Positions 1 through 64,000 of a stretch of DNA of 64,000 nt are shown piece by piece (positions within the stretch are counted from its first letter, which is position 1; the number at the start of each line of letters is the position of its first letter). Source of the stretch: Lentzea tibetensis (lineage in GTDB: Bacteria; Actinomycetota; Actinomycetes; Mycobacteriales; Pseudonocardiaceae); the NCBI RefSeq assembly GCF_007845675.1, contig NZ_VOBR01000006.1, forward strand, positions 248,001 through 312,000. The letters run 5' to 3'. The notes under the pieces were generated by a model. It worked only from the letters and a program-made list of their open reading frames with translations, was not told where the DNA came from and searched no databases. The translations under genes were made by a program, and so were the position numbers.

Positions 1-1376
1 CCCAGCATGCGTTCGATGTGCCTGATTCGGTGCCGAACGCTGTTGCGATGGATACCGAGCACGGAGGCGCTGCGGTCCCAGTTGCCATGTTGCGCGAGCC
101 ACACCCGCAGTGTTTCGACCAGCCCGCGCGCCGATCGGCCGCTCGCCAGCGGGGCCATCAGGCGCACCGCGAAACGGGCCGCCTGTGCCGGTTCGACCAG
201 CGACGAAACGGATCCGAGTTCGGACGCGCGTTGTGAACGGCCTGACGCGAGCGCCGAACGGAGCAGCGACTCGGCCTCGTCCGACGCGGCGCCGAGCTCG
301 CCTGCGCCGACAGGTCCGCTGACCCCGACGACCCAGCCCTGCTCGGCCACCCGGTCGAGGTCGACGGAGTTACCCGCAGCCACCACCGCACGCAGTCCGG
401 GTTCACCCAGATCGATCAACGGCGTCCCTAACGTCTGGGTCAGCAGCTCGTGGTCCGCGGGAGCTCTTCGCAGGCTCCGCCCGGCGATCACCCGGTACTC
501 GCGGCTGTCCAGCACGAGCGCCAGCTGGTCGGCGGCGGGCAGGCCGAGCAGCAGCCTGGCGGCGAGCCGCGCGGGGTGGCCGCGTGAGGTGTCGGCGTCG
601 CGGCGCAGCAGGCTGAGCACCGCGACGGCGACGGCGACGACCGCGCGTTCGGCGACGGAAAGCGCTGTCTCCCTTCCCACGACGAGGATCGCGGGACGCA
701 GCGACAGCTGTTCGACGGGGTTCAGCACGACGTGGTCGTCGCCGACGGACGTGCTCGCGCTGCGCGGGCCGGTGCCCGCGCCGACGCGCCGGGCGAGCCC
801 GGCCAGTTCGCCGGACAGCTCGGGCGCGCGGGCGGACCTGCCGAGCACCGCGCCGTTCGCGTCGAGCAGCAGCACCCAGCAGTCGAGCGCGACGGCGAGC
901 GCGGTGACCGTGCCGTCGACGGGCCTGATCCGCACCGCTGCTCGGGTGAGCGCGCGTTGCGAGTCCGCGAGCATGCGCAGCTCGGCGTTCTGACGCTCGG
1001 CGAGCAGGTCGCCGACTGCCTGGCTGACCGCCAGGAACGGCGTGTCCGGCGGTACCGCGACGAGTGGCATGCCCTGCGCCGCGCACTCCTCGACGAGCCG
1101 CGCGGGCACCTCGGCGTACTCGGGCATGACGCCGAACGCGACCGCGCTGACGCCGGACGACACGAGTCCGGCGACGTAGCGGTCGACGTCGTCGGGGAAC
1201 TTCACGCCCGCCGTCATCAGCAGTTCCTGGCCGACCAGGAACGGGGTCGGGTCGGCGAGCTCGCTCACGTGGGCCCAGCGCACGGGCCGGTCGAGCTGGT
1301 CCTCACCGCACAGGACGGCGAGTCCGAGCTCGGGGCGGGCCACCACCGCACGCAACGAGACGGTTTGCACAACCAT
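1..1376 (-). CDS. PucR-family transcriptional regulator, 3' end cut by the window
   Basis: An open frame runs leftwards from an ATG at 1376 to the window edge without a stop, giving 458 visible residues. The N-terminal part resembles the PucR ligand-sensing domain (reads MVVQTVSLRAVVARPELGL and on). The last visible 40 residues form the PucR-type C-terminal helix-turn-helix, with WLAQHGNWDRSASVLGIHRN and then a VRHRIRHIERMLG-like helix, so only a few terminal residues are missing. PucR proteins commonly control nitrogen-compound catabolism such as purines, GABA and amino acids. The gene diverges from the symporter/ureohydrolase/decarboxylase/dehydrogenase operon with 81 bp between start codons, which makes it the likely local regulator. 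Family assignment is firm; the effector (perhaps arginine, guanidinobutyrate or GABA) is inferred from context. Confidence 0.85.
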   Translation of the reverse strand, partial: MVVQTVSLRAVVARPELGLAVLCGEDQLDRPVRWAHVSELADPTPFLVGQELLMTAGVKFPDDVDRYVAGLVSSGVSAVAFGVMPEYAEVPARLVEECAAQGMPLVAVPPDTPFLAVSQAVGDLLAERQNAELRMLADSQRALTRAAVRIRPVDGTVTALAVALDCWVLLLDANGAVLGRSARAPELSGELAGLARRVGAGTGPRSASTSVGDDHVVLNPVEQLSLRPAILVVGRETALSVAERAVVAVAVAVLSLLRRDADTSRGHPARLAARLLLGLPAADQLALVLDSREYRVIAGRSLRRAPADHELLTQTLGTPLIDLGEPGLRAVVAAGNSVDLDRVAEQGWVVGVSGPVGAGELGAASDEAESLLRSALASGRSQRASELGSVSSLVEPAQAARFAVRLMAPLASGRSARGLVETLRVWLAQHGNWDRSASVLGIHRNSVRHRIRHIERML

Positions 1377-1385
1377 GGTCCGTCA

Positions 1386-1396
1386 ATTGTGCACAT
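1386..1396. promoter_or_regulatory. Near-palindrome in the PucR/operon divergent promoter
   Basis: ATTGTGCACAT lies ten bases upstream of the PucR start, inside the 81-bp divergent region, with the perfect core TGTGCACA. It is a candidate operator for PucR or for another regulator of both directions. Only position and symmetry support it. Confidence 0.3.
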
Positions 1397-1457
1397 CAAC
1401 CACTTACCAGCGCCACCGACCATTTCTAGTGTGATCTGCAACCTAAGGAGGTCCGAA

Positions 1458-2912
1458 GTGGCTCTCGACTACGCGGTGATCGCGGCCTACGTGCTCGGCA
1501 TGGTCGGCATGGGCTGGTGGGGCATGCGACGCGCGACGAGCAAGAGCGAGTACCTGGTCGCCGGACGGCGGCTCGGGTTCGCGATGTACTCCGGCACCAT
1601 GTCCGCTGTCGTGCTCGGTGGCGCGTCGACCATCGGCGGCGTCGGGCTGGGCTACAAGTTCGGCATCTCGGGCGCGTGGATGGTGTTCTCCATCGGCCTG
1701 GGCATCCTGCTGCTGAGCGCGCTGTTCGCCCGCCGGATCGTGCGGCTCAAGGTCTACACCGTCTCCGAGATGCTGGACCTGCGCTACGGCGGCAACTCCA
1801 GCGCCATCTCCGGTGTGGTCATGTGGGGCTACACGCTCATGCTGACGGTCACGTCGACCATCGCGTACTCGACGATCTTCAACGTCCTCTTCGGCTTCGA
1901 CAAGTGGATCGGTGTCGTCATCGGCGGCAGCATCGTGGTTCTCTACTCGGTGCTCGGCGGCATGTGGTCGATCACGCTGACCGACATCGTCCAGTTCATC
2001 GTGAAGACGGTCGGCATCCTGTTCCTGCTGCTGCCCATCGCGTTGTTCCAGGCGGGCGGTTTCGACGGCATCCAGCAGCGGCTCAACGACCCGGCCGTGT
2101 TCGACGTCGGCACGATCGGCATCGACACGATCATCACCTACCTGCTGATCTACGTGTTCGGCCTGCTGATCGGCCAGGACATCTGGCAGCGCGTGTTCAC
2201 CGCGAAGTCCCCGAAGGTCGCGACCTGGGGCGGCATCACGTCCGGTCTGTACTGCCTCGTCTACGCCGTCGCCGGTGCGTTGATCGGCACCGCGGGCAAG
2301 GCGCTGTACCCGAACATCGCGAACAAGGACGAGGCGTTCGCGACGATCGTGGAGAACCTGCTCCCGACCGGTGTCCGCGGCCTGGTCCTGGCGGCGGCTC
2401 TGGCCGCGATGATGTCGACCTCCAGCGGCGCTCTGATCGCGTCTGCCACGGTGGCCTCCAACGACATCTGGCCGCGTCTGTTCGGGAAGAGGGTTGCCGC
2501 GAGGGATGAGAACCACGACGAGGTGCGCTCGAACCGGATCTTCACGCTGGTGCTCGGCATCGTCGCGATCGGCATCGCGGTGGCGCTGAACGACGTGATC
2601 GCCGCGCTGACCGTGGCCTACAACATCCTCGTCGGCGGACTGCTCGTCGCGATCATCGGCGGACTGGTGTGGAAGCGCGGCACGCGGGCCGGTGCGATGG
2701 CGTCCATGGCCGTCGGCTCGCTGACCGCGATCACGTTCATGGTGATCGACGGGGTGCTCGCCAACACCCCCATCTACTACAGCCTCGCGGCGTCGTTCGT
2801 CGTGTACGTGGGCGTCAGCCTCGTCACGCCGCCGACCGAGGCCTCGGTGCTCCGCGTCTGGGAGAGCCGGGTCGCTGGTGAATCAGCTGAGAAGGAACTG
2901 GTGAAATCGTGA
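1458..2912 (+). CDS. Sodium:solute symporter (SSF family)
   Basis: A 484-residue integral membrane protein. The GTG at 1458 is chosen because a strong ribosome binding site (AAGGAGG, 1445-1451) sits 6 bp upstream and the family N-terminus ([20 protein letters not shown]) begins there; the open frame extends farther upstream but without SSF-like sequence. About 13 hydrophobic segments are visible, with the typical early motif [11 protein letters not shown] and a GGASTIGG stretch after it. SSF carriers use a sodium gradient to import small solutes such as amino acids, sugars, proline or polyamines. It is the first gene of an operon, and its stop overlaps the ureohydrolase start (GTGA), so it probably imports the operon's substrate, arginine or a guanidino compound. 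The substrate is inferred. Confidence 0.9.
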
Positions 2913-3964
2913 TCGGCCCCACCGACTCCTCGGTCGTTCCCCGGTACGCCGGGCCCGCGACCTTCGCCCGCCTGCCGCGCATCGACCAGGTGCCGAAGGC
3001 AGACGTCGCGGTCATCGGAGTCCCCTTCGACACCGGGGTGTCGTACCGCCCCGGTGCGCGTTTCGCCCCTTCGGCGGTGCGCGAGGCGTCGCGGTTGCTG
3101 CGGCCCTACAACCCCGGTCTGGACGTCTCGCCGTTCGAGGAGTTCCAGGTCGTGGACGGCGGCGACATCAGCGTCAACCCGTTCCACATCGGCGAGGCCA
3201 TCGAGACGATCGACGCCGAGTCGAGCGCGCTGCTCGACACCGGCGCCCAACTGGTGACGATCGGCGGTGACCACACGATCGCGCTGCCGCTGCTGCGCGC
3301 GGTGTCCCGCAAGCACGGTCCGGTGGCGCTGCTGCACTTCGACGCGCACCTCGACACGTGGGACACGTACTTCAACGAGGCGTACACGCACGGCACGCCG
3401 TTCCGCCGCGCGGTCGAGGAGGGCCTCCTCGACACCGAGGCGCTCTCGCACGTCGGTACCCGCGGTCCGTTGTACGGCAAGTCCGACCTGGAGGACGACA
3501 AGCGTCTCGGGTTCGGCATCGTGACTTCGGCGGACGTGATGCGGCGCGGTGTCGACGAGACCGTGTCCGCGTTGCGGGACCGGATCGGGAACCGCCCGCT
3601 GTACGTGTCGATCGACATCGACGTGCTGGACCCGGCGCACGCGCCCGGCACCGGCACGCCCGAGGCGGGCGGCATGACGTCGCGGGAGCTGCTGGAGATC
3701 CTGCGCGGCCTGGCGGGCCTCAACCTGGTGGGCGCGGACGTCGTCGAGGTGGCGCCCGCCTACGACCACGCCGACATCACTTCTGTGGCAGCCTCGCACG
3801 TGGCCTACGACCTGGTGAGCCTGATGGCGTTGAACGCGAAAAACGCCCAACGGACAGCCCCCACCCGTCCCGGGGGGACGACCCCGACCCAGTCTACCAG
3901 CGCAAACGCCGGTCAAGGCACCGCTCGGCGATCTGTGGACAACTTGCTGGAGGAGGCGAAGTGA
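2909..3964 (+). CDS. Ureohydrolase: agmatinase / guanidinobutyrase
   Basis: A 351-residue binuclear manganese ureohydrolase that hydrolyses a guanidino group to an amine and urea. All metal motifs are present: GGDHT (His122), DAHLD (Asp145, His147, Asp149) and [16 protein letters not shown] (Asp236, Asp238). The length exceeds a usual agmatinase by about 40 residues because of a Pro/Thr/Ser/Ala-rich C-terminal tail after LVSLMALNA that looks unlike the family. The start overlaps the symporter stop and the stop overlaps the next GTG, so translation is coupled. Next to a decarboxylase-like TPP enzyme and an aldehyde dehydrogenase, guanidinobutyrase (4-guanidinobutyrate to GABA plus urea) is more likely than agmatinase, but the sequence alone does not settle the substrate. 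Confidence 0.9.
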
Positions 3965-5583
3965 CCACCCGAACGGGCGGCGACGTCGTCGTCGAAACGC
4001 TCGAAGCGCTGGGCGCCCACACCGTGTTCGGCATCCCCGGCCAGCACGCGCTGGGCCTGTTCGACGCGCTCAACCGCTCGGACCTGCGCTACGTGGGCAG
4101 CCGCACCGAGGTGAACGCCGCGTTCGCCGCGGACGGCCACGCCCGCGTCACCGGCCAGGTCACGCCGCTGCTCGTGTCGACCGGGCCGGGTGCGCTGCAA
4201 ACCCTTGCGGGACTTCAGGAATCGGCCGCGGCGAGCGCCCCGGTGCTCGGCATCAGCAGCCAGATCCCGAGCCAGGGCCTCGGCGGCGTGCGCGGCGGGT
4301 ACCTGCACGAGCTGACCGACCAGCTGGGCAGCTTCCGCGACGTCGTGAAGCACGCGCGCGTGGTGCGGTCGGCGTCGCAGATCCCGTCCGCGCTCACCGA
4401 GGCGTGGGAGGTCGCCGCGTCGGCGCCGCACGGCCCGGTGTGGGTGGAGATCCCGCAGGACGTGCTGCTCGGGCCGGCGGGCATCCCCGTGGTCGGGGAG
4501 ATCACCGCGACACCCCGCCCGCTGCCCCCGCGCCAGGAGCTGGTGGCCGAGGCCGCCCGCCTGCTCGACGGGGCGAAGCGGCCGGTGATCCTCGCCGGTG
4601 GCGGCGTCGGCCGGTGCGGTGCGCACGCGGAACTGCTGGAGCTGGCGGAGAAGCTGCGCGCGCCGGTCGTGACGACGTTCGGCGGCAAGGGCTGCTTCCC
4701 TTGGGAGCACCCGCTTTCCGCGCAGTCGTGGCTGGAGGACTGGCACACCACTGAGTTCCTCGCCGACGCCGACGTGCTGCTCGTGCTCGGCTCCGGGCTC
4801 GGCGAGCTGTCCAGCAACTACCGGACGTTCCGGCCGCGCGGCGCGGTGATCCACGTCGAGGCCGACCTCGGCAAGCTGGAGTCGAACTACCCCGCACTCG
4901 GCATCCACGCCGACGCCGGGCTGTTCCTGGAGGCGATCACCGCCGCGACCACCCGCCGCGAACCCGACGGGCAGGCCGAGGAGTCCGTCCGGACGCTGCT
5001 CGTCGCCGTCGCGGAACGCCTCACTGAGCAGGAGCTGGACCTCGAGCAGGAGGTGCTCGCGGCGGTTCGCTCCGCGGTGCCGGACGGGACGCCGACGTAC
5101 TGGGACATGACGATCCTCGCGTACTGGGCGTGGTCGGCGTGGGACCCGCGCGGCGGCGTGCAGTTCTCCGCGCAGGGCGCGGGCGGCCTCGGCTACGGCC
5201 TGCCCGCGGCGCTGGGTGCGGCGGCCGCGGTCGACGGTCCGGTGCTCGCGGTGTCCGGTGACGGCGGCGCGATGTACGGCATCCCCGAACTCGCGACCGC
5301 GCGCCAGCACAACTCGCGCGTCACGTGGCTGATCATCGACGACGGCGGCTACGGCATCCTGCGCGAGTACATGACCGACGCGTTCGGCCGGGCCACGGCC
5401 ACCGAGCTGGCGCGCCCGGACTTCGTCGCGCTCGCCGAGGCGTTCGGCGTGCCCGCGACCAGGAGCACGCTCGAGTCGTTGCGCGAGGACCTCGCGAAGG
5501 CGCTGGCCGGTGACGGCCCGCACGTGGTAGTGCTGCCGGCTGTACTTCGGATGTTCGCACCGACACACCTGGAGAACCACTGA
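3961..5583 (+). CDS. Thiamine-diphosphate enzyme, likely 2-ketoarginine decarboxylase-like
   Basis: A 540-residue protein of the acetolactate synthase/benzoylformate decarboxylase family. The GTG at 3961 overlaps the upstream stop. The N-terminal PYR domain carries the cofactor-activating Glu in [16 protein letters not shown], the middle domain has [10 protein letters not shown], and the C-terminal PP domain has the thiamine diphosphate/Mg motif GDGGAMYG followed about 25 residues later by DDGGYG. It contains the family features of a 2-oxo acid decarboxylase, and no regulatory subunit gene follows, which argues against acetolactate synthase. Between a guanidino hydrolase and an aldehyde dehydrogenase, decarboxylation of 2-ketoarginine to 4-guanidinobutyraldehyde (the AruI reaction in Pseudomonas) fits well. 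The specific substrate is inferred from context. Confidence 0.8.
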
Positions 5584-6977
5584 TGACCCTCACCAACGTG
5601 ATCAACGGCGCCCGCCAGTCCGGTGCGGGCGGCAGCGACCTGGTCGATCCCGCGACCGGCGAGGTGTTCGGCACGGCCGTGGTGTCGGGCGAGGCCGAGG
5701 TCGACGCGGCGGTGCGGGCGGCGGAAGCCGCGTTCCCCGCGTGGTCGCGGACCACGCCCGGTGAGCGCATGTCGGCGCTGCTGAAGCTCGCGGACCTGTT
5801 GGAGGCCAACGCTTCCACGGTCGCGGACGCCGAGGTGCGCGAGACGGGCAAGATCCGCGACGTGGTGCTCACCGAGGAGATTCCCCAGTGCGCGGACCAG
5901 ATCCGCTTCTTCGCGGGTGCCGCGCGGCTGCTGCACAGCGCGTCGGCCGGTGAGTACCTGGAGGGCCACACCTCGTACCAGCGGCGCGAGCCGGTGGGTG
6001 TGATCGCGCAGATCACGCCGTGGAACTACCCGCTGATGATGGCCGTGTGGAAGATCGCGCCGGCGCTGGCGGCGGGCAACACCGTCGTCGTGAAGCCCGC
6101 CGACACCACGCCGACCTCGACGGTGCTGCTCGCCGAGCTGGCCGCGCAGGTGCTGCCGCCCGGCGTGTTCAACGTCGTGCTGGGCGACCGCGACACCGGC
6201 CGCCTGCTCGTCGAGCACCCGGTGCCCGCGATGGTGTCGATCACCGGCTCCACGCGTGCCGGCATCGAGGTCGCCCGCAGCGCGGCGGCCACGCTGAAGC
6301 GCACGCACCTCGAACTCGGTGGCAACGCGCCGGTTCTGGTGTTCGACGACGTGGACGTGCCCGCCGTGGCGTCCGCGGTCGTCGGTGCCGCGTACTACAA
6401 CGCGGGCCAGGACTGCACGGCCGCGACGCGCGTGCTGGTGCACTCCGCGGTGCACGAGCAGTTCGTCGCCGCGCTCGCCGATGCCGCTTCCGCCACGGTG
6501 CCGGGCAAGGACTTCGGGCCGTTGAACAGCGCGGCCCAGCTGTCCCGCGTGCTCGGCCTGATCGAGCGGCTGCCGTCCCACGCGACCGTCCACTGCGGCG
6601 GCAAGCAGTTCGGGGACCGCGGTTTCTTCTTCTCCCCCACCGTGGTCTCCGGCCTGCGCCAGGACGACGAGATCGTGCAGGAGGAGGCGTTCGCGCCCGT
6701 CATCACCGTGCAGTCGTTCGCCGATGACGACGAGGCCGTCTACCTCGCGAACGACGTGCCGCAGGGACTGGCGTCGTCGGTGTGGACCGGGTCGGCGGAC
6801 CGGGCCGCGCGCCTCACCCCGCGCCTGGACTACGGCGTCGTGTGGGTCAACACGCACGGCCCGATCACCCCCGAGATGCCGCACGGCGGGTTCGGTCAGT
6901 CCGGGTACGGCAAGGACCTCTCCATGCACGGACTCGAGGACTACACCCGCGTCAAGCACGTCATGCAGGCTCACTGA
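5583..6977 (+). CDS. NAD(P)-dependent aldehyde dehydrogenase
   Basis: A 464-residue class I/II-type aldehyde dehydrogenase whose ATG overlaps the previous stop (TGATG). It has the cofactor-domain motif SITGSTRAG, the general-base Glu244 in LELGGNAP, and the catalytic nucleophile Cys278 in GQDCTAATR. Length and motif spacing are normal. It resembles gamma-aminobutyraldehyde/guanidinobutyraldehyde dehydrogenases, which would supply the oxidation between the decarboxylase product and the ureohydrolase substrate encoded in the same operon. It is the last gene of the operon; its stop overlaps by 7 bp the stop of a convergent small ORF. Confidence 0.92.
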   Translation: MTLTNVINGARQSGAGGSDLVDPATGEVFGTAVVSGEAEVDAAVRAAEAAFPAWSRTTPGERMSALLKLADLLEANASTVADAEVRETGKIRDVVLTEEIPQCADQIRFFAGAARLLHSASAGEYLEGHTSYQRREPVGVIAQITPWNYPLMMAVWKIAPALAAGNTVVVKPADTTPTSTVLLAELAAQVLPPGVFNVVLGDRDTGRLLVEHPVPAMVSITGSTRAGIEVARSAAATLKRTHLELGGNAPVLVFDDVDVPAVASAVVGAAYYNAGQDCTAATRVLVHSAVHEQFVAALADAASATVPGKDFGPLNSAAQLSRVLGLIERLPSHATVHCGGKQFGDRGFFFSPTVVSGLRQDDEIVQEEAFAPVITVQSFADDDEAVYLANDVPQGLASSVWTGSADRAARLTPRLDYGVVWVNTHGPITPEMPHGGFGQSGYGKDLSMHGLEDYTRVKHVMQAH

Positions 6978-7258
6978 CAGAGCAGCCCCGGCAGCCACTT
7001 CTTCTGCGAGAACCGGAGTGGCTGCTGGGGCGCCATCAGCGTGCGCACGGTCGGGCAGTCGGCGTCGGTGTACTCGACGGCCATCAGGAAGGTCGAGCCG
7101 TCGCTGACATCACCCTCGAACTTCCCGTAGTGCCGCTGGATCTCGCCGAGCCCGAACTCGGTGCGCAGGTCGAGCGCGCGCCGTCGACCGTGGGGACGCC
7201 GGTCCCGCCAGAAGCTCGCGATGCCGCGCCCCAGGCCCTCGTAGCTGGAGGCGATCAC
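6971..7258 (-). CDS. Small hypothetical protein downstream of the methyltransferase
   Basis: A 95-residue ORF with strongly GC-biased third positions, so the frame looks coding. I do not recognise it. It lies in the same reading frame as the methyltransferase upstream, separated by that gene's TAG and three sense codons, and starts with GTG at 7258 without a clear ribosome binding site. The sequence is rich in Arg at the N-terminus (FWRDRRPHGRRRALDLRTEF) and holds two cysteines (DADCPTV and the penultimate residue). It could be a coupled small gene, or the surviving end of a larger gene. It converges on the aldehyde dehydrogenase. Confidence 0.45.
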   Translation of the reverse strand: MIASSYEGLGRGIASFWRDRRPHGRRRALDLRTEFGLGEIQRHYGKFEGDVSDGSTFLMAVEYTDADCPTVRTLMAPQQPLRFSQKKWLPGLLCQ

Positions 7259-7267
7259 GTGGACCGG

Positions 7268-8023
7268 CTAGCCGGTCTGCAGGACGAAGAACAGGAAGCC
7301 CAGGAAGCTCGGGCCTGCGAACCTGCGGAATTCTTCGGGGAACAAGTCGCGGGCGGCGGGCGCGGGCGGCGGCTCGCTGATGATGTTGATGCGGAAACCA
7401 GCCGCGGTGAAGGCGTCTGTCATCGCGTGCAGCGGGCGGTCCCAGAAGCTCATCTGGGCGGTCTGCCCGCCCAGAGTCCATTCCTCGGTCCGGTTGCGGG
7501 TCTGGAAGTAGTCGAGCTTGTCCCCGGCCAAGCGCTGCATCAGGGTGATGGCGAACGGATGCTCGACCGAGACGATGAGCCGTCCGCCGGGTGTCAGCAC
7601 GCGTCGCAGTTCGGCCAGTGCCGGCCCCCAGTCCTCCAGGTAGTGCAGCACCAGGGATGCGATCACGTCGTCGAACGCACCGTCGGCGAAGGGCAGCGGG
7701 TCGGTCAGGTCGGCGACCCGCAGATCCGCGTCGGCGCCCAGCCGCCGCCGGGCCAGCTCCAGCATGCCTGCGCTCGCGTCGATGCCGGTCACGGCAGCTC
7801 CCCGATCGCGCAGCGCGGCGAACAGGGGCCCCGAGCCGCAGCCGGCGTCGAGGATCCGCCGGCCGGTCACGTCCCCGGCGAGTTCCAGCATCGCGGGACG
7901 CTCGTAGTACGCGTTCAGGAGACTGGTCTCGTTCTCGGCCGCGTACCCCTCGGCGATGCTGTCGTAGTCGTTGGCCCGAACTGGATCAGTGAGAGACGCA
8001 TTGCTTTCTGAAGTCGACGTCAT
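7268..8023 (-). CDS. Class I SAM-dependent methyltransferase
   Basis: A 251-residue protein with the Methyltransf_11-type Rossmann core. Motif I is ILDAGCGSGPLFAALRDRG, the acidic loop after beta-2 is VTGIDASAGML, and the post-II motif is PFADGAFDDVIASLVLHYLEDW. The C-terminus (SFLGFLFFVLQ) resembles the natural end of this subgroup, so the TAG at 7268-7270 appears genuine. The family methylates small molecules or proteins with SAM; the substrate is unknown. It stands alone apart from the small ORF that follows, and diverges from nothing, since the SDR upstream is on the same strand about 35 bp away. Confidence 0.88.
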   Translation of the reverse strand: MTSTSESNASLTDPVRANDYDSIAEGYAAENETSLLNAYYERPAMLELAGDVTGRRILDAGCGSGPLFAALRDRGAAVTGIDASAGMLELARRRLGADADLRVADLTDPLPFADGAFDDVIASLVLHYLEDWGPALAELRRVLTPGGRLIVSVEHPFAITLMQRLAGDKLDYFQTRNRTEEWTLGGQTAQMSFWDRPLHAMTDAFTAAGFRINIISEPPPAPAARDLFPEEFRRFAGPSFLGFLFFVLQTG

Positions 8024-8057
8024 GCCAACAGGACGTCCGAGCAGTGAATGAGGTTGG

Positions 8058-8960
8058 TCAGAACAGCCCGGCCAGCGTTCGCGAGACGGGAGCCGTGGCC
8101 GCCTTCGGGTAGTGCGGACGGAGGCTTGCCGCGAGGACGCGGTCGAGCATCCGGTCGGACAGCACCCGCGACAGGCGCGTGATCAGGGCCGCGTCACGGC
8201 CGACGGTGTAGCGGGTGCGAGGCTTTCGCGCGGTCACGGCCTTCGTGATCACCAGGGCCGCGGCGTCGGCGGGCGTGCCACCGGGGGCGTGGGCGGCGGA
8301 CTGCGCGTTGATCGCCTGGATCAGGCTTCCGTAACGGTCGCGCTGGTCCGGTGACATGGCAGCGGCCTGCTGGTTCGTGGCGGCGATGACCCGGTCCGAC
8401 ATCTCCGTGCGGACGGCGCCGGGCTCGACGACGACCACCCGCACACCCAGCGGCGCCAGTTCCCGGCGCAGCGAGTCGCTCACCGCCTCGAGGGCGAACT
8501 TCGTGCCCGCATAAGGGCCGTACGCGGGCATGGCGACCCGCCCGCCGACCGAGCTGATGTTGACCACCCGGCCCGAGTGGCGCAGCAACGCGGGCAGCAG
8601 CGCCTGGGTGACGGCGACGTGACCGAAGAGGTTGATCTCGAACTGCCGGCGCCACTCGCTCAACGGCAGGATCTCGACCGGGGCGTTGATCTGGATGGCG
8701 GCGTTGTTGATCAGCGCCCGCAACGCACCTGCCTGCGAGTCTTCGTCGAGGCGGGCAGCCAGCCGCGCGATGTGGTCGGGCCGGGTGATGTCGAGGATGA
8801 CCGGCTCGATGCCGTCGGCGCGCAGCGCGTCGGCGTCTCGATCGCGGCGGACTCCGGCGATGACGTGGAACCCCCGGCGAGCCAGTTCGCGCGCGGACGC
8901 CGCGCCGATCCCGGTCGAGGCTCCCGTCACGACGACGCGTTCCCGAATTTCAGATGACAT
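8058..8960 (-). CDS. Short-chain dehydrogenase/reductase (SDR)
   Basis: A 300-residue classical SDR. The ATG at 8960 is chosen over the longer open frame because the Rossmann fold begins immediately (VVVTGASTGIGAASARELA) and because upstream lies an operator. Visible motifs are the cofactor motif TGASTGIG, NNAAI, catalytic Ser in NISSVGG and YxxxK in YAGTKFALE. It probably oxidises or reduces a small alcohol/ketone; the substrate is unknown. It diverges from a TetR regulator with only about 60 bp between starts and two copies of a palindrome, so repression by that regulator and induction by a ligand is likely. Confidence 0.9.
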   Translation of the reverse strand: MSSEIRERVVVTGASTGIGAASARELARRGFHVIAGVRRDRDADALRADGIEPVILDITRPDHIARLAARLDEDSQAGALRALINNAAIQINAPVEILPLSEWRRQFEINLFGHVAVTQALLPALLRHSGRVVNISSVGGRVAMPAYGPYAGTKFALEAVSDSLRRELAPLGVRVVVVEPGAVRTEMSDRVIAATNQQAAAMSPDQRDRYGSLIQAINAQSAAHAPGGTPADAAALVITKAVTARKPRTRYTVGRDAALITRLSRVLSDRMLDRVLAASLRPHYPKAATAPVSRTLAGLF

Positions 8961-9001
8961 TGTCACCTGACTGACGGTAGATATCTCAGATGACACTGTC
9001 A
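8955..9001. promoter_or_regulatory. Twin palindromic operator between SDR and TetR genes
   Basis: TGACATTGTCA (8955-8965) and TGACACTGTCA (8991-9001) are two copies of the palindrome TGACAnTGTCA with centres 36 bp apart. Both are preceded by CAGA. The first overlaps the SDR start codon and the second ends shortly before the TetR start, so a bound regulator would block both genes. The adjacent TetR protein is the obvious candidate. Confidence 0.75.
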
Positions 9002-9018
9002 ACTGTAGGATGATCGGC

Positions 9019-9612
9019 ATGGTCAGCCGTACGGAATCCGCCGCCGCGACGCGACGCGCCCTGCTCGACGCGGCCGCCGAGCTGCTGGACAGCGGTGGCC
9101 CGGACGCGGTGACGTTGCGCGCGGTCGGGGCGAGTGCGGGCGTCACCCGCGGGGCGCCGTACCGGCACTTCCCCGACAAGGACAGCCTGCTGACCACCGT
9201 CGCGGCCGAGGCGTTGGACCGGCTCGCGGACCAGGTGCGGGCCGTGCGCGCCGATCCGCGGGTCCCCCCGGCCGACACGCTGCACCAAGCCCTGTCCGCA
9301 CTGATGACGGTCGGCCGCCGTCAGCCGCACCTGTACCGGCTGATGTTCACCTACCCGGCCGGTGACCCGGCCGCGATCCACGCGGCGACCCAGGCGGGCG
9401 AACGCGCCCAGGACGAGTTCCTCGCCATCGTCGGCGACCTGGTCGGCGGACAGCACGCCCAGCGGTTCGCCGCGCTGCTGCTGACCAGCGCGCACGGGAT
9501 CACGGACATGGAGGTCAACGGGCACCTGTCCGCGGACAAGTGGCGCGTCACGGCCGAGGAGCTCGTCTCGACCCTGGTGTCCATGATCGACAAGCAGGCC
9601 CGGAGCGAGTAG
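9019..9612 (+). CDS. TetR/AcrR-family repressor
   Basis: A TetR regulator of about 197 residues. The N-terminal helix-turn-helix reads AAATRRALLDAAAELLDSGG, then VTLRAVGASAGVTRGAPYRHF, the standard TetR DNA-binding signature. The C-terminal ligand domain is of the WHG/TetR_C type. An ATG at 9010 is also in frame, but 9019 has better spacing from the AGGA at 9007-9010 and leaves the second operator clear of the coding region. It is divergent from the SDR and probably represses both itself and the SDR. Confidence 0.9.
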   Translation: MVSRTESAAATRRALLDAAAELLDSGGPDAVTLRAVGASAGVTRGAPYRHFPDKDSLLTTVAAEALDRLADQVRAVRADPRVPPADTLHQALSALMTVGRRQPHLYRLMFTYPAGDPAAIHAATQAGERAQDEFLAIVGDLVGGQHAQRFAALLLTSAHGITDMEVNGHLSADKWRVTAEELVSTLVSMIDKQARSE

Positions 9613-9649
9613 CGGTGCACGAGCGTCAACGCAGCCGTTAGATGGTCTG

Positions 9650-10303
9650 ATGCGAGTGACAGTCCTGGGGTGCAGCGGCGGCTGGCCCGCGGCGGGCCGC
9701 CCGTGTTCGGGTTACCTGCTCGAGGCGGGCGGACGGCAGGTGTGGCTGGACGCGGGCACCGGCACGATGCCGGAGCTCCTGCGCCACACCACGCTGGCCG
9801 ACCTGGACGCGGTGTGGATCAGCCACCTGCACCCCGACCACTGCTCGGACCTGTTCGGCGCGTTCCAGGCGCTGAAGTACGGCAACGCCCGCGACGATCG
9901 GCTACCGGTCTACGGACCGCCGAGGTGGGCGTCGGCGTTCGAGGCGTTCGCCGGGCCGGCCACCGGCGTGTTCGAGGTGCACGAGCTGGTCGACGGCGGG
10001 CGCGTCGACCTGGGCCCGCTCCAGCTGGAGGCGGTGTTCGTGCCGCACGTGCTGCCGACGTTCGGTGTGCGCGCATCGGCGGACGGCAAGGTGTTCGGCT
10101 ACACCGCGGACTACGAACCGGGTGCGGACCTGAGCCGGTTCGCGGACGTCGACCTGCTGCTCGCCGAGGCGTGGCGGTCGGCCGACGCGGTGGCCGCGCT
10201 CGGCGTGCGCGCGGTGATCACCCACGTGCATCCCGACCTGGACCCGCTCGAGGTCGCCGGGGACATGGAGGCCGCGGCACCCGGCATGGTCATTTCGATG
10301 TGA
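9650..10303 (+). CDS. Metallo-beta-lactamase-fold hydrolase (RNase Z-like)
   Basis: A 217-residue MBL-fold protein. It has the zinc-binding motif HLHPDHCSD near residue 62, an early LGCSGGWP strand-loop, a PHVLPTFGVR stretch, the GYTADYEPG loop with a metal Asp, and a terminal HVHP. The layout resembles RNase Z/phosphodiesterase-like members rather than beta-lactamases. The substrate is unknown; cyclic-nucleotide or phosphodiester hydrolysis is typical of relatives. It ends tail-to-tail with the next TetR gene, overlapping by 14 bp. Confidence 0.85.
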   Translation: MRVTVLGCSGGWPAAGRPCSGYLLEAGGRQVWLDAGTGTMPELLRHTTLADLDAVWISHLHPDHCSDLFGAFQALKYGNARDDRLPVYGPPRWASAFEAFAGPATGVFEVHELVDGGRVDLGPLQLEAVFVPHVLPTFGVRASADGKVFGYTADYEPGADLSRFADVDLLLAEAWRSADAVAALGVRAVITHVHPDLDPLEVAGDMEAAAPGMVISM

Positions 10304-11000
10304 ACCAGCCGATGTCGCGGAACAGCTGCACGCCCTCGCGGGTCAGCGGCCGGAACACGCGGGTCGCGGACAGCTGGAGCAGCCGGGCGATCAGCGGCGT
10401 GCTGCGCCGGACCAGCATGCCGGTCTTCGCGGCCTTCTCGGACTTGTCGTGCACCCAGAACAGCACGACCGCCATCTGGTAGAGCCACAGCAGCTCGGGC
10501 AGGTCCTCCCGCAGCTCGGGGTCGACCTTCGCGGTCGACCCCAGCAGCACGGACCGCATGAGCCCGATGCCCGCGTCACGGGCCGGGCTCGACTCGTCGG
10601 AGAACGGCGACAGCGGGCTCGCCGGGTCTGCGGCGTTCTTGAAGAACTGCGCCGCGAACTCGTGGTACGGCTCCGAGACCTCGAGCCACGCCTGCATCAC
10701 GCCGTCGAGCCGGGCGGCGAACTTCGGCTCGGACGCCAGCAGCGGCGCCACGGCCTCCCGGTGCAACGCGACCATCCGGTCGTAGAACCCCTGGACCAGG
10801 TGTTCCTTCGACTCGAAGTAGTAGTACGCGTTGCCGACCGAGACACCGGCGTCCTTGGCGATCGCCCGCATGGTGGTGCGGTCGTAGCCGTTCTCCTGGA
10901 AGAGCCGGAGCGCCGTCTCGAGGATCAGCGCTCTGGTCTGCTCCCCCTTAGGCGCACTCGGCGTGGTTGCAGGTTGATCCACGCGGCACATTCTCCCCAC
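10290..11000 (-). CDS. TetR-family regulator, last gene of the membrane/DCC operon
   Basis: Up to 236 residues. The helix-turn-helix is RALILETALRLFQENGYDR followed by TTMRAIAKDAGVSVGNAYYYF, a clear TetR signature; the C-terminal half matches the TetR domain found in proteins ending with LFRDIGWF. The start is uncertain: ATG 11000, ATG 10991 or GTG 10982 all overlap the end of the upstream DCC gene. It is third in an operon whose promoter carries two TTGAAC palindromes, so autorepression is likely. Confidence 0.9.
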   Translation of the reverse strand: MGRMCRVDQPATTPSAPKGEQTRALILETALRLFQENGYDRTTMRAIAKDAGVSVGNAYYYFESKEHLVQGFYDRMVALHREAVAPLLASEPKFAARLDGVMQAWLEVSEPYHEFAAQFFKNAADPASPLSPFSDESSPARDAGIGLMRSVLLGSTAKVDPELREDLPELLWLYQMAVVLFWVHDKSEKAAKTGMLVRRSTPLIARLLQLSATRVFRPLTREGVQLFRDIGWFTSK

Positions 11001-11343
11001 CCAGGCTGTTCGCGCGCAGCCGGTCCGCCAGCGCGGTCGCGGCCCGCACGAACCGCGCCTTCCCAGGCCTGCTCAGCGACACCGCCATCGGCCGCCACGC
11101 GGCCAGCGCCCACAGGCACACCAGCCACGCGTCGTCGCCGCGGTAGACGTCGCCGCGATCCGAGATCACCGTGATCTTCCGCAGCGTGTCGTCGTGGTCG
11201 AGCTCGGGGAACCGCGACCGGGCCGCCTCCGACCCGGCCGCGACGAAGTCGAGCCACACGACCTGCCGCTGGTTGCGCAGCCACTTGCTCGCGCGCCGGC
11301 AGAACCCGCAGTTCTCGTCCGCCAGGACGGTCAGGTACTTCAT
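10948..11343 (-). CDS. DCC-family (DUF393) thiol-disulfide oxidoreductase-like protein
   Basis: A 131-residue protein of the DUF393 family. The redox motif CGFC is in VLADENCGFCRRASKWL at the N-terminus and the second family motif is YRGDDAWLVCLWAL. These proteins have a thioredoxin-like fold and are presumed thiol oxidoreductases; partners are mostly unknown. The start ATG overlaps the stop of the upstream membrane protein (ATGA) and its 3' end overlaps the TetR gene, so the three genes form one unit. Confidence 0.88.
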   Translation of the reverse strand: MKYLTVLADENCGFCRRASKWLRNQRQVVWLDFVAAGSEAARSRFPELDHDDTLRKITVISDRGDVYRGDDAWLVCLWALAAWRPMAVSLSRPGKARFVRAATALADRLRANSLGGENVPRGSTCNHAECA

Positions 11344-11753
11344 GCCGTCACGACCGTGTGCGCGGTGGGCACGATCGGCGGCTCCGCCTGCGCGTCCATG
11401 ATGCTGCGGCGGCGCATCTTGCTCAGCACGATCACGTTGGTGATGTGCAGGACACCCAGCACCACCAGCACCGTGCCGACCTTGACCGACAGCGTCTCGA
11501 ACACCTGCCGCGCCTCCTCGACGGTGTCGCGGGTGCGCAGGAACCAGCTGACGAACCCGAGGTTCACGAGGTAGAAGCCGACCACCAGCAGCCGGTTGAC
11601 GGTGACCGCCAGCTCCTCGTTCCCCCGGAACACGTCGACCAGGAACACCTTGCCGTTGCTGCTCAGCACCCGCCCCACCCAGACGGTCAGGCCCACGCTG
11701 AGCACGATGTAGATGACGTAGGTGACAACCAGGCTGTCCACTTGAACCCCCAT
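11340..11753 (-). CDS. Small integral membrane protein
   Basis: A 137-residue protein with three predicted membrane segments: SLVVTYVIYIVLSVGLTVWV near residues 7-26, a second around residues 53-68 (RLLVVGFYLVNLGFVSWFL) and a third near 95-112 (GTVLVVLGVLHITNVIVL). No catalytic motif is visible and I cannot name a function. It is the first gene of the membrane/DCC/TetR operon, directly downstream of a promoter with two palindromic operators. Confidence 0.8.
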   Translation of the reverse strand: MGVQVDSLVVTYVIYIVLSVGLTVWVGRVLSSNGKVFLVDVFRGNEELAVTVNRLLVVGFYLVNLGFVSWFLRTRDTVEEARQVFETLSVKVGTVLVVLGVLHITNVIVLSKMRRRSIMDAQAEPPIVPTAHTVVTA

Positions 11754-11811
11754 TTGAACGTGTTCAACTCTTGCCCGGCCGACTATACGCCGCGCTTTTG
11801 AACGCGTTCAA
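11754..11811 (-). promoter_or_regulatory. Promoter with twin TTGAAC palindromes for the membrane/DCC/TetR operon
   Basis: TTGAACGCGTTCAA (11798-11811) is a perfect 14-bp palindrome, and TTGAACGTGTTCAA (11754-11767) matches it with one change; centres are 44 bp apart. On the minus strand the left half of the perfect copy doubles as a -35 (TTGAAC, 11811-11806), followed after 18 bp by TATAGT (11787-11782) as a -10. A repressor at either copy would shut the promoter. The TetR encoded in the operon is the likely ligand. Confidence 0.7.
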
Positions 11812-11814
11812 GTG

Positions 11815-12423
11815 TTAGCCGCGCCACCGCCACGACGTCAGCCGCTCACGGCCGGGCAGGTCACCGCGCCCGGTCGCCCACAGCAGCGTCTGCCACCGGT
11901 TCGTCTCCTCCGGCGCGTCCGGGAACAGCCGCTTCAGGCTGCGGTCGCACAACGCGGCGGGCGGATGGAACTCCAGCCCGAGGCCTTCGGCGATGTCGTG
12001 GGTGTGCACCAGCGTCTCCACCACGCCCATGGCCGCGAACCCGTCCGGCGTCGACGCGCCGTACACGTGGTACGCGACCGCGTCCGCGGGCGCCACGCTC
12101 ACCATCCGCACCAGGAACGCCCCGCACGCCTCCAGCACCTGGAACAGGCCCGGCACCCCGGCGGACCGGTCGGCGAAGATCGTGCTCCGCGGACCTCCCG
12201 GCCGGCGCGCCACGAAGTCGAACGCCACCTCGCTCTCGGTGGGCGGGATCCTGGGACCGAACCTGGCCGCGTAGGAGAACAGGTCGTCTGCCAGGTGCTC
12301 GACCGTCTCCCAGCAGGTCCACTCCAGGGTGCCGGCGCGGTCGTCCCAGTCGGCGTCCTTCGCGGCGGACAGGGTCTCCAGTGCCAGTTGGACTGCTTCA
12401 TCGACATCAGCGGCGGTGACCAA
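11815..12423 (-). CDS. DinB / mycothiol-dependent maleylpyruvate isomerase-like protein
   Basis: A 202-residue protein resembling the MDMPI N-terminal/DinB four-helix bundle. The N-terminal half has WETVEHLADDLFSYAARFG and the later half has VVETLVHTHDIAEGLGL, giving the spaced histidines used for metal binding in this superfamily. Members are often mycothiol-dependent transferases or isomerases, fitting an actinobacterium; the actual substrate is unknown. Its 3' end abuts the promoter of the membrane/DCC operon on the same strand. Confidence 0.7.
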   Translation of the reverse strand: MVTAADVDEAVQLALETLSAAKDADWDDRAGTLEWTCWETVEHLADDLFSYAARFGPRIPPTESEVAFDFVARRPGGPRSTIFADRSAGVPGLFQVLEACGAFLVRMVSVAPADAVAYHVYGASTPDGFAAMGVVETLVHTHDIAEGLGLEFHPPAALCDRSLKRLFPDAPEETNRWQTLLWATGRGDLPGRERLTSWRWRG

Positions 12424-12636
12424 CGGAAAGCCCTTCAGCAGGGGTGGGATCTCGGGCCATCCTAGGAACTCGGTCGCCTCTTGTCGCTGGACATGCTTCC
12501 GGCGAACTCGGCGGCGATCTTCGAGATGAGCCGTTCACCCCGGAGTGCGCCCCTGGGGAGAGGCATCGCGCGGACCGTGATCTTCCTCCAGTCTGCTCGA
12601 CGCGGGACACCTCGCACCCGGCGCATACGAGAGGTG

Positions 12637-12672
12637 TTGACCTCGACCTAACTGGAGTTCATACGGTCGGGT
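12637..12672 (+). promoter_or_regulatory. MerR-type promoter candidate for the oxidoreductase
   Basis: TTGACC (12637-12642) is followed after a 19-bp spacer by TACGGT (12662-12667). The spacer holds an imperfect dyad, ACCTC (12640-12644) and GAGTT (12655-12659). An overlong 19-bp spacer with a central dyad is the hallmark of MerR-family activated promoters. No merR gene lies next to it in the window, so the regulator is unidentified. Confidence 0.4.
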
Positions 12673-12673
12673 C

Positions 12674-13588
12674 ATGTTCGCCATCAGGCAGTACGAGTTC
12701 GGTCCGGCCGACAACCTCCGCTTCGAGGAAGTACCGGATCCCCAGCCACAGCAGGACCAGGTGCTCATCAGGGTGACAGCGGCAGGCGTGCACCTGGTCG
12801 ACACGTCGATCCGCAAGGGACAGTTCGGCAACCCGGAACTCCCGATGACACCGGGCCGCGAGGTAGCGGGCGTGGTCACGCGAGGCCCGGAGGAGTGGAT
12901 CGGCAGACGTGTCGTCGCGCACCTCGGCATGACGAACGGGGGCTACGCCGAGCAGGCCGTCGCGAACGTGAGCGCGCTGCACGCGTTGCCGGACACCGTG
13001 TCCGACGAGGCGGCGGTCGCGATGATCGGCACCGGGCGCACGACGGTCGGCATCCTCAACGCCGCGAATATCACGCCGGAGGACACCGTCCTGGTGCTGT
13101 CGGCGGCGGGTGGCATCGGGGCGCTCGTCGTCCAGGAAGCGCGCAACGTCGGCGCGAAGGTCATCGGCGTGGCGAGCAAGAGCAAGCTGCAGCACATCAA
13201 GGCCGACCAACAAATCGACTACAGCGAGCTCGAGTCGATCAAGGGCACGACAGTCGTGTTCGACGGCGTGGGCGGCGACGCCGGCGACCAAGCGCTGAAA
13301 AGCCTCGCACCGGGCGGCCGCACGATCATCTACGGCTGGGCGTCCGGCAGGTCCACGGACACGTCGGTCGAAACCCTCTTCCGAGCCAGCCTCACCGCGA
13401 CGGTCGCGCTCGGCCCCGGCCTGATGAAGAACGGCCTGCGCCCGCTGGAAGACGAAGCACTGCAAGGCCTCACCACCGGCCGCTTCGTCCCGCTGATCAA
13501 CCCGCCGTTCGCGCTGCGGGACGCCGCGAAGGCCCACGAGGCACTGGAATCCCGCGCCACCATCGGCAAAGTGGTGCTCAAGCCGTGA
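12674..13588 (+). CDS. MDR-superfamily NADPH:quinone oxidoreductase-like enzyme
   Basis: A 304-residue medium-chain dehydrogenase/reductase of the zinc-free quinone oxidoreductase type. The N-terminus has QVLIRVTAAGVHLVDTSIRKG and MTPGREVAGVV; the Rossmann motif is VLSAAGGIGALVVQEA; VFDGVGGDAG follows. Catalytic zinc cysteines are absent, as expected for this branch. It would reduce quinones or enones with NADPH. A MerR-like promoter upstream suggests induction by a toxic or redox-active compound. Confidence 0.88.
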   Translation: MFAIRQYEFGPADNLRFEEVPDPQPQQDQVLIRVTAAGVHLVDTSIRKGQFGNPELPMTPGREVAGVVTRGPEEWIGRRVVAHLGMTNGGYAEQAVANVSALHALPDTVSDEAAVAMIGTGRTTVGILNAANITPEDTVLVLSAAGGIGALVVQEARNVGAKVIGVASKSKLQHIKADQQIDYSELESIKGTTVVFDGVGGDAGDQALKSLAPGGRTIIYGWASGRSTDTSVETLFRASLTATVALGPGLMKNGLRPLEDEALQGLTTGRFVPLINPPFALRDAAKAHEALESRATIGKVVLKP

Positions 13589-13592
13589 AACG

Positions 13593-13637
13593 CCGTCAGG
13601 GGCACCCTTGCCGCTGAAGCAAGGGTGCCCCTGACGG
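13593..13637. terminator. Perfect 19-bp hairpin between convergent genes
   Basis: CCGTCAGGGGCACCCTTGC (13593-13611) pairs without mismatch with 13619-13637 across a 7-base loop. It sits between the convergent oxidoreductase and anti-sigma genes, five bases after the first stop, so it probably terminates transcription from both sides although there is no long U-tract. Confidence 0.85.
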
Positions 13638-13645
13638 AACAACGA

Positions 13646-14359
13646 TCAGGCAGGGACTGGCACCGACACGAACTTCTTGCCGTCGAAGTTCTCGATCTCG
13701 ACGGAAGCGACGTCGTTCGGCGCGACCAAGGCGGAGCCGTCGAGGTTCGTGCCCTCGGTGGCGCCCTTCTTGGAGACGACCCAGCTACCGGCTTCCTGCC
13801 GGCTGCCGTCGCGGGCGACGACCCAGATGCGGCACTTCTGCCCCTCTGGGATACCGCCCGACCGCATGTTCAGCCGAACCCACCCTGCGGCGGGAACGAC
13901 CTTCACGGTCAGCGACGCACCCGTCGCGGCGTCGGTCGCCGTGGCCAGCTTGGTTCCAGCCGGATCCGGTGCGGTCGACTGCGTGGGCAGCGCGACGTTC
14001 CCACCGGGTTCGACAGTCGTTCCCTTGCCGAGCCAGACACCGGTGCCCAGCACAGCGGCCGCGATGACGGCCGCGGCGATGCCGACGGTGAACTGACGGC
14101 GGCGGGCCACGCCGCCGCGTTCGGTGCGCACCTGACGGAGCGTGCGCTGGAGCAGCAGGTCGCCACCCTCCGGCGGGCCGTCGAGCATGGCCTCCGGCGG
14201 GACCTCGCCGAGCGCGGCCTCCATGGCCTTGAGGTCGTCGATCTCGCGGGCGCAGTCGGGGCAGGACGCCAGGTGCTCGTCCACGTCGCGCACCTCCTGC
14301 TCGTCCAGAGCGCCGAGGACGTAGGCACCGAGCAGCTGCGGGTCGTGTTGCGTGGTCAT
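13646..14359 (-). CDS. Membrane anti-sigma factor (RskA-like, with zinc finger)
   Basis: A 237-residue anti-sigma factor. The N-terminal cytoplasmic zf-HC2 region contains the H-x3-C-x2-C motif in HLASCPDCAREID, a single membrane segment lies near residues 88-109 (FTVGIAAAVIAAAVLGTGVWL), and an extracytoplasmic RskA C-terminal beta domain follows. It would hold the ECF sigma factor encoded just upstream until proteolysis or a redox signal releases it. The genes overlap by ATGA. The extracytoplasmic part resembles a second protein encoded at 17265-17774. Confidence 0.92.
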   Translation of the reverse strand: MTTQHDPQLLGAYVLGALDEQEVRDVDEHLASCPDCAREIDDLKAMEAALGEVPPEAMLDGPPEGGDLLLQRTLRQVRTERGGVARRRQFTVGIAAAVIAAAVLGTGVWLGKGTTVEPGGNVALPTQSTAPDPAGTKLATATDAATGASLTVKVVPAAGWVRLNMRSGGIPEGQKCRIWVVARDGSRQEAGSWVVSKKGATEGTNLDGSALVAPNDVASVEIENFDGKKFVSVPVPA

Positions 14360-14907
14360 CCGGCCACCCCCTTCAGTGCGACCTGTTGACCGACGAACGT
14401 CTCCCTCAGGGCTCGCAACGCATAATATGATCTTGATTTCACCGTTCCCGGAGGAACGCCAAGAGCTTCTGCCGCCTCGGTCACGCTACGACCTCGGAAG
14501 TAGATCTCCATCAGCACATCGCGGTGATCGGAGGACAACCGGTCGAGCGCTTCCAGCACCACGACCGAGTCGACCACCTGGTCGGCGTGGTCGCGCTGAA
14601 TCGGAGGCGTCGCCGGTGACTCCGCGACCTCCTGCGGACGCGCCGCCTTGGCCCGGACCCTGTCGGTGACGATGTTGCGCGCCACCGTGAGCAACCAGCC
14701 ACGCACCGATCCCTTGCCGTTGACGAGGGCGTCGGGGTGTCGCCAAGCGCGGACGAGGGTCTCCTGGACCACGTCCTCGGCCGCCGCCCGATCACCGGTC
14801 AACCGCGTCGCGTAGGCGAGCAGAGCCCGACCGTGCTCTTCGTAGAGCGATCGGATCAGCGCCTCGTCGGCCGCGGTCTCCCGTTTGCGGGAGAACAAAG
14901 CCGCCAT
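14356..14907 (-). CDS. ECF-type RNA polymerase sigma factor
   Basis: A 183-residue group 4 sigma factor. Region 2 reads LYEEHGRALLAYATRLTGDR and AEDVVQETLVRAWRH; region 4 has LSSDHRDVLMEIYFRGRSV, EAAEALGVPPGTVKSRSYYA. It is co-transcribed with its anti-sigma factor through an ATGA overlap and would direct RNA polymerase to stress-type promoters. The size and partner type are like the SigK/RskA and SigL families. Its regulon is not evident here. Confidence 0.93.
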   Translation of the reverse strand: MAALFSRKRETAADEALIRSLYEEHGRALLAYATRLTGDRAAAEDVVQETLVRAWRHPDALVNGKGSVRGWLLTVARNIVTDRVRAKAARPQEVAESPATPPIQRDHADQVVDSVVVLEALDRLSSDHRDVLMEIYFRGRSVTEAAEALGVPPGTVKSRSYYALRALRETFVGQQVALKGVAG

Positions 14908-15021
14908 CCACCCACTCCTCCCCGCCCGTGAACATCTTTGGTCGGGCGTCTGCCATGGACCTCAAGCCGACACACGAACGTGGATCGACTTCGGTTCAAA
15001 GATTTTCGGGGATACTACGGA

Positions 15022-16032
15022 TCAATGTGCCGAGCTGCAGGAACGGGCTTCGTTGATGCAGCGGACGACGTCGCTCATCATGGCGACGGACATCACGTTG
15101 ATGAACATCGCGTGGTCGCTGGCCGGATCGCGGTGCTGCTCCGGGAAGCTGTCGATGGCGAAGGGGCGTCCCTGCGGCAGGTCATAGGTCACCGTAAGCC
15201 GCAGAACCGGCACGGGAAACGTCTTGGCGGGGCAGATTCCCGCAGCTGACGGGAAGACGACGTGCGTGCGGTGCGAAGCGCTGTCAGCGTTGCCGCCGTC
15301 CCAGCAGCTCGCGAACTCGAAGGTGCGGACGACGTCGGCGCCGTCGTCGCAGAGCGGGTACTTCGTGGTGTGGCGGTCGGGCTGGTTCGCGCAGCTCCAC
15401 CTGGCGCGCACCCGGTCGCCGTGGTCGTGCGTGAACGCCATCGGGTCGCCGGTGATCATCCTGAGGAACCTCGGCATCGGCAGCACCTTGCTCACCGGGT
15501 TCCCGTGGTACGACACCCTCACCTGCCGGGGCGGCACCACCTCCCCGGTGTTGCCGTGCGCTCCCCCGCCGTTGGCGTGCGCGTCGTGACCAACCCCGTC
15601 GGTCAGCCGCAGCACGGGCCAGAAGTACGCCGACCGGTCGTCGTCGCCGCAGGTGCTCGACGCGGCGGCGAGGCTCTCGTTGGTGGACCTGTGGTCCGAC
15701 GTCGTGTTGCCGACGTATTCGTGCGTGTGGTGCGCGCCTGCCGGTATCCCCGGTGACATCACGGGGTTGTCGGCGTTGAGGTGGCGCTGCTCGTTGGTGC
15801 CGCACTCGATCGTGAACGACCCGGCGGCCGCGGGGTCGTGGGCGACCGGCACGTCCGCGATGTCGACGTACTGGTCGCCGGACGGCGTCGAGCCCTCGGA
15901 GGTGCCCACGAGGATCGCCGCCGCGCCGAGCACGACCAACGCCACGGCGACCGCGACGACCAAGGTCATCGGGGAGCGGCGGCTGAGCTCGGGCACCCGG
16001 ACAGCTTGCCCGGTGGAACAGGGCTGTGACAA
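15022..16032 (-). CDS. Secreted or membrane-anchored DUF1996 protein
   Basis: A 336-residue protein with one N-terminal hydrophobic segment (LVVAVAVALVVLGAAAILV, about residues 24-42), acting as a signal peptide or anchor, followed by a DUF1996 domain. Family features seen are CGTNEQRHLNADNPVMSPG, AHHTHEYVG, RMITGDPMAFTHDHGDR and SDHAMFINVMS. DUF1996 proteins are common in actinomycetes and fungi; their biochemical role is unknown, although the His/Asp-rich motifs suggest metal binding. Eight or so cysteines suggest disulfides outside the cell. It lies upstream of the ECF sigma gene on the same strand, about 114 bp away. Confidence 0.85.
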   Translation of the reverse strand: MSQPCSTGQAVRVPELSRRSPMTLVVAVAVALVVLGAAAILVGTSEGSTPSGDQYVDIADVPVAHDPAAAGSFTIECGTNEQRHLNADNPVMSPGIPAGAHHTHEYVGNTTSDHRSTNESLAAASSTCGDDDRSAYFWPVLRLTDGVGHDAHANGGGAHGNTGEVVPPRQVRVSYHGNPVSKVLPMPRFLRMITGDPMAFTHDHGDRVRARWSCANQPDRHTTKYPLCDDGADVVRTFEFASCWDGGNADSASHRTHVVFPSAAGICPAKTFPVPVLRLTVTYDLPQGRPFAIDSFPEQHRDPASDHAMFINVMSVAMMSDVVRCINEARSCSSAH

Positions 16033-16105
16033 ACCGTTGTCTCACTACGCGGCACGGCGCATGCGCTGAACTTGACGATCAGCCCAGAAGTTCACCGGAA
16101 CGGAT

Positions 16106-16747
16106 TCAGCGCCTCAACTGGTGGAGCTTGTCGTAGGAGCCGCGCAGATGTTCCTCGGCGAGTGCCACTGCCCGTTCTCCGTCACCGCTGCGCAACGCGG
16201 CCACGAGCGCCGCGTGCTCAGGGGCGATGATCGTCCCGTAGTCGTCGTCGCCCTGGATGCGCGTCAGCAGGAACAGGTGGATCTGGTTGCGAATCGCCCG
16301 CCACGCCTCGGTGAGCCGCGCGTGCCCCGTCGCCGCGTACACGGCGTCGTGGAACCTCATGTCGAGTGCGACCAGTTCCTCGCGGCGCGCGGTGCGCATC
16401 TCGTCGACGATCTTGTCGAGTGCGTCGAACTGCCGCGCGTCGTTCTTGGCCGCCGCCGTCCGCATGGCGAGGTTGTCCAGCGCGTTGCGCAGTGTGTAGA
16501 GCTCGTCGACGTCCTGCGGCGACAGGCTGCGCACCCAGGTGCCCTTGTGCCACTCGGACACGACGAGCCCCTCGCGTTCGAGAATGCCCAGCCCCTCCCG
16601 CACCGAACCGCGGCTGACCTGCAGGTTCTGCGCGAGCTCGACCTCCTTGAGCGCGGCGCCTGGCGGGAACACCCCGGCGAAGATCGCCTCGCGGACGCGG
16701 TCCGCGGCCTCACCGGCGAGTCCGCGTCGCTGTGCTGGCTGCAACAT
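16106..16747 (-). CDS. GntR/FadR-family regulator
   Basis: A 213-residue FCD-type GntR regulator. The winged helix reads ADRVREAIFAGVFPPGAALK, then VELAQNLQVSRGSVREGLGI, and the C-terminal FCD helical domain contains the metal-binding histidines in DMRFHDAVYAATGH and PEHAALVAAL. The ATG at 16747 is preferred over the one at 16771 because a long palindrome spans the interval and would otherwise be inside the gene. It diverges from a VOC-family gene, with 45 bp between starts, and likely controls both. Confidence 0.9.
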   Translation of the reverse strand: MLQPAQRRGLAGEAADRVREAIFAGVFPPGAALKEVELAQNLQVSRGSVREGLGILEREGLVVSEWHKGTWVRSLSPQDVDELYTLRNALDNLAMRTAAAKNDARQFDALDKIVDEMRTARREELVALDMRFHDAVYAATGHARLTEAWRAIRNQIHLFLLTRIQGDDDYGTIIAPEHAALVAALRSGDGERAVALAEEHLRGSYDKLHQLRR

Positions 16748-16772
16748 GTCTGAATGTTGACATTCGGACATG
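16745..16772. promoter_or_regulatory. 28-bp palindromic operator between GntR and VOC genes
   Basis: CATGTCTGAATGTTGACATTCGGACATG is an inverted repeat with mismatches only at three symmetric pairs. It overlaps the chosen GntR start codon and sits about 20 bp before the VOC start. A dyad of this size in a divergent promoter is most simply the binding site of the GntR protein itself. Confidence 0.75.
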
Positions 16773-16792
16773 TGCCAGGTCAAATGGACTGC

Positions 16793-17218
16793 ATGACTCC
16801 TTCGATCCCTCGTTTCCACCTGGCCGTCCCGGTGACCGACCTGGAGGCGTCGCGCGCCTTCTACGGGGCGGTGCTGGGGTGTCCGGAGGGGCGGTCGAGT
16901 GACCGGTGGATCGACTGGAACCTCTACGGGCACCAGTTCGTGACGCACCTCGTCGACTCGGTCAAGGCACCGGACGCGTTCAACCCGGTCGACGGGCACT
17001 CGGTGCCGGTGCCGCACTTCGGGGTGCTGCTCTCGGTCGACGAGTTCCAGGTGCTCGCGGAGAAGCTCGAGTCCGCGGGGACCGACTTCGTGATCGCGCC
17101 CTACCAGCGATTCGCCGGCGAGCCGGGCGAGCAGTGGACCATGTTCTTCCGCGATCCCTCCGGCAACGCCATCGAGGTCAAGGCCTTCGCCGACGACGCG
17201 CAGGTGTTCGCGGTCTGA
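16793..17218 (+). CDS. VOC-superfamily protein (glyoxalase/dioxygenase-like)
   Basis: A 141-residue vicinal-oxygen-chelate protein. It starts [20 protein letters not shown], which supplies the first metal-ligand His, has a [12 protein letters not shown] strand with the second candidate His, and ends with [14 protein letters not shown] carrying the acidic ligand. Size and motif spacing match the single-domain VOC family of dioxygenases, isomerases and resistance proteins. Starts at 16754 and 16784 are also in frame; 16793 begins right before the domain and leaves the operator outside. The substrate is unknown, but control by the divergent GntR implies an inducible function. Confidence 0.85.
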
Positions 17219-17226
17219 CGTTGGGA

Positions 17227-17256
17227 CCGCGGGCCGGAGGTCCGACCGGCCCGCGG
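17227..17256. terminator. GC-rich hairpin between convergent genes
   Basis: CCGCGGGCCGG (17227-17237) pairs with CCGGCCCGCGG (17246-17256) over an 8-base loop. It lies between the VOC stop and the stop of the convergent anti-sigma-like gene, consistent with a two-way terminator. Confidence 0.7.
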
Positions 17257-17264
17257 CCGCGAGC

Positions 17265-17774
17265 TCAGGTGTTGTCCACCTGAGCAGCCACTAATTCACG
17301 CTTGTCCGTCCCCATGACGGCAACGCCCGTGACGTCACGAGCGTCCACCACGGCCGCGGCGGGCAGGGTGACGCTCCGGTCGTGCGAGAGCCAGCTGCCC
17401 GCGGTGATGGTGCGGCCGTCCTTGGTGCGCACGACCAGCCAGCACTTCTCGCCGTCGGTGATGCCGTCGACGGTGGCGACCAGGCGGACGCCGCCGTCGG
17501 TGTTCGTCATCTGGACCGACATCCGCGCTCCACCGGCGGTGCCGCCCTCGAACAGGTGGGTGCTGTCGCCACCCAGTCCCTGTCCAACGAACACCCCTCC
17601 GGCGAGTGTCGCCGCGATGAGTGTCGCCGTGACCGCGGCGGCGAGCCTGCCACGACGGCGGACGGCACGCGTGCGCTCAGCGCGCACCGTGCCCAGAGTC
17701 CGCTGCAGCAGCAGGTCAGCCTCCGGCGGCGGCCCTTCCATGAAGGCCTCCGGCGGTATTTCTTCCGTCAGCAT
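17265..17774 (-). CDS. Truncated RskA-like anti-sigma paralogue lacking the zinc finger
   Basis: A 169-residue protein that matches the second half of the anti-sigma factor at 13646-14359. The juxtamembrane motif is shared (PPEAFMEGPPPEADLLLQRT here, PPEAMLDGPPEGGDLLLQRT there), followed by one membrane segment (LAAAVTATLIAATLAGGVFV) and an extracytoplasmic domain with GEKCWLVVRTKDGRTITAGSW. The N-terminal HC2 zinc finger is absent and no sigma gene adjoins it. It could be a decayed duplicate, or a free extracytoplasmic sensor that interferes with the intact anti-sigma. Confidence 0.75.
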   Translation of the reverse strand: MLTEEIPPEAFMEGPPPEADLLLQRTLGTVRAERTRAVRRRGRLAAAVTATLIAATLAGGVFVGQGLGGDSTHLFEGGTAGGARMSVQMTNTDGGVRLVATVDGITDGEKCWLVVRTKDGRTITAGSWLSHDRSVTLPAAAVVDARDVTGVAVMGTDKRELVAAQVDNT

Positions 17775-17926
17775 GTGTCGATCTCGGTTCAGCTCGTTGG
17801 AATCAGTGGCGGTGTGGCCGCCACCTTCAAAACGGAACCCGCCGTTAGTTGGTTCAACCGGCGCACAGGGAAGATCGCCGGATCACACAAGACGGTTGAC
17901 CAGGGCAGCAGGACGGTCGTAGCGTC

Positions 17927-17943
17927 TCGTATATGATGTACGA
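17927..17943. promoter_or_regulatory. Near-perfect 17-bp palindrome over the GntR start
   Basis: TCGTATATGATGTACGA reads as TCGTAyATsATrTACGA in both directions, with the two arms differing at two pairs. It includes both candidate start codons (17933, 17936) of the downstream GntR gene, so binding would block initiation. Autoregulation is the simplest reading. Confidence 0.65.
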
Positions 17944-18583
17944 CCGGGTTGGCGCACCTCCCGCGTCTAGGACCGACTTTGTTCTGGAATCGATCAAAGA
18001 AGCGATACTGAACGGAACTCTGCCGCCCGGACAGGCCCTTGTTGAATCCGAACTGGCCACTTCCCTGGGCGTGTCCAAGACCCCGGTGCGGGAGGCGTTG
18101 AAGACGCTCGCCGGTTCCGGGCTCGTGATGATGTCGCCATACAAAGGCGCGTCCGTGCGCACGGTCGACGCCGCGATGGCCAACTCCGTGTACGACGTGC
18201 GGATGCTGATGGAGCCCGAGGCGCTGCGCCGGGCGATCATGCTGAAAGCGTCGTTCAGCCACGCCCGCGAGACGCTCACGCAGCCGCGCACGGACCTCGC
18301 GAAACTGAGTCTGGCCAACAGGTCCTTCCACCGCGCCCTGTACGTCGGGTGCGGCAACCCGCTGATGATCAGCATCCTGGACGGGCTGCGGGACCAGGCC
18401 GCGCTGATCACCGTCGCCGGCTGGGGCATCTGCCCCACGTGGGACGACGAAGCCGCCGAGCACCACGCCATCCTCGCCGCCGCCGAGCAGGGCAAGAGCG
18501 ACCTCGCGGCCGAACTGCTCCGCTCGCACATCCAGACCTTCGCCGACCGAGTGATCGAGGAGCTTCCCCATGGCATTCGATGA
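17933..18583 (+). CDS. GntR/FadR-family regulator of the sugar-acid operon
   Basis: A 216-residue FCD-type GntR protein. The winged helix is FVLESIKEAILNGTLPPGQA with ELATSLGVSKTPVREALKTL; the C-terminal FCD domain has NRSFHRALYVGCGNP and EHHAILAAAEQG. There is no ribosome binding site close to the ATG at 17933, and the operator palindrome covers it, so translation may be leaderless. It overlaps the next gene by 14 bp. FCD-GntR regulators commonly respond to sugar acids, which fits the dehydratase genes that follow. Confidence 0.9.
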   Translation: MMYDRVGAPPASRTDFVLESIKEAILNGTLPPGQALVESELATSLGVSKTPVREALKTLAGSGLVMMSPYKGASVRTVDAAMANSVYDVRMLMEPEALRRAIMLKASFSHARETLTQPRTDLAKLSLANRSFHRALYVGCGNPLMISILDGLRDQAALITVAGWGICPTWDDEAAEHHAILAAAEQGKSDLAAELLRSHIQTFADRVIEELPHGIR

Positions 18584-19475
18584 CGTCTCCGCCCAGCTCG
18601 CCGGAGTCGTGGCCATCACCGTCACGCCCTTCGCGGAGGACGGGACCATCGACGAGAAGGCGTACGGCGCGATCGTCGAACGGATGGTGGACGGCGGCGT
18701 CGGCGTCGTCACGCCGAACGGCAACACCAGCGAGTTCTACCAACTGTCCGAGGCTGAGCAGCAGCGGTCCGTCAAGGTCACGCTGGAGGCCGTCGGCAAC
18801 CGGGCCGCGGTCGTCGTCGGTGTGGGCCACGACCCGGAGTCGGCCGTCCGCGCCGCGCGGTTCGCGGACGAGGCCGGTGCGCAGGGCATCATGATCCACC
18901 AGCCGGTGAACCCGTACGTGGCTCTCGACGGGTGGGTCGAGTACCACCGGCAGATCGCGCTGACCGTGCCCGAGCTGTCCGTCATCCTCTACGTGCGCAA
19001 CCCGCGCATCGGCGGCGCGCAGATCGCCGCGTTGAAGGAAGCGTGCCCGAACGTCGTCGGGGTCAAGTACGCGGTGCCGGACCCGGTGCGCTTCGCGTCC
19101 GTCGCCCGTGACGCCGGGCTCGACGACTTCACCTGGGTCGCCGGCCTCGCCGAGCTGTCCGCGCCCGGCTACTTCGCGACCGGCGCGACCGGGTTCACGT
19201 CCGGTCTCGCGAACGTCAGCCCGGAGATCTCGGTGCAGATCTTCAACTCGCTCAAGGCGGGCGAGTTCGCCGCGGCCATGGTGTTGTGGGAGCTGATCCG
19301 GCCGTTCGAGGAGATGCGGGCGGCCAACGAGTCCGCGAACAACGTCGCCGTCGTCAAGGAAGCGCTCGCACAGCTGGGCCTGTGCCGGCGCGACGTCCGT
19401 CCGCCCAGCCATCCGCTCACCGAGGTCGAGCGCGCGAAGGTCGGTGACGTGGTCAAGTCTTGGGGTCTGAAGTGA
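18570..19475 (+). CDS. DHDPS-family enzyme, likely 2-keto-3-deoxy sugar-acid dehydratase/aldolase
   Basis: A 301-residue TIM-barrel lyase of the dihydrodipicolinate synthase/N-acetylneuraminate lyase family. It has VTPNGNTSEFYQLSEAE in place of the usual GTTGE region, the catalytic Tyr in ILYVRNP and the Schiff-base Lys in NVVGVKYAVPD. Relatives include 5-dehydro-4-deoxyglucarate dehydratase and L-2-keto-3-deoxyarabonate dehydratase. True DHDPS is unlikely because the gene lies in an operon with a GntR regulator and a sugar-acid dehydratase. It would use the 2-keto-3-deoxy acid made by the next gene product. Its stop overlaps that gene's GTG. Confidence 0.85.
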   Translation: MAFDDVSAQLAGVVAITVTPFAEDGTIDEKAYGAIVERMVDGGVGVVTPNGNTSEFYQLSEAEQQRSVKVTLEAVGNRAAVVVGVGHDPESAVRAARFADEAGAQGIMIHQPVNPYVALDGWVEYHRQIALTVPELSVILYVRNPRIGGAQIAALKEACPNVVGVKYAVPDPVRFASVARDAGLDDFTWVAGLAELSAPGYFATGATGFTSGLANVSPEISVQIFNSLKAGEFAAAMVLWELIRPFEEMRAANESANNVAVVKEALAQLGLCRRDVRPPSHPLTEVERAKVGDVVKSWGLK

Positions 19476-21181
19476 AACCGTTGAGAAGCGCGCAGTGGTT
19501 CGAAGGCGAGGCGCTGCGCAACTTCAGCCACCGCGCACGGGCGCGGCAGCTGGGCCTGAACGCCGAGGAGCACATCGGCAAGCCGGTGATCGCCATCCTC
19601 AACACGTGGAGCGGCATCAACCCGTGCCACATGCACCTGCGGGAACGCGCCGAGCAGGTCTCGCGCGGCGTGTGGCAGGCCGGTGGCGTGCCGATGGAGT
19701 TCCCGGTGTCGACGCTGTCGGAGACCTACCAGAAGCCGACGCCGATGATGTACCGCAACATGCTCGCGATGGAGACGGAGGAGATCCTCCGCTCCTACCC
19801 GGTCGACGGCGCGGTGCTGATGGGCGGCTGCGACAAGTCGACGCCCGCGTTGCTGATGGGCGCGGCCTCCGCGGACCTGCCGGCGATCTTCGTGCCGGCC
19901 GGGCCGATGCTGCGCGGCAACTGGCGCAACCAGAAGCTGGCCAGCGGCACGGACATGTGGCGGTTCTGGGACGACAAGCGCGCGGGCGTGATCGGCGAGA
20001 CGGAGTGGAACGAGATCGAGTCCGGTCTCGCCCGCTCCCCCGGTACGTGCATGACGATGGGCACCGCGTCCACGATGACGTCCGCCGCCGAGGCGCTCGG
20101 GCTGACGCTGCCCGGTGCGTCGTCGATCCCGGCCGTCGACTCGGCGCACCACCGGATGGCGGCCGCGAGCGGCATGCGGATCGTCGAGATGGTCCGCGAG
20201 GACCTGACGATGTCGCGGATCCTCAGCGCGGAGGCCTACGAGGACGCCGTGACGACCGTGCTCGCGATCGGCGGCTCGACGAACTCGCTCATCCACCTCG
20301 TCGCGATGGCCGGACGCAGCCAGCTCCCGCTGTCGCTGGACGACTTCGACCGCCTCGCGCGCACCACGCCCGTGCTCGCCTCGGTGCAGCCCGCCGGGAA
20401 GTACCTGATGGAGGACTTCTACTACGCGGGCGGACTGCGCGGCCTGTTCTCCCGGCTGCGCGAGTCGCTGCACCTGGACCGGGTCACGGTCACCGGCCGC
20501 ACGTTCGGCGAGGAGCTCGAGGGCGCGGCGGTGTTCGACGACGACGTGATCCGGCCGCTGGACAACCCGGTCGCACCGGAGGGCGGGCTCGCCGTGCTGC
20601 GCGGCAACCTGGCTCCGGACGGCGCGGTCATCAAGTACGTGGCCGCGGATCCCGCGCTGTGGAAGCACTCCGGCCCGGCCGTGGTGTTCCACGGCTACAA
20701 GGACCTGCAGCAGCGGATCAACTCCGCCGACCTGGAGATCACCCGCGACTCGGTGATCGTGCTCGCCGGCGGCGGGCCGAAGGGCGGTCCGGGCATGCCC
20801 GAGTACGGCATGCTGCCGATCCCGGACAAGCTGCTCAAACAGGGCGTGCGCGACATGGTGCGCGTCTCGGACGCCAGGATGAGCGGAACCTCTTACGGCG
20901 CCTGCGTTCTGCACGTCGCACCCGAGGCGCACGTCGGCGGGCCGCTGGCGCTGGTGCGCGACGGCGACATGGTCACGCTCGACGTCGAGGCGCGCGTGCT
21001 GAGCGTCGAGGTGTCCGACGACGAGCTCGCGAAGCGCCGTTCCGAGTGGACTCCGCCCGAGTCGAAGTTCGAACGCGGCTACGGAGCCCTGTACTACGAG
21101 CACATCACGCAGGCGAACGAGGGCTGCGACTTCGAGTTCCTCTCGCGTCCCGGCACCAACCCGGAGCCGAACGCCCTGTAG
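19472..21181 (+). CDS. IlvD/Edd-family sugar-acid dehydratase
   Basis: A 569-residue iron-sulfur dehydratase. The GTG at 19472 overlaps the previous stop. Cluster-ligand cysteines are visible in GINPCHMHLRE, LMGGCDKSTPALLMG and SPGTCMTMGTASTMTSAAEA. The family includes dihydroxyacid dehydratase and pentonate/hexonate dehydratases; FSHRARARQLG at the N-terminus and the pairing with a DHDPS-like enzyme point to an L-arabonate, D-xylonate or galactonate-type dehydratase. It would turn an aldonic acid into the 2-keto-3-deoxy acid. No semialdehyde dehydrogenase follows; the operon ends at a hairpin. Confidence 0.9.
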   Translation: MKPLRSAQWFEGEALRNFSHRARARQLGLNAEEHIGKPVIAILNTWSGINPCHMHLRERAEQVSRGVWQAGGVPMEFPVSTLSETYQKPTPMMYRNMLAMETEEILRSYPVDGAVLMGGCDKSTPALLMGAASADLPAIFVPAGPMLRGNWRNQKLASGTDMWRFWDDKRAGVIGETEWNEIESGLARSPGTCMTMGTASTMTSAAEALGLTLPGASSIPAVDSAHHRMAAASGMRIVEMVREDLTMSRILSAEAYEDAVTTVLAIGGSTNSLIHLVAMAGRSQLPLSLDDFDRLARTTPVLASVQPAGKYLMEDFYYAGGLRGLFSRLRESLHLDRVTVTGRTFGEELEGAAVFDDDVIRPLDNPVAPEGGLAVLRGNLAPDGAVIKYVAADPALWKHSGPAVVFHGYKDLQQRINSADLEITRDSVIVLAGGGPKGGPGMPEYGMLPIPDKLLKQGVRDMVRVSDARMSGTSYGACVLHVAPEAHVGGPLALVRDGDMVTLDVEARVLSVEVSDDELAKRRSEWTPPESKFERGYGALYYEHITQANEGCDFEFLSRPGTNPEPNAL

Positions 21182-21190
21182 TGCCAATGG

Positions 21191-21223
21191 GAAGGCCCCG
21201 GTCCGATGTGGACCGGGGCCTTC
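21191..21223 (+). terminator. Rho-independent terminator after the sugar-acid operon
   Basis: GAAGGCCCCGGTCC (21191-21204) pairs with GGACCGGGGCCTTC (21210-21223) over a 5-base loop, and is followed by TTCTTAT. The 14-bp stem is perfect and begins about 10 bp after the dehydratase stop. Confidence 0.9.
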
Positions 21224-21287
21224 TTCTTATCGGTTCTGGTGTGGACCGGCCTAGCGCCGCCGCAATTCCGGGCCACACCAGACCCGT

Positions 21288-23363
21288 CTAGTTCAGCGCC
21301 ACCCTGAGAATCTTGGTGTTGCTGTTGCCCGCGGTGGAGTCCTTGTCACCGTTGGACGTGGTGACCCACAGCGAACCGTCCGGCGCGGGCTCCGGAGTGC
21401 GGAGACGGCCGTACGTGCCCTCGAAGTGCGCCGTGGTGGCGCCGACGCTCGAACCGCTGATCGTCATGCGGTACAGGCGCTCACCGCGCAGCGCGGCGAG
21501 GAACAGCACGTCGTTGACGATCGCGAGACCCGACGGCGACGCCGAGCTCGTGGAGAAGGTCTTCTTCGGCGCGATGAACCCGCTGCACGAACCCGTGGTG
21601 CCCTCGCAGCCCGGCCAGCCGAAGTTGCCGCCCTTCTGCAGCAGGTTGACCTCGTCCATGGTGCCGTCGCCGAGCTCGGCCTGCCACATGCGGCCCTGCG
21701 AGTCCACGGCGAGGCCCTGGACGTTGCGGTGACCGTAGGTCCACACGTAACGGGCGTTGCCGCCCTCGGCGAAGAACGGGTTGTCCGCGGGCGGCGTGCC
21801 GTCCGGGTTCAGGCGCAGAACCTTGCCGCCCAGGCTTTGCTTGTTCTGGGGGTTGTTCTTGTTCTGGCCGTCACCGGTGCCGGCGTAGAGCTTGCCGTCC
21901 GCGCCGAAGCGCAGGCGGCCGCCGTTGTGGAACTTGTTGCGCGGGATGCCCGTCAGCAGGGTCTCGTAGCCGGAGAGGGAGTTGTTCTCCAGCTTGGCGC
22001 GCACGATCCGGTTGTCGCCGGAGGCCGTGTGGTAGATGTACACGAAGTGGTCGACGGCGAACGTCGGCGACAGCTCGATGCCGAGCAGACCACCCTCACC
22101 GTTCGTGCCGGACACACCGGGAACCTTGCCCAGCGTGGTCTTCTGGCCGGACGGCGTGATCTTCACGATGTCCTGCGCGTCGCGACGCGCGTAGACGCCC
22201 GAGCCGTCCGGCAGGAACGCCAGACCCCACGGCACGTCGTTGTCGGTCGCGATCTGGGTGACCGCACCGACCTGGTCGCCACCGGACTTGGTCTTCACCT
22301 TGACCTCGTTGGACGCGGGACCGGCGTTGCCGACCGCGTCGAACGCCTTGACGGTGAAGGCGTACTCGGTGTTGGCCTTGCGGCCGCCGATGGTGGCGGT
22401 GGTGCCGGTCGAGTCGCCGACCTTGCCCTCACCGGCCGCGTAGACCTCGTACCGGGTCACGCCGATGTTGTCGGTCGCCGCGTCCCACGCCAGCGAGACG
22501 CTGTTCGCGGTCTGCGCCGTGGAACGCAGGTTCTTCGGCGCGGTCGGCGGGATCGGGTCGTCCTGCGCGGGCGGCGTCTTGAACTCCGCCGTGTTGGACG
22601 CCTGCGAGACGTTGCCGGCCGCGTCCCGCGCGTTGACGTAGAAGCCGTAGTTCACGTTCGGCTTCAGGCCCGTCATCACCGTGGTCGTCGAGGTGGCAGG
22701 CACCGACTTCTGGAACTGGCCGAGGTTGTAGATGTCGTACGCGGTGACCGCGACGTTGTCGGTCGCGGGCTTCCAGGTGAGCTTCGCGGAGTCGGACTTG
22801 ATCTCCGATGCCACGAGGTCGGTGGGCGCCGACGGCGGTTCGCCGTCCACCGGACCGGAGTTGCCGAAGACCTGGAACTCTTGCAGTGAGTAGCCGAAGC
22901 CCCCACCGGTCCGGCACCGCGTGGTGCCGTTCATGCGGACGTAGCGGCCACTGCCGGTGACCGTCAGGTCCTCGACACCGCCCTTGCCGTCAGCGGTGGT
23001 GTAGACGCTCGTCCAGTTGGTCTTGTCGGACGAGGTGTCGACCGTGTAGGCCTTCGCGCAGGAGAGGTCCCACTGCAGGCGGACTCGACTGATGTTGACG
23101 TTCGAGCCGAGGTCGACGTAGATCCAGCCGGGGTCGACACCGCCCTTGCTCGACCAGCGCGTGGCCGAGTTGCCGTCCACTGCCATGGCGCCCGCGTACT
23201 GAGCGCCACCCACGACCGAAGTCGTCGTGGGCTTGCCTTGGGACAACAGCGTGTCGGCAGCAGCAGCTTGCGGCGCTGCGGACACGAGTGAGGTCACCGC
23301 CACTGCTAGCGCAGTGGCCAGGATGCCGGACTTGGCCGACAACCGCCGTGAACGGGGTGCCAC
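21288..23363 (-). CDS. Secreted discoidin-FN3-FN3 sugar dehydrogenase (GSDH type)
   Basis: A 691-residue exported protein. A signal peptide (hydrophobic LATALAVAVTSLVSAAP, cleavage near AAAADT) is followed by an F5/8 type C discoidin domain (about 40-170, AVDGNSATRWSSKGG and WIYVDLG), two fibronectin type III domains (about 178-265 and 273-360, each with a LxWxxATDNxxVTxY core), and a six-bladed GSDH propeller (about 370-690, DNDVPWGLAFLPDG, GTNGEGGLLGIELSPTF, HNGGRLRFGADGKLY, TYGHRNVQGLAVD). GSDH enzymes oxidise aldoses with PQQ outside the cell. The accessory domains suggest attachment to polysaccharide. It diverges from an ABC importer operon. Confidence 0.9.
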   Translation of the reverse strand: MAPRSRRLSAKSGILATALAVAVTSLVSAAPQAAAADTLLSQGKPTTTSVVGGAQYAGAMAVDGNSATRWSSKGGVDPGWIYVDLGSNVNISRVRLQWDLSCAKAYTVDTSSDKTNWTSVYTTADGKGGVEDLTVTGSGRYVRMNGTTRCRTGGGFGYSLQEFQVFGNSGPVDGEPPSAPTDLVASEIKSDSAKLTWKPATDNVAVTAYDIYNLGQFQKSVPATSTTTVMTGLKPNVNYGFYVNARDAAGNVSQASNTAEFKTPPAQDDPIPPTAPKNLRSTAQTANSVSLAWDAATDNIGVTRYEVYAAGEGKVGDSTGTTATIGGRKANTEYAFTVKAFDAVGNAGPASNEVKVKTKSGGDQVGAVTQIATDNDVPWGLAFLPDGSGVYARRDAQDIVKITPSGQKTTLGKVPGVSGTNGEGGLLGIELSPTFAVDHFVYIYHTASGDNRIVRAKLENNSLSGYETLLTGIPRNKFHNGGRLRFGADGKLYAGTGDGQNKNNPQNKQSLGGKVLRLNPDGTPPADNPFFAEGGNARYVWTYGHRNVQGLAVDSQGRMWQAELGDGTMDEVNLLQKGGNFGWPGCEGTTGSCSGFIAPKKTFSTSSASPSGLAIVNDVLFLAALRGERLYRMTISGSSVGATTAHFEGTYGRLRTPEPAPDGSLWVTTSNGDKDSTAGNSNTKILRVALN

Positions 23364-23511
23364 AGGAGCCTCCCACTTTCGTCGGGGGATGGGTTGTTGC
23401 GGCGGCCTTGCGTTCGACTGGGAGCGGCGGGCCAGTCATCGGAGGAATGCTCACCTACCTGTTGACCGATCCGGTGATCAGGTGTAGGCATTCGACCGTT
23501 ACAGAAAAACC

Positions 23512-23523
23512 GTAAACGTTTTC
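23512..23523 (+). promoter_or_regulatory. LacI-type operator candidate before the ABC importer
   Basis: GTAAACGTTTTC contains the palindrome AAACGTTT (23514-23521) with the central CG typical of LacI/GalR operators. It is 36 bp upstream of the solute-binding protein start, and a LacI regulator closes the same gene cluster. Confidence 0.5.
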
Positions 23524-23558
23524 GAGCGCCAGGTCCAGAGTCAGTTAGGGAGCCCCAG

Positions 23559-24767
23559 ATGCGCTGGACAAGGAAGTTACAGCTCGTCATCCCAGCCCTG
23601 CTAGTCGCGACCTCCGCCTGTGGCGCGCCCGCAGGCGCGCCTGCTCAGGGGACACCGACGAACGTCCCGGACAAACCGTCCAAGCCGGTCGAGCTCAACG
23701 TGCTGGACGTGGCCGGGAACCTGCAGCTCACCCAGGGCATGATCGACGAGTTCGTCAAGAACAACCCCGACGTCGTCAGCAAGGTCAACTACACCAAGGC
23801 GACCGCGCCGGACATGCCGGGCAAGCTCAAGGCGGAGCAGAACGCCGGTCAGTCCCAGACGCACCTGGTGCTCACCGGCACCGACGGTCTGGCGGCTGTC
23901 GTCGAGCAGAAGCTCGTGATGAACCTGCTGCCGGACTACTCGGCGAAGTTCCCGAACCTCGAGTCCAACTACCTGCCCGCGGCGGCGGCGATGCAGAAGC
24001 TGGCCGAGAACCAGGGCATCACGGTCACCTACTACCCGGCGGGCCCGCTGCTGGAGTACGACCCGGCGAAGGTCCCGAATCCTCCGACCACTCCGCAGGA
24101 GCTCCTGGAGTGGGCGAAGGCCAACCCGAAGAAGTTCCAGTACGCCAAGCCGGCGAACTCCGGTCCCGGCCGGACGTTCCTCATGGGACTGCCGTACATC
24201 CTCGGTGACAAGGACCCCAAGGACCCGGTCAACGGCTGGGAGAAGACCTGGGCGTACCTGAAGGACCTGGGTCAGTACGTCGACTACTACCCCGGCGGCA
24301 CCACCGACACGATGAAGAACCTCGCGAACGGGACGTCCACGATCGTCGCGTCGACGACCGGCTGGGACATCAACCCGCGCGTGCTCGGCACCGTGCCGGA
24401 GGGCATGAAGATCAGCACGTTCAAGGGCTTCCACTGGGTGACCGACGCGCACTACGCGGTCGTCCCGAAGGGTGTCTCCGGTGACGTCCTGTCCGCGAAC
24501 CTGGCGCTCATCAAGTTCATGCTGGACCCGAAGCAGCAGGCGAAGGCCTACGACAAGGGCTACTTCTACCCCGGCCCGGCGGTCAAGGACGTCACGCTCG
24601 ACATGGCGCCGCAGGAGTCGAAGGACGCGCTCGCGAAGTTCGGTCGCAGCGAGTACGACAAGCTGATCGAGTCCAACCCGAAGGAAACCTCGCTGCCGGC
24701 GAAGCAACAGGTCGAAGCGTTCCAGAAGTGGGACCGCGAGATCGGAAGCGGGAAGACGAACAAGTGA
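23559..24767 (+). CDS. ABC importer solute-binding lipoprotein
   Basis: A 402-residue extracellular solute-binding protein. It has a lipoprotein signal (KLQLVIPALLVATSAC) with the acylated Cys21, followed by a Pro/Gly linker and a type II periplasmic-binding fold, with VELNVLDVAGN as the first strand and a YYPAGPLLEYDPAKVPNPPT hinge-like motif. It heads an operon with one ATPase and two permeases of the PotABC-like class, which import polyamines, iron, phosphonates or sugars. The ligand cannot be read from the sequence; the LacI regulator and the divergent sugar dehydrogenase favour a carbohydrate or sugar-derived compound. Confidence 0.88.
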   Translation: MRWTRKLQLVIPALLVATSACGAPAGAPAQGTPTNVPDKPSKPVELNVLDVAGNLQLTQGMIDEFVKNNPDVVSKVNYTKATAPDMPGKLKAEQNAGQSQTHLVLTGTDGLAAVVEQKLVMNLLPDYSAKFPNLESNYLPAAAAMQKLAENQGITVTYYPAGPLLEYDPAKVPNPPTTPQELLEWAKANPKKFQYAKPANSGPGRTFLMGLPYILGDKDPKDPVNGWEKTWAYLKDLGQYVDYYPGGTTDTMKNLANGTSTIVASTTGWDINPRVLGTVPEGMKISTFKGFHWVTDAHYAVVPKGVSGDVLSANLALIKFMLDPKQQAKAYDKGYFYPGPAVKDVTLDMAPQESKDALAKFGRSEYDKLIESNPKETSLPAKQQVEAFQKWDREIGSGKTNK

Positions 24768-25855
24768 GCACTGGAGCTGCGCGCTTCGCCGAGCTGCACA
24801 TCGACCACGTGCAGCGGGCTTTCGGCGACACCGTCGCATTGCGCGGTATGGACCTGACGATCAAGGGCGGCGAGTTCATCGCGCTGCTCGGCCCATCTGG
24901 CTGCGGCAAGTCGACAGCGTTGAACTGCCTGGCCGGTCTGCTGCCGCTCACCGGCGGCAAGATCACCATGGACGGCAAGCGCATCGACGACCTGCCGCCG
25001 GAGCGACGCGGCTTCGGCATGGTGTTCCAGAACTACGCGTTGTTCCCGCACATGTCCGTGCGGCGCAACATCGGTTTCGGCCTGTCCATGCGCAAGGTGG
25101 GCAAGACGGAGCTGAACCGGCGGGTGGACGAGGCGATCAAGCTCGTCCAGCTGACCGAGCACGAGCACAAGTTCCCGGCGCAGCTGTCCGGTGGCCAGCA
25201 ACAGCGTGTCGCGATCGCGCGCGCCATCGTCCTCGAGCCACCACTGGTGCTCATGGACGAGCCACTGTCCAACCTGGACGCTTCGCTGCGACTGGAGATG
25301 CGCACCGAGATCAGGCGACTGCACCAGTCGCTCGGCCTGACGACGGTGTACGTCACGCACGACCAGGAGGAGGCGCTGGCTCTCGCCGACCGCCTGGTCG
25401 TGCTGCGCTTGGGCGAGGTGCAGCAGATCGGCTCGCCGGAGGACGTCTACGCACACCCGACGAACGCCTACGTCGCCGGGTTCATGGGCTACCGCAACAT
25501 GTTGCGGGTGACGGTGGAGTCCGTGGACGGCGAGAACGCGGTGGTCACCGGGGAAGGCGTCCGGCTGGCGGGGGTGAACCGCGAGTCGCTGCCGTCGGGC
25601 GCGGCGGCGGTGGCCGCGGTTCGTCCCGAGGACTTCTCACTGGTCGTGCCGAACGCCGCCAGCACCGAGAACACGGTGTCGGCGGTGGTGGAGATCGTCG
25701 AGTACCACGGCCGCGAGCAGGCCGTGGAGGCTCGGCTGCCGTCCGGTGAGCAGTTGCACGTGCGGACGAACAGCAGGCTCGCGCCCGGCGACACCGTGCA
25801 GCTAAGGGTGCCCGTCGAGCGCGTGCTGATCTTTGCCGAGGGGTCGTCCTCATGA
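24764..25855 (+). CDS. ABC importer ATPase (PotA/UgpC-like)
   Basis: A 363-residue ATPase. The GTG at 24764 overlaps the binding-protein stop. Walker A is GPSGCGKST, the Q-loop is GMVFQNYALFPHMSV, the signature is LSGGQQQR, Walker B is PLVLMDEPLSNLDA and the switch His is in VYVTHDQEEAL. A C-terminal TOBE regulatory domain (from about residue 270) is complete. It energises uptake through the two permeases that follow; the stop overlaps the next start (ATGA). Confidence 0.95.
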   Translation: MSTGAARFAELHIDHVQRAFGDTVALRGMDLTIKGGEFIALLGPSGCGKSTALNCLAGLLPLTGGKITMDGKRIDDLPPERRGFGMVFQNYALFPHMSVRRNIGFGLSMRKVGKTELNRRVDEAIKLVQLTEHEHKFPAQLSGGQQQRVAIARAIVLEPPLVLMDEPLSNLDASLRLEMRTEIRRLHQSLGLTTVYVTHDQEEALALADRLVVLRLGEVQQIGSPEDVYAHPTNAYVAGFMGYRNMLRVTVESVDGENAVVTGEGVRLAGVNRESLPSGAAAVAAVRPEDFSLVVPNAASTENTVSAVVEIVEYHGREQAVEARLPSGEQLHVRTNSRLAPGDTVQLRVPVERVLIFAEGSSS

Positions 25856-26763
25856 CGGCCACCCTGGAGAAACCACCTCCTCCACTGGAGAAGGCATCGC
25901 TGAAGCACCGGCTCGCGGAGCGCGGCGTCGACCGGACGCTGTGGCTCCTCGTGCCGGGCGCGATCTTCGTGGTGGTGCTGTTCCTCTACCCGGTGCTGTA
26001 CGGCCTGCAGCTGTCCTTCCAACCGAAGGACGGCGGCGGGCCGTTCGGGAACTACATCAAGTTCTTCAGCGACCCGTACCTGCGCGACACGATCTGGATC
26101 ACGCTGCGGCTGGGCCTGCCCGCCGCGTTGATCAACGTGCTCGCCTCGATCCCGATCGCGTTCCAGCTGCGCGGGAAGTTCCGGGGCAAGCGGACCATCA
26201 CGACGATGCTGGTCGTGCCGATCACGCTCGGCACCGTGCTCACGGCACAGGGCCTGATCGAGTACCTCGGGCGCGCGGGCTGGTTCAACCGCGTGCTGCT
26301 CACCCTGGGTGTGGACGAGCCGATCCGGCTGGTGCACAACTACTGGGGCGTGTTGTTCTCGTTGGTCATCACGGGGTTCCCGTTCGCGTTCCTGCTGACG
26401 TTGTCGTACCTCTCCGGTATCGACCCGTCGCTGGAGCAGGCGGCCGCCACGCTGGGCGCGTCGCGGCGGGACAGGTTCCGCCACATCACGCTGCCACTGC
26501 TGGCACCGGGTCTGGCGATCACGTTCTGCCTGACGTTCGTGCTGGCGTTCTCGGTGTTCCCGTCCGCGATCATGGTGGGCGAGCCGTCGGGTGAGACGCA
26601 CGTGATGTCGATCGCCGCGTACGAGACGGCGTTCCGCGACTTCGACTACTCGTTGGGAGCCGCGGTCGCGATGCTCATGGCGCTCGTGATGCTCGCCGTG
26701 ATCGCCCTGGTGCTGGTCTGGCGCGCGACCCTGTACCGCGGTGCGACGGGAGGCAAGGGATGA
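25852..26763 (+). CDS. ABC importer permease 1 (PotB-like)
   Basis: A 303-residue permease with an N-terminal cytoplasmic extension (Pro/Glu/Lys-rich, about 40 residues), six membrane segments and the EAA coupling motif in EQAAATLGASRRDRFRHITLP. It forms the first half of the membrane channel with the next gene product. Overlaps at both ends (ATGA) indicate tight translational coupling. Confidence 0.93.
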   Translation: MTATLEKPPPPLEKASLKHRLAERGVDRTLWLLVPGAIFVVVLFLYPVLYGLQLSFQPKDGGGPFGNYIKFFSDPYLRDTIWITLRLGLPAALINVLASIPIAFQLRGKFRGKRTITTMLVVPITLGTVLTAQGLIEYLGRAGWFNRVLLTLGVDEPIRLVHNYWGVLFSLVITGFPFAFLLTLSYLSGIDPSLEQAAATLGASRRDRFRHITLPLLAPGLAITFCLTFVLAFSVFPSAIMVGEPSGETHVMSIAAYETAFRDFDYSLGAAVAMLMALVMLAVIALVLVWRATLYRGATGGKG

Positions 26764-27584
26764 GAATCGCCGCCCGTCCCGGCGCGTGGATCACGTGGGG
26801 CCTGCTGATCTTCTTCATGATCAACCTGGTCGGCGTGGTCGGCGCACCGCTGCTGAACTCGTTCGCGGTGCAGTGGTTCGACACCTGGCTGCCGAACGGC
26901 TACACCACCTCCTGGTACACCGAGGCGTGGCGCGAGTTCGACCTGCTCGAGGTCCTGCTCGTGACGTTCCAGGTGGCCGTCGCGGTGGTGGTGATCTCCG
27001 TGCTGGTCGGCGTGCCGACCGCGTACGCACTGGCCCGCAGGCAGTTCCCCGGCAAGAAGCTGCTGAACGTGCTGTTCCTGCTGCCGATCCTGATGCCGCC
27101 GATGACCTACGGCATCCCGCTCGCCACCGTGCTCTACAAGTTCCACCTGGCGGGCAGCGTGACCGGCGTGATCGTGGCGAACCTGGTGCCGGCGGTGCCG
27201 TTCGTCATCATGACGATGACGCCGTTCATCGAGCAGATCGACACCAAGATCGAGTCGGCGGCGCGCATGTGCGGGGCCAAGACCTCGGCGATCTTCTTGA
27301 GGATCCTGGCTCCGCTGCTGGTGCCGGGCATCCTGGCCGCGTCGATCCTGGTGCTGGTCAGGACCGTCGGCATGTTCGAGCTGACGTTCCTCACCGCGGG
27401 CCCGGACTCGGAGACCCTGGTCGTGTCGCTGTTCTACTCGGTCTCGGCCGCGGGCATCCGCGCGACCCAGACGGTGGACGCGATGGCCGTGATCTACACG
27501 AGCTCGATGCTGGTCCTGCTGGTGATCGCTCTCCGTTTCGTGAATCCGACACAGCTGGTTACGAGGCTCAAGGAACCGTCGTAG
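26760..27584 (+). CDS. ABC importer permease 2 (PotC-like)
   Basis: A 274-residue permease with six membrane segments. The coupling motif is ESAARMCGAKTSAIFLRILA, with Cys at a position where Leu is usual. Residues ALARRQFPGKK mark a cytoplasmic loop. It pairs with the preceding permease. The LacI gene follows 50 bp downstream on the same strand. Confidence 0.92.
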   Translation: MRIAARPGAWITWGLLIFFMINLVGVVGAPLLNSFAVQWFDTWLPNGYTTSWYTEAWREFDLLEVLLVTFQVAVAVVVISVLVGVPTAYALARRQFPGKKLLNVLFLLPILMPPMTYGIPLATVLYKFHLAGSVTGVIVANLVPAVPFVIMTMTPFIEQIDTKIESAARMCGAKTSAIFLRILAPLLVPGILAASILVLVRTVGMFELTFLTAGPDSETLVVSLFYSVSAAGIRATQTVDAMAVIYTSSMLVLLVIALRFVNPTQLVTRLKEPS

Positions 27585-27634
27585 CGCCGGACCCGTCATG
27601 ATTGTTGTTCCGGCTTGGTGAGGGTGAGGTTCAA

Positions 27635-28618
27635 GTGGCAGTCACGATCCGCGACGTGGCACGCAGGGCACACGTGTCGGTAGCCACGGTCTCCCGCGCG
27701 CTGACGTCCCCCGAACTGGTCAGGCCAGAGACCAGGTCACGGGTACTGGCTGCCGCTTCGGACCTCGGCTACCAGCCGAACAGAGCCGCCCGCGGCCTGA
27801 TCACCGGCAAGACGGGCAACATCGGAATCGTCGTGCCGGACCTGGACAACCCCTTCTTCACGGGAGTGCTGAAGGCCGTCCAGGCCCGCGCGATGCAGGC
27901 CGACTACGCCGTGTTCGTCGCCGACTCCGACGAGGACCCCGTCGCCGAGGCCAAGCTCGTGCACGCGATGGCCAAGCAGGTCGACGGCGTCGTGCTGTGT
28001 GCTCCCGGTCTCGAGGACTCGCAGGTCTACGAGGTGGCCGGGGCTACCTCTTTGGTTCTGTTGAACCGACGGCTGCCTGGCGTGCCCGCTGCACTGATGG
28101 ACTCCGCCGGTGGGATGCACGCCGTTGTCGACCATCTTGTGGCTTTGGGGCATCAGCGGATCGCGTATTTGAACGGGCCGCGCACCTCTTGGTCCAACCA
28201 GGAGCGTCGTCGGGGGCTCTTGTCCGCTGTTGCCCAGCACAAGGTCGACCTTGTGGATCTCGGGCCGTTCGCACCTCGGTACGAGGGTGGGTTGCAGGCC
28301 GCTGATCTGGCCGTTGCCGCTGACACCACCGCGATCATCGCTTACAACGACATCATGGCTCTCGGCGTGTTGGCTCGGTTGCGGGATCGTGGGATTTCTG
28401 TGCCTGGGGACGTGTCTGTCACCGGGTTCGACGACCTGACTTATGCCGCTCTTTGCTCGCCTGCGTTGACCACCGTTGCCATGCCTGTTGCCTCGGCTGG
28501 GCGTACCGCGGTCAACCTGCTTCTGGACTGGCTGGACTCCGACAACACCGACGTGCCTCACGTGGTGCTGGAGACGCAGCTCATCGTGCGGGGGACAACC
28601 ACTCCCCCGCGCCGCTAG
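27635..28618 (+). CDS. LacI-family regulator
   Basis: A 327-residue LacI/GalR regulator. The GTG at 27635 is preceded by GGTGAGG and begins just before the DNA-binding helix-turn-helix (VTIRDVARRAHVSVATVSRA, then LGYQPNRAARGL); an upstream TTG is less likely. The ligand-binding domain has NIGIVVPDLDNPFFTGVLKA, ALGHQRIAYLNGP, AIIAYNDIMALGVL and DVSVTGFDD, all regular. It probably controls the ABC importer and perhaps the divergent sugar dehydrogenase through the operator near 23512. Confidence 0.93.
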   Translation: MAVTIRDVARRAHVSVATVSRALTSPELVRPETRSRVLAAASDLGYQPNRAARGLITGKTGNIGIVVPDLDNPFFTGVLKAVQARAMQADYAVFVADSDEDPVAEAKLVHAMAKQVDGVVLCAPGLEDSQVYEVAGATSLVLLNRRLPGVPAALMDSAGGMHAVVDHLVALGHQRIAYLNGPRTSWSNQERRRGLLSAVAQHKVDLVDLGPFAPRYEGGLQAADLAVAADTTAIIAYNDIMALGVLARLRDRGISVPGDVSVTGFDDLTYAALCSPALTTVAMPVASAGRTAVNLLLDWLDSDNTDVPHVVLETQLIVRGTTTPPRR

Positions 28619-28861
28619 TACGGCCTGCGGATCCCGTTCTCGCGCAGCGTGGTCTCGATCGCCACCTCATGCACGTGATCATCCCTTGCCTCATGATTCG
28701 ATCACAGGATTGCAGGGCGACAGGAATGGATCTTCCTTTACCGCAAGGGTTCCCCGCGCCAGCACGGTGACTTTGAATTCGTTCCCACCTGGCGGGTCGA
28801 GCAACTCGTCGTCACGTTCGTACAGAAGACCGTACGACCAGGAAGGGTCTGTCGGACCGGT

Positions 28862-30295
28862 TCAGCGGGGGCGCGCCCTCAGGAACGCCCACACGAGCAC
28901 CGCGCACACCGCCAGAAGCGCCGCGCAGAGTGCGAAAGCCACGTGATACCCGTGCATCGTCGCCGCCTCCGGGCCGGACGAGGCCAGGTACGCGGCCACC
29001 GACGTGGTGAAGATCGTGTTGAGCAACGCGGTTCCCAGCGAACCGCCGATCTGCTGCGAGGTGTTCACCAGCGCGCTCGCGACGCCGGCGTCGGCGTGGT
29101 CGACACCGGACAAGGCGACGTCGTTCATCGGTGTGTACACCAAGCCCATGCCGATGCTCATCACCACGAACGCCGGTAGCACCAGGCCGAAGTACGACGA
29201 GTCCGCCTCGAGCAGGGTCAGCGAGAGCATCGCCGCCGCGGCGAGTGCCGCGCCCGTCGTCATCAGCGCCCGTGCCCCGAACCGCGGCAGCAGCCGCGCC
29301 GTGCACGTCGCGGTCACGACTATGCCGATGGACAGCGGCAAGTAGGCGATGCCTGCCTGCAACGCCGTGTACCCCAGCGTCTGCTGGAGGTAGAACGTCA
29401 TGAACAGGAACATGCCCATGGTGCCGACGCCGAGCAGAACCGAGGCCAGGTAGGCGATTCCGCGGGCGCGGTCGAGCACGACGCGCAGCGGCAGCAGCGG
29501 CGTGTGCGCCTTCGTCTCCACGAGGACGAACGCGATCAGCAGCACGAGCGCGAAGCCGATGACGCCCGATGTCCTGCTGGAGGCCCAGCCTTCGTTCGCC
29601 GCGGTGGTGAACCCGTAGACCAGAGCGATCAGGCCGCCGGTGCCCAGCAACGCGCCCGCGACGTCGTACCGCGCCCGGCCTTCCATCCTGCTCTCCCGCA
29701 TGGCAGGCAGCGCGAGGGCGAACGCGATCGCCGCCACCGGGACGTTGATGAACAGGCACCAGCGCCAGGTCGTGTACTCGGTGAGCACGCCGCCGACGAG
29801 CAGGCCGACCGCCGCGCCGCCGCCGGACACCGCGCCGAAGACGCCGAACGCCTTGGCGCGCTCCCGCGCTTCGGTGAAGGTGACCGTGATCAGCGAAAGC
29901 GCGGCGGGGGCGAGCAGTGCGCCGAACACGCCCTGCAATCCGCGGGCGGCGAACAGCATGCCGGCTCCCGTCGCCGCGCCGCACAACGCCGACGCGGCGG
30001 CGAAGCCGGCCAGCCCGACCAGGAACGTCCTCTTGCGACCCGCGTAGTCCGCGATGCGGCCGCCCAGCAGGAGCAGCCCGCCGAACGTGAGCGTGTACGC
30101 GGTGACCACCCACTGACGGTCCGCGTCGGAGATGTGCAACGCCTGCTGGGCGGACGGCAGCGCGATGTTGACGACGGTGGAGTCCAGCACCACGAGCAGT
30201 TGTGCGGTGACCACCACGGCCAGCAGCATCCAGCGGCGGGGATCCGGTGGTGCCGCGGACGCCTTCTCCGCGATGACGGTGCGGTATTCAGACAT
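28862..30295 (-). CDS. DHA2-type MFS drug exporter (EmrB/QacA-like)
   Basis: A 477-residue 14-helix antiporter. The ATG at 30295 is chosen because GAGGAGGG lies just upstream; an in-frame ATG at 30319 lacks a site. Signature motifs are LDSTVVNIALPSAQQAL in helix 1 and GGRIADYAGRKRTF in the loop between helices 2 and 3. These pumps expel drugs or endogenous antibiotics using the proton gradient. It follows the P450 by 30 bp on the same strand as the PKS genes and is the left boundary of the cluster, so it likely exports the polyketide and gives self-protection. Confidence 0.92.
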   Translation of the reverse strand: MSEYRTVIAEKASAAPPDPRRWMLLAVVVTAQLLVVLDSTVVNIALPSAQQALHISDADRQWVVTAYTLTFGGLLLLGGRIADYAGRKRTFLVGLAGFAAASALCGAATGAGMLFAARGLQGVFGALLAPAALSLITVTFTEARERAKAFGVFGAVSGGGAAVGLLVGGVLTEYTTWRWCLFINVPVAAIAFALALPAMRESRMEGRARYDVAGALLGTGGLIALVYGFTTAANEGWASSRTSGVIGFALVLLIAFVLVETKAHTPLLPLRVVLDRARGIAYLASVLLGVGTMGMFLFMTFYLQQTLGYTALQAGIAYLPLSIGIVVTATCTARLLPRFGARALMTTGAALAAAAMLSLTLLEADSSYFGLVLPAFVVMSIGMGLVYTPMNDVALSGVDHADAGVASALVNTSQQIGGSLGTALLNTIFTTSVAAYLASSGPEAATMHGYHVAFALCAALLAVCAVLVWAFLRARPR

Positions 30296-30325
30296 GACCC
30301 TCCTCTTAGGACGATTCAAGACCGC

Positions 30326-31534
30326 TCAGGACGACACGGCGAGGGTGAGCTTGTGCGCGTTGAGCATCTGGGAACTGCGGATGAACTGCGGCGGCTCGTC
30401 CGGGATGGTGGCGATCTCGGGGAACCGGTCGAACAGGATGTTCAGCGCGATGCGCCCCTCCAACCGGGCCAGGCCGGCCCCGATGCAGTAGTGGATCCCG
30501 CGCGAGAACGTCAGGTGCGGGTTCGGGTCGCGGCCGGGACGGAACTCGGCGGGCTCGTCGAAGACCCGCGGATCGCGGTTGGCGGCACCGATCCAGACCA
30601 TCACCAGCTGGTCGGCCGGGATCGTCACGCCGCCGACCTCCGCCTCGGCGGTGGTCACCCGCGTGGTCACGGCGAACGGTGGCAGACACCGCAGCGACTC
30701 CTCGATCACGTCCGGCAGGCGCGATCGGTCCGCGCGGACGCGGGCGAACTCGTCCGGATGCGCGTCCAGGCACAGGATCGTGTTGCCGAGCAGCATGGTG
30801 GTGGTCAGGTGCCCGGCCAGCAGCAGCACGTCGGCGAGCGTGGTGATCTCCTTGTCGCTGAGCCGTTCTCCTTCCACCTCGGCGTGCACGAGCCCGCTCA
30901 GCAGGTCGTCGCACGGGCGCCGGCGCCGGTCCTCGAGGTACTCGCTCAGGTACTCGCCGAACTCCTCGCGCTGCCGCATGGTCGCCGCGGTGGCCTCTTC
31001 CTGGCCCTCGAACCGGCCGGCCAGCGAGAAGTCCTCGGACGTGGTCGGGATCAGCGACTCCGCCCAGCGCCGGAACAGGTCGCGGTCGCTCGCGGGCACG
31101 CCGAGCAGCTCGGCGATCACGATGACCGGGAGCGGATGAGCGAGGGCGCTGACCAGTTCGAAGCGGTCGGTGGTGGCGGCGGCGTCCAACAGCTCGTGGG
31201 TCAGCGACGCGATCCTCGGCTCGAGATCGGCGAGGACCTTCGGCGTGAAGGCGTGGTTGACGAGCCTGCGCAGCCGGGTGTGCCGCGGCGGGTCGAGATA
31301 GAGGAGCTCGCCGGCCTGGGCCTCCTCCGGGTCCGCGCCGATCTCCGCGGCCATCAGCCGCATCAGGTTCGAGGAGAACAACCGCGGGTTGCTCAACACC
31401 CCGACCGCCTCCGGGTGGCCGTAGACGTTCCACATGCGACCCTCGGCGTTGTAGTCGACGATCTCGTCGGGAACCGCTCCGCGCAACCAGAACTGACGCT
31501 CGTCCACGCCCCACGCATCGAATTCGGTGATCAT
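30326..31534 (-). CDS. Cytochrome P450, tailoring enzyme
   Basis: A 402-residue soluble bacterial P450. The heme-binding motif is FSRGIHYCIG with the thiolate Cys350, the K-helix motif is E279-S-L-R282, and the I-helix reads LAGHLTTT (240-246), so Leu243 replaces the acidic residue usually seen before the conserved Thr pair. It lies between the AT-ER gene and the exporter in one transcription unit and probably hydroxylates or epoxidises the released polyketide. The I-helix change may alter proton delivery or the reaction type; this is an inference. Confidence 0.93.
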   Translation of the reverse strand: MITEFDAWGVDERQFWLRGAVPDEIVDYNAEGRMWNVYGHPEAVGVLSNPRLFSSNLMRLMAAEIGADPEEAQAGELLYLDPPRHTRLRRLVNHAFTPKVLADLEPRIASLTHELLDAAATTDRFELVSALAHPLPVIVIAELLGVPASDRDLFRRWAESLIPTTSEDFSLAGRFEGQEEATAATMRQREEFGEYLSEYLEDRRRRPCDDLLSGLVHAEVEGERLSDKEITTLADVLLLAGHLTTTMLLGNTILCLDAHPDEFARVRADRSRLPDVIEESLRCLPPFAVTTRVTTAEAEVGGVTIPADQLVMVWIGAANRDPRVFDEPAEFRPGRDPNPHLTFSRGIHYCIGAGLARLEGRIALNILFDRFPEIATIPDEPPQFIRSSQMLNAHKLTLAVSS

Positions 31535-31559
31535 GATATCCGTCCTTTCTGGACTTGGG

Positions 31560-33773
31560 TCATGCTGGCCGTTGGGTCGCGCCGCGCCAGAACGCGGTGA
31601 GATGCGACGCCGCGCCGTCGAGCAGCATCCGGCCGATCTCGTCGGCGTGCCGGTGCCGCCAGGACTCCTGCGGGGTGCCGCGCACCCACTGGTTGAAGGA
31701 ACCCAGCGCCGGTCCGGTGTGGACCTGGTAGTTGACCTTGTCGTCGGGCCGGCCTTCCAGCGCGATCCGCGCGCTGTACCCGAAGTAGCGCCGGAAGATC
31801 AGGGCCATCTTCTGCTTCGGCTGCCGCTCGGCGCGCTCGAGCAGCTCGTGACGGTTGGTCGCGCGCAGGTGCCGGACGACGTCGGCCCAGACCTCGTCGA
31901 GCGACTTGCGGAAGTACGTGCGCTCGAGCAACGCCCTGGTCTTCGCGGGCAGGTCGTCGATGCCGTCGTGGTGGGTGTAGAGCGAGTACAGCTTGTTCCC
32001 GCGCGTCGGGAAGAACACGCCCTTGCGCAGCACCTGGACCTGGCTGCCGAGCTCGAACATGTCACCCGCCGGCGCGTAGTCGGTGTCGTGCACGTCGATG
32101 TCCTGCAGCATGTCCTTGACCGCGTCGCTGGTCGCGGCCTCCACCGTGCACTGGTTGACCGAGCCGGTGACGACGTAGTCGGCGCCGAGCACGAACGCGG
32201 CCGCCACCGCGGCGGGCGTGCCGATCCCGCCGGCCAGGCCCAGGCAGATCGGCTCGTCGTACCCGTACTCCTCCTGTGCGCGCCGGCGCACTTCGAGCAT
32301 GGTGGGCAGCAGCGCGGTCGCGATGCCACCGTCGGTGTGCCCGCCCGAGTCCGCCTCGACGGTGATGTCGTGGCTCATCGGCACCCGCCGGGCGAGGTCG
32401 GCCTGCTCGGCGGTCAGCTCACCGTTCGCCCGCAGGCGGTCCAGCACCGAGTCGGGCGGGGGTGCCATGAACGTGGCCGCGACGTCGGGCCGGGACACCT
32501 TCGCCACGACGCGGTGGTCGCACACCGGCCTGCCACCGGGTCCCCGGCGCAGCCCCAGTGCGCGGTAGCGCACGAGCGCCGGGGTCACCTGGATGAACGC
32601 GGACGCTTCGACGAGCCGCACGCGGTGGCGCAGCAGCACGTCGACCATCGCGTCTTCCGTCGCGGGGTTGTCGTGGTCGGCCAAGAAGTTGACCCCGTAG
32701 GCGTGCTCATCGCCGAGTGCGCTCTGGATCTCCTTGATCCCGCGCTCGGTCTCCTCCGGCGCCAGGCCGGCGGTGCCGAGGAACCCGAGCATTCCCGCGC
32801 GTCCCAGCCTGGCGACCAGCTCGGGCGAGGCGATCCCGCGGTACATCCCGCCCGCGGCGTAGGCGTAGCGCAGGCGGTGGCGTTTCCGGAAGACCTCGCT
32901 GCCCAGGTCCCGGCCCCGGAGCCCGGACACCCGGTGCGTCGCGCGGGTCTGCTCGACGAGCTTCGTCAGCACCGCGCCGCCCAGTTCGACGAACTCGGTG
33001 ATGCCCTCGTCGAGCACGTGCCGCACGCTCTCGGTCCACCGCACCGGCCGCACGATCTGGTCGGTGAGCATCCCTGCCGTGGCGCCGGTCGGATAGGGGC
33101 GGGCGGTGCAGTTCGCGATGACCGGCACCAGCGGGGTGCCGAGGTCGAAGCCCTCGAGGAACCGGCGGAACTCCCGCTGTGCCGAGCGCATCAGCGAGGA
33201 GTGGAACCCGCCCGACACGCGCAGCCGCACCCAGCGGACGCCGCGCGCCTGCAGGAAGTCGCCCAGCTCGTCGATCGACTCGGCGTCACCGGAGACCACG
33301 CACTGCTCCGGCGAGTTGTCGTTGGCGACGACGAGCGTGCAGAACCGGCCTTCGTGCAGGAGTTCGGTGACCTGGTCGCGACCGAGACCGGTCACCGCGA
33401 TCATCCCGCCGCCATCGGCGCGGGCCATCAGCTCGCCGCGGCGCTGCACGAGGCGCAGCCCTGTCTCGAAGTCGAACGCGCCCGCCGCGTGCAGCGCGCA
33501 GTACTCGCCGAGGCTGTGCCCGGCGTAGTACGCCGCGTCCTCGCCACCGCGTTCCCGCCACTGCCGGTGGGCGAGCGCGCCGACCACGAACAGCGCCGGT
33601 TGGGTGAACTCCGTGCGGTTCAGTTCGCGCCGGGGGTCCTCGAGGCACAGTTCGCGGATCGAGTGGCCGAGCAGATCGGAGGCCTGCTCGGTCTGCTCGG
33701 GGAAGGCGTCGAACAGCTCGTGGCCCATGCCGCACGTCTGCGCCCCCTGGCCGGGAAAGATCACCGCTTTCAT
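31560..33773 (-). CDS. Trans-acting acyltransferase-enoylreductase (AT-ER) of the trans-AT PKS
   Basis: A 737-residue didomain protein whose ATG overlaps the stop of the terminal PKS gene. The N-terminal AT (about 1-285) has FPGQGAQ, the nucleophile Ser87 in GHSLGEY and the catalytic His in GGFHSS. The C-terminal ER (about 300-737) is of the PfaD flavin type, with GMLGFLGTAGLAPEE, VNFLADHDNP, ITVEADSGGHTDGG and LGLAGGIGTPAAVAAAFVLG. In trans-AT systems such proteins load malonyl units on every carrier domain and saturate selected double bonds. No module in the window has its own AT or ER, so this protein is required for chain extension. Confidence 0.95.
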   Translation of the reverse strand: MKAVIFPGQGAQTCGMGHELFDAFPEQTEQASDLLGHSIRELCLEDPRRELNRTEFTQPALFVVGALAHRQWRERGGEDAAYYAGHSLGEYCALHAAGAFDFETGLRLVQRRGELMARADGGGMIAVTGLGRDQVTELLHEGRFCTLVVANDNSPEQCVVSGDAESIDELGDFLQARGVRWVRLRVSGGFHSSLMRSAQREFRRFLEGFDLGTPLVPVIANCTARPYPTGATAGMLTDQIVRPVRWTESVRHVLDEGITEFVELGGAVLTKLVEQTRATHRVSGLRGRDLGSEVFRKRHRLRYAYAAGGMYRGIASPELVARLGRAGMLGFLGTAGLAPEETERGIKEIQSALGDEHAYGVNFLADHDNPATEDAMVDVLLRHRVRLVEASAFIQVTPALVRYRALGLRRGPGGRPVCDHRVVAKVSRPDVAATFMAPPPDSVLDRLRANGELTAEQADLARRVPMSHDITVEADSGGHTDGGIATALLPTMLEVRRRAQEEYGYDEPICLGLAGGIGTPAAVAAAFVLGADYVVTGSVNQCTVEAATSDAVKDMLQDIDVHDTDYAPAGDMFELGSQVQVLRKGVFFPTRGNKLYSLYTHHDGIDDLPAKTRALLERTYFRKSLDEVWADVVRHLRATNRHELLERAERQPKQKMALIFRRYFGYSARIALEGRPDDKVNYQVHTGPALGSFNQWVRGTPQESWRHRHADEIGRMLLDGAASHLTAFWRGATQRPA

Positions 33774-36700
33774 CGGCCCTCCCCGTAGAGCTCGTCGCAC
33801 AGGCGAAGGATCTTGTTCAGCGACTGCGGGGCCACCACGACGTCGGCGTGGCTGGTCGTGTCCACCTCGGTGACGAAGAAGTCGTCGATCTGCTCTTCCC
33901 ACTCGCGCCAGTACGCGGTTCCGTCGAGCGACGGGATGTCCGGGTTCGGGTGAAGCACCATGTACTCCTCGAAGTTCCCGAAGAACACGCCGCTGCGGTT
34001 CCGGACGTAGTAGCAACGCACCGCGTCCCGCCGCGGCAGCGGGTGAACCACGTGCTTCTCCGTGTGCAGCACCTCGAAGTAGCGCACCAGGTGCTCGACC
34101 TGGCTCCGCAGCTGCGCGTCGGTCTTGCCGGCCGTCAGGCGCGCGGCGGCGGCGATCAGCGAGTCGAAGAACTCCGGGTAGCTCTGCCGCGGATCCACCG
34201 CGTCGCGGTGCAGGACCCGGCTGGTCCCCGCGTCACCGTTCAGCTGGTTGTTGCCGAGCACCAGGTTGACCGCGCGGAACGCACTCACCTTCGCCGCGAC
34301 GTCCGGCTCGTCCCTGCCGCCCTGCACGATCTCGTTGACCCTGTTGGTCGAGGTGGCGTCCAGGGAGTCCAGCATCACGAGTGAGTTGACCTCCGCGCCC
34401 TGCAGCTGGAGCTGGCGCACGACCTCGTAGGCCAGCAGGCCGCCGACGGAGAACCCTCCTACGTCGTAGGGGCCCTCCGGCTGGACCGCGCGGATGACGG
34501 ACGCGTAGTGCCGGGCCATCGGCACCTGGCCGGTGAGGATCTCTCCCGACCCGGCCCAGCCCTTGGGCTGGATGCCGTAGAACGGACGTGCGGAGCGCTC
34601 CGCGATCGGGCGGTACAGCTCCACGCCACCGTTGCCGTGGTGGATCCAGAAGACCGGCCGGCCGGTGCCACCGGAGTTCATCCGCACCAGTTCGGGGAAG
34701 TCGGCCCTGGATTCCGGCACGCCGGCACGACCCGTGGTGTCCGTGATCCGGTCGATGACGTCCTGCAACGTCTCGCACTCGGCGACGACGTCGAGAGGAG
34801 GCGCCTCGCCGAGGTGCTTCTTCACCTGCGCCAGGAACTGGGCCAGGAAGATCGAGTCGAAGCCGTGCTGCCGCAGTGGCACGTCCCGGCCCAACTGCTC
34901 GGGGCCGAGCTCCAGCACACCGGCCATGAGCTCGGTGATCCGGGCTTCGAGGTCCGGCGACGCGAGGTCGGCGGACGTCACCACCTCCTCCGGTGCACGC
35001 CCGGTGTCCTCCGGCATCGGAAGCGGCGCGGCGGGCTGACGGACGACGCCGTCGCTTTCCGCCACCATCACCTGCTGCCCCAGGTCTCCTGCGTCCTCGG
35101 CACCCACGAACGCGCCGCGGAAACCGGCCTCGCCGAGCAGACGGCACCACGTGGCCGGTGCCAGGGCGGGAGATCCGCTGATGCGCGGTGCGGGGTCGTC
35201 GTAGCGCCACCAGCCGTCGAGCAGGCCGAAGGTGAGGTGGCTGAACAGGCTGTTGGTGCTCAGTTCGTTGAGGAGCAGGACACCCCCTGCCCGCAGGGCG
35301 GCCTTGGTGTTGCGCAGGGTGGTGCGGATGTCGCGCGTGGCGTGCAGCACGTTGGCGGCGATGACCAGGTCGAAGCCGCCCGCCGGCACGGACTGCCCGG
35401 CGAGGGGCTGCTCGACGTCGAACAGTTGGGTGTCCAGATAGGGGGCGATGTCGCCGTAGGTGCGCTGGGCGTGCAGCAGGAACACCTTGGAGATGTCGGT
35501 GTAGCAGTAGGTCTCGACGTGGTCGGCCCAGGGCTCGAGCGCCCGGAACACGGCCGCGCTGGTACCGCCGGTGCCCGCGCCGATCTCCAGGATGCGCAGC
35601 TTCGCGTCCGGGTCTTCGGCCAGGCGGCACCGGATGTACTCCTCCGCGGTGTCCGCGAGCACCTGGTTGAAGTAGCCGGCGACGGGGCTGTCCCGGTAGA
35701 CGCCTTCGACGAGCTCGACGGAGGAGTCCGGGAACAGGACGTCGGTGGCCGGACGGCGCCCGGTCAGGACGTCCGCCAGTGCGCGCAGCGAGGTGTCCAC
35801 GAGGACCGCCTGTGCGCGTTTGCCCTCGTCCGCCAGCCACCCGTCACGCTCGCGGTCCCACTCGGCCCACGCGGTGCCGAGGTCTGAACCCGTGTCCCCG
35901 GCGCGCGCGTACCTCCCTTCGCCGCGCTGGCGCAGATAGCCGGCCTGGGTCAGCACGGCCAGCGTGTGCCGCAGCCAGCCGTCGTGATGCTCCGCGATCG
36001 CTGCCTCGGCACGCAGTTCGGCGGCGGTGGCGGCGCGATCGTCGCCGAACAGCCCGAGCGACCGCAGAACACTCCAGGTGATCCGGGCGAGGGTGGCTTC
36101 CATCGCCGCCACGTGCTCGTCCGACTTGGCGCGGAGGCGGGCGACCTCGCCGGTGCGGTCCGGCCGGTTGTCGCGCAACGTCGTGATCGTGGACGGCACC
36201 AGCGCGGGCTGGTGGTCGAGGGTGTCGCCGCCGCCGAACTCGCCGACGGCGTGCGGTCCGGTCGTCTTCAGCAGTGCGAGCTGGTCGTGCGGCGACGCCA
36301 TGAGCGCGTCGTAGGCGGCCATCCCGTCTTCCGGCTCGATCGACGCCACACCCGCCTCGGCCATCCGCGCGCGGTGGGCCGGGCTCGCAACGACACCGAC
36401 ACCGCCCCAGTAACCCCAGTTGATCGTCTTCACCGGGCATTCGAGCCGCGTGGCCAGGTGCTCGGCGAAGGCGTCGGAGAAGGTGCACCCGGCGGCGTAG
36501 TTGGCCTGGCCGGGAGCGGGGTCGAAGGACTGCAGGGAGGAGAAGAACACCGCGAAGTCCAGAGGCTGGTCCCCGAAGGCCTCGGCGATGTTGGCCGCCA
36601 CGTCCGCCTTGGCCGAGTAGACCGAGTCGAAGTGCTCCTCGTCCATGGCTGCCAGACTCCGGTCGCCGAGCACGAGAGCGGAGTGCAGGACGCCTCGGAC

Positions 36701-39700
36701 GGGACCGTGCCTGCGCACGATCTCGTCGCGGGCGCGGCACAACGCGGCGAGATCGGTGGCGTCGGCCCGCACGTACTCCGGCGCCGGGCCGAAGGCCGAG
36801 AGAGCCTGGCGGCGCGCCTCGATCTCCGCGTCCAGGGGCCTGCGGCCGATCCACACCACGCGCGCCTGGTGGCGGCGCATCACGTGCTCGGTCCAGACCG
36901 CACCGATACCGCCCGCACCACCGATGGCCACGACGACATCACCGGGCGGCGGTGCCACACCGGCGTTCCCGAACTCCGGCGCGGGCACCTCCAGCAGCCG
37001 CTGCCGGTACCACTCCCCGTGGCGGTGGGCCAGCAGCTCGCCGCGCTGGTCCGCCGGCAGGCACAGCACGTCGTCCCACGGCACGGGCTGGTCGGCGGAG
37101 ACGTCCACGACGCGGACAGACCAGTGCGGGTACTCCTTGGCCAGCGAGCCGAACAGGCCGTGCGCCCCAGCGGACGAGGGCTCCACGCGGGTGTCACCGG
37201 GCAGCAGCCGGGCTTGCCGGGTGAGCACGGTCCAGCCGATCTCCCCGGCGTCTGCACCGGCTGCCAGCACGGCCTTGACCAGCCGGAACGCGGTGCCGAC
37301 GTCGGCCGGACCGACCCAGACCACGTGCTCGAAGCCGGCCTGGAGGCGCAGGTCAGCCGAGGCGACGTCATCGGCGTCGAGCACGACGGCGCCGGGACAG
37401 CGGCGGCGGAACTCGGCCTGCTCGGCCTCGGTACCGCCGAGCAGCACCACGCGTGCTCCTTCCGCCGGCTCCCGCGGGCACTTCTCGATCCGCACCGCGT
37501 CCCACACCGGCGCCAGCAGGCGGGTGCGAGCCTGCGACCGCGGCGAAGGCCGCGGAGCCGAGGTGGCGCGCGTGCTGAAGCCCAGCCAGCGCGCGCACAC
37601 GTTCCCGTCGGTGTCGCACAGGTCGATGTCCAGCGTGTTCGCTTCAGCGGTGCGACGGACGACGGCCCAGCCTTCACCGGGCATCGCGGACAGCACCTGG
37701 AACTCGCGCACGGCGAACGGCACCTCCGTGCCCTGCGGGTCGCCGCGCTCGGCGAGCCACAGGCCGAGGCACGTCTGCAGCGCGCCGTCGAGCATCGCCA
37801 AACCGGGCCTCGCCGAGCGCGGTGCGCGCAGGCGCGCGACCGCGAGTCCTTCGCCGCAGTGCAGCGTGTCGATGGTGCGCAGTGCGGGTCCGTAGCTGAT
37901 GCCGATGCGCTCGAACAGCTCGTAACACTCGGCGCCGGTGTGCTGCGCCTGGCAGTTCTCGACCAGCGCCCGGACGTCGACGGCCGGGATGTCCGGCGCG
38001 GTGCCGACCTGCGCGACGCCCGTCGCGTGGACCGTTCGCTCGTCACCGCGAACGCACAGCTCGAATGAACGCTGCTCGCCATCAGTCTGGTTCCAGCGCA
38101 CCTCGACCTGGCACGGCCCGGTGACCTGGATCGGCCGGAGCCACGCCACGTCGTGCAACCGGAAGCCCTCTGGCACGCCCAGCGCGTCCCCGACCAGCGC
38201 GAGCTGCGCGACACCGGGCAACAGCGGCGTCCCGTGCACGCGATGGTCGCGCACGTGCTCTTCGTCGCCGGTGAGGCCGGACCGGTGGCACGTCTCCACC
38301 GGCTCCGCAGGCACCGCCTTCGGCCGGTCGCCCGCGTCGGCCGCCCAGTAGCGCCGCAGGTGGAAAGGATAGGTGGGCAACGGGATGCGGCGCGGTGGCG
38401 CACCGCGGTGCAGCCGCTTCCAGTCGAAGTCGAAGCCGGTGGCCCAGAGCTCCAGCAGGCGGTCGAGCTTGCCCTTGTCGACCCAGCTGTCCATCGCGGC
38501 CGCGATGTCCTCGTCGCCCGCGAGGACGCGCCACATCGGTTGCTGGTCGCGGTGGCCGCGGTGCAGGCCCTGCGACCGGTCACCGGCGACGAACTCCTTC
38601 AGCCGGGCCTGCAACTCCGCGACGGTCCCGGCGACGAACGCCAGCCGCTCGGGCATCGCGACCCGGCCGACCTGGAGGGTGTGCGCGACCCGCGGCAGGT
38701 CGTCGTCCGGCGGCCCGGTTTCGTCGATCCAGGCGAGCAGCTGCTCGGCCCGTGCCGTCAGCGTGCCGGAGTCGTTCGCGGACAGGACCACGGCGACCGG
38801 GGTTCGCACCTCGGGGACCGGAGCGACCGGCGGCACGTACTCCTCCAGGACGACGTGCGCGTTCACCCCGCCGAAGCCGAACGAGCTCACCCCGGCCCGG
38901 CGCGGCAGTTCCGCCCCGGTGTCGTCGACCGGCGCGGGCCACGGCGTGCGTTCCCGCACGAGGTAGAACGGGGTGTCCTCGAGTTCGATGTAGGGGTTCA
39001 CCGGCTCGCTGTGCAGGCTCTGCACCAACGTGCGGTGGCGCATCTGCAGGAGCACCTTGATCACTCCCGCCACACCGGCGGACAGCTCCAGGTGCCCGAT
39101 GTTCGTCTTCACCGACCCGATACCGCAGTGGACGTCGTCCAGCTGCGCGCCGCGGTCGGCGTAGAGGTCGCGGAACGCTTCGGCCAGCGCGCCGATCTCG
39201 ATCGGGTCGCCGAGCTTGGTGCCGGTGCCGTGCGCCTCGACGTACCCGATGGTGCGCGGGTCGATCCCGGCCCTCCGGTGCGCTGCGCGGATCACCGCAG
39301 CCTGCGCCTTCGGGTTCGGCGAGGTCAACGAGTTCGCCCGGCCGCCGTGGTTCGCCGCGGTTCCCCGGATCGCGCCGTAGATGTGGTCGCCGTCGCGCTC
39401 CGCCGCCGACAACCTCTTCAGCACCAGCATCCCGACGCCTTCACCCCGCGCGTAACCGTTCGCGCGATCGGAGAAGGTCTTGCACCGGCCGTCCTCGCTC
39501 AGCATCCCGACCCGGCCGAAGCTGATGTGCCCGTCCGGGACCAGCAGCGTGTTGACGCCACCGACGACGGCCAGCGAGCACTCCCCGCGTTCCAGCGCGG
39601 CGACCGCCCGGTGCAATGCGACCAGGGAGCTGGAGCAGGCCGTCTCGACCGGCTCGCTCGGACCGTGCACGTCGAGGAAGAAGCTCATCCGGTTCGGGCC

Positions 39701-40699
39701 GATCGACGGCACGGTGGCCGTGGCCGCGACTCCGTCAGCACGCCGGCCGCCGGCGTCGATCAGCCGCTCGTACCCGGTGTTCGCGGTTCCCGCGATGATG
39801 GCGAGATCGGTGCCCGCCAGCGCGTCCGCCGCGTAACCCGCGTCCTCGAGCGCTTTCCACACGTAGAGCATCAGCAGCCGCTGCTGCGGGTCCATGAGTG
39901 CGGCTTCCTTCGGCGCGATGCCGAAGAACTCCGGGTCGAAGTCCGCGACGCCGTCCATGAACCCGCCCCACTTGACGTTCGTGCGCCCGGCGTCGTCGAA
40001 GGGGTCGCCGTACAGCTCTCGCCAGTCCCACCGGTCGGCTGGCACCTCGCTGATGCAGTCCCGGCCCTCGGAGAGGTTGCGCCAGAACGCATCCACGTCA
40101 TCGGCCTGCGGGAACCGGCCACTGATCCCGACGATCGCGACCGGATCCACCGTCTCCGGCTCGGTGCTCGACGGGGCGGTCGCCGGTTTCGCCTGCCGTT
40201 GCGGCGCGGGTGTCCGAGTACGCGGAATCCTCGGTGCGGGCACAGAGGACTCGGGCGCGGCCGTCTCGGGCACAGCGGGGCTGGGCGCGGCGGGGCGCAG
40301 TCCGAGCCGGTCGGCCAGAACGGCCCCGTGCTCGGCGACCAGGTGCGACGCCAACGCGGCCAGCGTCGGGTGCTCGAACACCACCGTCGGCTTCAGCTCC
40401 AGGCCCAGCTCGTCGTTCACCGTGCTCACGAGCTGGCTGATGACCACTGAGTCCAGCCCGTACTCACCGAGCTCCACCTCCACGTCGAGGTCCTCGGCAC
40501 CGACCTTCAGCAACAACCGGACCTTGTCCGCGAGCACGTCACAAACCCGGTCGCGCAACACATCTCCGCTGACACCGGCCGGCGCAAAAGCGCCGGTCCG
40601 TTTCATCGCGCGGGCCAGGCGCAGGGCCTCGCGCTTGTCGATCTCTCCGCGGCTCACCAGCTCGTAGAGCTCGGCCGCCGAACTGACGTGAACGCTCAT
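33770..40699 (-). CDS. Terminal trans-AT polyketide synthase: ACP | KS-DH-KR-MT-ACP-TE
   Basis: About 2,309 residues. The ATG at 40699 overlaps the giant PKS stop. In order: a docking-like helix (AELYELVSRGEIDKREALRLA); ACP (LGEYGLDSV, about 45-125), completing the module begun in the previous protein; KS (about 180-620, Cys355 in ETACSSSL, EAHGTGTKLGDP, NIGHLE); DH (about 800-1040, DHRVHGTPLLP and LDGALQ); KR (about 1045-1480, IGGAGGIG and NYAAGCTF); C-methyltransferase (about 1510-1880, LEIGAGTGGT); ACP (about 1915-1980, RQHGFDSIF); thioesterase (about 2000-2309, GGFSVGG, MLDSLD, TSHADV). No AT is present. Every core motif is intact. The TE marks the end of the assembly line. Confidence 0.95.
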   Translation of the reverse strand: MSVHVSSAAELYELVSRGEIDKREALRLARAMKRTGAFAPAGVSGDVLRDRVCDVLADKVRLLLKVGAEDLDVEVELGEYGLDSVVISQLVSTVNDELGLELKPTVVFEHPTLAALASHLVAEHGAVLADRLGLRPAAPSPAVPETAAPESSVPAPRIPRTRTPAPQRQAKPATAPSSTEPETVDPVAIVGISGRFPQADDVDAFWRNLSEGRDCISEVPADRWDWRELYGDPFDDAGRTNVKWGGFMDGVADFDPEFFGIAPKEAALMDPQQRLLMLYVWKALEDAGYAADALAGTDLAIIAGTANTGYERLIDAGGRRADGVAATATVPSIGPNRMSFFLDVHGPSEPVETACSSSLVALHRAVAALERGECSLAVVGGVNTLLVPDGHISFGRVGMLSEDGRCKTFSDRANGYARGEGVGMLVLKRLSAAERDGDHIYGAIRGTAANHGGRANSLTSPNPKAQAAVIRAAHRRAGIDPRTIGYVEAHGTGTKLGDPIEIGALAEAFRDLYADRGAQLDDVHCGIGSVKTNIGHLELSAGVAGVIKVLLQMRHRTLVQSLHSEPVNPYIELEDTPFYLVRERTPWPAPVDDTGAELPRRAGVSSFGFGGVNAHVVLEEYVPPVAPVPEVRTPVAVVLSANDSGTLTARAEQLLAWIDETGPPDDDLPRVAHTLQVGRVAMPERLAFVAGTVAELQARLKEFVAGDRSQGLHRGHRDQQPMWRVLAGDEDIAAAMDSWVDKGKLDRLLELWATGFDFDWKRLHRGAPPRRIPLPTYPFHLRRYWAADAGDRPKAVPAEPVETCHRSGLTGDEEHVRDHRVHGTPLLPGVAQLALVGDALGVPEGFRLHDVAWLRPIQVTGPCQVEVRWNQTDGEQRSFELCVRGDERTVHATGVAQVGTAPDIPAVDVRALVENCQAQHTGAECYELFERIGISYGPALRTIDTLHCGEGLAVARLRAPRSARPGLAMLDGALQTCLGLWLAERGDPQGTEVPFAVREFQVLSAMPGEGWAVVRRTAEANTLDIDLCDTDGNVCARWLGFSTRATSAPRPSPRSQARTRLLAPVWDAVRIEKCPREPAEGARVVLLGGTEAEQAEFRRRCPGAVVLDADDVASADLRLQAGFEHVVWVGPADVGTAFRLVKAVLAAGADAGEIGWTVLTRQARLLPGDTRVEPSSAGAHGLFGSLAKEYPHWSVRVVDVSADQPVPWDDVLCLPADQRGELLAHRHGEWYRQRLLEVPAPEFGNAGVAPPPGDVVVAIGGAGGIGAVWTEHVMRRHQARVVWIGRRPLDAEIEARRQALSAFGPAPEYVRADATDLAALCRARDEIVRRHGPVRGVLHSALVLGDRSLAAMDEEHFDSVYSAKADVAANIAEAFGDQPLDFAVFFSSLQSFDPAPGQANYAAGCTFSDAFAEHLATRLECPVKTINWGYWGGVGVVASPAHRARMAEAGVASIEPEDGMAAYDALMASPHDQLALLKTTGPHAVGEFGGGDTLDHQPALVPSTITTLRDNRPDRTGEVARLRAKSDEHVAAMEATLARITWSVLRSLGLFGDDRAATAAELRAEAAIAEHHDGWLRHTLAVLTQAGYLRQRGEGRYARAGDTGSDLGTAWAEWDRERDGWLADEGKRAQAVLVDTSLRALADVLTGRRPATDVLFPDSSVELVEGVYRDSPVAGYFNQVLADTAEEYIRCRLAEDPDAKLRILEIGAGTGGTSAAVFRALEPWADHVETYCYTDISKVFLLHAQRTYGDIAPYLDTQLFDVEQPLAGQSVPAGGFDLVIAANVLHATRDIRTTLRNTKAALRAGGVLLLNELSTNSLFSHLTFGLLDGWWRYDDPAPRISGSPALAPATWCRLLGEAGFRGAFVGAEDAGDLGQQVMVAESDGVVRQPAAPLPMPEDTGRAPEEVVTSADLASPDLEARITELMAGVLELGPEQLGRDVPLRQHGFDSIFLAQFLAQVKKHLGEAPPLDVVAECETLQDVIDRITDTTGRAGVPESRADFPELVRMNSGGTGRPVFWIHHGNGGVELYRPIAERSARPFYGIQPKGWAGSGEILTGQVPMARHYASVIRAVQPEGPYDVGGFSVGGLLAYEVVRQLQLQGAEVNSLVMLDSLDATSTNRVNEIVQGGRDEPDVAAKVSAFRAVNLVLGNNQLNGDAGTSRVLHRDAVDPRQSYPEFFDSLIAAAARLTAGKTDAQLRSQVEHLVRYFEVLHTEKHVVHPLPRRDAVRCYYVRNRSGVFFGNFEEYMVLHPNPDIPSLDGTAYWREWEEQIDDFFVTEVDTTSHADVVVAPQSLNKILRLCDELYGEGR

Positions 40700-43470
40700 G
40701 TCAGGCTCCGTTCGAAGTCGTCCGCGCTGATCGAGCCGTCCCCCGCGGCTTCGATCAGCTGGAACAGGAACTCGTCTTCGTCGGGATCCGCCGGTTCGGC
40801 CGCCGGCCCCGTCGGCGCGCGATCGAGCGAGCGGACGCGGAAACCACGCAGCCGCACGCAAATCTCGCCTTCCTCGTCACACACGTCGATGTCGAGCGCT
40901 TGCTCCGCGGCCACCGGACCGTCCGCGCCGAACCGGACGACCACCCACGCGGACGCGGGCAGCGGCCGCAGCACGCGGACCTCCGCGACCGAATGCGGCA
41001 GCGCGGCGGGCACCGCGTCGTCGCCTGCCCCTGCGAACAGTCCGACCGTGCTCTGGAACGCCGCGTCCAGCAGGCTCGGGTGCAGCACGAACGAGGCGTC
41101 GGCCGCCGCGGTCGACGGCAGCCGCAGCCGGGCCACCGCGAGGCGTGAAGTCCCTGAACCGCAGTGCAAACGCTCAACCGCTCGCATCGCGGGGCCGTAG
41201 CCGAGACCGAGGCCCCCGAGCCGCTCGTAGCACTCCTCCGCGTCGAACACGGGACCGTCGCACTCCTCGACCAGTCGCCGGACGTCGACCCGCGGCAACG
41301 GTTCGGATCCGGTCTCCTCGGTCAGCACGCCGTGCCCGTGCACGACGCGTTCGCCATCCGCCCCGGTGGTGAACACCTGATAGGACAACGTGTCCGGCGC
41401 CTCCGCCGACACTCCGATGTGGACGTCGGTGGCCTGTTCCACCAGAAGAGGCCGTTCCCAGGTGGCGTCGGCGAGCGACCAGGACCGGTCACCACCTGCC
41501 GCGAGCGCGGCCGCGGCGCGCGCCATCTCGAGGTAGGCCGCCCCCGGCAGCACCGGCACGCCGCGCACCCGGTGGTCGGCGAGGAAGAACTCGCGGCCGG
41601 TGAGGTGCGAGGTGTAGCGCTGTCCGGTCAGGTCCGAGGTGTTCGTGCGCACCAACGGGTGCAGCGCGGCGACGCCGGCCCCGGCCACCGGACCGCTCGT
41701 GTCGAGCCAGTAGCGCTTCAGGCGGAACGGGTAGGTCGGCAGCGGGATCCGCCGCGGCGACCCGGTGTGCCACCGGCTCCAGTCGATCTCGGCTCCGCGC
41801 ACCCAGGCGCACACCGCGTCGGTCGCGTCGGTTCCGGCGGGCGCCGCGGGAACATCGTCGCGGGCGACACGACCGGCCACGACGGTGTCGTCCGGTGTCC
41901 CGCGCAGCCACGACTCCAGGCCCGCGGCGAGCTCGTCGACGCTGCCCGCGACGCAGCCCAGCCGCTCGGTCATCGCGGTCCGTCCGACCTGGGAGGTGTA
42001 GGCGATCGACGGCAGGTCGCCGTCGCGGTGGGTGCCGTCGCGCAGCGCTTCGACCCACCGCTCGGCCAGCGTGCGCAGCACCTCGGGGTGGCTCGCGGAC
42101 AGCACGACCGGCAGTGGTCGCGCGGGCGGTGCGTCGGCCACCGGCTTCGGCACGTACTCCTCGAGCACGACGTGCGCGTTCGCGCCGCCGAAGGCGAAGG
42201 AGCTCACCCCCGCCCTGCGCGGCAGTTCCGCCCCGCTGCCGTCGACCGGCGCCACCCACGGCCGCCGCTCGCGCACCAGGTAGAACGGGCTGCCGTCCAG
42301 CTTGACGTACGGGTTGACCTCGTCGCAGTGCAGGCTCGGCACGAGGGTGCGGTGCTTCATCTGCTGCAGCACCTTGATCATGCCCGCCACGCCGGCCGCG
42401 ACCTCGAGGTGCCCGATGTTCGTCTTCACCGACCCGATACCGCAGTGGGCGCCGGTCACCTCCGCCCCCGCGTCGGCGTAGAGGTCGCGGAACGCCTCCT
42501 TGAGCCCGTTGATCTCCACCGGATCCCCGAGCTTCGTGCCCGTGCCGTGCGCCTCGACGTAGCCGACCGTGCGCGGATCGATCCCGGCCTTCCGGTGCGC
42601 CGCGCGGATCACCGCCGCCTGCGCCTTCGGATTCGGCGCCGTCAACGAGTTCGCGCGACCACCGTGGTTCTCGGCCGTTCCCCGGATCAGCCCGTAGATG
42701 TGGTCACCGTCGCGTTCCGCCGCCGACAACCTCTTCAACACCAGCATCCCGACGCCCTCGCCCCGCGCGTAACCGTCCGCGCGGTCCGAGAACGTCTTGC
42801 TCCGGCCGTCCACGCTCAACATGCCTGCCTTGCTCATGCTGATGTGCAGGTCCTTGCTGATCACCGTGTTGATGCCGCCGACGATCGCCATGTCGGACGT
42901 GCCGTCCTGCAGGACACCGACCGCGCGGTGGGTGGCGATCAGCGCGCTGGAGCACGCGGTGTCGACGGGCTCGCTCGGACCGTGCACGCCGAGGAAGAAG
43001 CTCATCCGGTTCGGGCCGAGGCAGGGTGCCGCCCCGGTCGCGTCGTAGGGCTCCACGACCGGCGAGTGCTTCGCGACCATCGTGGGATATCCGGTGCTCG
43101 CGGTGCCGACGATGACGGCCATGTCGCTGCCCGCCACGGACTCCGCCGCGTACCCGGCGTCTTCCAGCGCCTTCCACGCGTACAGCAGCAGGAGCCGCTG
43201 CTGCGGGTCCATGAGCTCGGCCTCACGCGGCGAAATGTCGAAGAACAGCGGGTCGAAGTCGCCGACGCCCTCGATGAACCCGCCCCACTTGACGTTGCTG
43301 GTGTTGGGTTCCTTGATCGGGTCGCCGAAGCACTCCCGCCAGTCCCAGCGGTCGGCCGGGATCTCGCCGATGCAGTCGCGGCCCTCCGAGAGGTTGCGCC
43401 AGAACTCGGCGATGTCCTCGGCCATCGGCAACCGCCCGCTCATGCCGATCACGGCGATCGGTTCCGGGCC
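40696..43470 (-). other. Module F, first part (KS6-DH), ACP on the next protein
   Basis: KS6 (DTACSSAL) and DH (DHRVRGVPVLPG, LLDAAFQ) end in an acidic docking tail (DEDEFLFQLIEAAGDGSISA). The next protein opens with a matching helical segment and an ACP at about 40320-40560. There is no KR in either half. Confidence 0.85.
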
Positions 43471-46400
43471 TGCCGGGAGCGGCGTGGGCTCTGCCACCAC
43501 CGGTTCGGGCGTGACCTGGTTCGAGTGGTGCTCCAGCAGGAACTCCGCCAGCCCGTTCAAGGTCGGGTACTCGAACAGCACCGTCGGGTCCAGCGCCACC
43601 CCGAACCGCTCGTTCACCGCCGTGACCAACTCGGTCAGCGACAACGAGTCCACGCCGTACCTGCTCAGCTCACGGCCGCCTTCGATCCGCTCCACCGGCA
43701 GCCGCAACACCGACGCCGTCAACTCCACCAGCTCGGCGAGCAACGCCGCCCGCGACGACGGACCGCCGGTCGGCTCGCTGGTCGGCTCGACCGCCGGCTC
43801 GGGTGCTGGTTCGGGTGCTGTTACGGGCGCTGGTTCGGGCGCTGGTTCGAAGACGTCGCGGTGGTCATCCAGCAGGTGTGCGGCGAGGCTGTCGAGAGTC
43901 GGGTGCTCGATCAGCAGCGTGGGGACCAGGTTCAGCCCGAACTCGTCGTTCAGCACGCCAACGAAGTCGACCAGCGAGATCGAGTCGAACCCGTACTCGC
44001 TCAGGTCCACCGCTCCTTCGATCTCGTCGGCGGGAACGTCGAGCAGGCGCGACACGCGGTCGGCGAGCAGTCCCACCAGGGCTCGGGGTTCGGACACGAC
44101 GTCGACCTCCGGTTCGGTCACGGGATCCGGTGCGGCCAGCAGGGTCTGCTGGATCCGGTCCGGGTCGCCGTACATCACGAGAACGTGCGGTTCGCCGCTG
44201 CCGCAGGCGCGGTACAGCGCTTCCACCCCGGCTGCCGCGGGCATGGGGAGGATGCCGAGCGCGTCGCGCACGCTCCGCTCGGTCGCGGCGTCCACGCGCA
44301 TCCCGCCGTCCGCCCACAGCGGCCACCCGACGCTGAGCGTCCGGCCGTGCCGCTCCCCCGCGGCCACCGACGCGGCGCGCCGCGCGGCATATCCGTCCAG
44401 GAAGGCGTTGGCCGCGGCGTAGTCGGCCTGACCGGGGTTCCCGGACGCCGACAGCGAGGAGAAGCCGATGAAGAACTCCAGGTTCTCCCCCGCGGTCGCC
44501 TCGTCGAGGTTCACGAATCCGGTGACCTTCGCGGCGAGCACCTCCCGCAGGTCCGCGGTGTCCTTCTTGGCGAGGTAGCCGTCCCGCAGCACCCCGGCGC
44601 TGTGCAACACGCCGTCGATGCGACCGTGTTCGGCCACGACCTCCGCGACACACCGTTCGACGGCGGGCCGGTCGGCGACGTCCAGCCGCCGGTAGCCCGC
44701 GGTCGCACCAGCCGCACGCAGTTCGTCGAGCAGCTGCGCGGGTTCCTCGGGCGAGCGCCCGCACAGCACGAGCACGGGTCCGGCGACGCGGGCGGCGATC
44801 TCCCCGGCGAACACCCGGCCAAGACCGCCCGCACCACCGGTGATCAGGTACACGCCGCCCGCGCGCCACGGCTGCACCGCGGGGGCTTCGATCTCGGTCC
44901 ACCGCGCCACCTCGCGGCGCCCGGCCACCTCCCTGGTCATCACCTCGTCCGCGTTGCCCGCCTCCTGGCTCAGGCGCGTCGCCACGCTGTCCGCGTCAGC
45001 GCCGGAAGACACCACGACCAGCTGGGTGACCAGCTTCGGGTGTTCGAGGCGCGCGGTGCGCAGGAGCCCGGCGAGCCCGGTGTGCGGTCGGTGCTCGGCA
45101 CCGTCCGGTACCACGACCTGGAGCAGCACCCGGCCTTCCCGGCTCGCGGTCACGGCCTTCTGCAGGTGGGTGAGCAACTGCTCGGACTGCCGGGTGAAGT
45201 CGGTTGCGACGTCCTCACCGCTGGGCAGCTCGACACACGTGACGCCCGTGCGGGCCGCGAGATCACCGGGGTCGACGGTGGCGAGACCGGCCAGCAGCAC
45301 CTCGTGCCGGACGAACCGCTCCGCCCCCAGGCCGTTGGTGGCGGGGTGCCAGCTGGGGCGCGCGAGCACGAGCGCGCCGGAGCCGACTCCGGCGGCCTGG
45401 CCGGTCGCAGTCCGGCCGGCCACGGCCTCGTCGGGGACCGGCTGGCCGGTCGCCGCCTGATCAGGCACCGTCTGGCCGGTCGCCGCCTGGTCAGGCACCG
45501 TCTGGCCGGTCGCCGCCTGGTCAGGCACCGTCTGGCCGGTCGCCGCCTGGTCAGGCACCGTCTGGCCGGACACCGCCTGGTCAGGCACCGTCTGGCCGGA
45601 CACCGCCTGGTCAGGCACCGTCTGGCCGGTCGCCGCCTGGTCAGGCACCGTCTGGCCGGACACCGCCTGGTCAGGCACCGTCTGGCCGGACACCGCCTCG
45701 TCGGGCACCGGCTGGTCAGGCACCGGCTGGTCGTCCGTGGTCGGCAGTGCCCGGAAGGTGAATCCGAGCAGCCGCACGCACACCTCGCCCGCCTCGTCGC
45801 ACAGGTCGATGTCCAGCCGCCGCACGACCCCCGGCCGGTCGTTGCCCGAGGGCCGGATGACCGCCCAGCCCGCGTCCGGAGTCGCCGCGTGCACGCGCAC
45901 CTCGGTGAGCGCGAAAGGCAACGCGGCGGACACCTCGTCCGCGCCTTCGGCCAGTGCGAGGCCGAGAGTGGCCTGTAGCGCGGAGTCGAGCATCGCGGGA
46001 TGCAAGGTGAGGTCGTCACCGCCGGGCCTGCGCAGGCGGGCGACGATCAGGCCGTCGCCGATGTCGAGCTGCTCGACGCCGCGCATCGCGGGTCCGAGGC
46101 CCATCGCCGTTCCCTCGTAGAGGGCATAGCACTCGGCGCGGGAGAGGGACCGCCGCGTGCACCGCGCCCGCAGCGCGGTGATGTCCAGGCGGGGCGGCGC
46201 CGCGGGGACGGACGGTTCGACCTGGCCCTGGCCGTGCGTGCCGCCGGTGGACGTCGAGATCCGGTAGGTGAACGCGCCGCGGTCCTGTGGTTCGAGGGTG
46301 ACCTCGGCGGCCGTCGGGCCCGTGATCCGGGCCGGGCGGGTCCAGACGACGTTGCGCAGCGCCACCCCGGTCGCCGGGAACCCCTCGGCCTCGGCGGCGG

Positions 46401-49400
46401 CCCTCGCCAGCTCCAGGTACGCGACGCCCGGCAGCACCGGCACGCCGGAAACCCGGTGGTGGTCGAGGAAGAACTCGCGGCCGGTGAGGTCTGCGGCGTG
46501 GCAGCGCTCGGCACCAGGTCGCTTGTGGACGATGAGTGGTGCGACGGCGGGCGTGGTGATCCAGTACCGCTCACCGCCGAACGGGTATCCGGGCAGCGGG
46601 ACCACGCGGAAGCCGTCGTCGGCGAACAGCCGGCCGAGCGAGGTGACCTCGCCGCGCACGTACCGCCGCGCCACCTCGGTGAGCGCCAGACCGTCCGGGA
46701 CCGCAGCGGGTTCCGGCTCGTCGGGCACCGCACCCGTGACGACCGACTCGGCGTGGCCGTCGCGCAGCCACGTGCGCATGGCCTCGAGCCACACCGTCCG
46801 GTTCGCCGCGACACAGGCCCAGCGCAGGTTCTCGTGGCGGCGGCCGGTCGCCATGGTGTGGGCGGCGTCGCCGAGATCGAGGTCCTCGCGGGCTTCGACG
46901 TGGGCGAGCACGCGTTCGACGTGCGTGCGCAGCGCACGCTCGTCCTGTGCGGACAGCACCATCAGCCACTCGGCGCGCTCCGGGTGCGCCGGGCCGCTGG
47001 ACGCGGGCGCTTCCTCGACGACGAGATGCGCGTTGGTGCCGCTGGCCCCGAACGAGCTCACCCCGGCGCGGCGCGGACCGGACTCGGGTTCGCGCCAGTC
47101 GAGGCACTCGACCGGGACGTAGAACGGACTGCCTTCCAGTGCGATCGCCGGATTCGGCCGTGTGAAGTGCAGCGACGGCGGCAGCCGGCGGTGGTGCAGC
47201 GCGAGCAGTGCTTTGATCGTGCCGGCGACGCCCGCGGTGAACTGCGTGTGCCCGATGTTGGTTTTGATCGAACCCAGCGCGCAGCTGCCTTCCGGCGCAC
47301 CGGCGAACGCCTTGACCAGCGCGCCGAACTCGACCGGGTCGCCGAGCGGGGTGCCGGTGCCGTGGGCCTCGATCAGCTGGGCGCCGCCCGGTCGCACGCC
47401 CGCGTCGCGGTGGACCTGGCGGACCAGGTCCTCCTGGGCCTCGGCGCTCGGCGCGGTGATGCCGTTGGTCGCGCCGTCCTGGTTCACACCGGAGCCGCTG
47501 ATGACGCCGTACACGTGGTCGCCGTCGCGCACGGCGTCGCTCAGCCGCTTCAGCACGAGGACGCCGGCTCCCTCACCGGGCACCATGCCGTCCGCACTCG
47601 CGTCGAAGGTACGGCACCGTCCGTTGGGCGACAACATCTTCGCGGTGGCGGAGTACTCGTAGAGCCTCGGTGTGGCCTGGACGAACACGCCGCCCGCCAG
47701 CGCCATCGACACGGTGCCGAGCCGCAGGCTGTCACAGGCCATGTGGATGGCCACGAGCGAGCTCGAGCACGCCGAGTCGACCGCGACCGCGGGGCCGGAC
47801 AGGTCGAGCAGGTACGAGATCCGCGACGCGATGACCGAGGCCATGTTGCCCCACATGGTCTGCGGGGGCCGCTCGCCGCCGATCAGCTGGTGGTAGTCAC
47901 CGGGGTAGGCGCCGACGTAGACGCCGCACGCGCGGTCGGTGAGCCGCTCGCCCGCGTAGCCGGCGTCCTCCAGCGCGTGCCAGCACTCCTCGAGGAACAC
48001 GCGCTGCTGCGGATCGGCGTGCACCGCCTCGGTGCCGGAAACGCTGAAGAACAGCGCGTCGAAGCGGGCCGGGTCGTCGAGGAAGCTGCCGAACTGGCGG
48101 CCCGCCTTCGGGCCGAGCTTCCCGGTCAGGTCCCAGCGAGTCACCTCGCCCACCAGGTCGTCACCGGCGGCCAGGTGCGCCCACAGGCTCTCGGCGTCCG
48201 GGCTGCCCGCGAACCGGGCGGCGACGCCGACGACCGCGATGGGCTCGCGCGCCGGAGCGGCCTGCGGCAGCGGGCTCGCCGGGGACGCCCCACCCACCCA
48301 GGCGCCGCGGCGCTGGAAGGGATAGGTGGGCAACGGCGTGCGGCGCACGTCGAGGCCGGTGAACAACCCGTCCGCCGCCAGCTCCGCACCGCCGGACCAC
48401 CGCGTCCTGATCCGCTCCAGCTCCGCGTCCGCCGCGGGGTGCGCGGTCCCGTCCGCGAGCCAGCTCTCCAGCCGGCTCACCAGGGTTTCGCGGTCCGCAG
48501 CGGCGAAGGCCACCCGGTGGGCGAAGTGACCGCGGCCGTGCGCGAGCACGTAACTGATGTCGCCGAGCACGGCATCCGGCGTCGCGGACAGGTGACCGGC
48601 CAGGTCGGCGACGAGCTGCCGCAGCGGCTCGGGACGCGGCGCGGACAACACGAACAGCAGTTCGCGGCCGTCGTGGTGCCGGGCACCGACCGCGGGCGGC
48701 TCCTCGACCACGAGGTGCGCGTTCGTGCCGCTGAACCCGAACGAGCTCGTCGCGGCCACCAGCTTGCCCTGGCTGTTCGGCTCCCAGGGGCGCAGCTCGG
48801 TGTTGATGCGGAACGGGCTGCCGTCGAGCCGGATCGCCGGGTTCGTCACGTCGTGGCGCGGCGACGGCGGAAGCGCGCGGTGCCGCATCGCGAGCACGAT
48901 CTTGAGCACGCCCGCCACGCCGGCGGCCGACATGGTGTGGCCGATGTTCGTCTTCACCGAGCCGAGTGCGCAGCCGCGGGAGCCCTCGGCGGCGCCGAAC
49001 GCGCGGACCAGCGCCTCGGTTTCGATCGGGTCACCGAGCTTCGTGCCGGTGCCGTGCGCCTCCAGCATGCCGATCTCGGCCGGGTCGATGCCGAAGCGGT
49101 CGTGCACCTCCCGGATGAGCCGTTCCTGCGAAGCCGCACTGGGCGCGGTGATCCCGTTCGTCGCGCCGTCCTGGTTGACGGCACAACCGCGGATCACCGC
49201 GTGCACGTGGTCGCCGTCCGCGAGCGCGTCGGCGAGTCGCTTGAGCACGACGACTCCGACGCCTTCACCGGGGACGAAACCGTCGGCGGCCGCGCCGAAC
49301 GTGTGGCAGCGGCCGGTCGGGGACAGCATCCCCGCGCGGCCAGCCGTCAGGTAGGTGCGCGGCGTCGTCTGCACCGCGACACCACCGGCGACCGCGAGCT

Positions 49401-52400
49401 CGGTCTCCCCGCTCCGCAGCCCCTGGCAGGCGAGGTGGATGGCGACCAGGGAGCTCGAACAAGCCGTGTCGACCGCGATCGCGGGCCCGTGCAGGTTCAG
49501 GTGGTAGGCCACCCTCGCCGGCACGATCGCGGGGTGGTTGCCCCACGCGGCCTGCGCGGGCGGCCGCTCGGTGAACCAGGCGGTGTAGTCCCCGCCGGTG
49601 CAGCCGACGTAGACGCCCGCGCGCTTGCCGTCGAGCGCGGCGCCCGCGTACCCGGCGTTCTCCAGTGCCGTCCACGCCTCCTCGAGGAACAGCCGCTGCT
49701 GCGGATCGGTGCAGGCGGCCTCGCGCCCGGACATCCGGAAGAAGCGCGCGTCGAACTCGTCGATGCCGTCGAGGAAACTGCCCGACCGGCACGCGACGTC
49801 CGTCCACTCCGGACCGGAGGTGTCCCAGCGCTCGATCTGGCCGACCAGGTCGTCTCCGTCGGCGAGGTGCCGCCAGAGAGCGTCCAGGTCGGGCGACTGG
49901 GCGAACCGGCCGCTGATGCCGACGATGGCGATCGGCTCGTGCGGCGCCCCGGCCGGCGGTGACAGTGCCACCTCCCGGACCAGCTCGGCACTTCCGGTCG
50001 CCGCCGGGGCGGTCGCTCCCGGCAGCGTCGGCTGGTGGATGCTCGCGACGTGCGCGGCGAGCAGGTCGACGCTGCGGTGATCGAAGATCACGGTGGTGAG
50101 CAGGTCGATGCCGAGTGCTTCGTTGAGCTGCTGGACGAACCCCGCGCCCACGATCGAGTCGAGGCCGTAGTCGGCGAACGCCCTGGCCGGGTCGATCGCG
50201 TCCTCGGTCATCCGCAGCGCGGCGGCCAGCTTCTCCAGCACCACGGCGGCGACCGAGGCCACCGGCACAGGCTCCGGCTCGGACTCGGACTCGGGCTCGG
50301 CGACTGGCGGGGCTGGTTCCGCCGCCATGTCCAGCCCGCGGACCACCCCGTCGCTGTGCGCGAGGACGACCTGCTGCCCGAGCGGCTCGGCTTCGGCCGC
50401 CGCGTGCGCGACGGCGGTGAACCCCTCCTGCTCCAGCACGGCGCGCCAGGCGGCCGGGGCCAGCGCCGGGCTGCCGGGCACGCGCAGCTCCGGGTCGGAG
50501 TGGGCCCACCAGCCGTCGAGCAGCCCGAACGTCAGGTGGTTGACGAGGTAGAACCCGCTGATCTCGTTGAGCGCCAGCAGTCCGTTGCCCCGCAGCAGAC
50601 CCTTGACACCGCGCAGGGTCGCGCGCACGTTCGGCGTGGTGTGCAGCACGTTGGCCGCGATGACGACGTCGAACGCCCCGATGGGAAGGCCCTGGCCGTG
50701 CGGCGGCTCGGCGGCGTCGTAGACCCGATAGGTGAGGTCGGCTCCGAACGCGTCCTCGGCGCGGTGCAGGAACGCCCTCGACACGTCGGTGAAGCAGTAC
50801 TCGGCGACCTCCAGTCCGGCCCGCGCGAGCCGGTCGAGCACCACGCGCGTCGTGCCGCCGGTGCCCGCACCGACCTCCAGCACGCGCAGCGGGGCGGCGG
50901 GCTCGGCCGCGCGCCGGGCCGCCAGGAACGCGGCGACGTGCTCGGCCAGCACGCTGTTGAAGTGGTCGGCGACCCGGTTGTCCCGGTAGACGCCCTCGAC
51001 CAGCTCGAAGGAGCCGTTCGGGAAGAGCACGTCGGTGGCGAGGACGGCGCCACGCAGCACGGCGGGCAGCGCGGGCACGGTCCGGCCGAGCAGGTCCAGC
51101 GGGGTGCGCAGGTCGGGGTTGGCGTCAGCCCAGTGCCGGGCGGACCGGGCCCACTCCGCCCGGCACGCCGCGGCATCGGGTGCCGGTGCGCCCCACCGGC
51201 CCGCACCGTCGACGAGGCCGTGCTCGGCGAGCGCGCGCAGCATCGGGGGCAGCCAGGCGGCGAACCGGTCGTCGGTGCCGATGTCCGACGGGTCGGAGAA
51301 CCCAGCCTCGCGGAGCTCGGCGGCGACCCAGCGGCACAGCGCCACGGCGATCTCGTCCGGCACGGGCCCCGCCTGGTGCGCGGCGAGCGGTTCGGGCAGC
51401 GGCGGTTCCACCGGACTGGACGCGGCGGCCGCGGCAACGGGCTGCACCGCGGCGGTCTGTCCGATGAGCACGCCCTCCACCGGCAGCGGCCGCCCCAGCC
51501 GCAGGAACCCGATCTGGTCGAGCGGCCCGGCGAGCAGAGCCTCCAGCGCGGTCATGGCGGTGGCGGGGTCGATCGGGGCGAGCCCCTGCGCCGCCACGCC
51601 CTCGAGCACGTCGTCGGTGACGTTGCCCCAGTAGCCCCAGTTCACCGTCTTCACCCGGCAGCCGAGCGCGTCGCGCAGGCCGGCCGCCGCGGCGTCGACG
51701 TAGGCGCAGGCAGCGGCGTAGTGCGCCTGGTTCGCGTTGCGGATGAAGCTGACCAGCGACGACACCAGCAGGACGAAGTCGAGGTCGAGCCCGGCGAAGG
51801 CGTCCGCGAGGTGCCCGCACGAGTCCACTTTGGACCTGAGCGTCGCCTCCAGCTCGTGCTCCCGCAGTGCGGCGAGCGGGGTGTGGCTGAACGTCATCGC
51901 CAGGTGCACGACACCGTCGATCCGGCCGTACCGGGCGACCACCTCCTCGCGGACCCGCCGCAGCGCGGCCGCGTCCGCGGCGTCGGCACGCAGGTACACC
52001 GGGGCGGTGCCGTCGATTCCGGCGCTCCTCGCACGGATCTCGTCGTCCTCGGCGCGCCGCCCGACCCAGACGATCCGGGCGTCGTACGTGCGCGCCAGGT
52101 GCTCGCTGAGCACGACACCGAGGTCTCCGGCGCCGCCGATGAGGACGTACACCCCGCCCCGCCGGAACGCGGACGTCTCGGGCCGAGCCTGCTCGACCGG
52201 CACGAGCCTGCGGCGCAGCCACTGGCCGCCGGTGCGCACGACCGGGTGGGTCCGCCGGTCGGCAGGCAGGGCGAACACCTCGGCCGGGTCGAACGGCTCG
52301 TCCCCGGTGAGGTCCACGGCGCGGACCCGCCAGTGCGGTTGCTCCTTGGCCAACCCGCCGACGAGACCGTGCAGGCTCGCCTGGGCCGGGTCGGTGGTGC

Positions 52401-55400
52401 CATGACCGAACGCGTTGCGGGTCACGAGCGTCAGCTCCACCTCGCGGTCGCCGTAGCGGTCCTGCACCGCCTTGAGCACGCGGACCGCGCGGTGGACCAC
52501 GGCACGGGGTTCGCCGGACGGCGTCGGGAACCTCAGCACAACCCGGTCGGTCTCACCGGGCGACTGCTGTGCGGCTTCGCCGTCCCAAGTGGACACTTCG
52601 GCGTCGGTGTCCCTCAGTGCGGCGATGTCCGTGTCGTCCAGGCCGATCGCGAGGACCCGCCCGGCGGGTGATGCGCGGCCCGGCCGTTCCGCCTCCCACA
52701 CCGGGATCACGGTGAGGTCGCCTGCCGGGAGCGCGTCACCGGCAACGGTCGCGGGCGCCGGGCTCGCGGCGCAGTCACCAGCCACGGCGGCAGGCACCGC
52801 AACGGGTTCAGGCGGCTGCACCACCGGCTCCGCCTGCTCCGGCAGGACATCGGTGTACCAGTAGCGGTCACGGGCGAACGGGTACGTCGGCAGGCCGACG
52901 CGGCGTGGCCTCGGACCATCGGTGTGCAGGCGCGCCCAGTCCACCGCGGTGCCACCCACCCACGCCTCCGCCAGCGGGGCGAGCTTGCCGCGTGCGACCC
53001 AGCGGACGAGGGTCTCCTGGAAGTCGTCGTCCGCGGCGATCGCGGCCGGCAGAGCCGAAGGCCCGGCCCCGCCCACGTAGGTGTCAGGCGGCAGTTCGGT
53101 GCCGCGGACGCAGGCGTCCAGCGCGGCTGCCAAGGCCGCGAGGTCACCTGCCACCGTTGCGAAGCGGGCGGCCATCGGTTCCCTGCCCACCTGGAGGGTG
53201 TAGGCGATGTCGGCGAGATCCGTGTCGCGCCACGAGCCGCCGCGCAGTTCGTCGCGCAGGCGCCCCGCCGACTCGCGCAGGCGCTGTTCGTCCACTGCGG
53301 ACAGCACCACGGCCTGTGGTGCGACCGGCCGCTCCGGAAGTTCCGGCACGATGTACTCCTCCACGAGAAGGTGGGAGTTGGACCCGCCGGCACCGAACGC
53401 CGAGACCACCGCGGTCCGCGGCGCGCCGCCTGTCCTCGACCACGGCGCGGCCTCGCGTTGCAGCACGAAGGGCGTGCCGTCGAAGTCGATCTCCGGGTTG
53501 ACCTGCGCGGCGTGCAGCGACGGGGTGAAGGTGCCGTGCCGCATCTGCAGCAGGACCTTGGAAAGGCCCGCGATTCCCGCTGCCGCTTCGAGGTGCCCGA
53601 TGGCCGACTTGACCGAGCCGATCGCGCAGAAGCCCCGGTCCTCGGTGAACTCGGCGAACGCCGCGGTCAGCCCGGCCACCTCGATCGGGTCGCCGAGCGG
53701 TGTCCCGGTTCCGTGCGCCTCGACGTAGCCGATCCGCCTCGGGTCCACCCCGGACCGGCGGTACACCTGCCGGATCACCGCAGCCTGCGCCTTCGGGTTC
53801 GGCACGGTGAACCCGTGCGTGTGGCCGCCGTGGTTGACCGCGCTGCCCCGGATGACGCCGAGGATGCGGTCGCCGTCGGCCTCCGCGTCGGCGAGCGGGC
53901 GCAGCAGCACGGTGCCGACCCCCTCACCGGGAACGTAGCCGTCGCCACCCGCGCCGAAGCTGCGGCAGCGCCCGTCGCTCGAGGCGAACTGGGCCTGCCC
54001 GATCATGAGGTACTTGCTCGGGTGCAGGGACAGGTTCACCCCACCCGCCAGCGCCACACCGCACTCCCCGCTGCGCAACGCGGCACACGCGAGGTGGATC
54101 GCCGACAGCGAGGATGCGCACATGGTGTCCACGGCGACGCTCGGACCGCTCGCGTCGAAGAAGTACGAGACCCGGTTCGCGATGGACGCGAGGCTGCCGG
54201 GAACGACCACCGGTTGTTCCGCGCCGTAGAGCTGGTACTCGGTGTACATCGCTCCGGCGAACACGCCGATGTCACCGGCGTCCTCGCCGACCCTGGCCAT
54301 CGCTGCGGCGCGCAGCGAGTCGCGCGTGTACCCGGCGTCCTGCAGCGTCTCGTACGCGGACTGCAGGAACAGCCGTTCCTGCGGGTCCGTTGTGGACGCG
54401 GCAGCCGGGGAGATGCCGAAGAACAACGGGTCGAACTCGGCGACGCCGTCGATGAACCCGCCCCACTTGGCGTAAGTCTTGCCGGGGATGCCGCGCCGCG
54501 GGTCGAAGTGGCGGTCGTGGTCCCAGCGGTCGGCGGGCACCTCCGTCACGCAGTCCGTGCCGGCCATGAGGTTGGCCCAGAACTCGGCGAGGTTCCGCGC
54601 GCCGGGATAGCGGCCGGACGTTCCGATCACCGCGATCGGCATCTCCTCGTCCCGGCGAACGGGCACGTCGGCGACGAGCGGCCCGGCGGCGGGTTCCGGA
54701 GCCGGTTCGGGTGCGGATGCAGGTTCCGGTCCGGTCATGCCGACGAGCGCGGCGAGCGCGTCCGGCTGGGTCCGGGCGAAGTGGCGGGCGAGCCCGTCGA
54801 TCGTGCGCACCTCGAAGAACAGCGTGCTGCCGACGTTGCCGAGCACCTTGCGGACCGCGTCGGTCAACTGCACCACGAGGATCGAGTCGATGCCGTAGCG
54901 GTCGAACGTCACGTCGGCGCGCACCGACGACACCGGTAGCTGGAGCACGTCGGCGACGAGAGCGCGGAAGTGGTCGCGCGCCCGCTGGAGCAGCTCGGCC
55001 TCCCGGTCGGCGCTCGCCACAACGGTTTCCGGTGCCGACACAGGTGCCGGCACGGGTGCGGGCGCGGGTGCGGGCACCGCCGCCGGTTCGTCGTCAGTAC
55101 CGGGCGGGAAGGCAGGGCCACCGGCGGGAACGGGCTGCCGGACGACGCCGTCGCTTTCGGCGACGAACACCTGCTGCCCGAGGTCGTCGGCACCCTCGGC
55201 GGCGACGAACGCCGGCCGGAAACCGGTCTCGCCGAGCACCCGCAGCCAGTTGTCCGGGGTCAGGCCGGGTGAGCCGGGGATCCGCACCGCCGGATCGTCG
55301 TAGCGCCACCACCCGTCCAGCAGGCCGAAGGTGAGGTGGCTGAAGAACACGTTGTCGCTGAGCTCGTTCAGCAGCAGCATGCCGTTCGCGCGCAGGGCCG

Positions 55401-58400
55401 CCTTGGTGTTCGTCAGCGTCGTGCGGATGTTCCGCGTCGCGTGCAGCACGTTCGTCGCGATGGCGACGTCGAAGCCGCCGGCCTCGACCTGTTGCCCGTC
55501 CAGTGGCTTCTCGACGTCGAGGATGCGGGGGTCGAGGTACGGCGCGATGTCGCCGTACGCCCGGCGCGCGTGCAACAGGAAAGCCTTGGAAATGTCGGTG
55601 TAGCAGTAGGTTTCGATGTGCTCGCGCCATGGTGCGAGGCGGCGGAACAGCACCGCGCTCGTGCCGCCGGTGCCCGCGCCGATCTCCAGGATCCGCAGCC
55701 GCGCGTCCGGGTCGTCGGCCACCCGCGCGCGGACGTGCTCGACGAGCGTGTCCGCGAGCACGTCGTTGAAGTAGTCGGCGACCGGGTTGTTCCGGTAGAC
55801 GGCTTCGACGAGCTCGAGCGAGGACTTCGGGAACATGACGTCGGTCGCGGGACGGTGCCCGGTCAGGATGTCGGTGAGCGCGCGCACCGTCGTGTCGACG
55901 AGCACCGCCTGCGGACGCTTGCCGTCGCTCTCCAGCCACGGCTCCCGGTCGAGGTCCCAGCGACGCCACGCGGCCTCGAGGTCCACCGGGCTCACGTCAA
56001 CGGCTTCGCAGCGACCGTCGGCGGTGCCGCGGAGCAGTCCCCGGCGGGTGAACACGGCGACGGTGTGACCGAGCCAGCGCTCGTAGCGCGGTTCGATCCC
56101 GCCTGCCGCGAGCCAGTCGGCGACGGTGCCCGCACGACCGGGCGTGAACAGGCCCAACTGGCGCAGCAACGCCCAAGTGATCCGGACGAGCGCGTCCTCC
56201 ATGGACCGGCCGTGCCCGTCGGCGGCGGTGCGCACGCGTTCGATCTCGGCCCGCCGATCGGGGCGCGCGTCGTGCAGGGCCGCGACCGGCGAGGATCCGC
56301 CGCCGGGCAACGTGGTGAGCACGCTGCCCTCGTAGAAGGTGGCGATGCTGCGGGCGTCGGCGGCCTTCAGCAGCGCGAGCCGGTCGTGCGGCGAGGTGAG
56401 CAGCCGGTCGAACGCGGCCGTGCCCTCGTCCGGCTCGATGGAACCGAGGCCGAGGCGCGCCATCCTCCTGCGGTAGCCGTCTTCGGCTACGACGCCGACG
56501 CCGCCCCAGTACCCCCAGTTCATCACCTTCACCGGGCAGCCGAGCCGATCGGCGAGGTGGTCGGCGAAGGCGTCGGCGAACGTGCAGCCCGCCGCGTAGT
56601 TGGCCTGGCCGGGCGCGGTGAAGAACGCCTGCATCGACGAGAAGAACGCGACGAACTCGAGGGGCTGGCCCGCGAAGACCTCGGCCAGGTTGACCGCCAC
56701 GTCGGCCTTGGCGGCGTAGGTGGCGTGGAAGCGTTCCTCGTCCATCCGTGCCACGCTCTGGTCGCCCAGCACGATCGCGGTGTGCAGCACACCGTGCACC
56801 GGGCCGTGGCGCCGCACGACCTCCGCGCAGGCACGACGCAGATCGTCCACATCGGACGCGTCGGCCCGCACGTAGTCCGGCTTCGGCCCGAAGGCGGCGA
56901 GCCGGTCCTGGTTCGCAGCGATCTGCGCGTCGAGCGGCCTGCGGCCGATCCACACCACCTGGGTTCCGTGGCGGCGCAGCAGGTGCTCGGTCCAGACCGT
57001 GCCGATGCCACCCGCGCCGCCGATGGCGACGACGACGCCGCCGGGAGCGTGCGGTGAGGCGATCGGCTCCGCGTCGGCGACCTCGAGCAGGCGGGGCCGG
57101 AACCACTCGCCACGCCGCAGGGCGACGACGCCGCCCCGAGCAACGGCCGGTGGGTTCAGCACCGCGTCCCACGGCACCGCCTCGTCCGCGGCGATGTCGA
57201 CCACCCGGACCTGCCAGTGCGGGTACTCCTTGGCGACCGACCCGAGCAGGCCGTGCACACCCGCGTGCGTCGCGTCGACGAGCCGATCTCCGGGCGCCCG
57301 GCACGCCTGCCGGGTGACCGCCGTGAACCCGATCTCGCGGCCGTCCGCACCGCTCGCCAGCAACGCCTTGACCCACCGGAAGACGGAGAGTGCGCCGTCG
57401 CGTTCGGCTGCCTCCGAGGCGAGCCAGACGATGTGGTCCACGTCGGCGGGCATGTCGGCGGCCTGGTCGTCGTCGAGCACCGCGGCGCCGGGGAACCCCT
57501 CGCGGTCACCGGCGGCGCCACCCGCGAGGACCAGCCGGGTAGCCGTGGCGCGCTCGCACTCGACGTCGCCGGGCAGCGCGTCCCAGACCGGGGCGAGCAG
57601 CGCCGTGCGGACCGCCGGTTCGTTCGTCAGGTGGCGGAACGCGAGTCCGCGCAGGCGCACCGCGACGCGGCCGGCGTCGTCGCACACGTCGATGTCCACT
57701 GTGGTCACGTCGGCACCGCTGGTGGCGCGCCGCACATGGGCCCACATCGTCTCGCCGACGGGTGTGAGGAGGTCGGCCTCGTCGACGGCGAACGGGAGGG
57801 CGGGGCGACCTTCGCGCTCGGCCAGCGTCCCGGCCGCGTCACCGAACAGGCCGACGACCGCCTGCACCGCGCTGTCCAGCAGGGCCGGGTGCGCGGCCAG
57901 GTCCGGGTCGTGCGCGTCGGCGGGCAGGACGAGCCGCGCCAGCACCTCGCCGTGGCCGACGGCCAGCCCGTCGAGTGCCCGCAGCCGGTCGCCGTGGACG
58001 ATGCCGACCGCGTCGAGCGCCGCCCGGCACTGCTCCGCGGTCAGGGTCCGGGCACGGCACCGCTCGCGCACCGCTTCCAGTGGCACGGTCGTGGCCGGTC
58101 CGGCCTCGGCGTAGCGGCCCTGCGCGTGCACCTCCGTCCCGTCGCGACACACGCGGAAGGCCTCGCCGTCGCGTTCCACCGACAGGTCGGCCCCTTCGGC
58201 GCCGACCGGGAACGGCGTGGCCCACACGAGGTCGCGCAGGCCGGTCGGGGTGAACGCGCCGGACGTCACGGCCCGCCGCGCGAACTCCAGCGACAGCACA
58301 GCGGGCAACACCGGCCGTCCGTCGACGTGGTGGTCCGCCAGGAAGAACTCCTCCCCGGTGAGCCGCACGCGGTACGCGGAGCCAGTGACCTCCGGCCGAG

Positions 58401-61400
58401 TGCGGTGCGCCAGGTCGGAGCTCGCAGGCCAGTAGCTCTGCCGCTCGTACGGATAGGTCGGCAACGGCACGACGCGCCGCACGGCCGCAGGGAAGGCGCC
58501 GGTGAGGTCCACCGCGTCCCCGCGAACGAACGCCGAGGCCACTTCGGCGGCGGTACCGGGCCGTGCGGTGACCTCCGGCCGCGTGTCGGCGGGCACCTCG
58601 CCGACCAGCACCTCGTCCGCGGCACCGGACGGCCAGGCACGCAGGTGGTCGGCGAGCGCAGCGGTTCCCGCGGCGACGACGGCGAGCCGGTGCGGCATGG
58701 CGGCGCGCCCGGCGGCGAGGCTGTAGGCCACTTCCGCGGCGGAGAGCTCCGGCTCGCGGTCGAGGTGCGCGACGAGCCGTTCGGCCACGGCCCTGAGCGC
58801 TTCCGGTGACCGCGCGGAGAGCAGGAACGCTTGCGAGCCGGGCACTTCACCGGCGGGCGGCCGCTGGTACTCCTCCAGCACGACGTGCGCGTTGGTTCCG
58901 CTGGCGCCGAAGGAGCTGACGGCGGCGCGCCGCGGACCTTCCTCGGGCGCGGGCCAGTCGGTCGTCTCCGTCGGCACGACGAACGGGCTGCCGTCCAGCG
59001 GGATCCGCTCGTTCGCGGCGGTGAAGTGCAGTGAGGCCGGCACCTTGCGGCGGCGCAGCGCGAGGACCGCTTTCACCACTCCGGCCACCCCCGCGGCGAA
59101 CTGGGTGTGCCCGATGTTGGTCTTGATCGAACCGAGCGCGACGCTGCCCCGCCGCGCCCCGGCGAACACGCGGAACAGCGCGCGGAACTCGATCGGGTCG
59201 CCCAGTTGGGTCCCGGTGCCGTGCGCCTCCACGAGCTGGATGCCGCCGGTGCCGATGCCGGCGTGCACCTCGCGCAGCAGCCTTTCCTGGGAGGCCGCGC
59301 TCGGCGCGGTGATGCCGTTCGTGGTGCCGTCCTGGTTGACGCCCGAGGCCCGCACGACGGCGTGCACGTGGTCGCCGTCCCGTTCCGCGTCGGCGAGCCG
59401 CTTGAGCACGAGCGCGCCCGCACCCTCGCCCGGCACGAACCCGTCGGCGCCCGCGTCGAAGCTGCGGCAACGGCCTGAGGCCGACAGCATGCCCGCCCGC
59501 GCGGCGGAGGCGTAGAGCCGTGGTGTGCTTTGGACGAACACGCCACCGGCGATCGCCAGGTCGGCGGTGCCCGCCCGAAGATCCCGGCAGGCCAGGTCGA
59601 TCGCGACGAGCGAGCTGGAGCACGAGGTGTCGACGGTGAGCGCGGGGCCGGTGAGGTCGAGCAGGTAGGCGATCCGCGACGCGACGACCGAGCCCATGGT
59701 CCCCCACAGCGCCTGCGGGGGTGCCGCCGCGTCCAGGTGGTCCCCGTAGTCGCCGGCGTAGCAGCCGACGTACACGCCGACGCGGTCGCCGCGGTGGCGC
59801 GGCCCGGTGTACCCGGCGTCCTCCAGCGCGTTCCAGCACTGTTCGACGAAGATCCGCTGCTGCGGGTCCATCGCGGTCGCCTCGACGCCGGAGATCCCGA
59901 AGAACGCCGGGTCGAACCGGTCGATGCCGCGCAGGAAGCTGCCGGTGCGGCAGGTGATCTCCGGTGCGAGCGGCCAGCGCGTGACCGGCTCGACCAGGTC
60001 GGTGCCCGCCGTGAGGTGGGTCCACAGCGCCTCCGGGTCCTCCGCGTCGCCGTACCGCGCGGCGAGGCCGACGATCGCGATCGCGTCGTCGCCTGCGTCG
60101 CGCGGAGCGGCCGTGGTGGGTCCGGTGGCGGCGCCCGTTCCGGCCAGGAACGCGCCGAGCCGGTCGAGTGTGCCGTGGTCGAAGAGGTCGGTGGTGTCGA
60201 GGGCGGTGCCGAGCGCTTCGTTGAGCCGGTGCACGAGGCTCACGCCCAGGATGGAATCGAGCCCGTAGTCGGCGAACGGCCGGTGCCGCTCGATGTCGTC
60301 GACCGGCGTCTGCAGGATGTCCGCGAGCTCGGCCAGCAGAACACCTTCGGCGTCGACCTCGCCGCCGCGCCGTGCGACGGGCGCCTCCGCGCTCTCGTGC
60401 TCCGCGGGCTCGAACCAGAACTCGGGACCGCTGAAGGGATAACCGGGCAGGTGCACCCGGCGCCGGGCACCGTCCACCTGGGACCAGTCGAGCGGCATTC
60501 CCTTGGTCCAGAACGCGGCCAGCTCGCTCCACGCACCGGTCGCGACCCACTGCTCGACGAGCGCCCGCAGCTCGGCCTTGCCCGCCAGCTCGGCGAGGGT
60601 TTCCTTGCTCACCTGGACCCGGCCGCGGCACCACGGCCCGTCGGCGCCCTGATCGTCCAGGAACGCGCGGAGCTGTTCCTGCCACTCCTGCGCGCTTCGC
60701 GCGAGGAAGCACAGCCGTTCGTCCATCGCTTCGCGGCCGGTCCGCAACGTCGCCGCGACGGCCGTGAGGTCTGGGGCGTCCTGCCCGTCGAGCCATGCGA
60801 CGAGCCCGGCGGCGCGGGCGCGCAGATCCTCCTCGGTCCGCGCGGACAACGGCAGCAGCACCGGGTTGCGCGGCGGGACGGCCTCCACCGCGGCCCGCTG
60901 GTGTTCGGCGACGATCACGTGTGCGTTCGCGCCTCCGGCGCCGAACGAGGAGATCCCGCCGATCCGGGGTCCGCCGGACGGACGCGGCCACGGGCGGCCT
61001 TCCCGGCACAGGGTGAACGGGGTCGCGGCGAAGTCGATGTCCGGGTTGGCCGGGTCGGCCTGCAGGGTCGGCGCGAGCTCGCCGTGTTCCAGCTGCAGCA
61101 CCACCTTGGTCAGCCCGGCGATGCCCGCCGCCGCCTCCAGGTGGCCGATGTTGGACTTGACCGAGCCGAGCGCGCAGGTGCCCGGTCCCGGCGCGTCCGG
61201 CGCGAACGCCTGGGTCAGGCCGTCGACCTCGATCGGGTCGCCGAGGCGGGTGCCGGTGCCGTGCGCCTCGACGTAGCCGACGTCGGCCGCGTCCAGCCCG
61301 GCCCGCTCCAGCGCCTCGCGGACGACCGCTGCCTGGGCACGCGGGTTCGGCACGGTGTAGCCGTTGGTGCGGCCGCCGTGGTTGACGGCGGACCCGAGGA

Positions 61401-63735
61401 TCACCGCGTGGATCGGGTCCCCGTCGGCCTCCGCCGCGGCGAGCGGCTTGAGCAGGACCGCGCCGACTCCCTCACCGGGGACGAACCCGTCGCCGTCGGC
61501 GCCGAAGCTGCGGCAACGACCGTCGGCGGCGAGCATCCGGGCCCGGCACAGCTCGACGTAGGTCGAGGGGTGCAGGTACAGGTTCACCCCACCGGCGATG
61601 GCGAGGTCGCACGCGCCGTGACGCAGGTGCTCGCACGCTTCGTGGATCGCGGTCAGCGACGCCGAGCACATGGTGTCCACCGGCATGCTCGGGCCACGCA
61701 GGTCCAGCAGGTAGGAGACGCGGTTCGCGAGGGAGGCGAACGACGTCCGCGGCGCACGCCGCGGACCGCTCACCGCCGGTGGCCGGTTGCGGTCGAACCC
61801 GGTCTTGGTCACCCCGGCGAAGACGCCGACCCTGCCCTGGTGCTGCTCGGCGAGCCTGGCCCGCGTGTATCCGGCGTCTTCGAGCGCGCACCACACGGTT
61901 TCGAGGAACAGCCGTTCCTGCGGATCGATGTCGGCCACGTCGCGCGGCGCGATGCCGAAGAACGCCGCGTCGAACCGGGCGAAGCCGTCGAGGAACCCGC
62001 CCCACTTGCTGTAGCTGGCGCCCGTGTCCACCGCGCGCTGCTGATCGGGTTCGTAGAAGCCGTCCAGCGACCACCGCTGCTCGGGAACCTCCCGCACGCT
62101 GTCGCGGCCGGCGCGCAGGTTGTCCCAGAACGCCTCCAGCGTCGGCGCGTCGGGATAGCGGCCGCTGATCCCGATGACGGCGATGGGCTCACCGGCCGGC
62201 GCCGGGCGCCGAGTGCTCGCCTCGGCCGCCGGGGCGGGGGCGGGGGCGGCGGACACCGGTGCTGGCGCGTCGTCGAGCCAGCGGGCGCAGCCGTCGGGGT
62301 GCCGCTCGGTCAGGTGGACGGCCAGTTCGCCGAGGGTCGGGTACTGGTAGAGCACGGTCTTGGGCAACGCGCCGAACCACCGCGCGAACCGCTGGTTCAG
62401 CCGGGTGACCGTGAGCGAGTCGATGCCGTAGCCGTCCAGCGGTGCCGCCGCGTCGAGGCGGTCGGCGTCGAGCCGCATCACCTCGGCGACGAGCTCCTTC
62501 AGCCGCATGACGACCTGGGTGCGGAGGTCCTCCGCATGAGCCTGCTTCTCGGTCATGTCGTTCCCTTCCCCCGTGATGACGACGTGGGCGGCACCGAGCG
62601 CGATCGCCGCGTGCAGGGCGTTCAGGGCGGTCTCGGTCGGAAGTGGCGGGCCGAACCGGTCGGCGAGCGCGGGCAGCTCCTCCTCGGGCACCCGCATGCC
62701 GCCGTCGCGCCACAGCGGCCAGCCCAGCGAGACGCTCACGCCGTGCCTTTCGCCGCGGGCGGCGAGCTCGGCGCGGCCGTTGAGGTGGGCGTCGAGGAAC
62801 CCGTTGGCCGCGGCGTAACCCGACTGGCCCGCGTTGCCCAGCGTCCCGGCCGCCGCGGAGAACGCGACGAAGAAGTCGAGCGGCACGTCGCGGCTCGCCT
62901 CGTCGAGGTTGACCAGGCCCGCGACCTTCGGCGCGAGCACCCGGCGGAAGTCCTGACAGGACGCGTGGATGAGGTAGTCGTCGCGCAGGACGCCCGCCGC
63001 GTGCACGATGCCGTCGAGCCGCCCGTGCGTGCGGACGACGTCCGCGACCAGCTCGCGCACCGCCGCCGCGTCGGTGACGTCCACGCTGCGGTACTCGCCG
63101 GGCCCGCCGGCCCGCGGGGCCCGCCCGCACCGCACCACGACCGCGTCCGGGGCGTGCCGGGCGACGTCCTCGGCGAGGAGCCTGCCGATGCCGCCACCAC
63201 CACCGCTGATCAGGTAGACGCCGCCGGGCTTCCAGGCGCACGCGGCCGAGGCGGGTGCGGCGGGCTCCCAGTCCGGCACCTCGAGACCGGCCGAGGTGTG
63301 GCGGACGTGCTCCCCGCTCACGTCGGCGTTCAACGCGGCGGTGAGCTCCGCGGTCGACGGGTCGTCCACGAACTCGACGAGCCGGACGCGCACACCGGGG
63401 TCCTCCTGAGCGGCCGTGCGCAGCAACCCGAGCACGCCGGGGAACACCGAGCCGGCGCGACAGGCGACCTGGACGGTGCACGGACGGCCGTCGTTCACGG
63501 CGAGCAACCGCTTCATCTCGCCGAACAGCCGGATCGCCGCCCGCTCGTAGGCGGTGGCCGGGTCGTCATCACCGCTGTGCACCTCGGCGACGGAGACGCC
63601 GGGCAGCCGGTCGCGGACGACTGCGGCGGCGGTGGACAGGTCGCACACCACGATCAGCCGCCTGCCCTCGGCCGGGAGTGCGGCCGATGCCGGTTCCCGG
63701 TGCCAGACGGGCACGCGCACGATGCTGCGGGTCAT
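40696..63735 (-). CDS. Giant trans-AT polyketide synthase, about 7,679 residues, six KS domains
   Basis: One uninterrupted frame of 23,040 bp. The ATG at 63735 follows GGAAGGGAG and is 31 bp after the upstream PKS stop. Domain order with approximate residues: KR 1-390 (GGGGGIG, Tyr307), ACP 398-482 (Ser440); KS1 515-944 (Cys690), ACP 1130-1200 (Ser1161); KS2 1215-1625 (Cys1372), DH 1785-2040 (His1802), KR 2045-2460, MT 2490-2860, ACP 2920-2990; KS3 3030-3460 (Cys3206), KR 3670-4090, MT 4170-4465, ACP 4490-4570; KS4 4600-5010 (Cys4759); KS5 5165-5575 (Cys5323), DH 5740-5995, repeat linker 6000-6105, KR 6120-6530, ACP 6550-6625, ACP 6670-6735; KS6 6755-7190 (Cys6928), DH 7365-7640, docking tail. 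No AT or ER. All KS Cys-His-His and DH His-Asp residues are present. It extends and reduces the polyketide using malonyl units supplied by the separate AT. Confidence 0.95.
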   Translation of the reverse strand: MTRSIVRVPVWHREPASAALPAEGRRLIVVCDLSTAAAVVRDRLPGVSVAEVHSGDDDPATAYERAAIRLFGEMKRLLAVNDGRPCTVQVACRAGSVFPGVLGLLRTAAQEDPGVRVRLVEFVDDPSTAELTAALNADVSGEHVRHTSAGLEVPDWEPAAPASAACAWKPGGVYLISGGGGGIGRLLAEDVARHAPDAVVVRCGRAPRAGGPGEYRSVDVTDAAAVRELVADVVRTHGRLDGIVHAAGVLRDDYLIHASCQDFRRVLAPKVAGLVNLDEASRDVPLDFFVAFSAAAGTLGNAGQSGYAAANGFLDAHLNGRAELAARGERHGVSVSLGWPLWRDGGMRVPEEELPALADRFGPPLPTETALNALHAAIALGAAHVVITGEGNDMTEKQAHAEDLRTQVVMRLKELVAEVMRLDADRLDAAAPLDGYGIDSLTVTRLNQRFARWFGALPKTVLYQYPTLGELAVHLTERHPDGCARWLDDAPAPVSAAPAPAPAAEASTRRPAPAGEPIAVIGISGRYPDAPTLEAFWDNLRAGRDSVREVPEQRWSLDGFYEPDQQRAVDTGASYSKWGGFLDGFARFDAAFFGIAPRDVADIDPQERLFLETVWCALEDAGYTRARLAEQHQGRVGVFAGVTKTGFDRNRPPAVSGPRRAPRTSFASLANRVSYLLDLRGPSMPVDTMCSASLTAIHEACEHLRHGACDLAIAGGVNLYLHPSTYVELCRARMLAADGRCRSFGADGDGFVPGEGVGAVLLKPLAAAEADGDPIHAVILGSAVNHGGRTNGYTVPNPRAQAAVVREALERAGLDAADVGYVEAHGTGTRLGDPIEVDGLTQAFAPDAPGPGTCALGSVKSNIGHLEAAAGIAGLTKVVLQLEHGELAPTLQADPANPDIDFAATPFTLCREGRPWPRPSGGPRIGGISSFGAGGANAHVIVAEHQRAAVEAVPPRNPVLLPLSARTEEDLRARAAGLVAWLDGQDAPDLTAVAATLRTGREAMDERLCFLARSAQEWQEQLRAFLDDQGADGPWCRGRVQVSKETLAELAGKAELRALVEQWVATGAWSELAAFWTKGMPLDWSQVDGARRRVHLPGYPFSGPEFWFEPAEHESAEAPVARRGGEVDAEGVLLAELADILQTPVDDIERHRPFADYGLDSILGVSLVHRLNEALGTALDTTDLFDHGTLDRLGAFLAGTGAATGPTTAAPRDAGDDAIAIVGLAARYGDAEDPEALWTHLTAGTDLVEPVTRWPLAPEITCRTGSFLRGIDRFDPAFFGISGVEATAMDPQQRIFVEQCWNALEDAGYTGPRHRGDRVGVYVGCYAGDYGDHLDAAAPPQALWGTMGSVVASRIAYLLDLTGPALTVDTSCSSSLVAIDLACRDLRAGTADLAIAGGVFVQSTPRLYASAARAGMLSASGRCRSFDAGADGFVPGEGAGALVLKRLADAERDGDHVHAVVRASGVNQDGTTNGITAPSAASQERLLREVHAGIGTGGIQLVEAHGTGTQLGDPIEFRALFRVFAGARRGSVALGSIKTNIGHTQFAAGVAGVVKAVLALRRRKVPASLHFTAANERIPLDGSPFVVPTETTDWPAPEEGPRRAAVSSFGASGTNAHVVLEEYQRPPAGEVPGSQAFLLSARSPEALRAVAERLVAHLDREPELSAAEVAYSLAAGRAAMPHRLAVVAAGTAALADHLRAWPSGAADEVLVGEVPADTRPEVTARPGTAAEVASAFVRGDAVDLTGAFPAAVRRVVPLPTYPYERQSYWPASSDLAHRTRPEVTGSAYRVRLTGEEFFLADHHVDGRPVLPAVLSLEFARRAVTSGAFTPTGLRDLVWATPFPVGAEGADLSVERDGEAFRVCRDGTEVHAQGRYAEAGPATTVPLEAVRERCRARTLTAEQCRAALDAVGIVHGDRLRALDGLAVGHGEVLARLVLPADAHDPDLAAHPALLDSAVQAVVGLFGDAAGTLAEREGRPALPFAVDEADLLTPVGETMWAHVRRATSGADVTTVDIDVCDDAGRVAVRLRGLAFRHLTNEPAVRTALLAPVWDALPGDVECERATATRLVLAGGAAGDREGFPGAAVLDDDQAADMPADVDHIVWLASEAAERDGALSVFRWVKALLASGADGREIGFTAVTRQACRAPGDRLVDATHAGVHGLLGSVAKEYPHWQVRVVDIAADEAVPWDAVLNPPAVARGGVVALRRGEWFRPRLLEVADAEPIASPHAPGGVVVAIGGAGGIGTVWTEHLLRRHGTQVVWIGRRPLDAQIAANQDRLAAFGPKPDYVRADASDVDDLRRACAEVVRRHGPVHGVLHTAIVLGDQSVARMDEERFHATYAAKADVAVNLAEVFAGQPLEFVAFFSSMQAFFTAPGQANYAAGCTFADAFADHLADRLGCPVKVMNWGYWGGVGVVAEDGYRRRMARLGLGSIEPDEGTAAFDRLLTSPHDRLALLKAADARSIATFYEGSVLTTLPGGGSSPVAALHDARPDRRAEIERVRTAADGHGRSMEDALVRITWALLRQLGLFTPGRAGTVADWLAAGGIEPRYERWLGHTVAVFTRRGLLRGTADGRCEAVDVSPVDLEAAWRRWDLDREPWLESDGKRPQAVLVDTTVRALTDILTGHRPATDVMFPKSSLELVEAVYRNNPVADYFNDVLADTLVEHVRARVADDPDARLRILEIGAGTGGTSAVLFRRLAPWREHIETYCYTDISKAFLLHARRAYGDIAPYLDPRILDVEKPLDGQQVEAGGFDVAIATNVLHATRNIRTTLTNTKAALRANGMLLLNELSDNVFFSHLTFGLLDGWWRYDDPAVRIPGSPGLTPDNWLRVLGETGFRPAFVAAEGADDLGQQVFVAESDGVVRQPVPAGGPAFPPGTDDEPAAVPAPAPAPVPAPVSAPETVVASADREAELLQRARDHFRALVADVLQLPVSSVRADVTFDRYGIDSILVVQLTDAVRKVLGNVGSTLFFEVRTIDGLARHFARTQPDALAALVGMTGPEPASAPEPAPEPAAGPLVADVPVRRDEEMPIAVIGTSGRYPGARNLAEFWANLMAGTDCVTEVPADRWDHDRHFDPRRGIPGKTYAKWGGFIDGVAEFDPLFFGISPAAASTTDPQERLFLQSAYETLQDAGYTRDSLRAAAMARVGEDAGDIGVFAGAMYTEYQLYGAEQPVVVPGSLASIANRVSYFFDASGPSVAVDTMCASSLSAIHLACAALRSGECGVALAGGVNLSLHPSKYLMIGQAQFASSDGRCRSFGAGGDGYVPGEGVGTVLLRPLADAEADGDRILGVIRGSAVNHGGHTHGFTVPNPKAQAAVIRQVYRRSGVDPRRIGYVEAHGTGTPLGDPIEVAGLTAAFAEFTEDRGFCAIGSVKSAIGHLEAAAGIAGLSKVLLQMRHGTFTPSLHAAQVNPEIDFDGTPFVLQREAAPWSRTGGAPRTAVVSAFGAGGSNSHLLVEEYIVPELPERPVAPQAVVLSAVDEQRLRESAGRLRDELRGGSWRDTDLADIAYTLQVGREPMAARFATVAGDLAALAAALDACVRGTELPPDTYVGGAGPSALPAAIAADDDFQETLVRWVARGKLAPLAEAWVGGTAVDWARLHTDGPRPRRVGLPTYPFARDRYWYTDVLPEQAEPVVQPPEPVAVPAAVAGDCAASPAPATVAGDALPAGDLTVIPVWEAERPGRASPAGRVLAIGLDDTDIAALRDTDAEVSTWDGEAAQQSPGETDRVVLRFPTPSGEPRAVVHRAVRVLKAVQDRYGDREVELTLVTRNAFGHGTTDPAQASLHGLVGGLAKEQPHWRVRAVDLTGDEPFDPAEVFALPADRRTHPVVRTGGQWLRRRLVPVEQARPETSAFRRGGVYVLIGGAGDLGVVLSEHLARTYDARIVWVGRRAEDDEIRARSAGIDGTAPVYLRADAADAAALRRVREEVVARYGRIDGVVHLAMTFSHTPLAALREHELEATLRSKVDSCGHLADAFAGLDLDFVLLVSSLVSFIRNANQAHYAAACAYVDAAAAGLRDALGCRVKTVNWGYWGNVTDDVLEGVAAQGLAPIDPATAMTALEALLAGPLDQIGFLRLGRPLPVEGVLIGQTAAVQPVAAAAASSPVEPPLPEPLAAHQAGPVPDEIAVALCRWVAAELREAGFSDPSDIGTDDRFAAWLPPMLRALAEHGLVDGAGRWGAPAPDAAACRAEWARSARHWADANPDLRTPLDLLGRTVPALPAVLRGAVLATDVLFPNGSFELVEGVYRDNRVADHFNSVLAEHVAAFLAARRAAEPAAPLRVLEVGAGTGGTTRVVLDRLARAGLEVAEYCFTDVSRAFLHRAEDAFGADLTYRVYDAAEPPHGQGLPIGAFDVVIAANVLHTTPNVRATLRGVKGLLRGNGLLALNEISGFYLVNHLTFGLLDGWWAHSDPELRVPGSPALAPAAWRAVLEQEGFTAVAHAAAEAEPLGQQVVLAHSDGVVRGLDMAAEPAPPVAEPESESEPEPVPVASVAAVVLEKLAAALRMTEDAIDPARAFADYGLDSIVGAGFVQQLNEALGIDLLTTVIFDHRSVDLLAAHVASIHQPTLPGATAPAATGSAELVREVALSPPAGAPHEPIAIVGISGRFAQSPDLDALWRHLADGDDLVGQIERWDTSGPEWTDVACRSGSFLDGIDEFDARFFRMSGREAACTDPQQRLFLEEAWTALENAGYAGAALDGKRAGVYVGCTGGDYTAWFTERPPAQAAWGNHPAIVPARVAYHLNLHGPAIAVDTACSSSLVAIHLACQGLRSGETELAVAGGVAVQTTPRTYLTAGRAGMLSPTGRCHTFGAAADGFVPGEGVGVVVLKRLADALADGDHVHAVIRGCAVNQDGATNGITAPSAASQERLIREVHDRFGIDPAEIGMLEAHGTGTKLGDPIETEALVRAFGAAEGSRGCALGSVKTNIGHTMSAAGVAGVLKIVLAMRHRALPPSPRHDVTNPAIRLDGSPFRINTELRPWEPNSQGKLVAATSSFGFSGTNAHLVVEEPPAVGARHHDGRELLFVLSAPRPEPLRQLVADLAGHLSATPDAVLGDISYVLAHGRGHFAHRVAFAAADRETLVSRLESWLADGTAHPAADAELERIRTRWSGGAELAADGLFTGLDVRRTPLPTYPFQRRGAWVGGASPASPLPQAAPAREPIAVVGVAARFAGSPDAESLWAHLAAGDDLVGEVTRWDLTGKLGPKAGRQFGSFLDDPARFDALFFSVSGTEAVHADPQQRVFLEECWHALEDAGYAGERLTDRACGVYVGAYPGDYHQLIGGERPPQTMWGNMASVIASRISYLLDLSGPAVAVDSACSSSLVAIHMACDSLRLGTVSMALAGGVFVQATPRLYEYSATAKMLSPNGRCRTFDASADGMVPGEGAGVLVLKRLSDAVRDGDHVYGVISGSGVNQDGATNGITAPSAEAQEDLVRQVHRDAGVRPGGAQLIEAHGTGTPLGDPVEFGALVKAFAGAPEGSCALGSIKTNIGHTQFTAGVAGTIKALLALHHRRLPPSLHFTRPNPAIALEGSPFYVPVECLDWREPESGPRRAGVSSFGASGTNAHLVVEEAPASSGPAHPERAEWLMVLSAQDERALRTHVERVLAHVEAREDLDLGDAAHTMATGRRHENLRWACVAANRTVWLEAMRTWLRDGHAESVVTGAVPDEPEPAAVPDGLALTEVARRYVRGEVTSLGRLFADDGFRVVPLPGYPFGGERYWITTPAVAPLIVHKRPGAERCHAADLTGREFFLDHHRVSGVPVLPGVAYLELARAAAEAEGFPATGVALRNVVWTRPARITGPTAAEVTLEPQDRGAFTYRISTSTGGTHGQGQVEPSVPAAPPRLDITALRARCTRRSLSRAECYALYEGTAMGLGPAMRGVEQLDIGDGLIVARLRRPGGDDLTLHPAMLDSALQATLGLALAEGADEVSAALPFALTEVRVHAATPDAGWAVIRPSGNDRPGVVRRLDIDLCDEAGEVCVRLLGFTFRALPTTDDQPVPDQPVPDEAVSGQTVPDQAVSGQTVPDQAATGQTVPDQAVSGQTVPDQAVSGQTVPDQAATGQTVPDQAATGQTVPDQAATGQTVPDQAATGQPVPDEAVAGRTATGQAAGVGSGALVLARPSWHPATNGLGAERFVRHEVLLAGLATVDPGDLAARTGVTCVELPSGEDVATDFTRQSEQLLTHLQKAVTASREGRVLLQVVVPDGAEHRPHTGLAGLLRTARLEHPKLVTQLVVVSSGADADSVATRLSQEAGNADEVMTREVAGRREVARWTEIEAPAVQPWRAGGVYLITGGAGGLGRVFAGEIAARVAGPVLVLCGRSPEEPAQLLDELRAAGATAGYRRLDVADRPAVERCVAEVVAEHGRIDGVLHSAGVLRDGYLAKKDTADLREVLAAKVTGFVNLDEATAGENLEFFIGFSSLSASGNPGQADYAAANAFLDGYAARRAASVAAGERHGRTLSVGWPLWADGGMRVDAATERSVRDALGILPMPAAAGVEALYRACGSGEPHVLVMYGDPDRIQQTLLAAPDPVTEPEVDVVSEPRALVGLLADRVSRLLDVPADEIEGAVDLSEYGFDSISLVDFVGVLNDEFGLNLVPTLLIEHPTLDSLAAHLLDDHRDVFEPAPEPAPVTAPEPAPEPAVEPTSEPTGGPSSRAALLAELVELTASVLRLPVERIEGGRELSRYGVDSLSLTELVTAVNERFGVALDPTVLFEYPTLNGLAEFLLEHHSNQVTPEPVVAEPTPLPAGPEPIAVIGMSGRLPMAEDIAEFWRNLSEGRDCIGEIPADRWDWRECFGDPIKEPNTSNVKWGGFIEGVGDFDPLFFDISPREAELMDPQQRLLLLYAWKALEDAGYAAESVAGSDMAVIVGTASTGYPTMVAKHSPVVEPYDATGAAPCLGPNRMSFFLGVHGPSEPVDTACSSALIATHRAVGVLQDGTSDMAIVGGINTVISKDLHISMSKAGMLSVDGRSKTFSDRADGYARGEGVGMLVLKRLSAAERDGDHIYGLIRGTAENHGGRANSLTAPNPKAQAAVIRAAHRKAGIDPRTVGYVEAHGTGTKLGDPVEINGLKEAFRDLYADAGAEVTGAHCGIGSVKTNIGHLEVAAGVAGMIKVLQQMKHRTLVPSLHCDEVNPYVKLDGSPFYLVRERRPWVAPVDGSGAELPRRAGVSSFAFGGANAHVVLEEYVPKPVADAPPARPLPVVLSASHPEVLRTLAERWVEALRDGTHRDGDLPSIAYTSQVGRTAMTERLGCVAGSVDELAAGLESWLRGTPDDTVVAGRVARDDVPAAPAGTDATDAVCAWVRGAEIDWSRWHTGSPRRIPLPTYPFRLKRYWLDTSGPVAGAGVAALHPLVRTNTSDLTGQRYTSHLTGREFFLADHRVRGVPVLPGAAYLEMARAAAALAAGGDRSWSLADATWERPLLVEQATDVHIGVSAEAPDTLSYQVFTTGADGERVVHGHGVLTEETGSEPLPRVDVRRLVEECDGPVFDAEECYERLGGLGLGYGPAMRAVERLHCGSGTSRLAVARLRLPSTAAADASFVLHPSLLDAAFQSTVGLFAGAGDDAVPAALPHSVAEVRVLRPLPASAWVVVRFGADGPVAAEQALDIDVCDEEGEICVRLRGFRVRSLDRAPTGPAAEPADPDEDEFLFQLIEAAGDGSISADDFERSLT
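43530..48250 (-). other. Module E (KS5-DH-repeat-KR-ACP-ACP)
   Basis: KS5 has DSACSSSL, DH has DHHRVSGVPVLPG and MLDSALQ, KR has ITGGAGGLG, DYAAANAFLDG and VLRDGY. Two ACPs follow in tandem (EYGFDSIS, RYGVDSLS), joined by a Pro/Glu-rich linker. The DH and KR are joined by the 10-residue repeat array. Confidence 0.88.
45421..45735 (-). repeat. 30-bp tandem repeat (minisatellite) inside the giant PKS gene
   Basis: Eight near-identical 30-bp units run without gaps from 45451 to 45690, flanked by degenerate units on both sides. Two variants alternate irregularly: they encode PDQAATGQTV and PDQAVSGQTV on the minus strand. The array stays in frame, so copy-number changes only lengthen the Gln/Pro/Thr-rich linker between the DH and KR of module E. 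Confidence 0.95.
48290..49940 (-). other. Orphan KS4 without carrier protein
   Basis: KS4 (DTACSSSL, LEAHGTGTKLGDP, NIGHTMSAAG) and its linker (PLPTYPFQRRGAW) run straight into KS5, with about 30 residues between linker and next KS. No ACP, KR or DH is present. The KS triad is intact. Confidence 0.88.
50030..54648 (-). other. Module D (KS3-KR-MT-ACP)
   Basis: KS3 has DTMCASSL and the KR IGGAGDLG with HYAAACAYVDA. The KR lacks the Asp seen in the other KRs (MTFSHTPL), suggesting A-type stereochemistry. The MT has LEVGAGTGGT and the ACP DYGLDSIV. No DH lies between KS and KR, so an alpha-methyl beta-hydroxy unit is predicted. Confidence 0.85.
54770..60095 (-). other. Module C (KS2-DH-KR-MT-ACP)
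   Basis: KS2 has DTSCSSSL. The DH has DHHVDGRPVLP and LLDSAVQ, the KR has IGGAGGIG and NYAAGCTF, the MT has LEIGAGTGGT and the ACP RYGIDSIL. This set predicts an alpha-methyl, alpha-beta unsaturated unit, unless the trans ER reduces it. Confidence 0.88.
60130..62192 (-). other. Module B (KS1-ACP only)
   Basis: KS1 (DTMCSASL, EAHGTGTRLGDP, NIGHLEAAAG) is followed by its linker (HLPGYPF) and directly by an ACP (DYGLDSIL). No processing domain is present, so it would leave a beta-keto group, be served in trans, or only pass the chain on. Confidence 0.85.
62290..63735 (-). other. Module A (KR-ACP), completes a KS on the previous protein
   Basis: The giant PKS begins with KR rather than KS. The KR has YLISGGGGGIGRLLAEDVA, the catalytic Tyr in SGYAAANGFLDA and VLRDDY, an Asp position associated with B-type KRs. 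The ACP serine lies in GYGIDSL. The preceding protein ends in a post-KS linker, so the module is split between KS and KR. Confidence 0.85.
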
Positions 63736-63766
63736 GGGACGACTCCCTTCCGGGGACGGTGCGGAC

Positions 63767-64000
63767 TCAGACGCCGTTGAGCGCATCAGGGCTCTCCTGG
63801 TTGGCGAGGACCGCTTCGAGCAGCGCGGCGCGGGCGTCGACGTCGAACGAGACGGGTTCGGGGCTACCGGCCGACTCGGGCACCCAGTAGCGCTCGCGTG
63901 CGAACGGGTAGGTGGGCAACGGCACGACACGGCCTCCGCCCGCCGGGTGCAGGTGCTCCCAGACGACCGCGCGGCCTTCGCACCACGAGGCCGTGACGAG
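63767..64000 (-). CDS. C-terminal end of an upstream polyketide synthase (5' part outside window)
   Basis: The minus strand reads open from the right edge to a TGA at 63767-63769, 77 residues. The segment VVPLPTYPFARERYW is the linker that follows a KS domain in these enzymes, and the protein then ends with a short helical tail (ARAALLEAVLANQESPDALN), a probable docking element. The KS therefore sits on this protein and its KR and ACP begin the giant PKS, 31 bp downstream. The cluster continues beyond the window. Confidence 0.85.
   Translation of the reverse strand, partial: LVTASWCEGRAVVWEHLHPAGGGRVVPLPTYPFARERYWVPESAGSPEPVSFDVDARAALLEAVLANQESPDALNGV

Follow-up and report, generated by a model that had tools for sequence, protein, structure and literature searches.

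The window, by which we mean the whole stretch of 64,000 nucleotides analysed from Lentzea tibetensis, contains from position 28,862 onwards a large part of a polyketide synthase (PKS) gene cluster, with the following features.

28862..30319 (-): EmrB/DHA2-type MFS exporter, the final gene of the cluster
30326..31534 (-): cytochrome P450, CYP107-like
31560..33773 (-): trans-acting AT-ER (FabD + PfaD); the start codon is our reading
33770..40699 (-): PKS-G, with ACP9, module 10 (KS-DH-KR-MT-ACP) and TE; the start codon is our reading
33839..34660 (-): thioesterase of PKS-G
35029..37549 (-): KR-MT block of module 10, of the module-5 type; its approximate limits were set by sliding identity
36365-36943 and 35072-35674 (-): KR and MT of module 10, respectively
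39002..40153 (-): KS10; Cys-His-His kept, top match KS10 of S. sioyaensis (75%)
40696..64000 (-): PKS-F, with the KR-ACP of module 3, modules 4-8 and the KS-DH of module 9; the open frame reaches 64029, 29 bases beyond the window, and its start codon is not fixed
40813..43464 (-): module 9, KS9-DH; its ACP opens PKS-G
43597..48246 (-): module 8, KS8-DH-KR-ACP8a-ACP8b; phosphopantetheine serine in both ACPs (GFDS, GVDS)
48844..49938 (-): KS7; retains the catalytic Cys-His-His and has no ACP ahead of KS8
50365..54639 (-): module 6, KS-KR-MT and then ACP; KS6 scores 977 bits against the solved chain 4tkt
55098..57603 (-): KR-MT block of module 5, the relative within this line of the module-10 block; limits approximate
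61051..62190 (-): KS4 of module 4 (KS-ACP); scores 894 bits against the solved chain 4zdn over the main stretch

Using Pfam profiles, we counted 7 KS, 5 KR, 4 DH, 3 MT, 8 ACP and 1 TE domains over PKS-F and PKS-G, and HMMs built from the L. tibetensis line itself gave the same totals; all these counts agree with the initial annotation. They correspond to KS4-KS10, the KRs of modules 3, 5, 6, 8 and 10, the DHs of modules 5, 8, 9 and 10, the MTs of modules 5, 6 and 10 (of 10), and ACPs 3, 4, 5, 6, 8a, 8b, 9 and 10. E-values were ≤9e-76 for KS, ≤5e-35 for KR, ≤5e-20 for DH, 2e-16 to 4e-15 for MT and 3e-22 for TE, while those of the ACPs ranged widely (2e-26 to 7.5e-5) because the analysed slices cut through some of them. 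The Pfam acyltransferase families had no match in PKS-F and PKS-G. The AT-ER, which matches TIGR02814 (PfaD) at 624 bits and TIGR00128 (FabD) at 277 bits, follows PKS-G on the same strand and is itself followed by the P450 and the exporter, as the annotation had described. The modules thus lack an AT and discrete AT proteins lie in the cluster, which is the trans-AT arrangement.

The 3′ edge of the window falls inside the N-terminal end of PKS-F. We extended the sequence past 64000, a check that the annotation had proposed, and observed that the cluster goes on for ∼14 kb, to ∼77.65 kb in window-based coordinates. This part encodes KS1-KS3, an asparagine-synthase-like amidotransferase (AsnB), a discrete ACP, an AT-TE protein and a SARP regulator. 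The whole cluster measures ∼49 kb (28.9 to 77.7 kb in the same coordinates), of which the window holds the part from the module-3 KR through the exporter; ten KSs are spread over three PKS proteins, with modules 3 and 9 split between proteins. The description of the locus as the 3′ half of a trans-AT PKS cluster in an actinomycete was borne out, the nearest named relatives being Saccharothrix coeruleofusca and Amycolatopsis rifamycinica. The reading of the scaffold as unassigned was abandoned once the 5′ half had been read.

In the published descriptions, covered in part, the hallmark of a glutarimide PKS is a KS-DH-KR-ACP-KS-B-ACP block together with AT, ACP and AsnB genes. Here the first modules are KS-DH-KR-ACP-KS-B-ACP, and the genes for a discrete AT, an ACP and the asparagine-synthetase homologue lie directly upstream, together with the SARP gene. 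As AsnB, ACP, AT and this block together form the published signature, the pathway can be assigned. The solved RhiE branching module (rhizoxin) shares the KS-B architecture, and its 620-bit alignment with module 2 reaches the B domain; the two systems differ in that the branch of a glutarimide line forms an imide by closing onto the starter amide. A glutarimide-free polyketide, with an AsnB-like gene that provides no more than a terminal amide, appears highly improbable to us. Module 2 does match Pfam RhiE_B below the cut-off (20.4 of 27 bits), and AsnB-like proteins are generally known to serve other amidations too; however, the whole published block is present and in order, the discrete ACP and AT adjoin asnB, and in the other ten-module lines the top match of the module-2 KS is KS2 (81-92%). 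A phylum-wide search with AsnB matched 73 of 396 genomes at 1e-60, and the matches listed outside the L. tibetensis cluster were 29-45% identical; with such identities, they are not evidence for glutarimide lines.

We compared the glutarimide-type line of L. tibetensis with four other ten-KS lines, and in all four the top match of each of KS1-KS10 was the KS of the same number. The identities were 82-91% for a cluster of the same genus (G431), 84-92% for A. rifamycinica, 73-83% for S. sioyaensis and 67-81% for Nocardiopsis. The S. sioyaensis line served as the iso-migrastatin reference, its KS6 and KS3 aligning over 600 residues with the solved chains 4tkt and 4qyr, both named ‘AT-less polyketide synthase’ (1297 and 1311 bits, respectively). 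The tie to the iso-migrastatin/migrastatin line (mgs) goes through PDB identities: we take 4tkt and 4qyr to be iso-migrastatin KSs of Streptomyces platensis, and 4zdn to be an iso-migrastatin KS as well. PDB codes given in papers yielded nothing of relevance. With this reference, the L. tibetensis line shares ten colinear orthologous KSs on three proteins, the split modules 3 and 9, the AT-ER and the TE. In the lines of the other branch that we examined, module 7 has its own ACP and the last module is KS-DH-KR-ACP-TE with no MT, whereas the L. tibetensis line has KS7 without an ACP, a working ACP8a and a module-5-type KR-MT in module 10. The module order matches, with two differences, that of an apparent iso-migrastatin-type line, where the annotation had found no known pathway. 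Misassembly is unlikely to explain the absent ACP7 or the KR-MT mosaic, because each was seen again in four other genomes, of which two are single-contig. Products of the iso-migrastatin/lactimidomycin type are 12- or 14-membered glutarimide macrolides, and migrastatin and lactimidomycin block protein synthesis in eukaryotic cells.

Other glutarimide lines are more distant. The five-module core of cycloheximide and 9-methylstreptimidone, as given in the covered part of PMC4853412, has the loading genes and modules 1-5 in common with the L. tibetensis line, which has five modules more. A plasmid stretch of Streptomyces sp. NBC_01450 that ends after the fifth KS module has the same domain order (its B domain was missed by a one-sequence B model), and KS1-KS5 are 62-68% identical to it. 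The gladiofungin/gladiostatin line of Burkholderia gladioli, from partly covered sources, has the same loading genes and seven-domain block, but other later modules and an AfsA-like release domain in place of the TE. Lentzea papers, covered in part, mention iso-migrastatin-like clusters at the antiSMASH level; a further paper on Lentzea contained no term of this sort. Our literature search, which covered the mgs and ltm primary papers only partly, returned no account of the module-10 KR-MT block of this branch.

This block separates two branches. In the window's branch, a rare-actinomycete branch represented by five lines with all ten KSs, it is of the module-5 type (70-75% identical), while in the other branch the module-10 KR is of the module-8 type and the MT is absent. 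In the KR tree, the module-10 KRs of 5/5 lines of the window's branch grouped with module-5 KRs (support 98/96) and those of 4/4 other-branch lines with module-8 KRs (94/98). Simple orthology of all module-10 KRs was rejected: forcing all nine into one group costs 207 log units (p 5e-6), the grouping having been named after the tree was seen. The module-10 KRs of the window's branch (91/83) sit beside the module-5 KRs of both branches (95/92); grouping them with the module-5 KRs of the same branch only was not rejected (p 0.31). The exchange could have been either a KR-MT gain in the window's branch or a gain of the module-8-type KR in the other. A module-10 MT (MT10) is present in the window and in four further ten-KS lines, one of them broken, and absent in 7/7 other-branch lines. 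In the MT tree, from which a length filter removed the broken G431 pieces and kept the other G431 rows, the window's MT10 found no firm place among the M5/M10 types. Conservation of the module-10 DH is poor: in each of the four compared lines, its best-matching DH is 44-49% identical.

The MT10 of the window keeps its SAM motif. If the block were partly idle, MT10 would not methylate and the product would be a plain migrastatin/lactimidomycin-type compound. We regard this as unlikely, although the broken domain in G431 means that loss is tolerated and MT10 evolves faster than MT5: dN/dS of the window against G582 and A. rifamycinica was 0.33 and 0.42 for MT10, 0.15 and 0.19 for MT5, and 0.28 and 0.37 for MT6, a rate close to that of MT10. 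All these values are well under 1, and the full-length domain is kept in the window and in three Amycolatopsis-genus genomes, both of which argue against an idle MT10.

The second difference concerns the carrier proteins around KS7 and KS8. ACP7 is absent in 5/5 lines of the window's branch and present in 5/5 of the other, and the ACP8a serine is kept in the former five and lost in the latter five. At the level of sequence, one carrier protein has thus been lost reciprocally between the branches, leaving two working ACPs for KS7 and KS8 in each. Skipping of KS7, or its action as a non-elongating KS, would give a chain one C2 unit shorter than the migrastatin type. Its lack of an own ACP throughout the branch would fit this, as would the precedent of secimide, which is one C2 unit shorter than its PKS predicts (PMC7930024, covered in part). 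We nevertheless consider such a shortening quite improbable. KS7 is conserved like the other KSs, with 89% identity to both G431 and A. rifamycinica and a dN/dS of 0.16-0.20 over three comparisons, its retained Cys-His-His does not support a non-elongating KS, and the second working ACP of module 8 is kept only in the branch without ACP7.

Taken together, we think it probable that the locus is a ten-module glutarimide-type trans-AT PKS cluster of the iso-migrastatin/lactimidomycin kind that works as follows. The AT-TE and AT-ER proteins would load malonyl units, and the discrete ACP and the AsnB-like amidotransferase would make malonamyl-ACP. Modules 1 and 2 would then build the glutarimide ring via vinylogous malonyl addition, and modules 3-10 would add eight further C2 units. 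KS7 would extend on ACP8a and KS8 on ACP8b, so that ten elongations are still expected. A KR is missing from module 9, and module 7 lacks reductive domains altogether; as in the other branch, these reductions would have to be supplied from elsewhere. The in-line TE would release the chain, probably as a macrolactone, with oxidation by the P450 and export by the MFS protein.

A last module with a reducing-and-methylating unit related to that of an earlier step suggests a differently methylated relative of the known compounds. The MT of module 5 type is described, in the covered part of PMC7756379, as serving two successive intermediates. From the MTs in modules 5, 6 and 10 and this double action, we predict methyls at C-14, C-12, C-10 and C-2, numbered on the migrastatin skeleton; the annotation's three alpha-methyls near the carboxyl end do not fit, as not all the MTs are terminal. 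The predicted product is a macrolide of the migrastatin/lactimidomycin type that carries an additional methyl at C-2, from the module-10 MT. As its module-5 relative is described as acting twice, the module-10 MT may methylate both C-4 and C-2. We tentatively raise the possibility of a second, chemically uncharacterised migrastatin-type branch, seen in Pseudonocardiaceae, in which an entire KR-MT block passed between module types and one carrier protein replaced another with the chain length unchanged, yielding an ‘over-methylated’ lactimidomycin. The domain order, the orthology of the ten KSs, the kept active-site residues and the module-5-type KR-MT of the last module are read from the sequence itself.

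Partly covered sources describe glutarimide macrolides as inhibitors of translation and as leads against cancer. By analogy with the known glutarimides, the product probably inhibits eukaryotic translation, and the branch predicts analogues changed at the macrolactone end. Five lines aligned against five constitute a natural experiment on two questions of engineering: which positions between DH and ACP allow the exchange of a KR-MT block, and how a KS manages without its own ACP. A second branch, if real, would serve as a ready natural model of the points at which trans-AT modules can be cut.

The AT-ER is 80% identical to that of A. rifamycinica and 66% to that of S. sioyaensis. The AT-ER neighbourhoods of S. 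himastatinicus and S. klenkii were set aside as relatives, as they contain other PKS genes and those stretches gave no AsnB match. The exporter was absent from the examined stretches of G431, whose contig ends shortly after, and of A. rifamycinica, where the stretch ends, and the P450 was not found in the G431 stretch; together with the broken MT10 of G431, this indicates that MT10, P450 and MFS are not constant in the branch. The exporter is also present in the G582 and G577 clusters, and gene order past PKS-F varies among members. Three Amycolatopsis-genus clusters have two P450s each, one of which is 84-86% identical to the P450 of the window; those adjoining the S. sioyaensis and G776 lines are only 34-36% identical to it, a possible further difference from the mgs/ltm (lactimidomycin) type.

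The cluster had initially been annotated as the 3′ half of a trans-AT polyketide synthase (PKS), with seven KS, five KR, four DH, three MT, eight ACP and one TE domains on two proteins. We reproduced these counts by Pfam and by HMM searches built from the line itself, and Pfam detected no AT inside either protein. The window covers bases 248001-312000 of contig C66 (NZ_VOBR01000006.1). When the sequence was extended past position 64000, as had been proposed, the adjoining stretch of this contig supplied the rest of the line and the loading genes.

Features of the locus (genome assembly of 9.36 Mb in 105 contigs)
Window 18570-28618: LacI/sugar ABC transporter group, past the exporter
Window 28862-64000, minus strand: MFS exporter, P450, AT-ER protein and two PKS proteins
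Within C66:312001-350000: first PKS protein (3081 aa), KS1-DH-KR-ACP, KS2-B-ACP, KS3
After the first PKS protein, in order: asparagine-synthase-like amidotransferase (AsnB), small discrete ACP, AT-TE didomain protein, SARP regulator

The whole line has ten KS, module 3 being split over two proteins (KS3 at the end of the first, KR-ACP at the start of the second). With the start codons as we read them, neighbouring genes either overlap or have gaps of no more than about 30 bases between them. As the LacI/sugar ABC transporter group lies past the exporter, the cluster boundary was taken as ∼28.8 kb. This group comprises a solute-binding protein, an ATPase, two permeases and the LacI regulator; a DHDPS-family gene lies close by, and the opposite strand encodes a GSDH/F5-8 type C protein. 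In L011, two open frames, 14102-15115 (−) and 13877-15088 (+), overlap between the two SARP-type regulators, and neither has a Pfam match. Outside the window, contig C35 of the same genome (117294 bases) carries a second, giant PKS cluster: of 49 PF00109 matches in the genome, 19 are located there, in open frames that reach 8883 aa.

Glutarimide polyketides require AT, ACP and asparagine synthetase homologue genes together with a KS-DH-KR-ACP-KS-B-ACP string, according to passages of PMC10574677 and PMC7756379; an excerpt of PMC4853412 describes five modules as common to the family and additional ones as common to lactimidomycin and iso-migrastatin. The required genes and the domain string are present in the window's line. 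Its module 2 B domain gave a sub-threshold Pfam match (20.4 bits versus 27), and the solved RhiE aligned with module 2, reaching into the B domain, at 620 bits. Iso-migrastatin-like clusters are mentioned for Lentzea in portions of PMC9120177 and PMC11092160. A section of PMC7918646 reports a migrastatin-matching mass, dereplicated by formula only, both in a culture of a Rhodococcus sp. and when this organism was cocultured with Actinokineospora.

Scanning genome contigs by AsnB alignment yielded 265 relatives, of which the best 80 were kept. Among these 80, the closest were from Saccharothrix coeruleofusca and Amycolatopsis rifamycinica (87%), followed by Streptomyces acidicola, S. sioyaensis, S. 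nanshensis, S. chattanoogensis and a Nocardiopsis (74–76%), then many at ∼50–57% and a tail down to 30%. At 1e-150, AsnB was found in 2 of 25 genomes of the genus, the window's own included, and in 11 of 391 of the family. The latter comprise five of the window's branch, branch A (G000, the window's genome; G431, of the same genus; G559, G577 and G582, taken as Amycolatopsis), two of the other ten-module branch, branch B (G776 and G778), and four more distant ones (54–57%), one of which, G777, has five KS in the stretch read. G559 and the genome of the A. rifamycinica locus (G396) share the same AsnB place, hence the assignment of G559 and its genus mates G577 and G582 to Amycolatopsis. Elsewhere, Streptomyces sp. 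NBC_01450, NBC_01483 and NBC_01237 carry glutarimide-type PKS starts on linear plasmids of 1.56–2.35 Mb (L034, L035, L036). At L065 and L063, asnB adjoins a seven-domain glutarimide block in a Cognatishimia, an alphaproteobacterium, and accompanies a different second module, KS-DH-MT-ACP, in a gammaproteobacterial MAG.

All ten KS were read for branch A in the window, G431, A. rifamycinica (two contigs), G582 and G577, and for branch B in S. sioyaensis, Nocardiopsis (two contigs), G776 and G778; S. chattanoogensis, S. acidicola and S. nanshensis gave partial branch-B lines. S. coeruleofusca was placed in branch A by AsnB alone, the stretch read holding the loading genes and KS1-KS3. Each window KS matched best the same-numbered KS of G431 (82–91%), A. 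rifamycinica (84–92%), S. sioyaensis (73–83%) and Nocardiopsis (67–81%); for the five-KS NBC_01450 stretch, this held only for KS1-KS5. Against solved 'AT-less polyketide synthase' chains, S. sioyaensis KS3 matched 4qyr (1311 bits) and KS6 matched 4tkt (1297 bits), each over 600 residues. The window's values were 916 (KS3/4qyr), 894 (KS4/4zdn, main stretch) and 977 bits (KS6/4tkt); the top entry of its searches was 7zma, whose score adds several stretches of one longer protein. We take 4qyr, 4zdn and 4tkt to be KSs of the S. platensis iso-migrastatin synthase, and on that basis branch B is of the migrastatin type, with the window's branch as its sister.

The two branches differ in module 10. 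The KS-DH and ACP-TE parts of the window's module follow those of S. sioyaensis (37–83% per 60-column window), but in the KR region (frame residues ∼1112–1486) the identity falls to 21–37%, and the MT region (∼1526–1926) has no S. sioyaensis counterpart to align. Over residues ∼1112–1926, the identity to module 5 of the window itself is 37–80%. KR10 is 70% identical to the module-5 KR and 34–46% to the other KRs of the window; MT10 is 75% identical to the module-5 MT and 48% to that of module 6. In a tree of 57 KRs, the module-10 KRs of all five branch-A lines grouped with module-5 KRs (support 98/96), and in four of four lines of branch B they joined the module-8 KRs (94/98). A single group of all nine module-10 KRs, a grouping named after the tree had been seen, was rejected (p 5e-6). 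Module-10 MT was absent from all seven branch-B lines with module 10 read. The MT10 SAM motif is kept in the window and A. rifamycinica, and MT10 is full-length in G582 and G577; dN/dS was 0.33 (window versus G582), 0.42 (window versus A. rifamycinica) and 0.43 (G582 versus A. rifamycinica). The G431 MT10 is cut and degenerate (dN/dS 0.62 over 105 codons); in that locus (G431:C46, L125-L127), the AT-ER gene separates the second PKS gene from the third.

The branches also differ around KS7 and KS8. The distance between the two matches is 192–200 residues, without an ACP, in 5/5 branch-A lines and 333–401 residues, with ACP7, in 5/5 branch-B lines (S. chattanoogensis counted). Module 8 has two tandem ACPs in both branches. 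The serine of the first, ACP8a, is kept in 5/5 branch-A lines, as seen by motif search for the window, G431 and A. rifamycinica and from the sequences themselves for G582 and G577, where the search gave a neighbouring string. In branch B it is lost, being replaced by P, R, R, L and P in S. sioyaensis, G776, G778, Nocardiopsis and S. chattanoogensis, respectively. Thus, in either branch, KS7 and KS8 have two working ACPs between them. The KS7 catalytic residues are kept, and we infer that KS7 pairs with ACP8a and KS8 with the second ACP, ACP8b.

Carbons were assigned by counting modules along the migrastatin/lactimidomycin skeleton. Module 4 would supply C-14 and act on C-15 (ketone), module 5 would give C-12 and C-13, with an alkene and a methyl, module 6 would give C-10 and C-11, with a methyl and the hydroxyl used in lactonisation, and module 10 would give C-2 and C-3. 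A passage of PMC7756379 describes the module-5-type MT as methylating two intermediates in succession (those of modules 3 and 4 by that paper's numbering); methyls are therefore expected at C-14, C-12 and C-10, where the known compounds have them too. An additional C-2 methyl is expected from MT10. The window P450 is just 34–36% identical to the P450s beside S. sioyaensis and G776; therefore, the oxidation should also differ.
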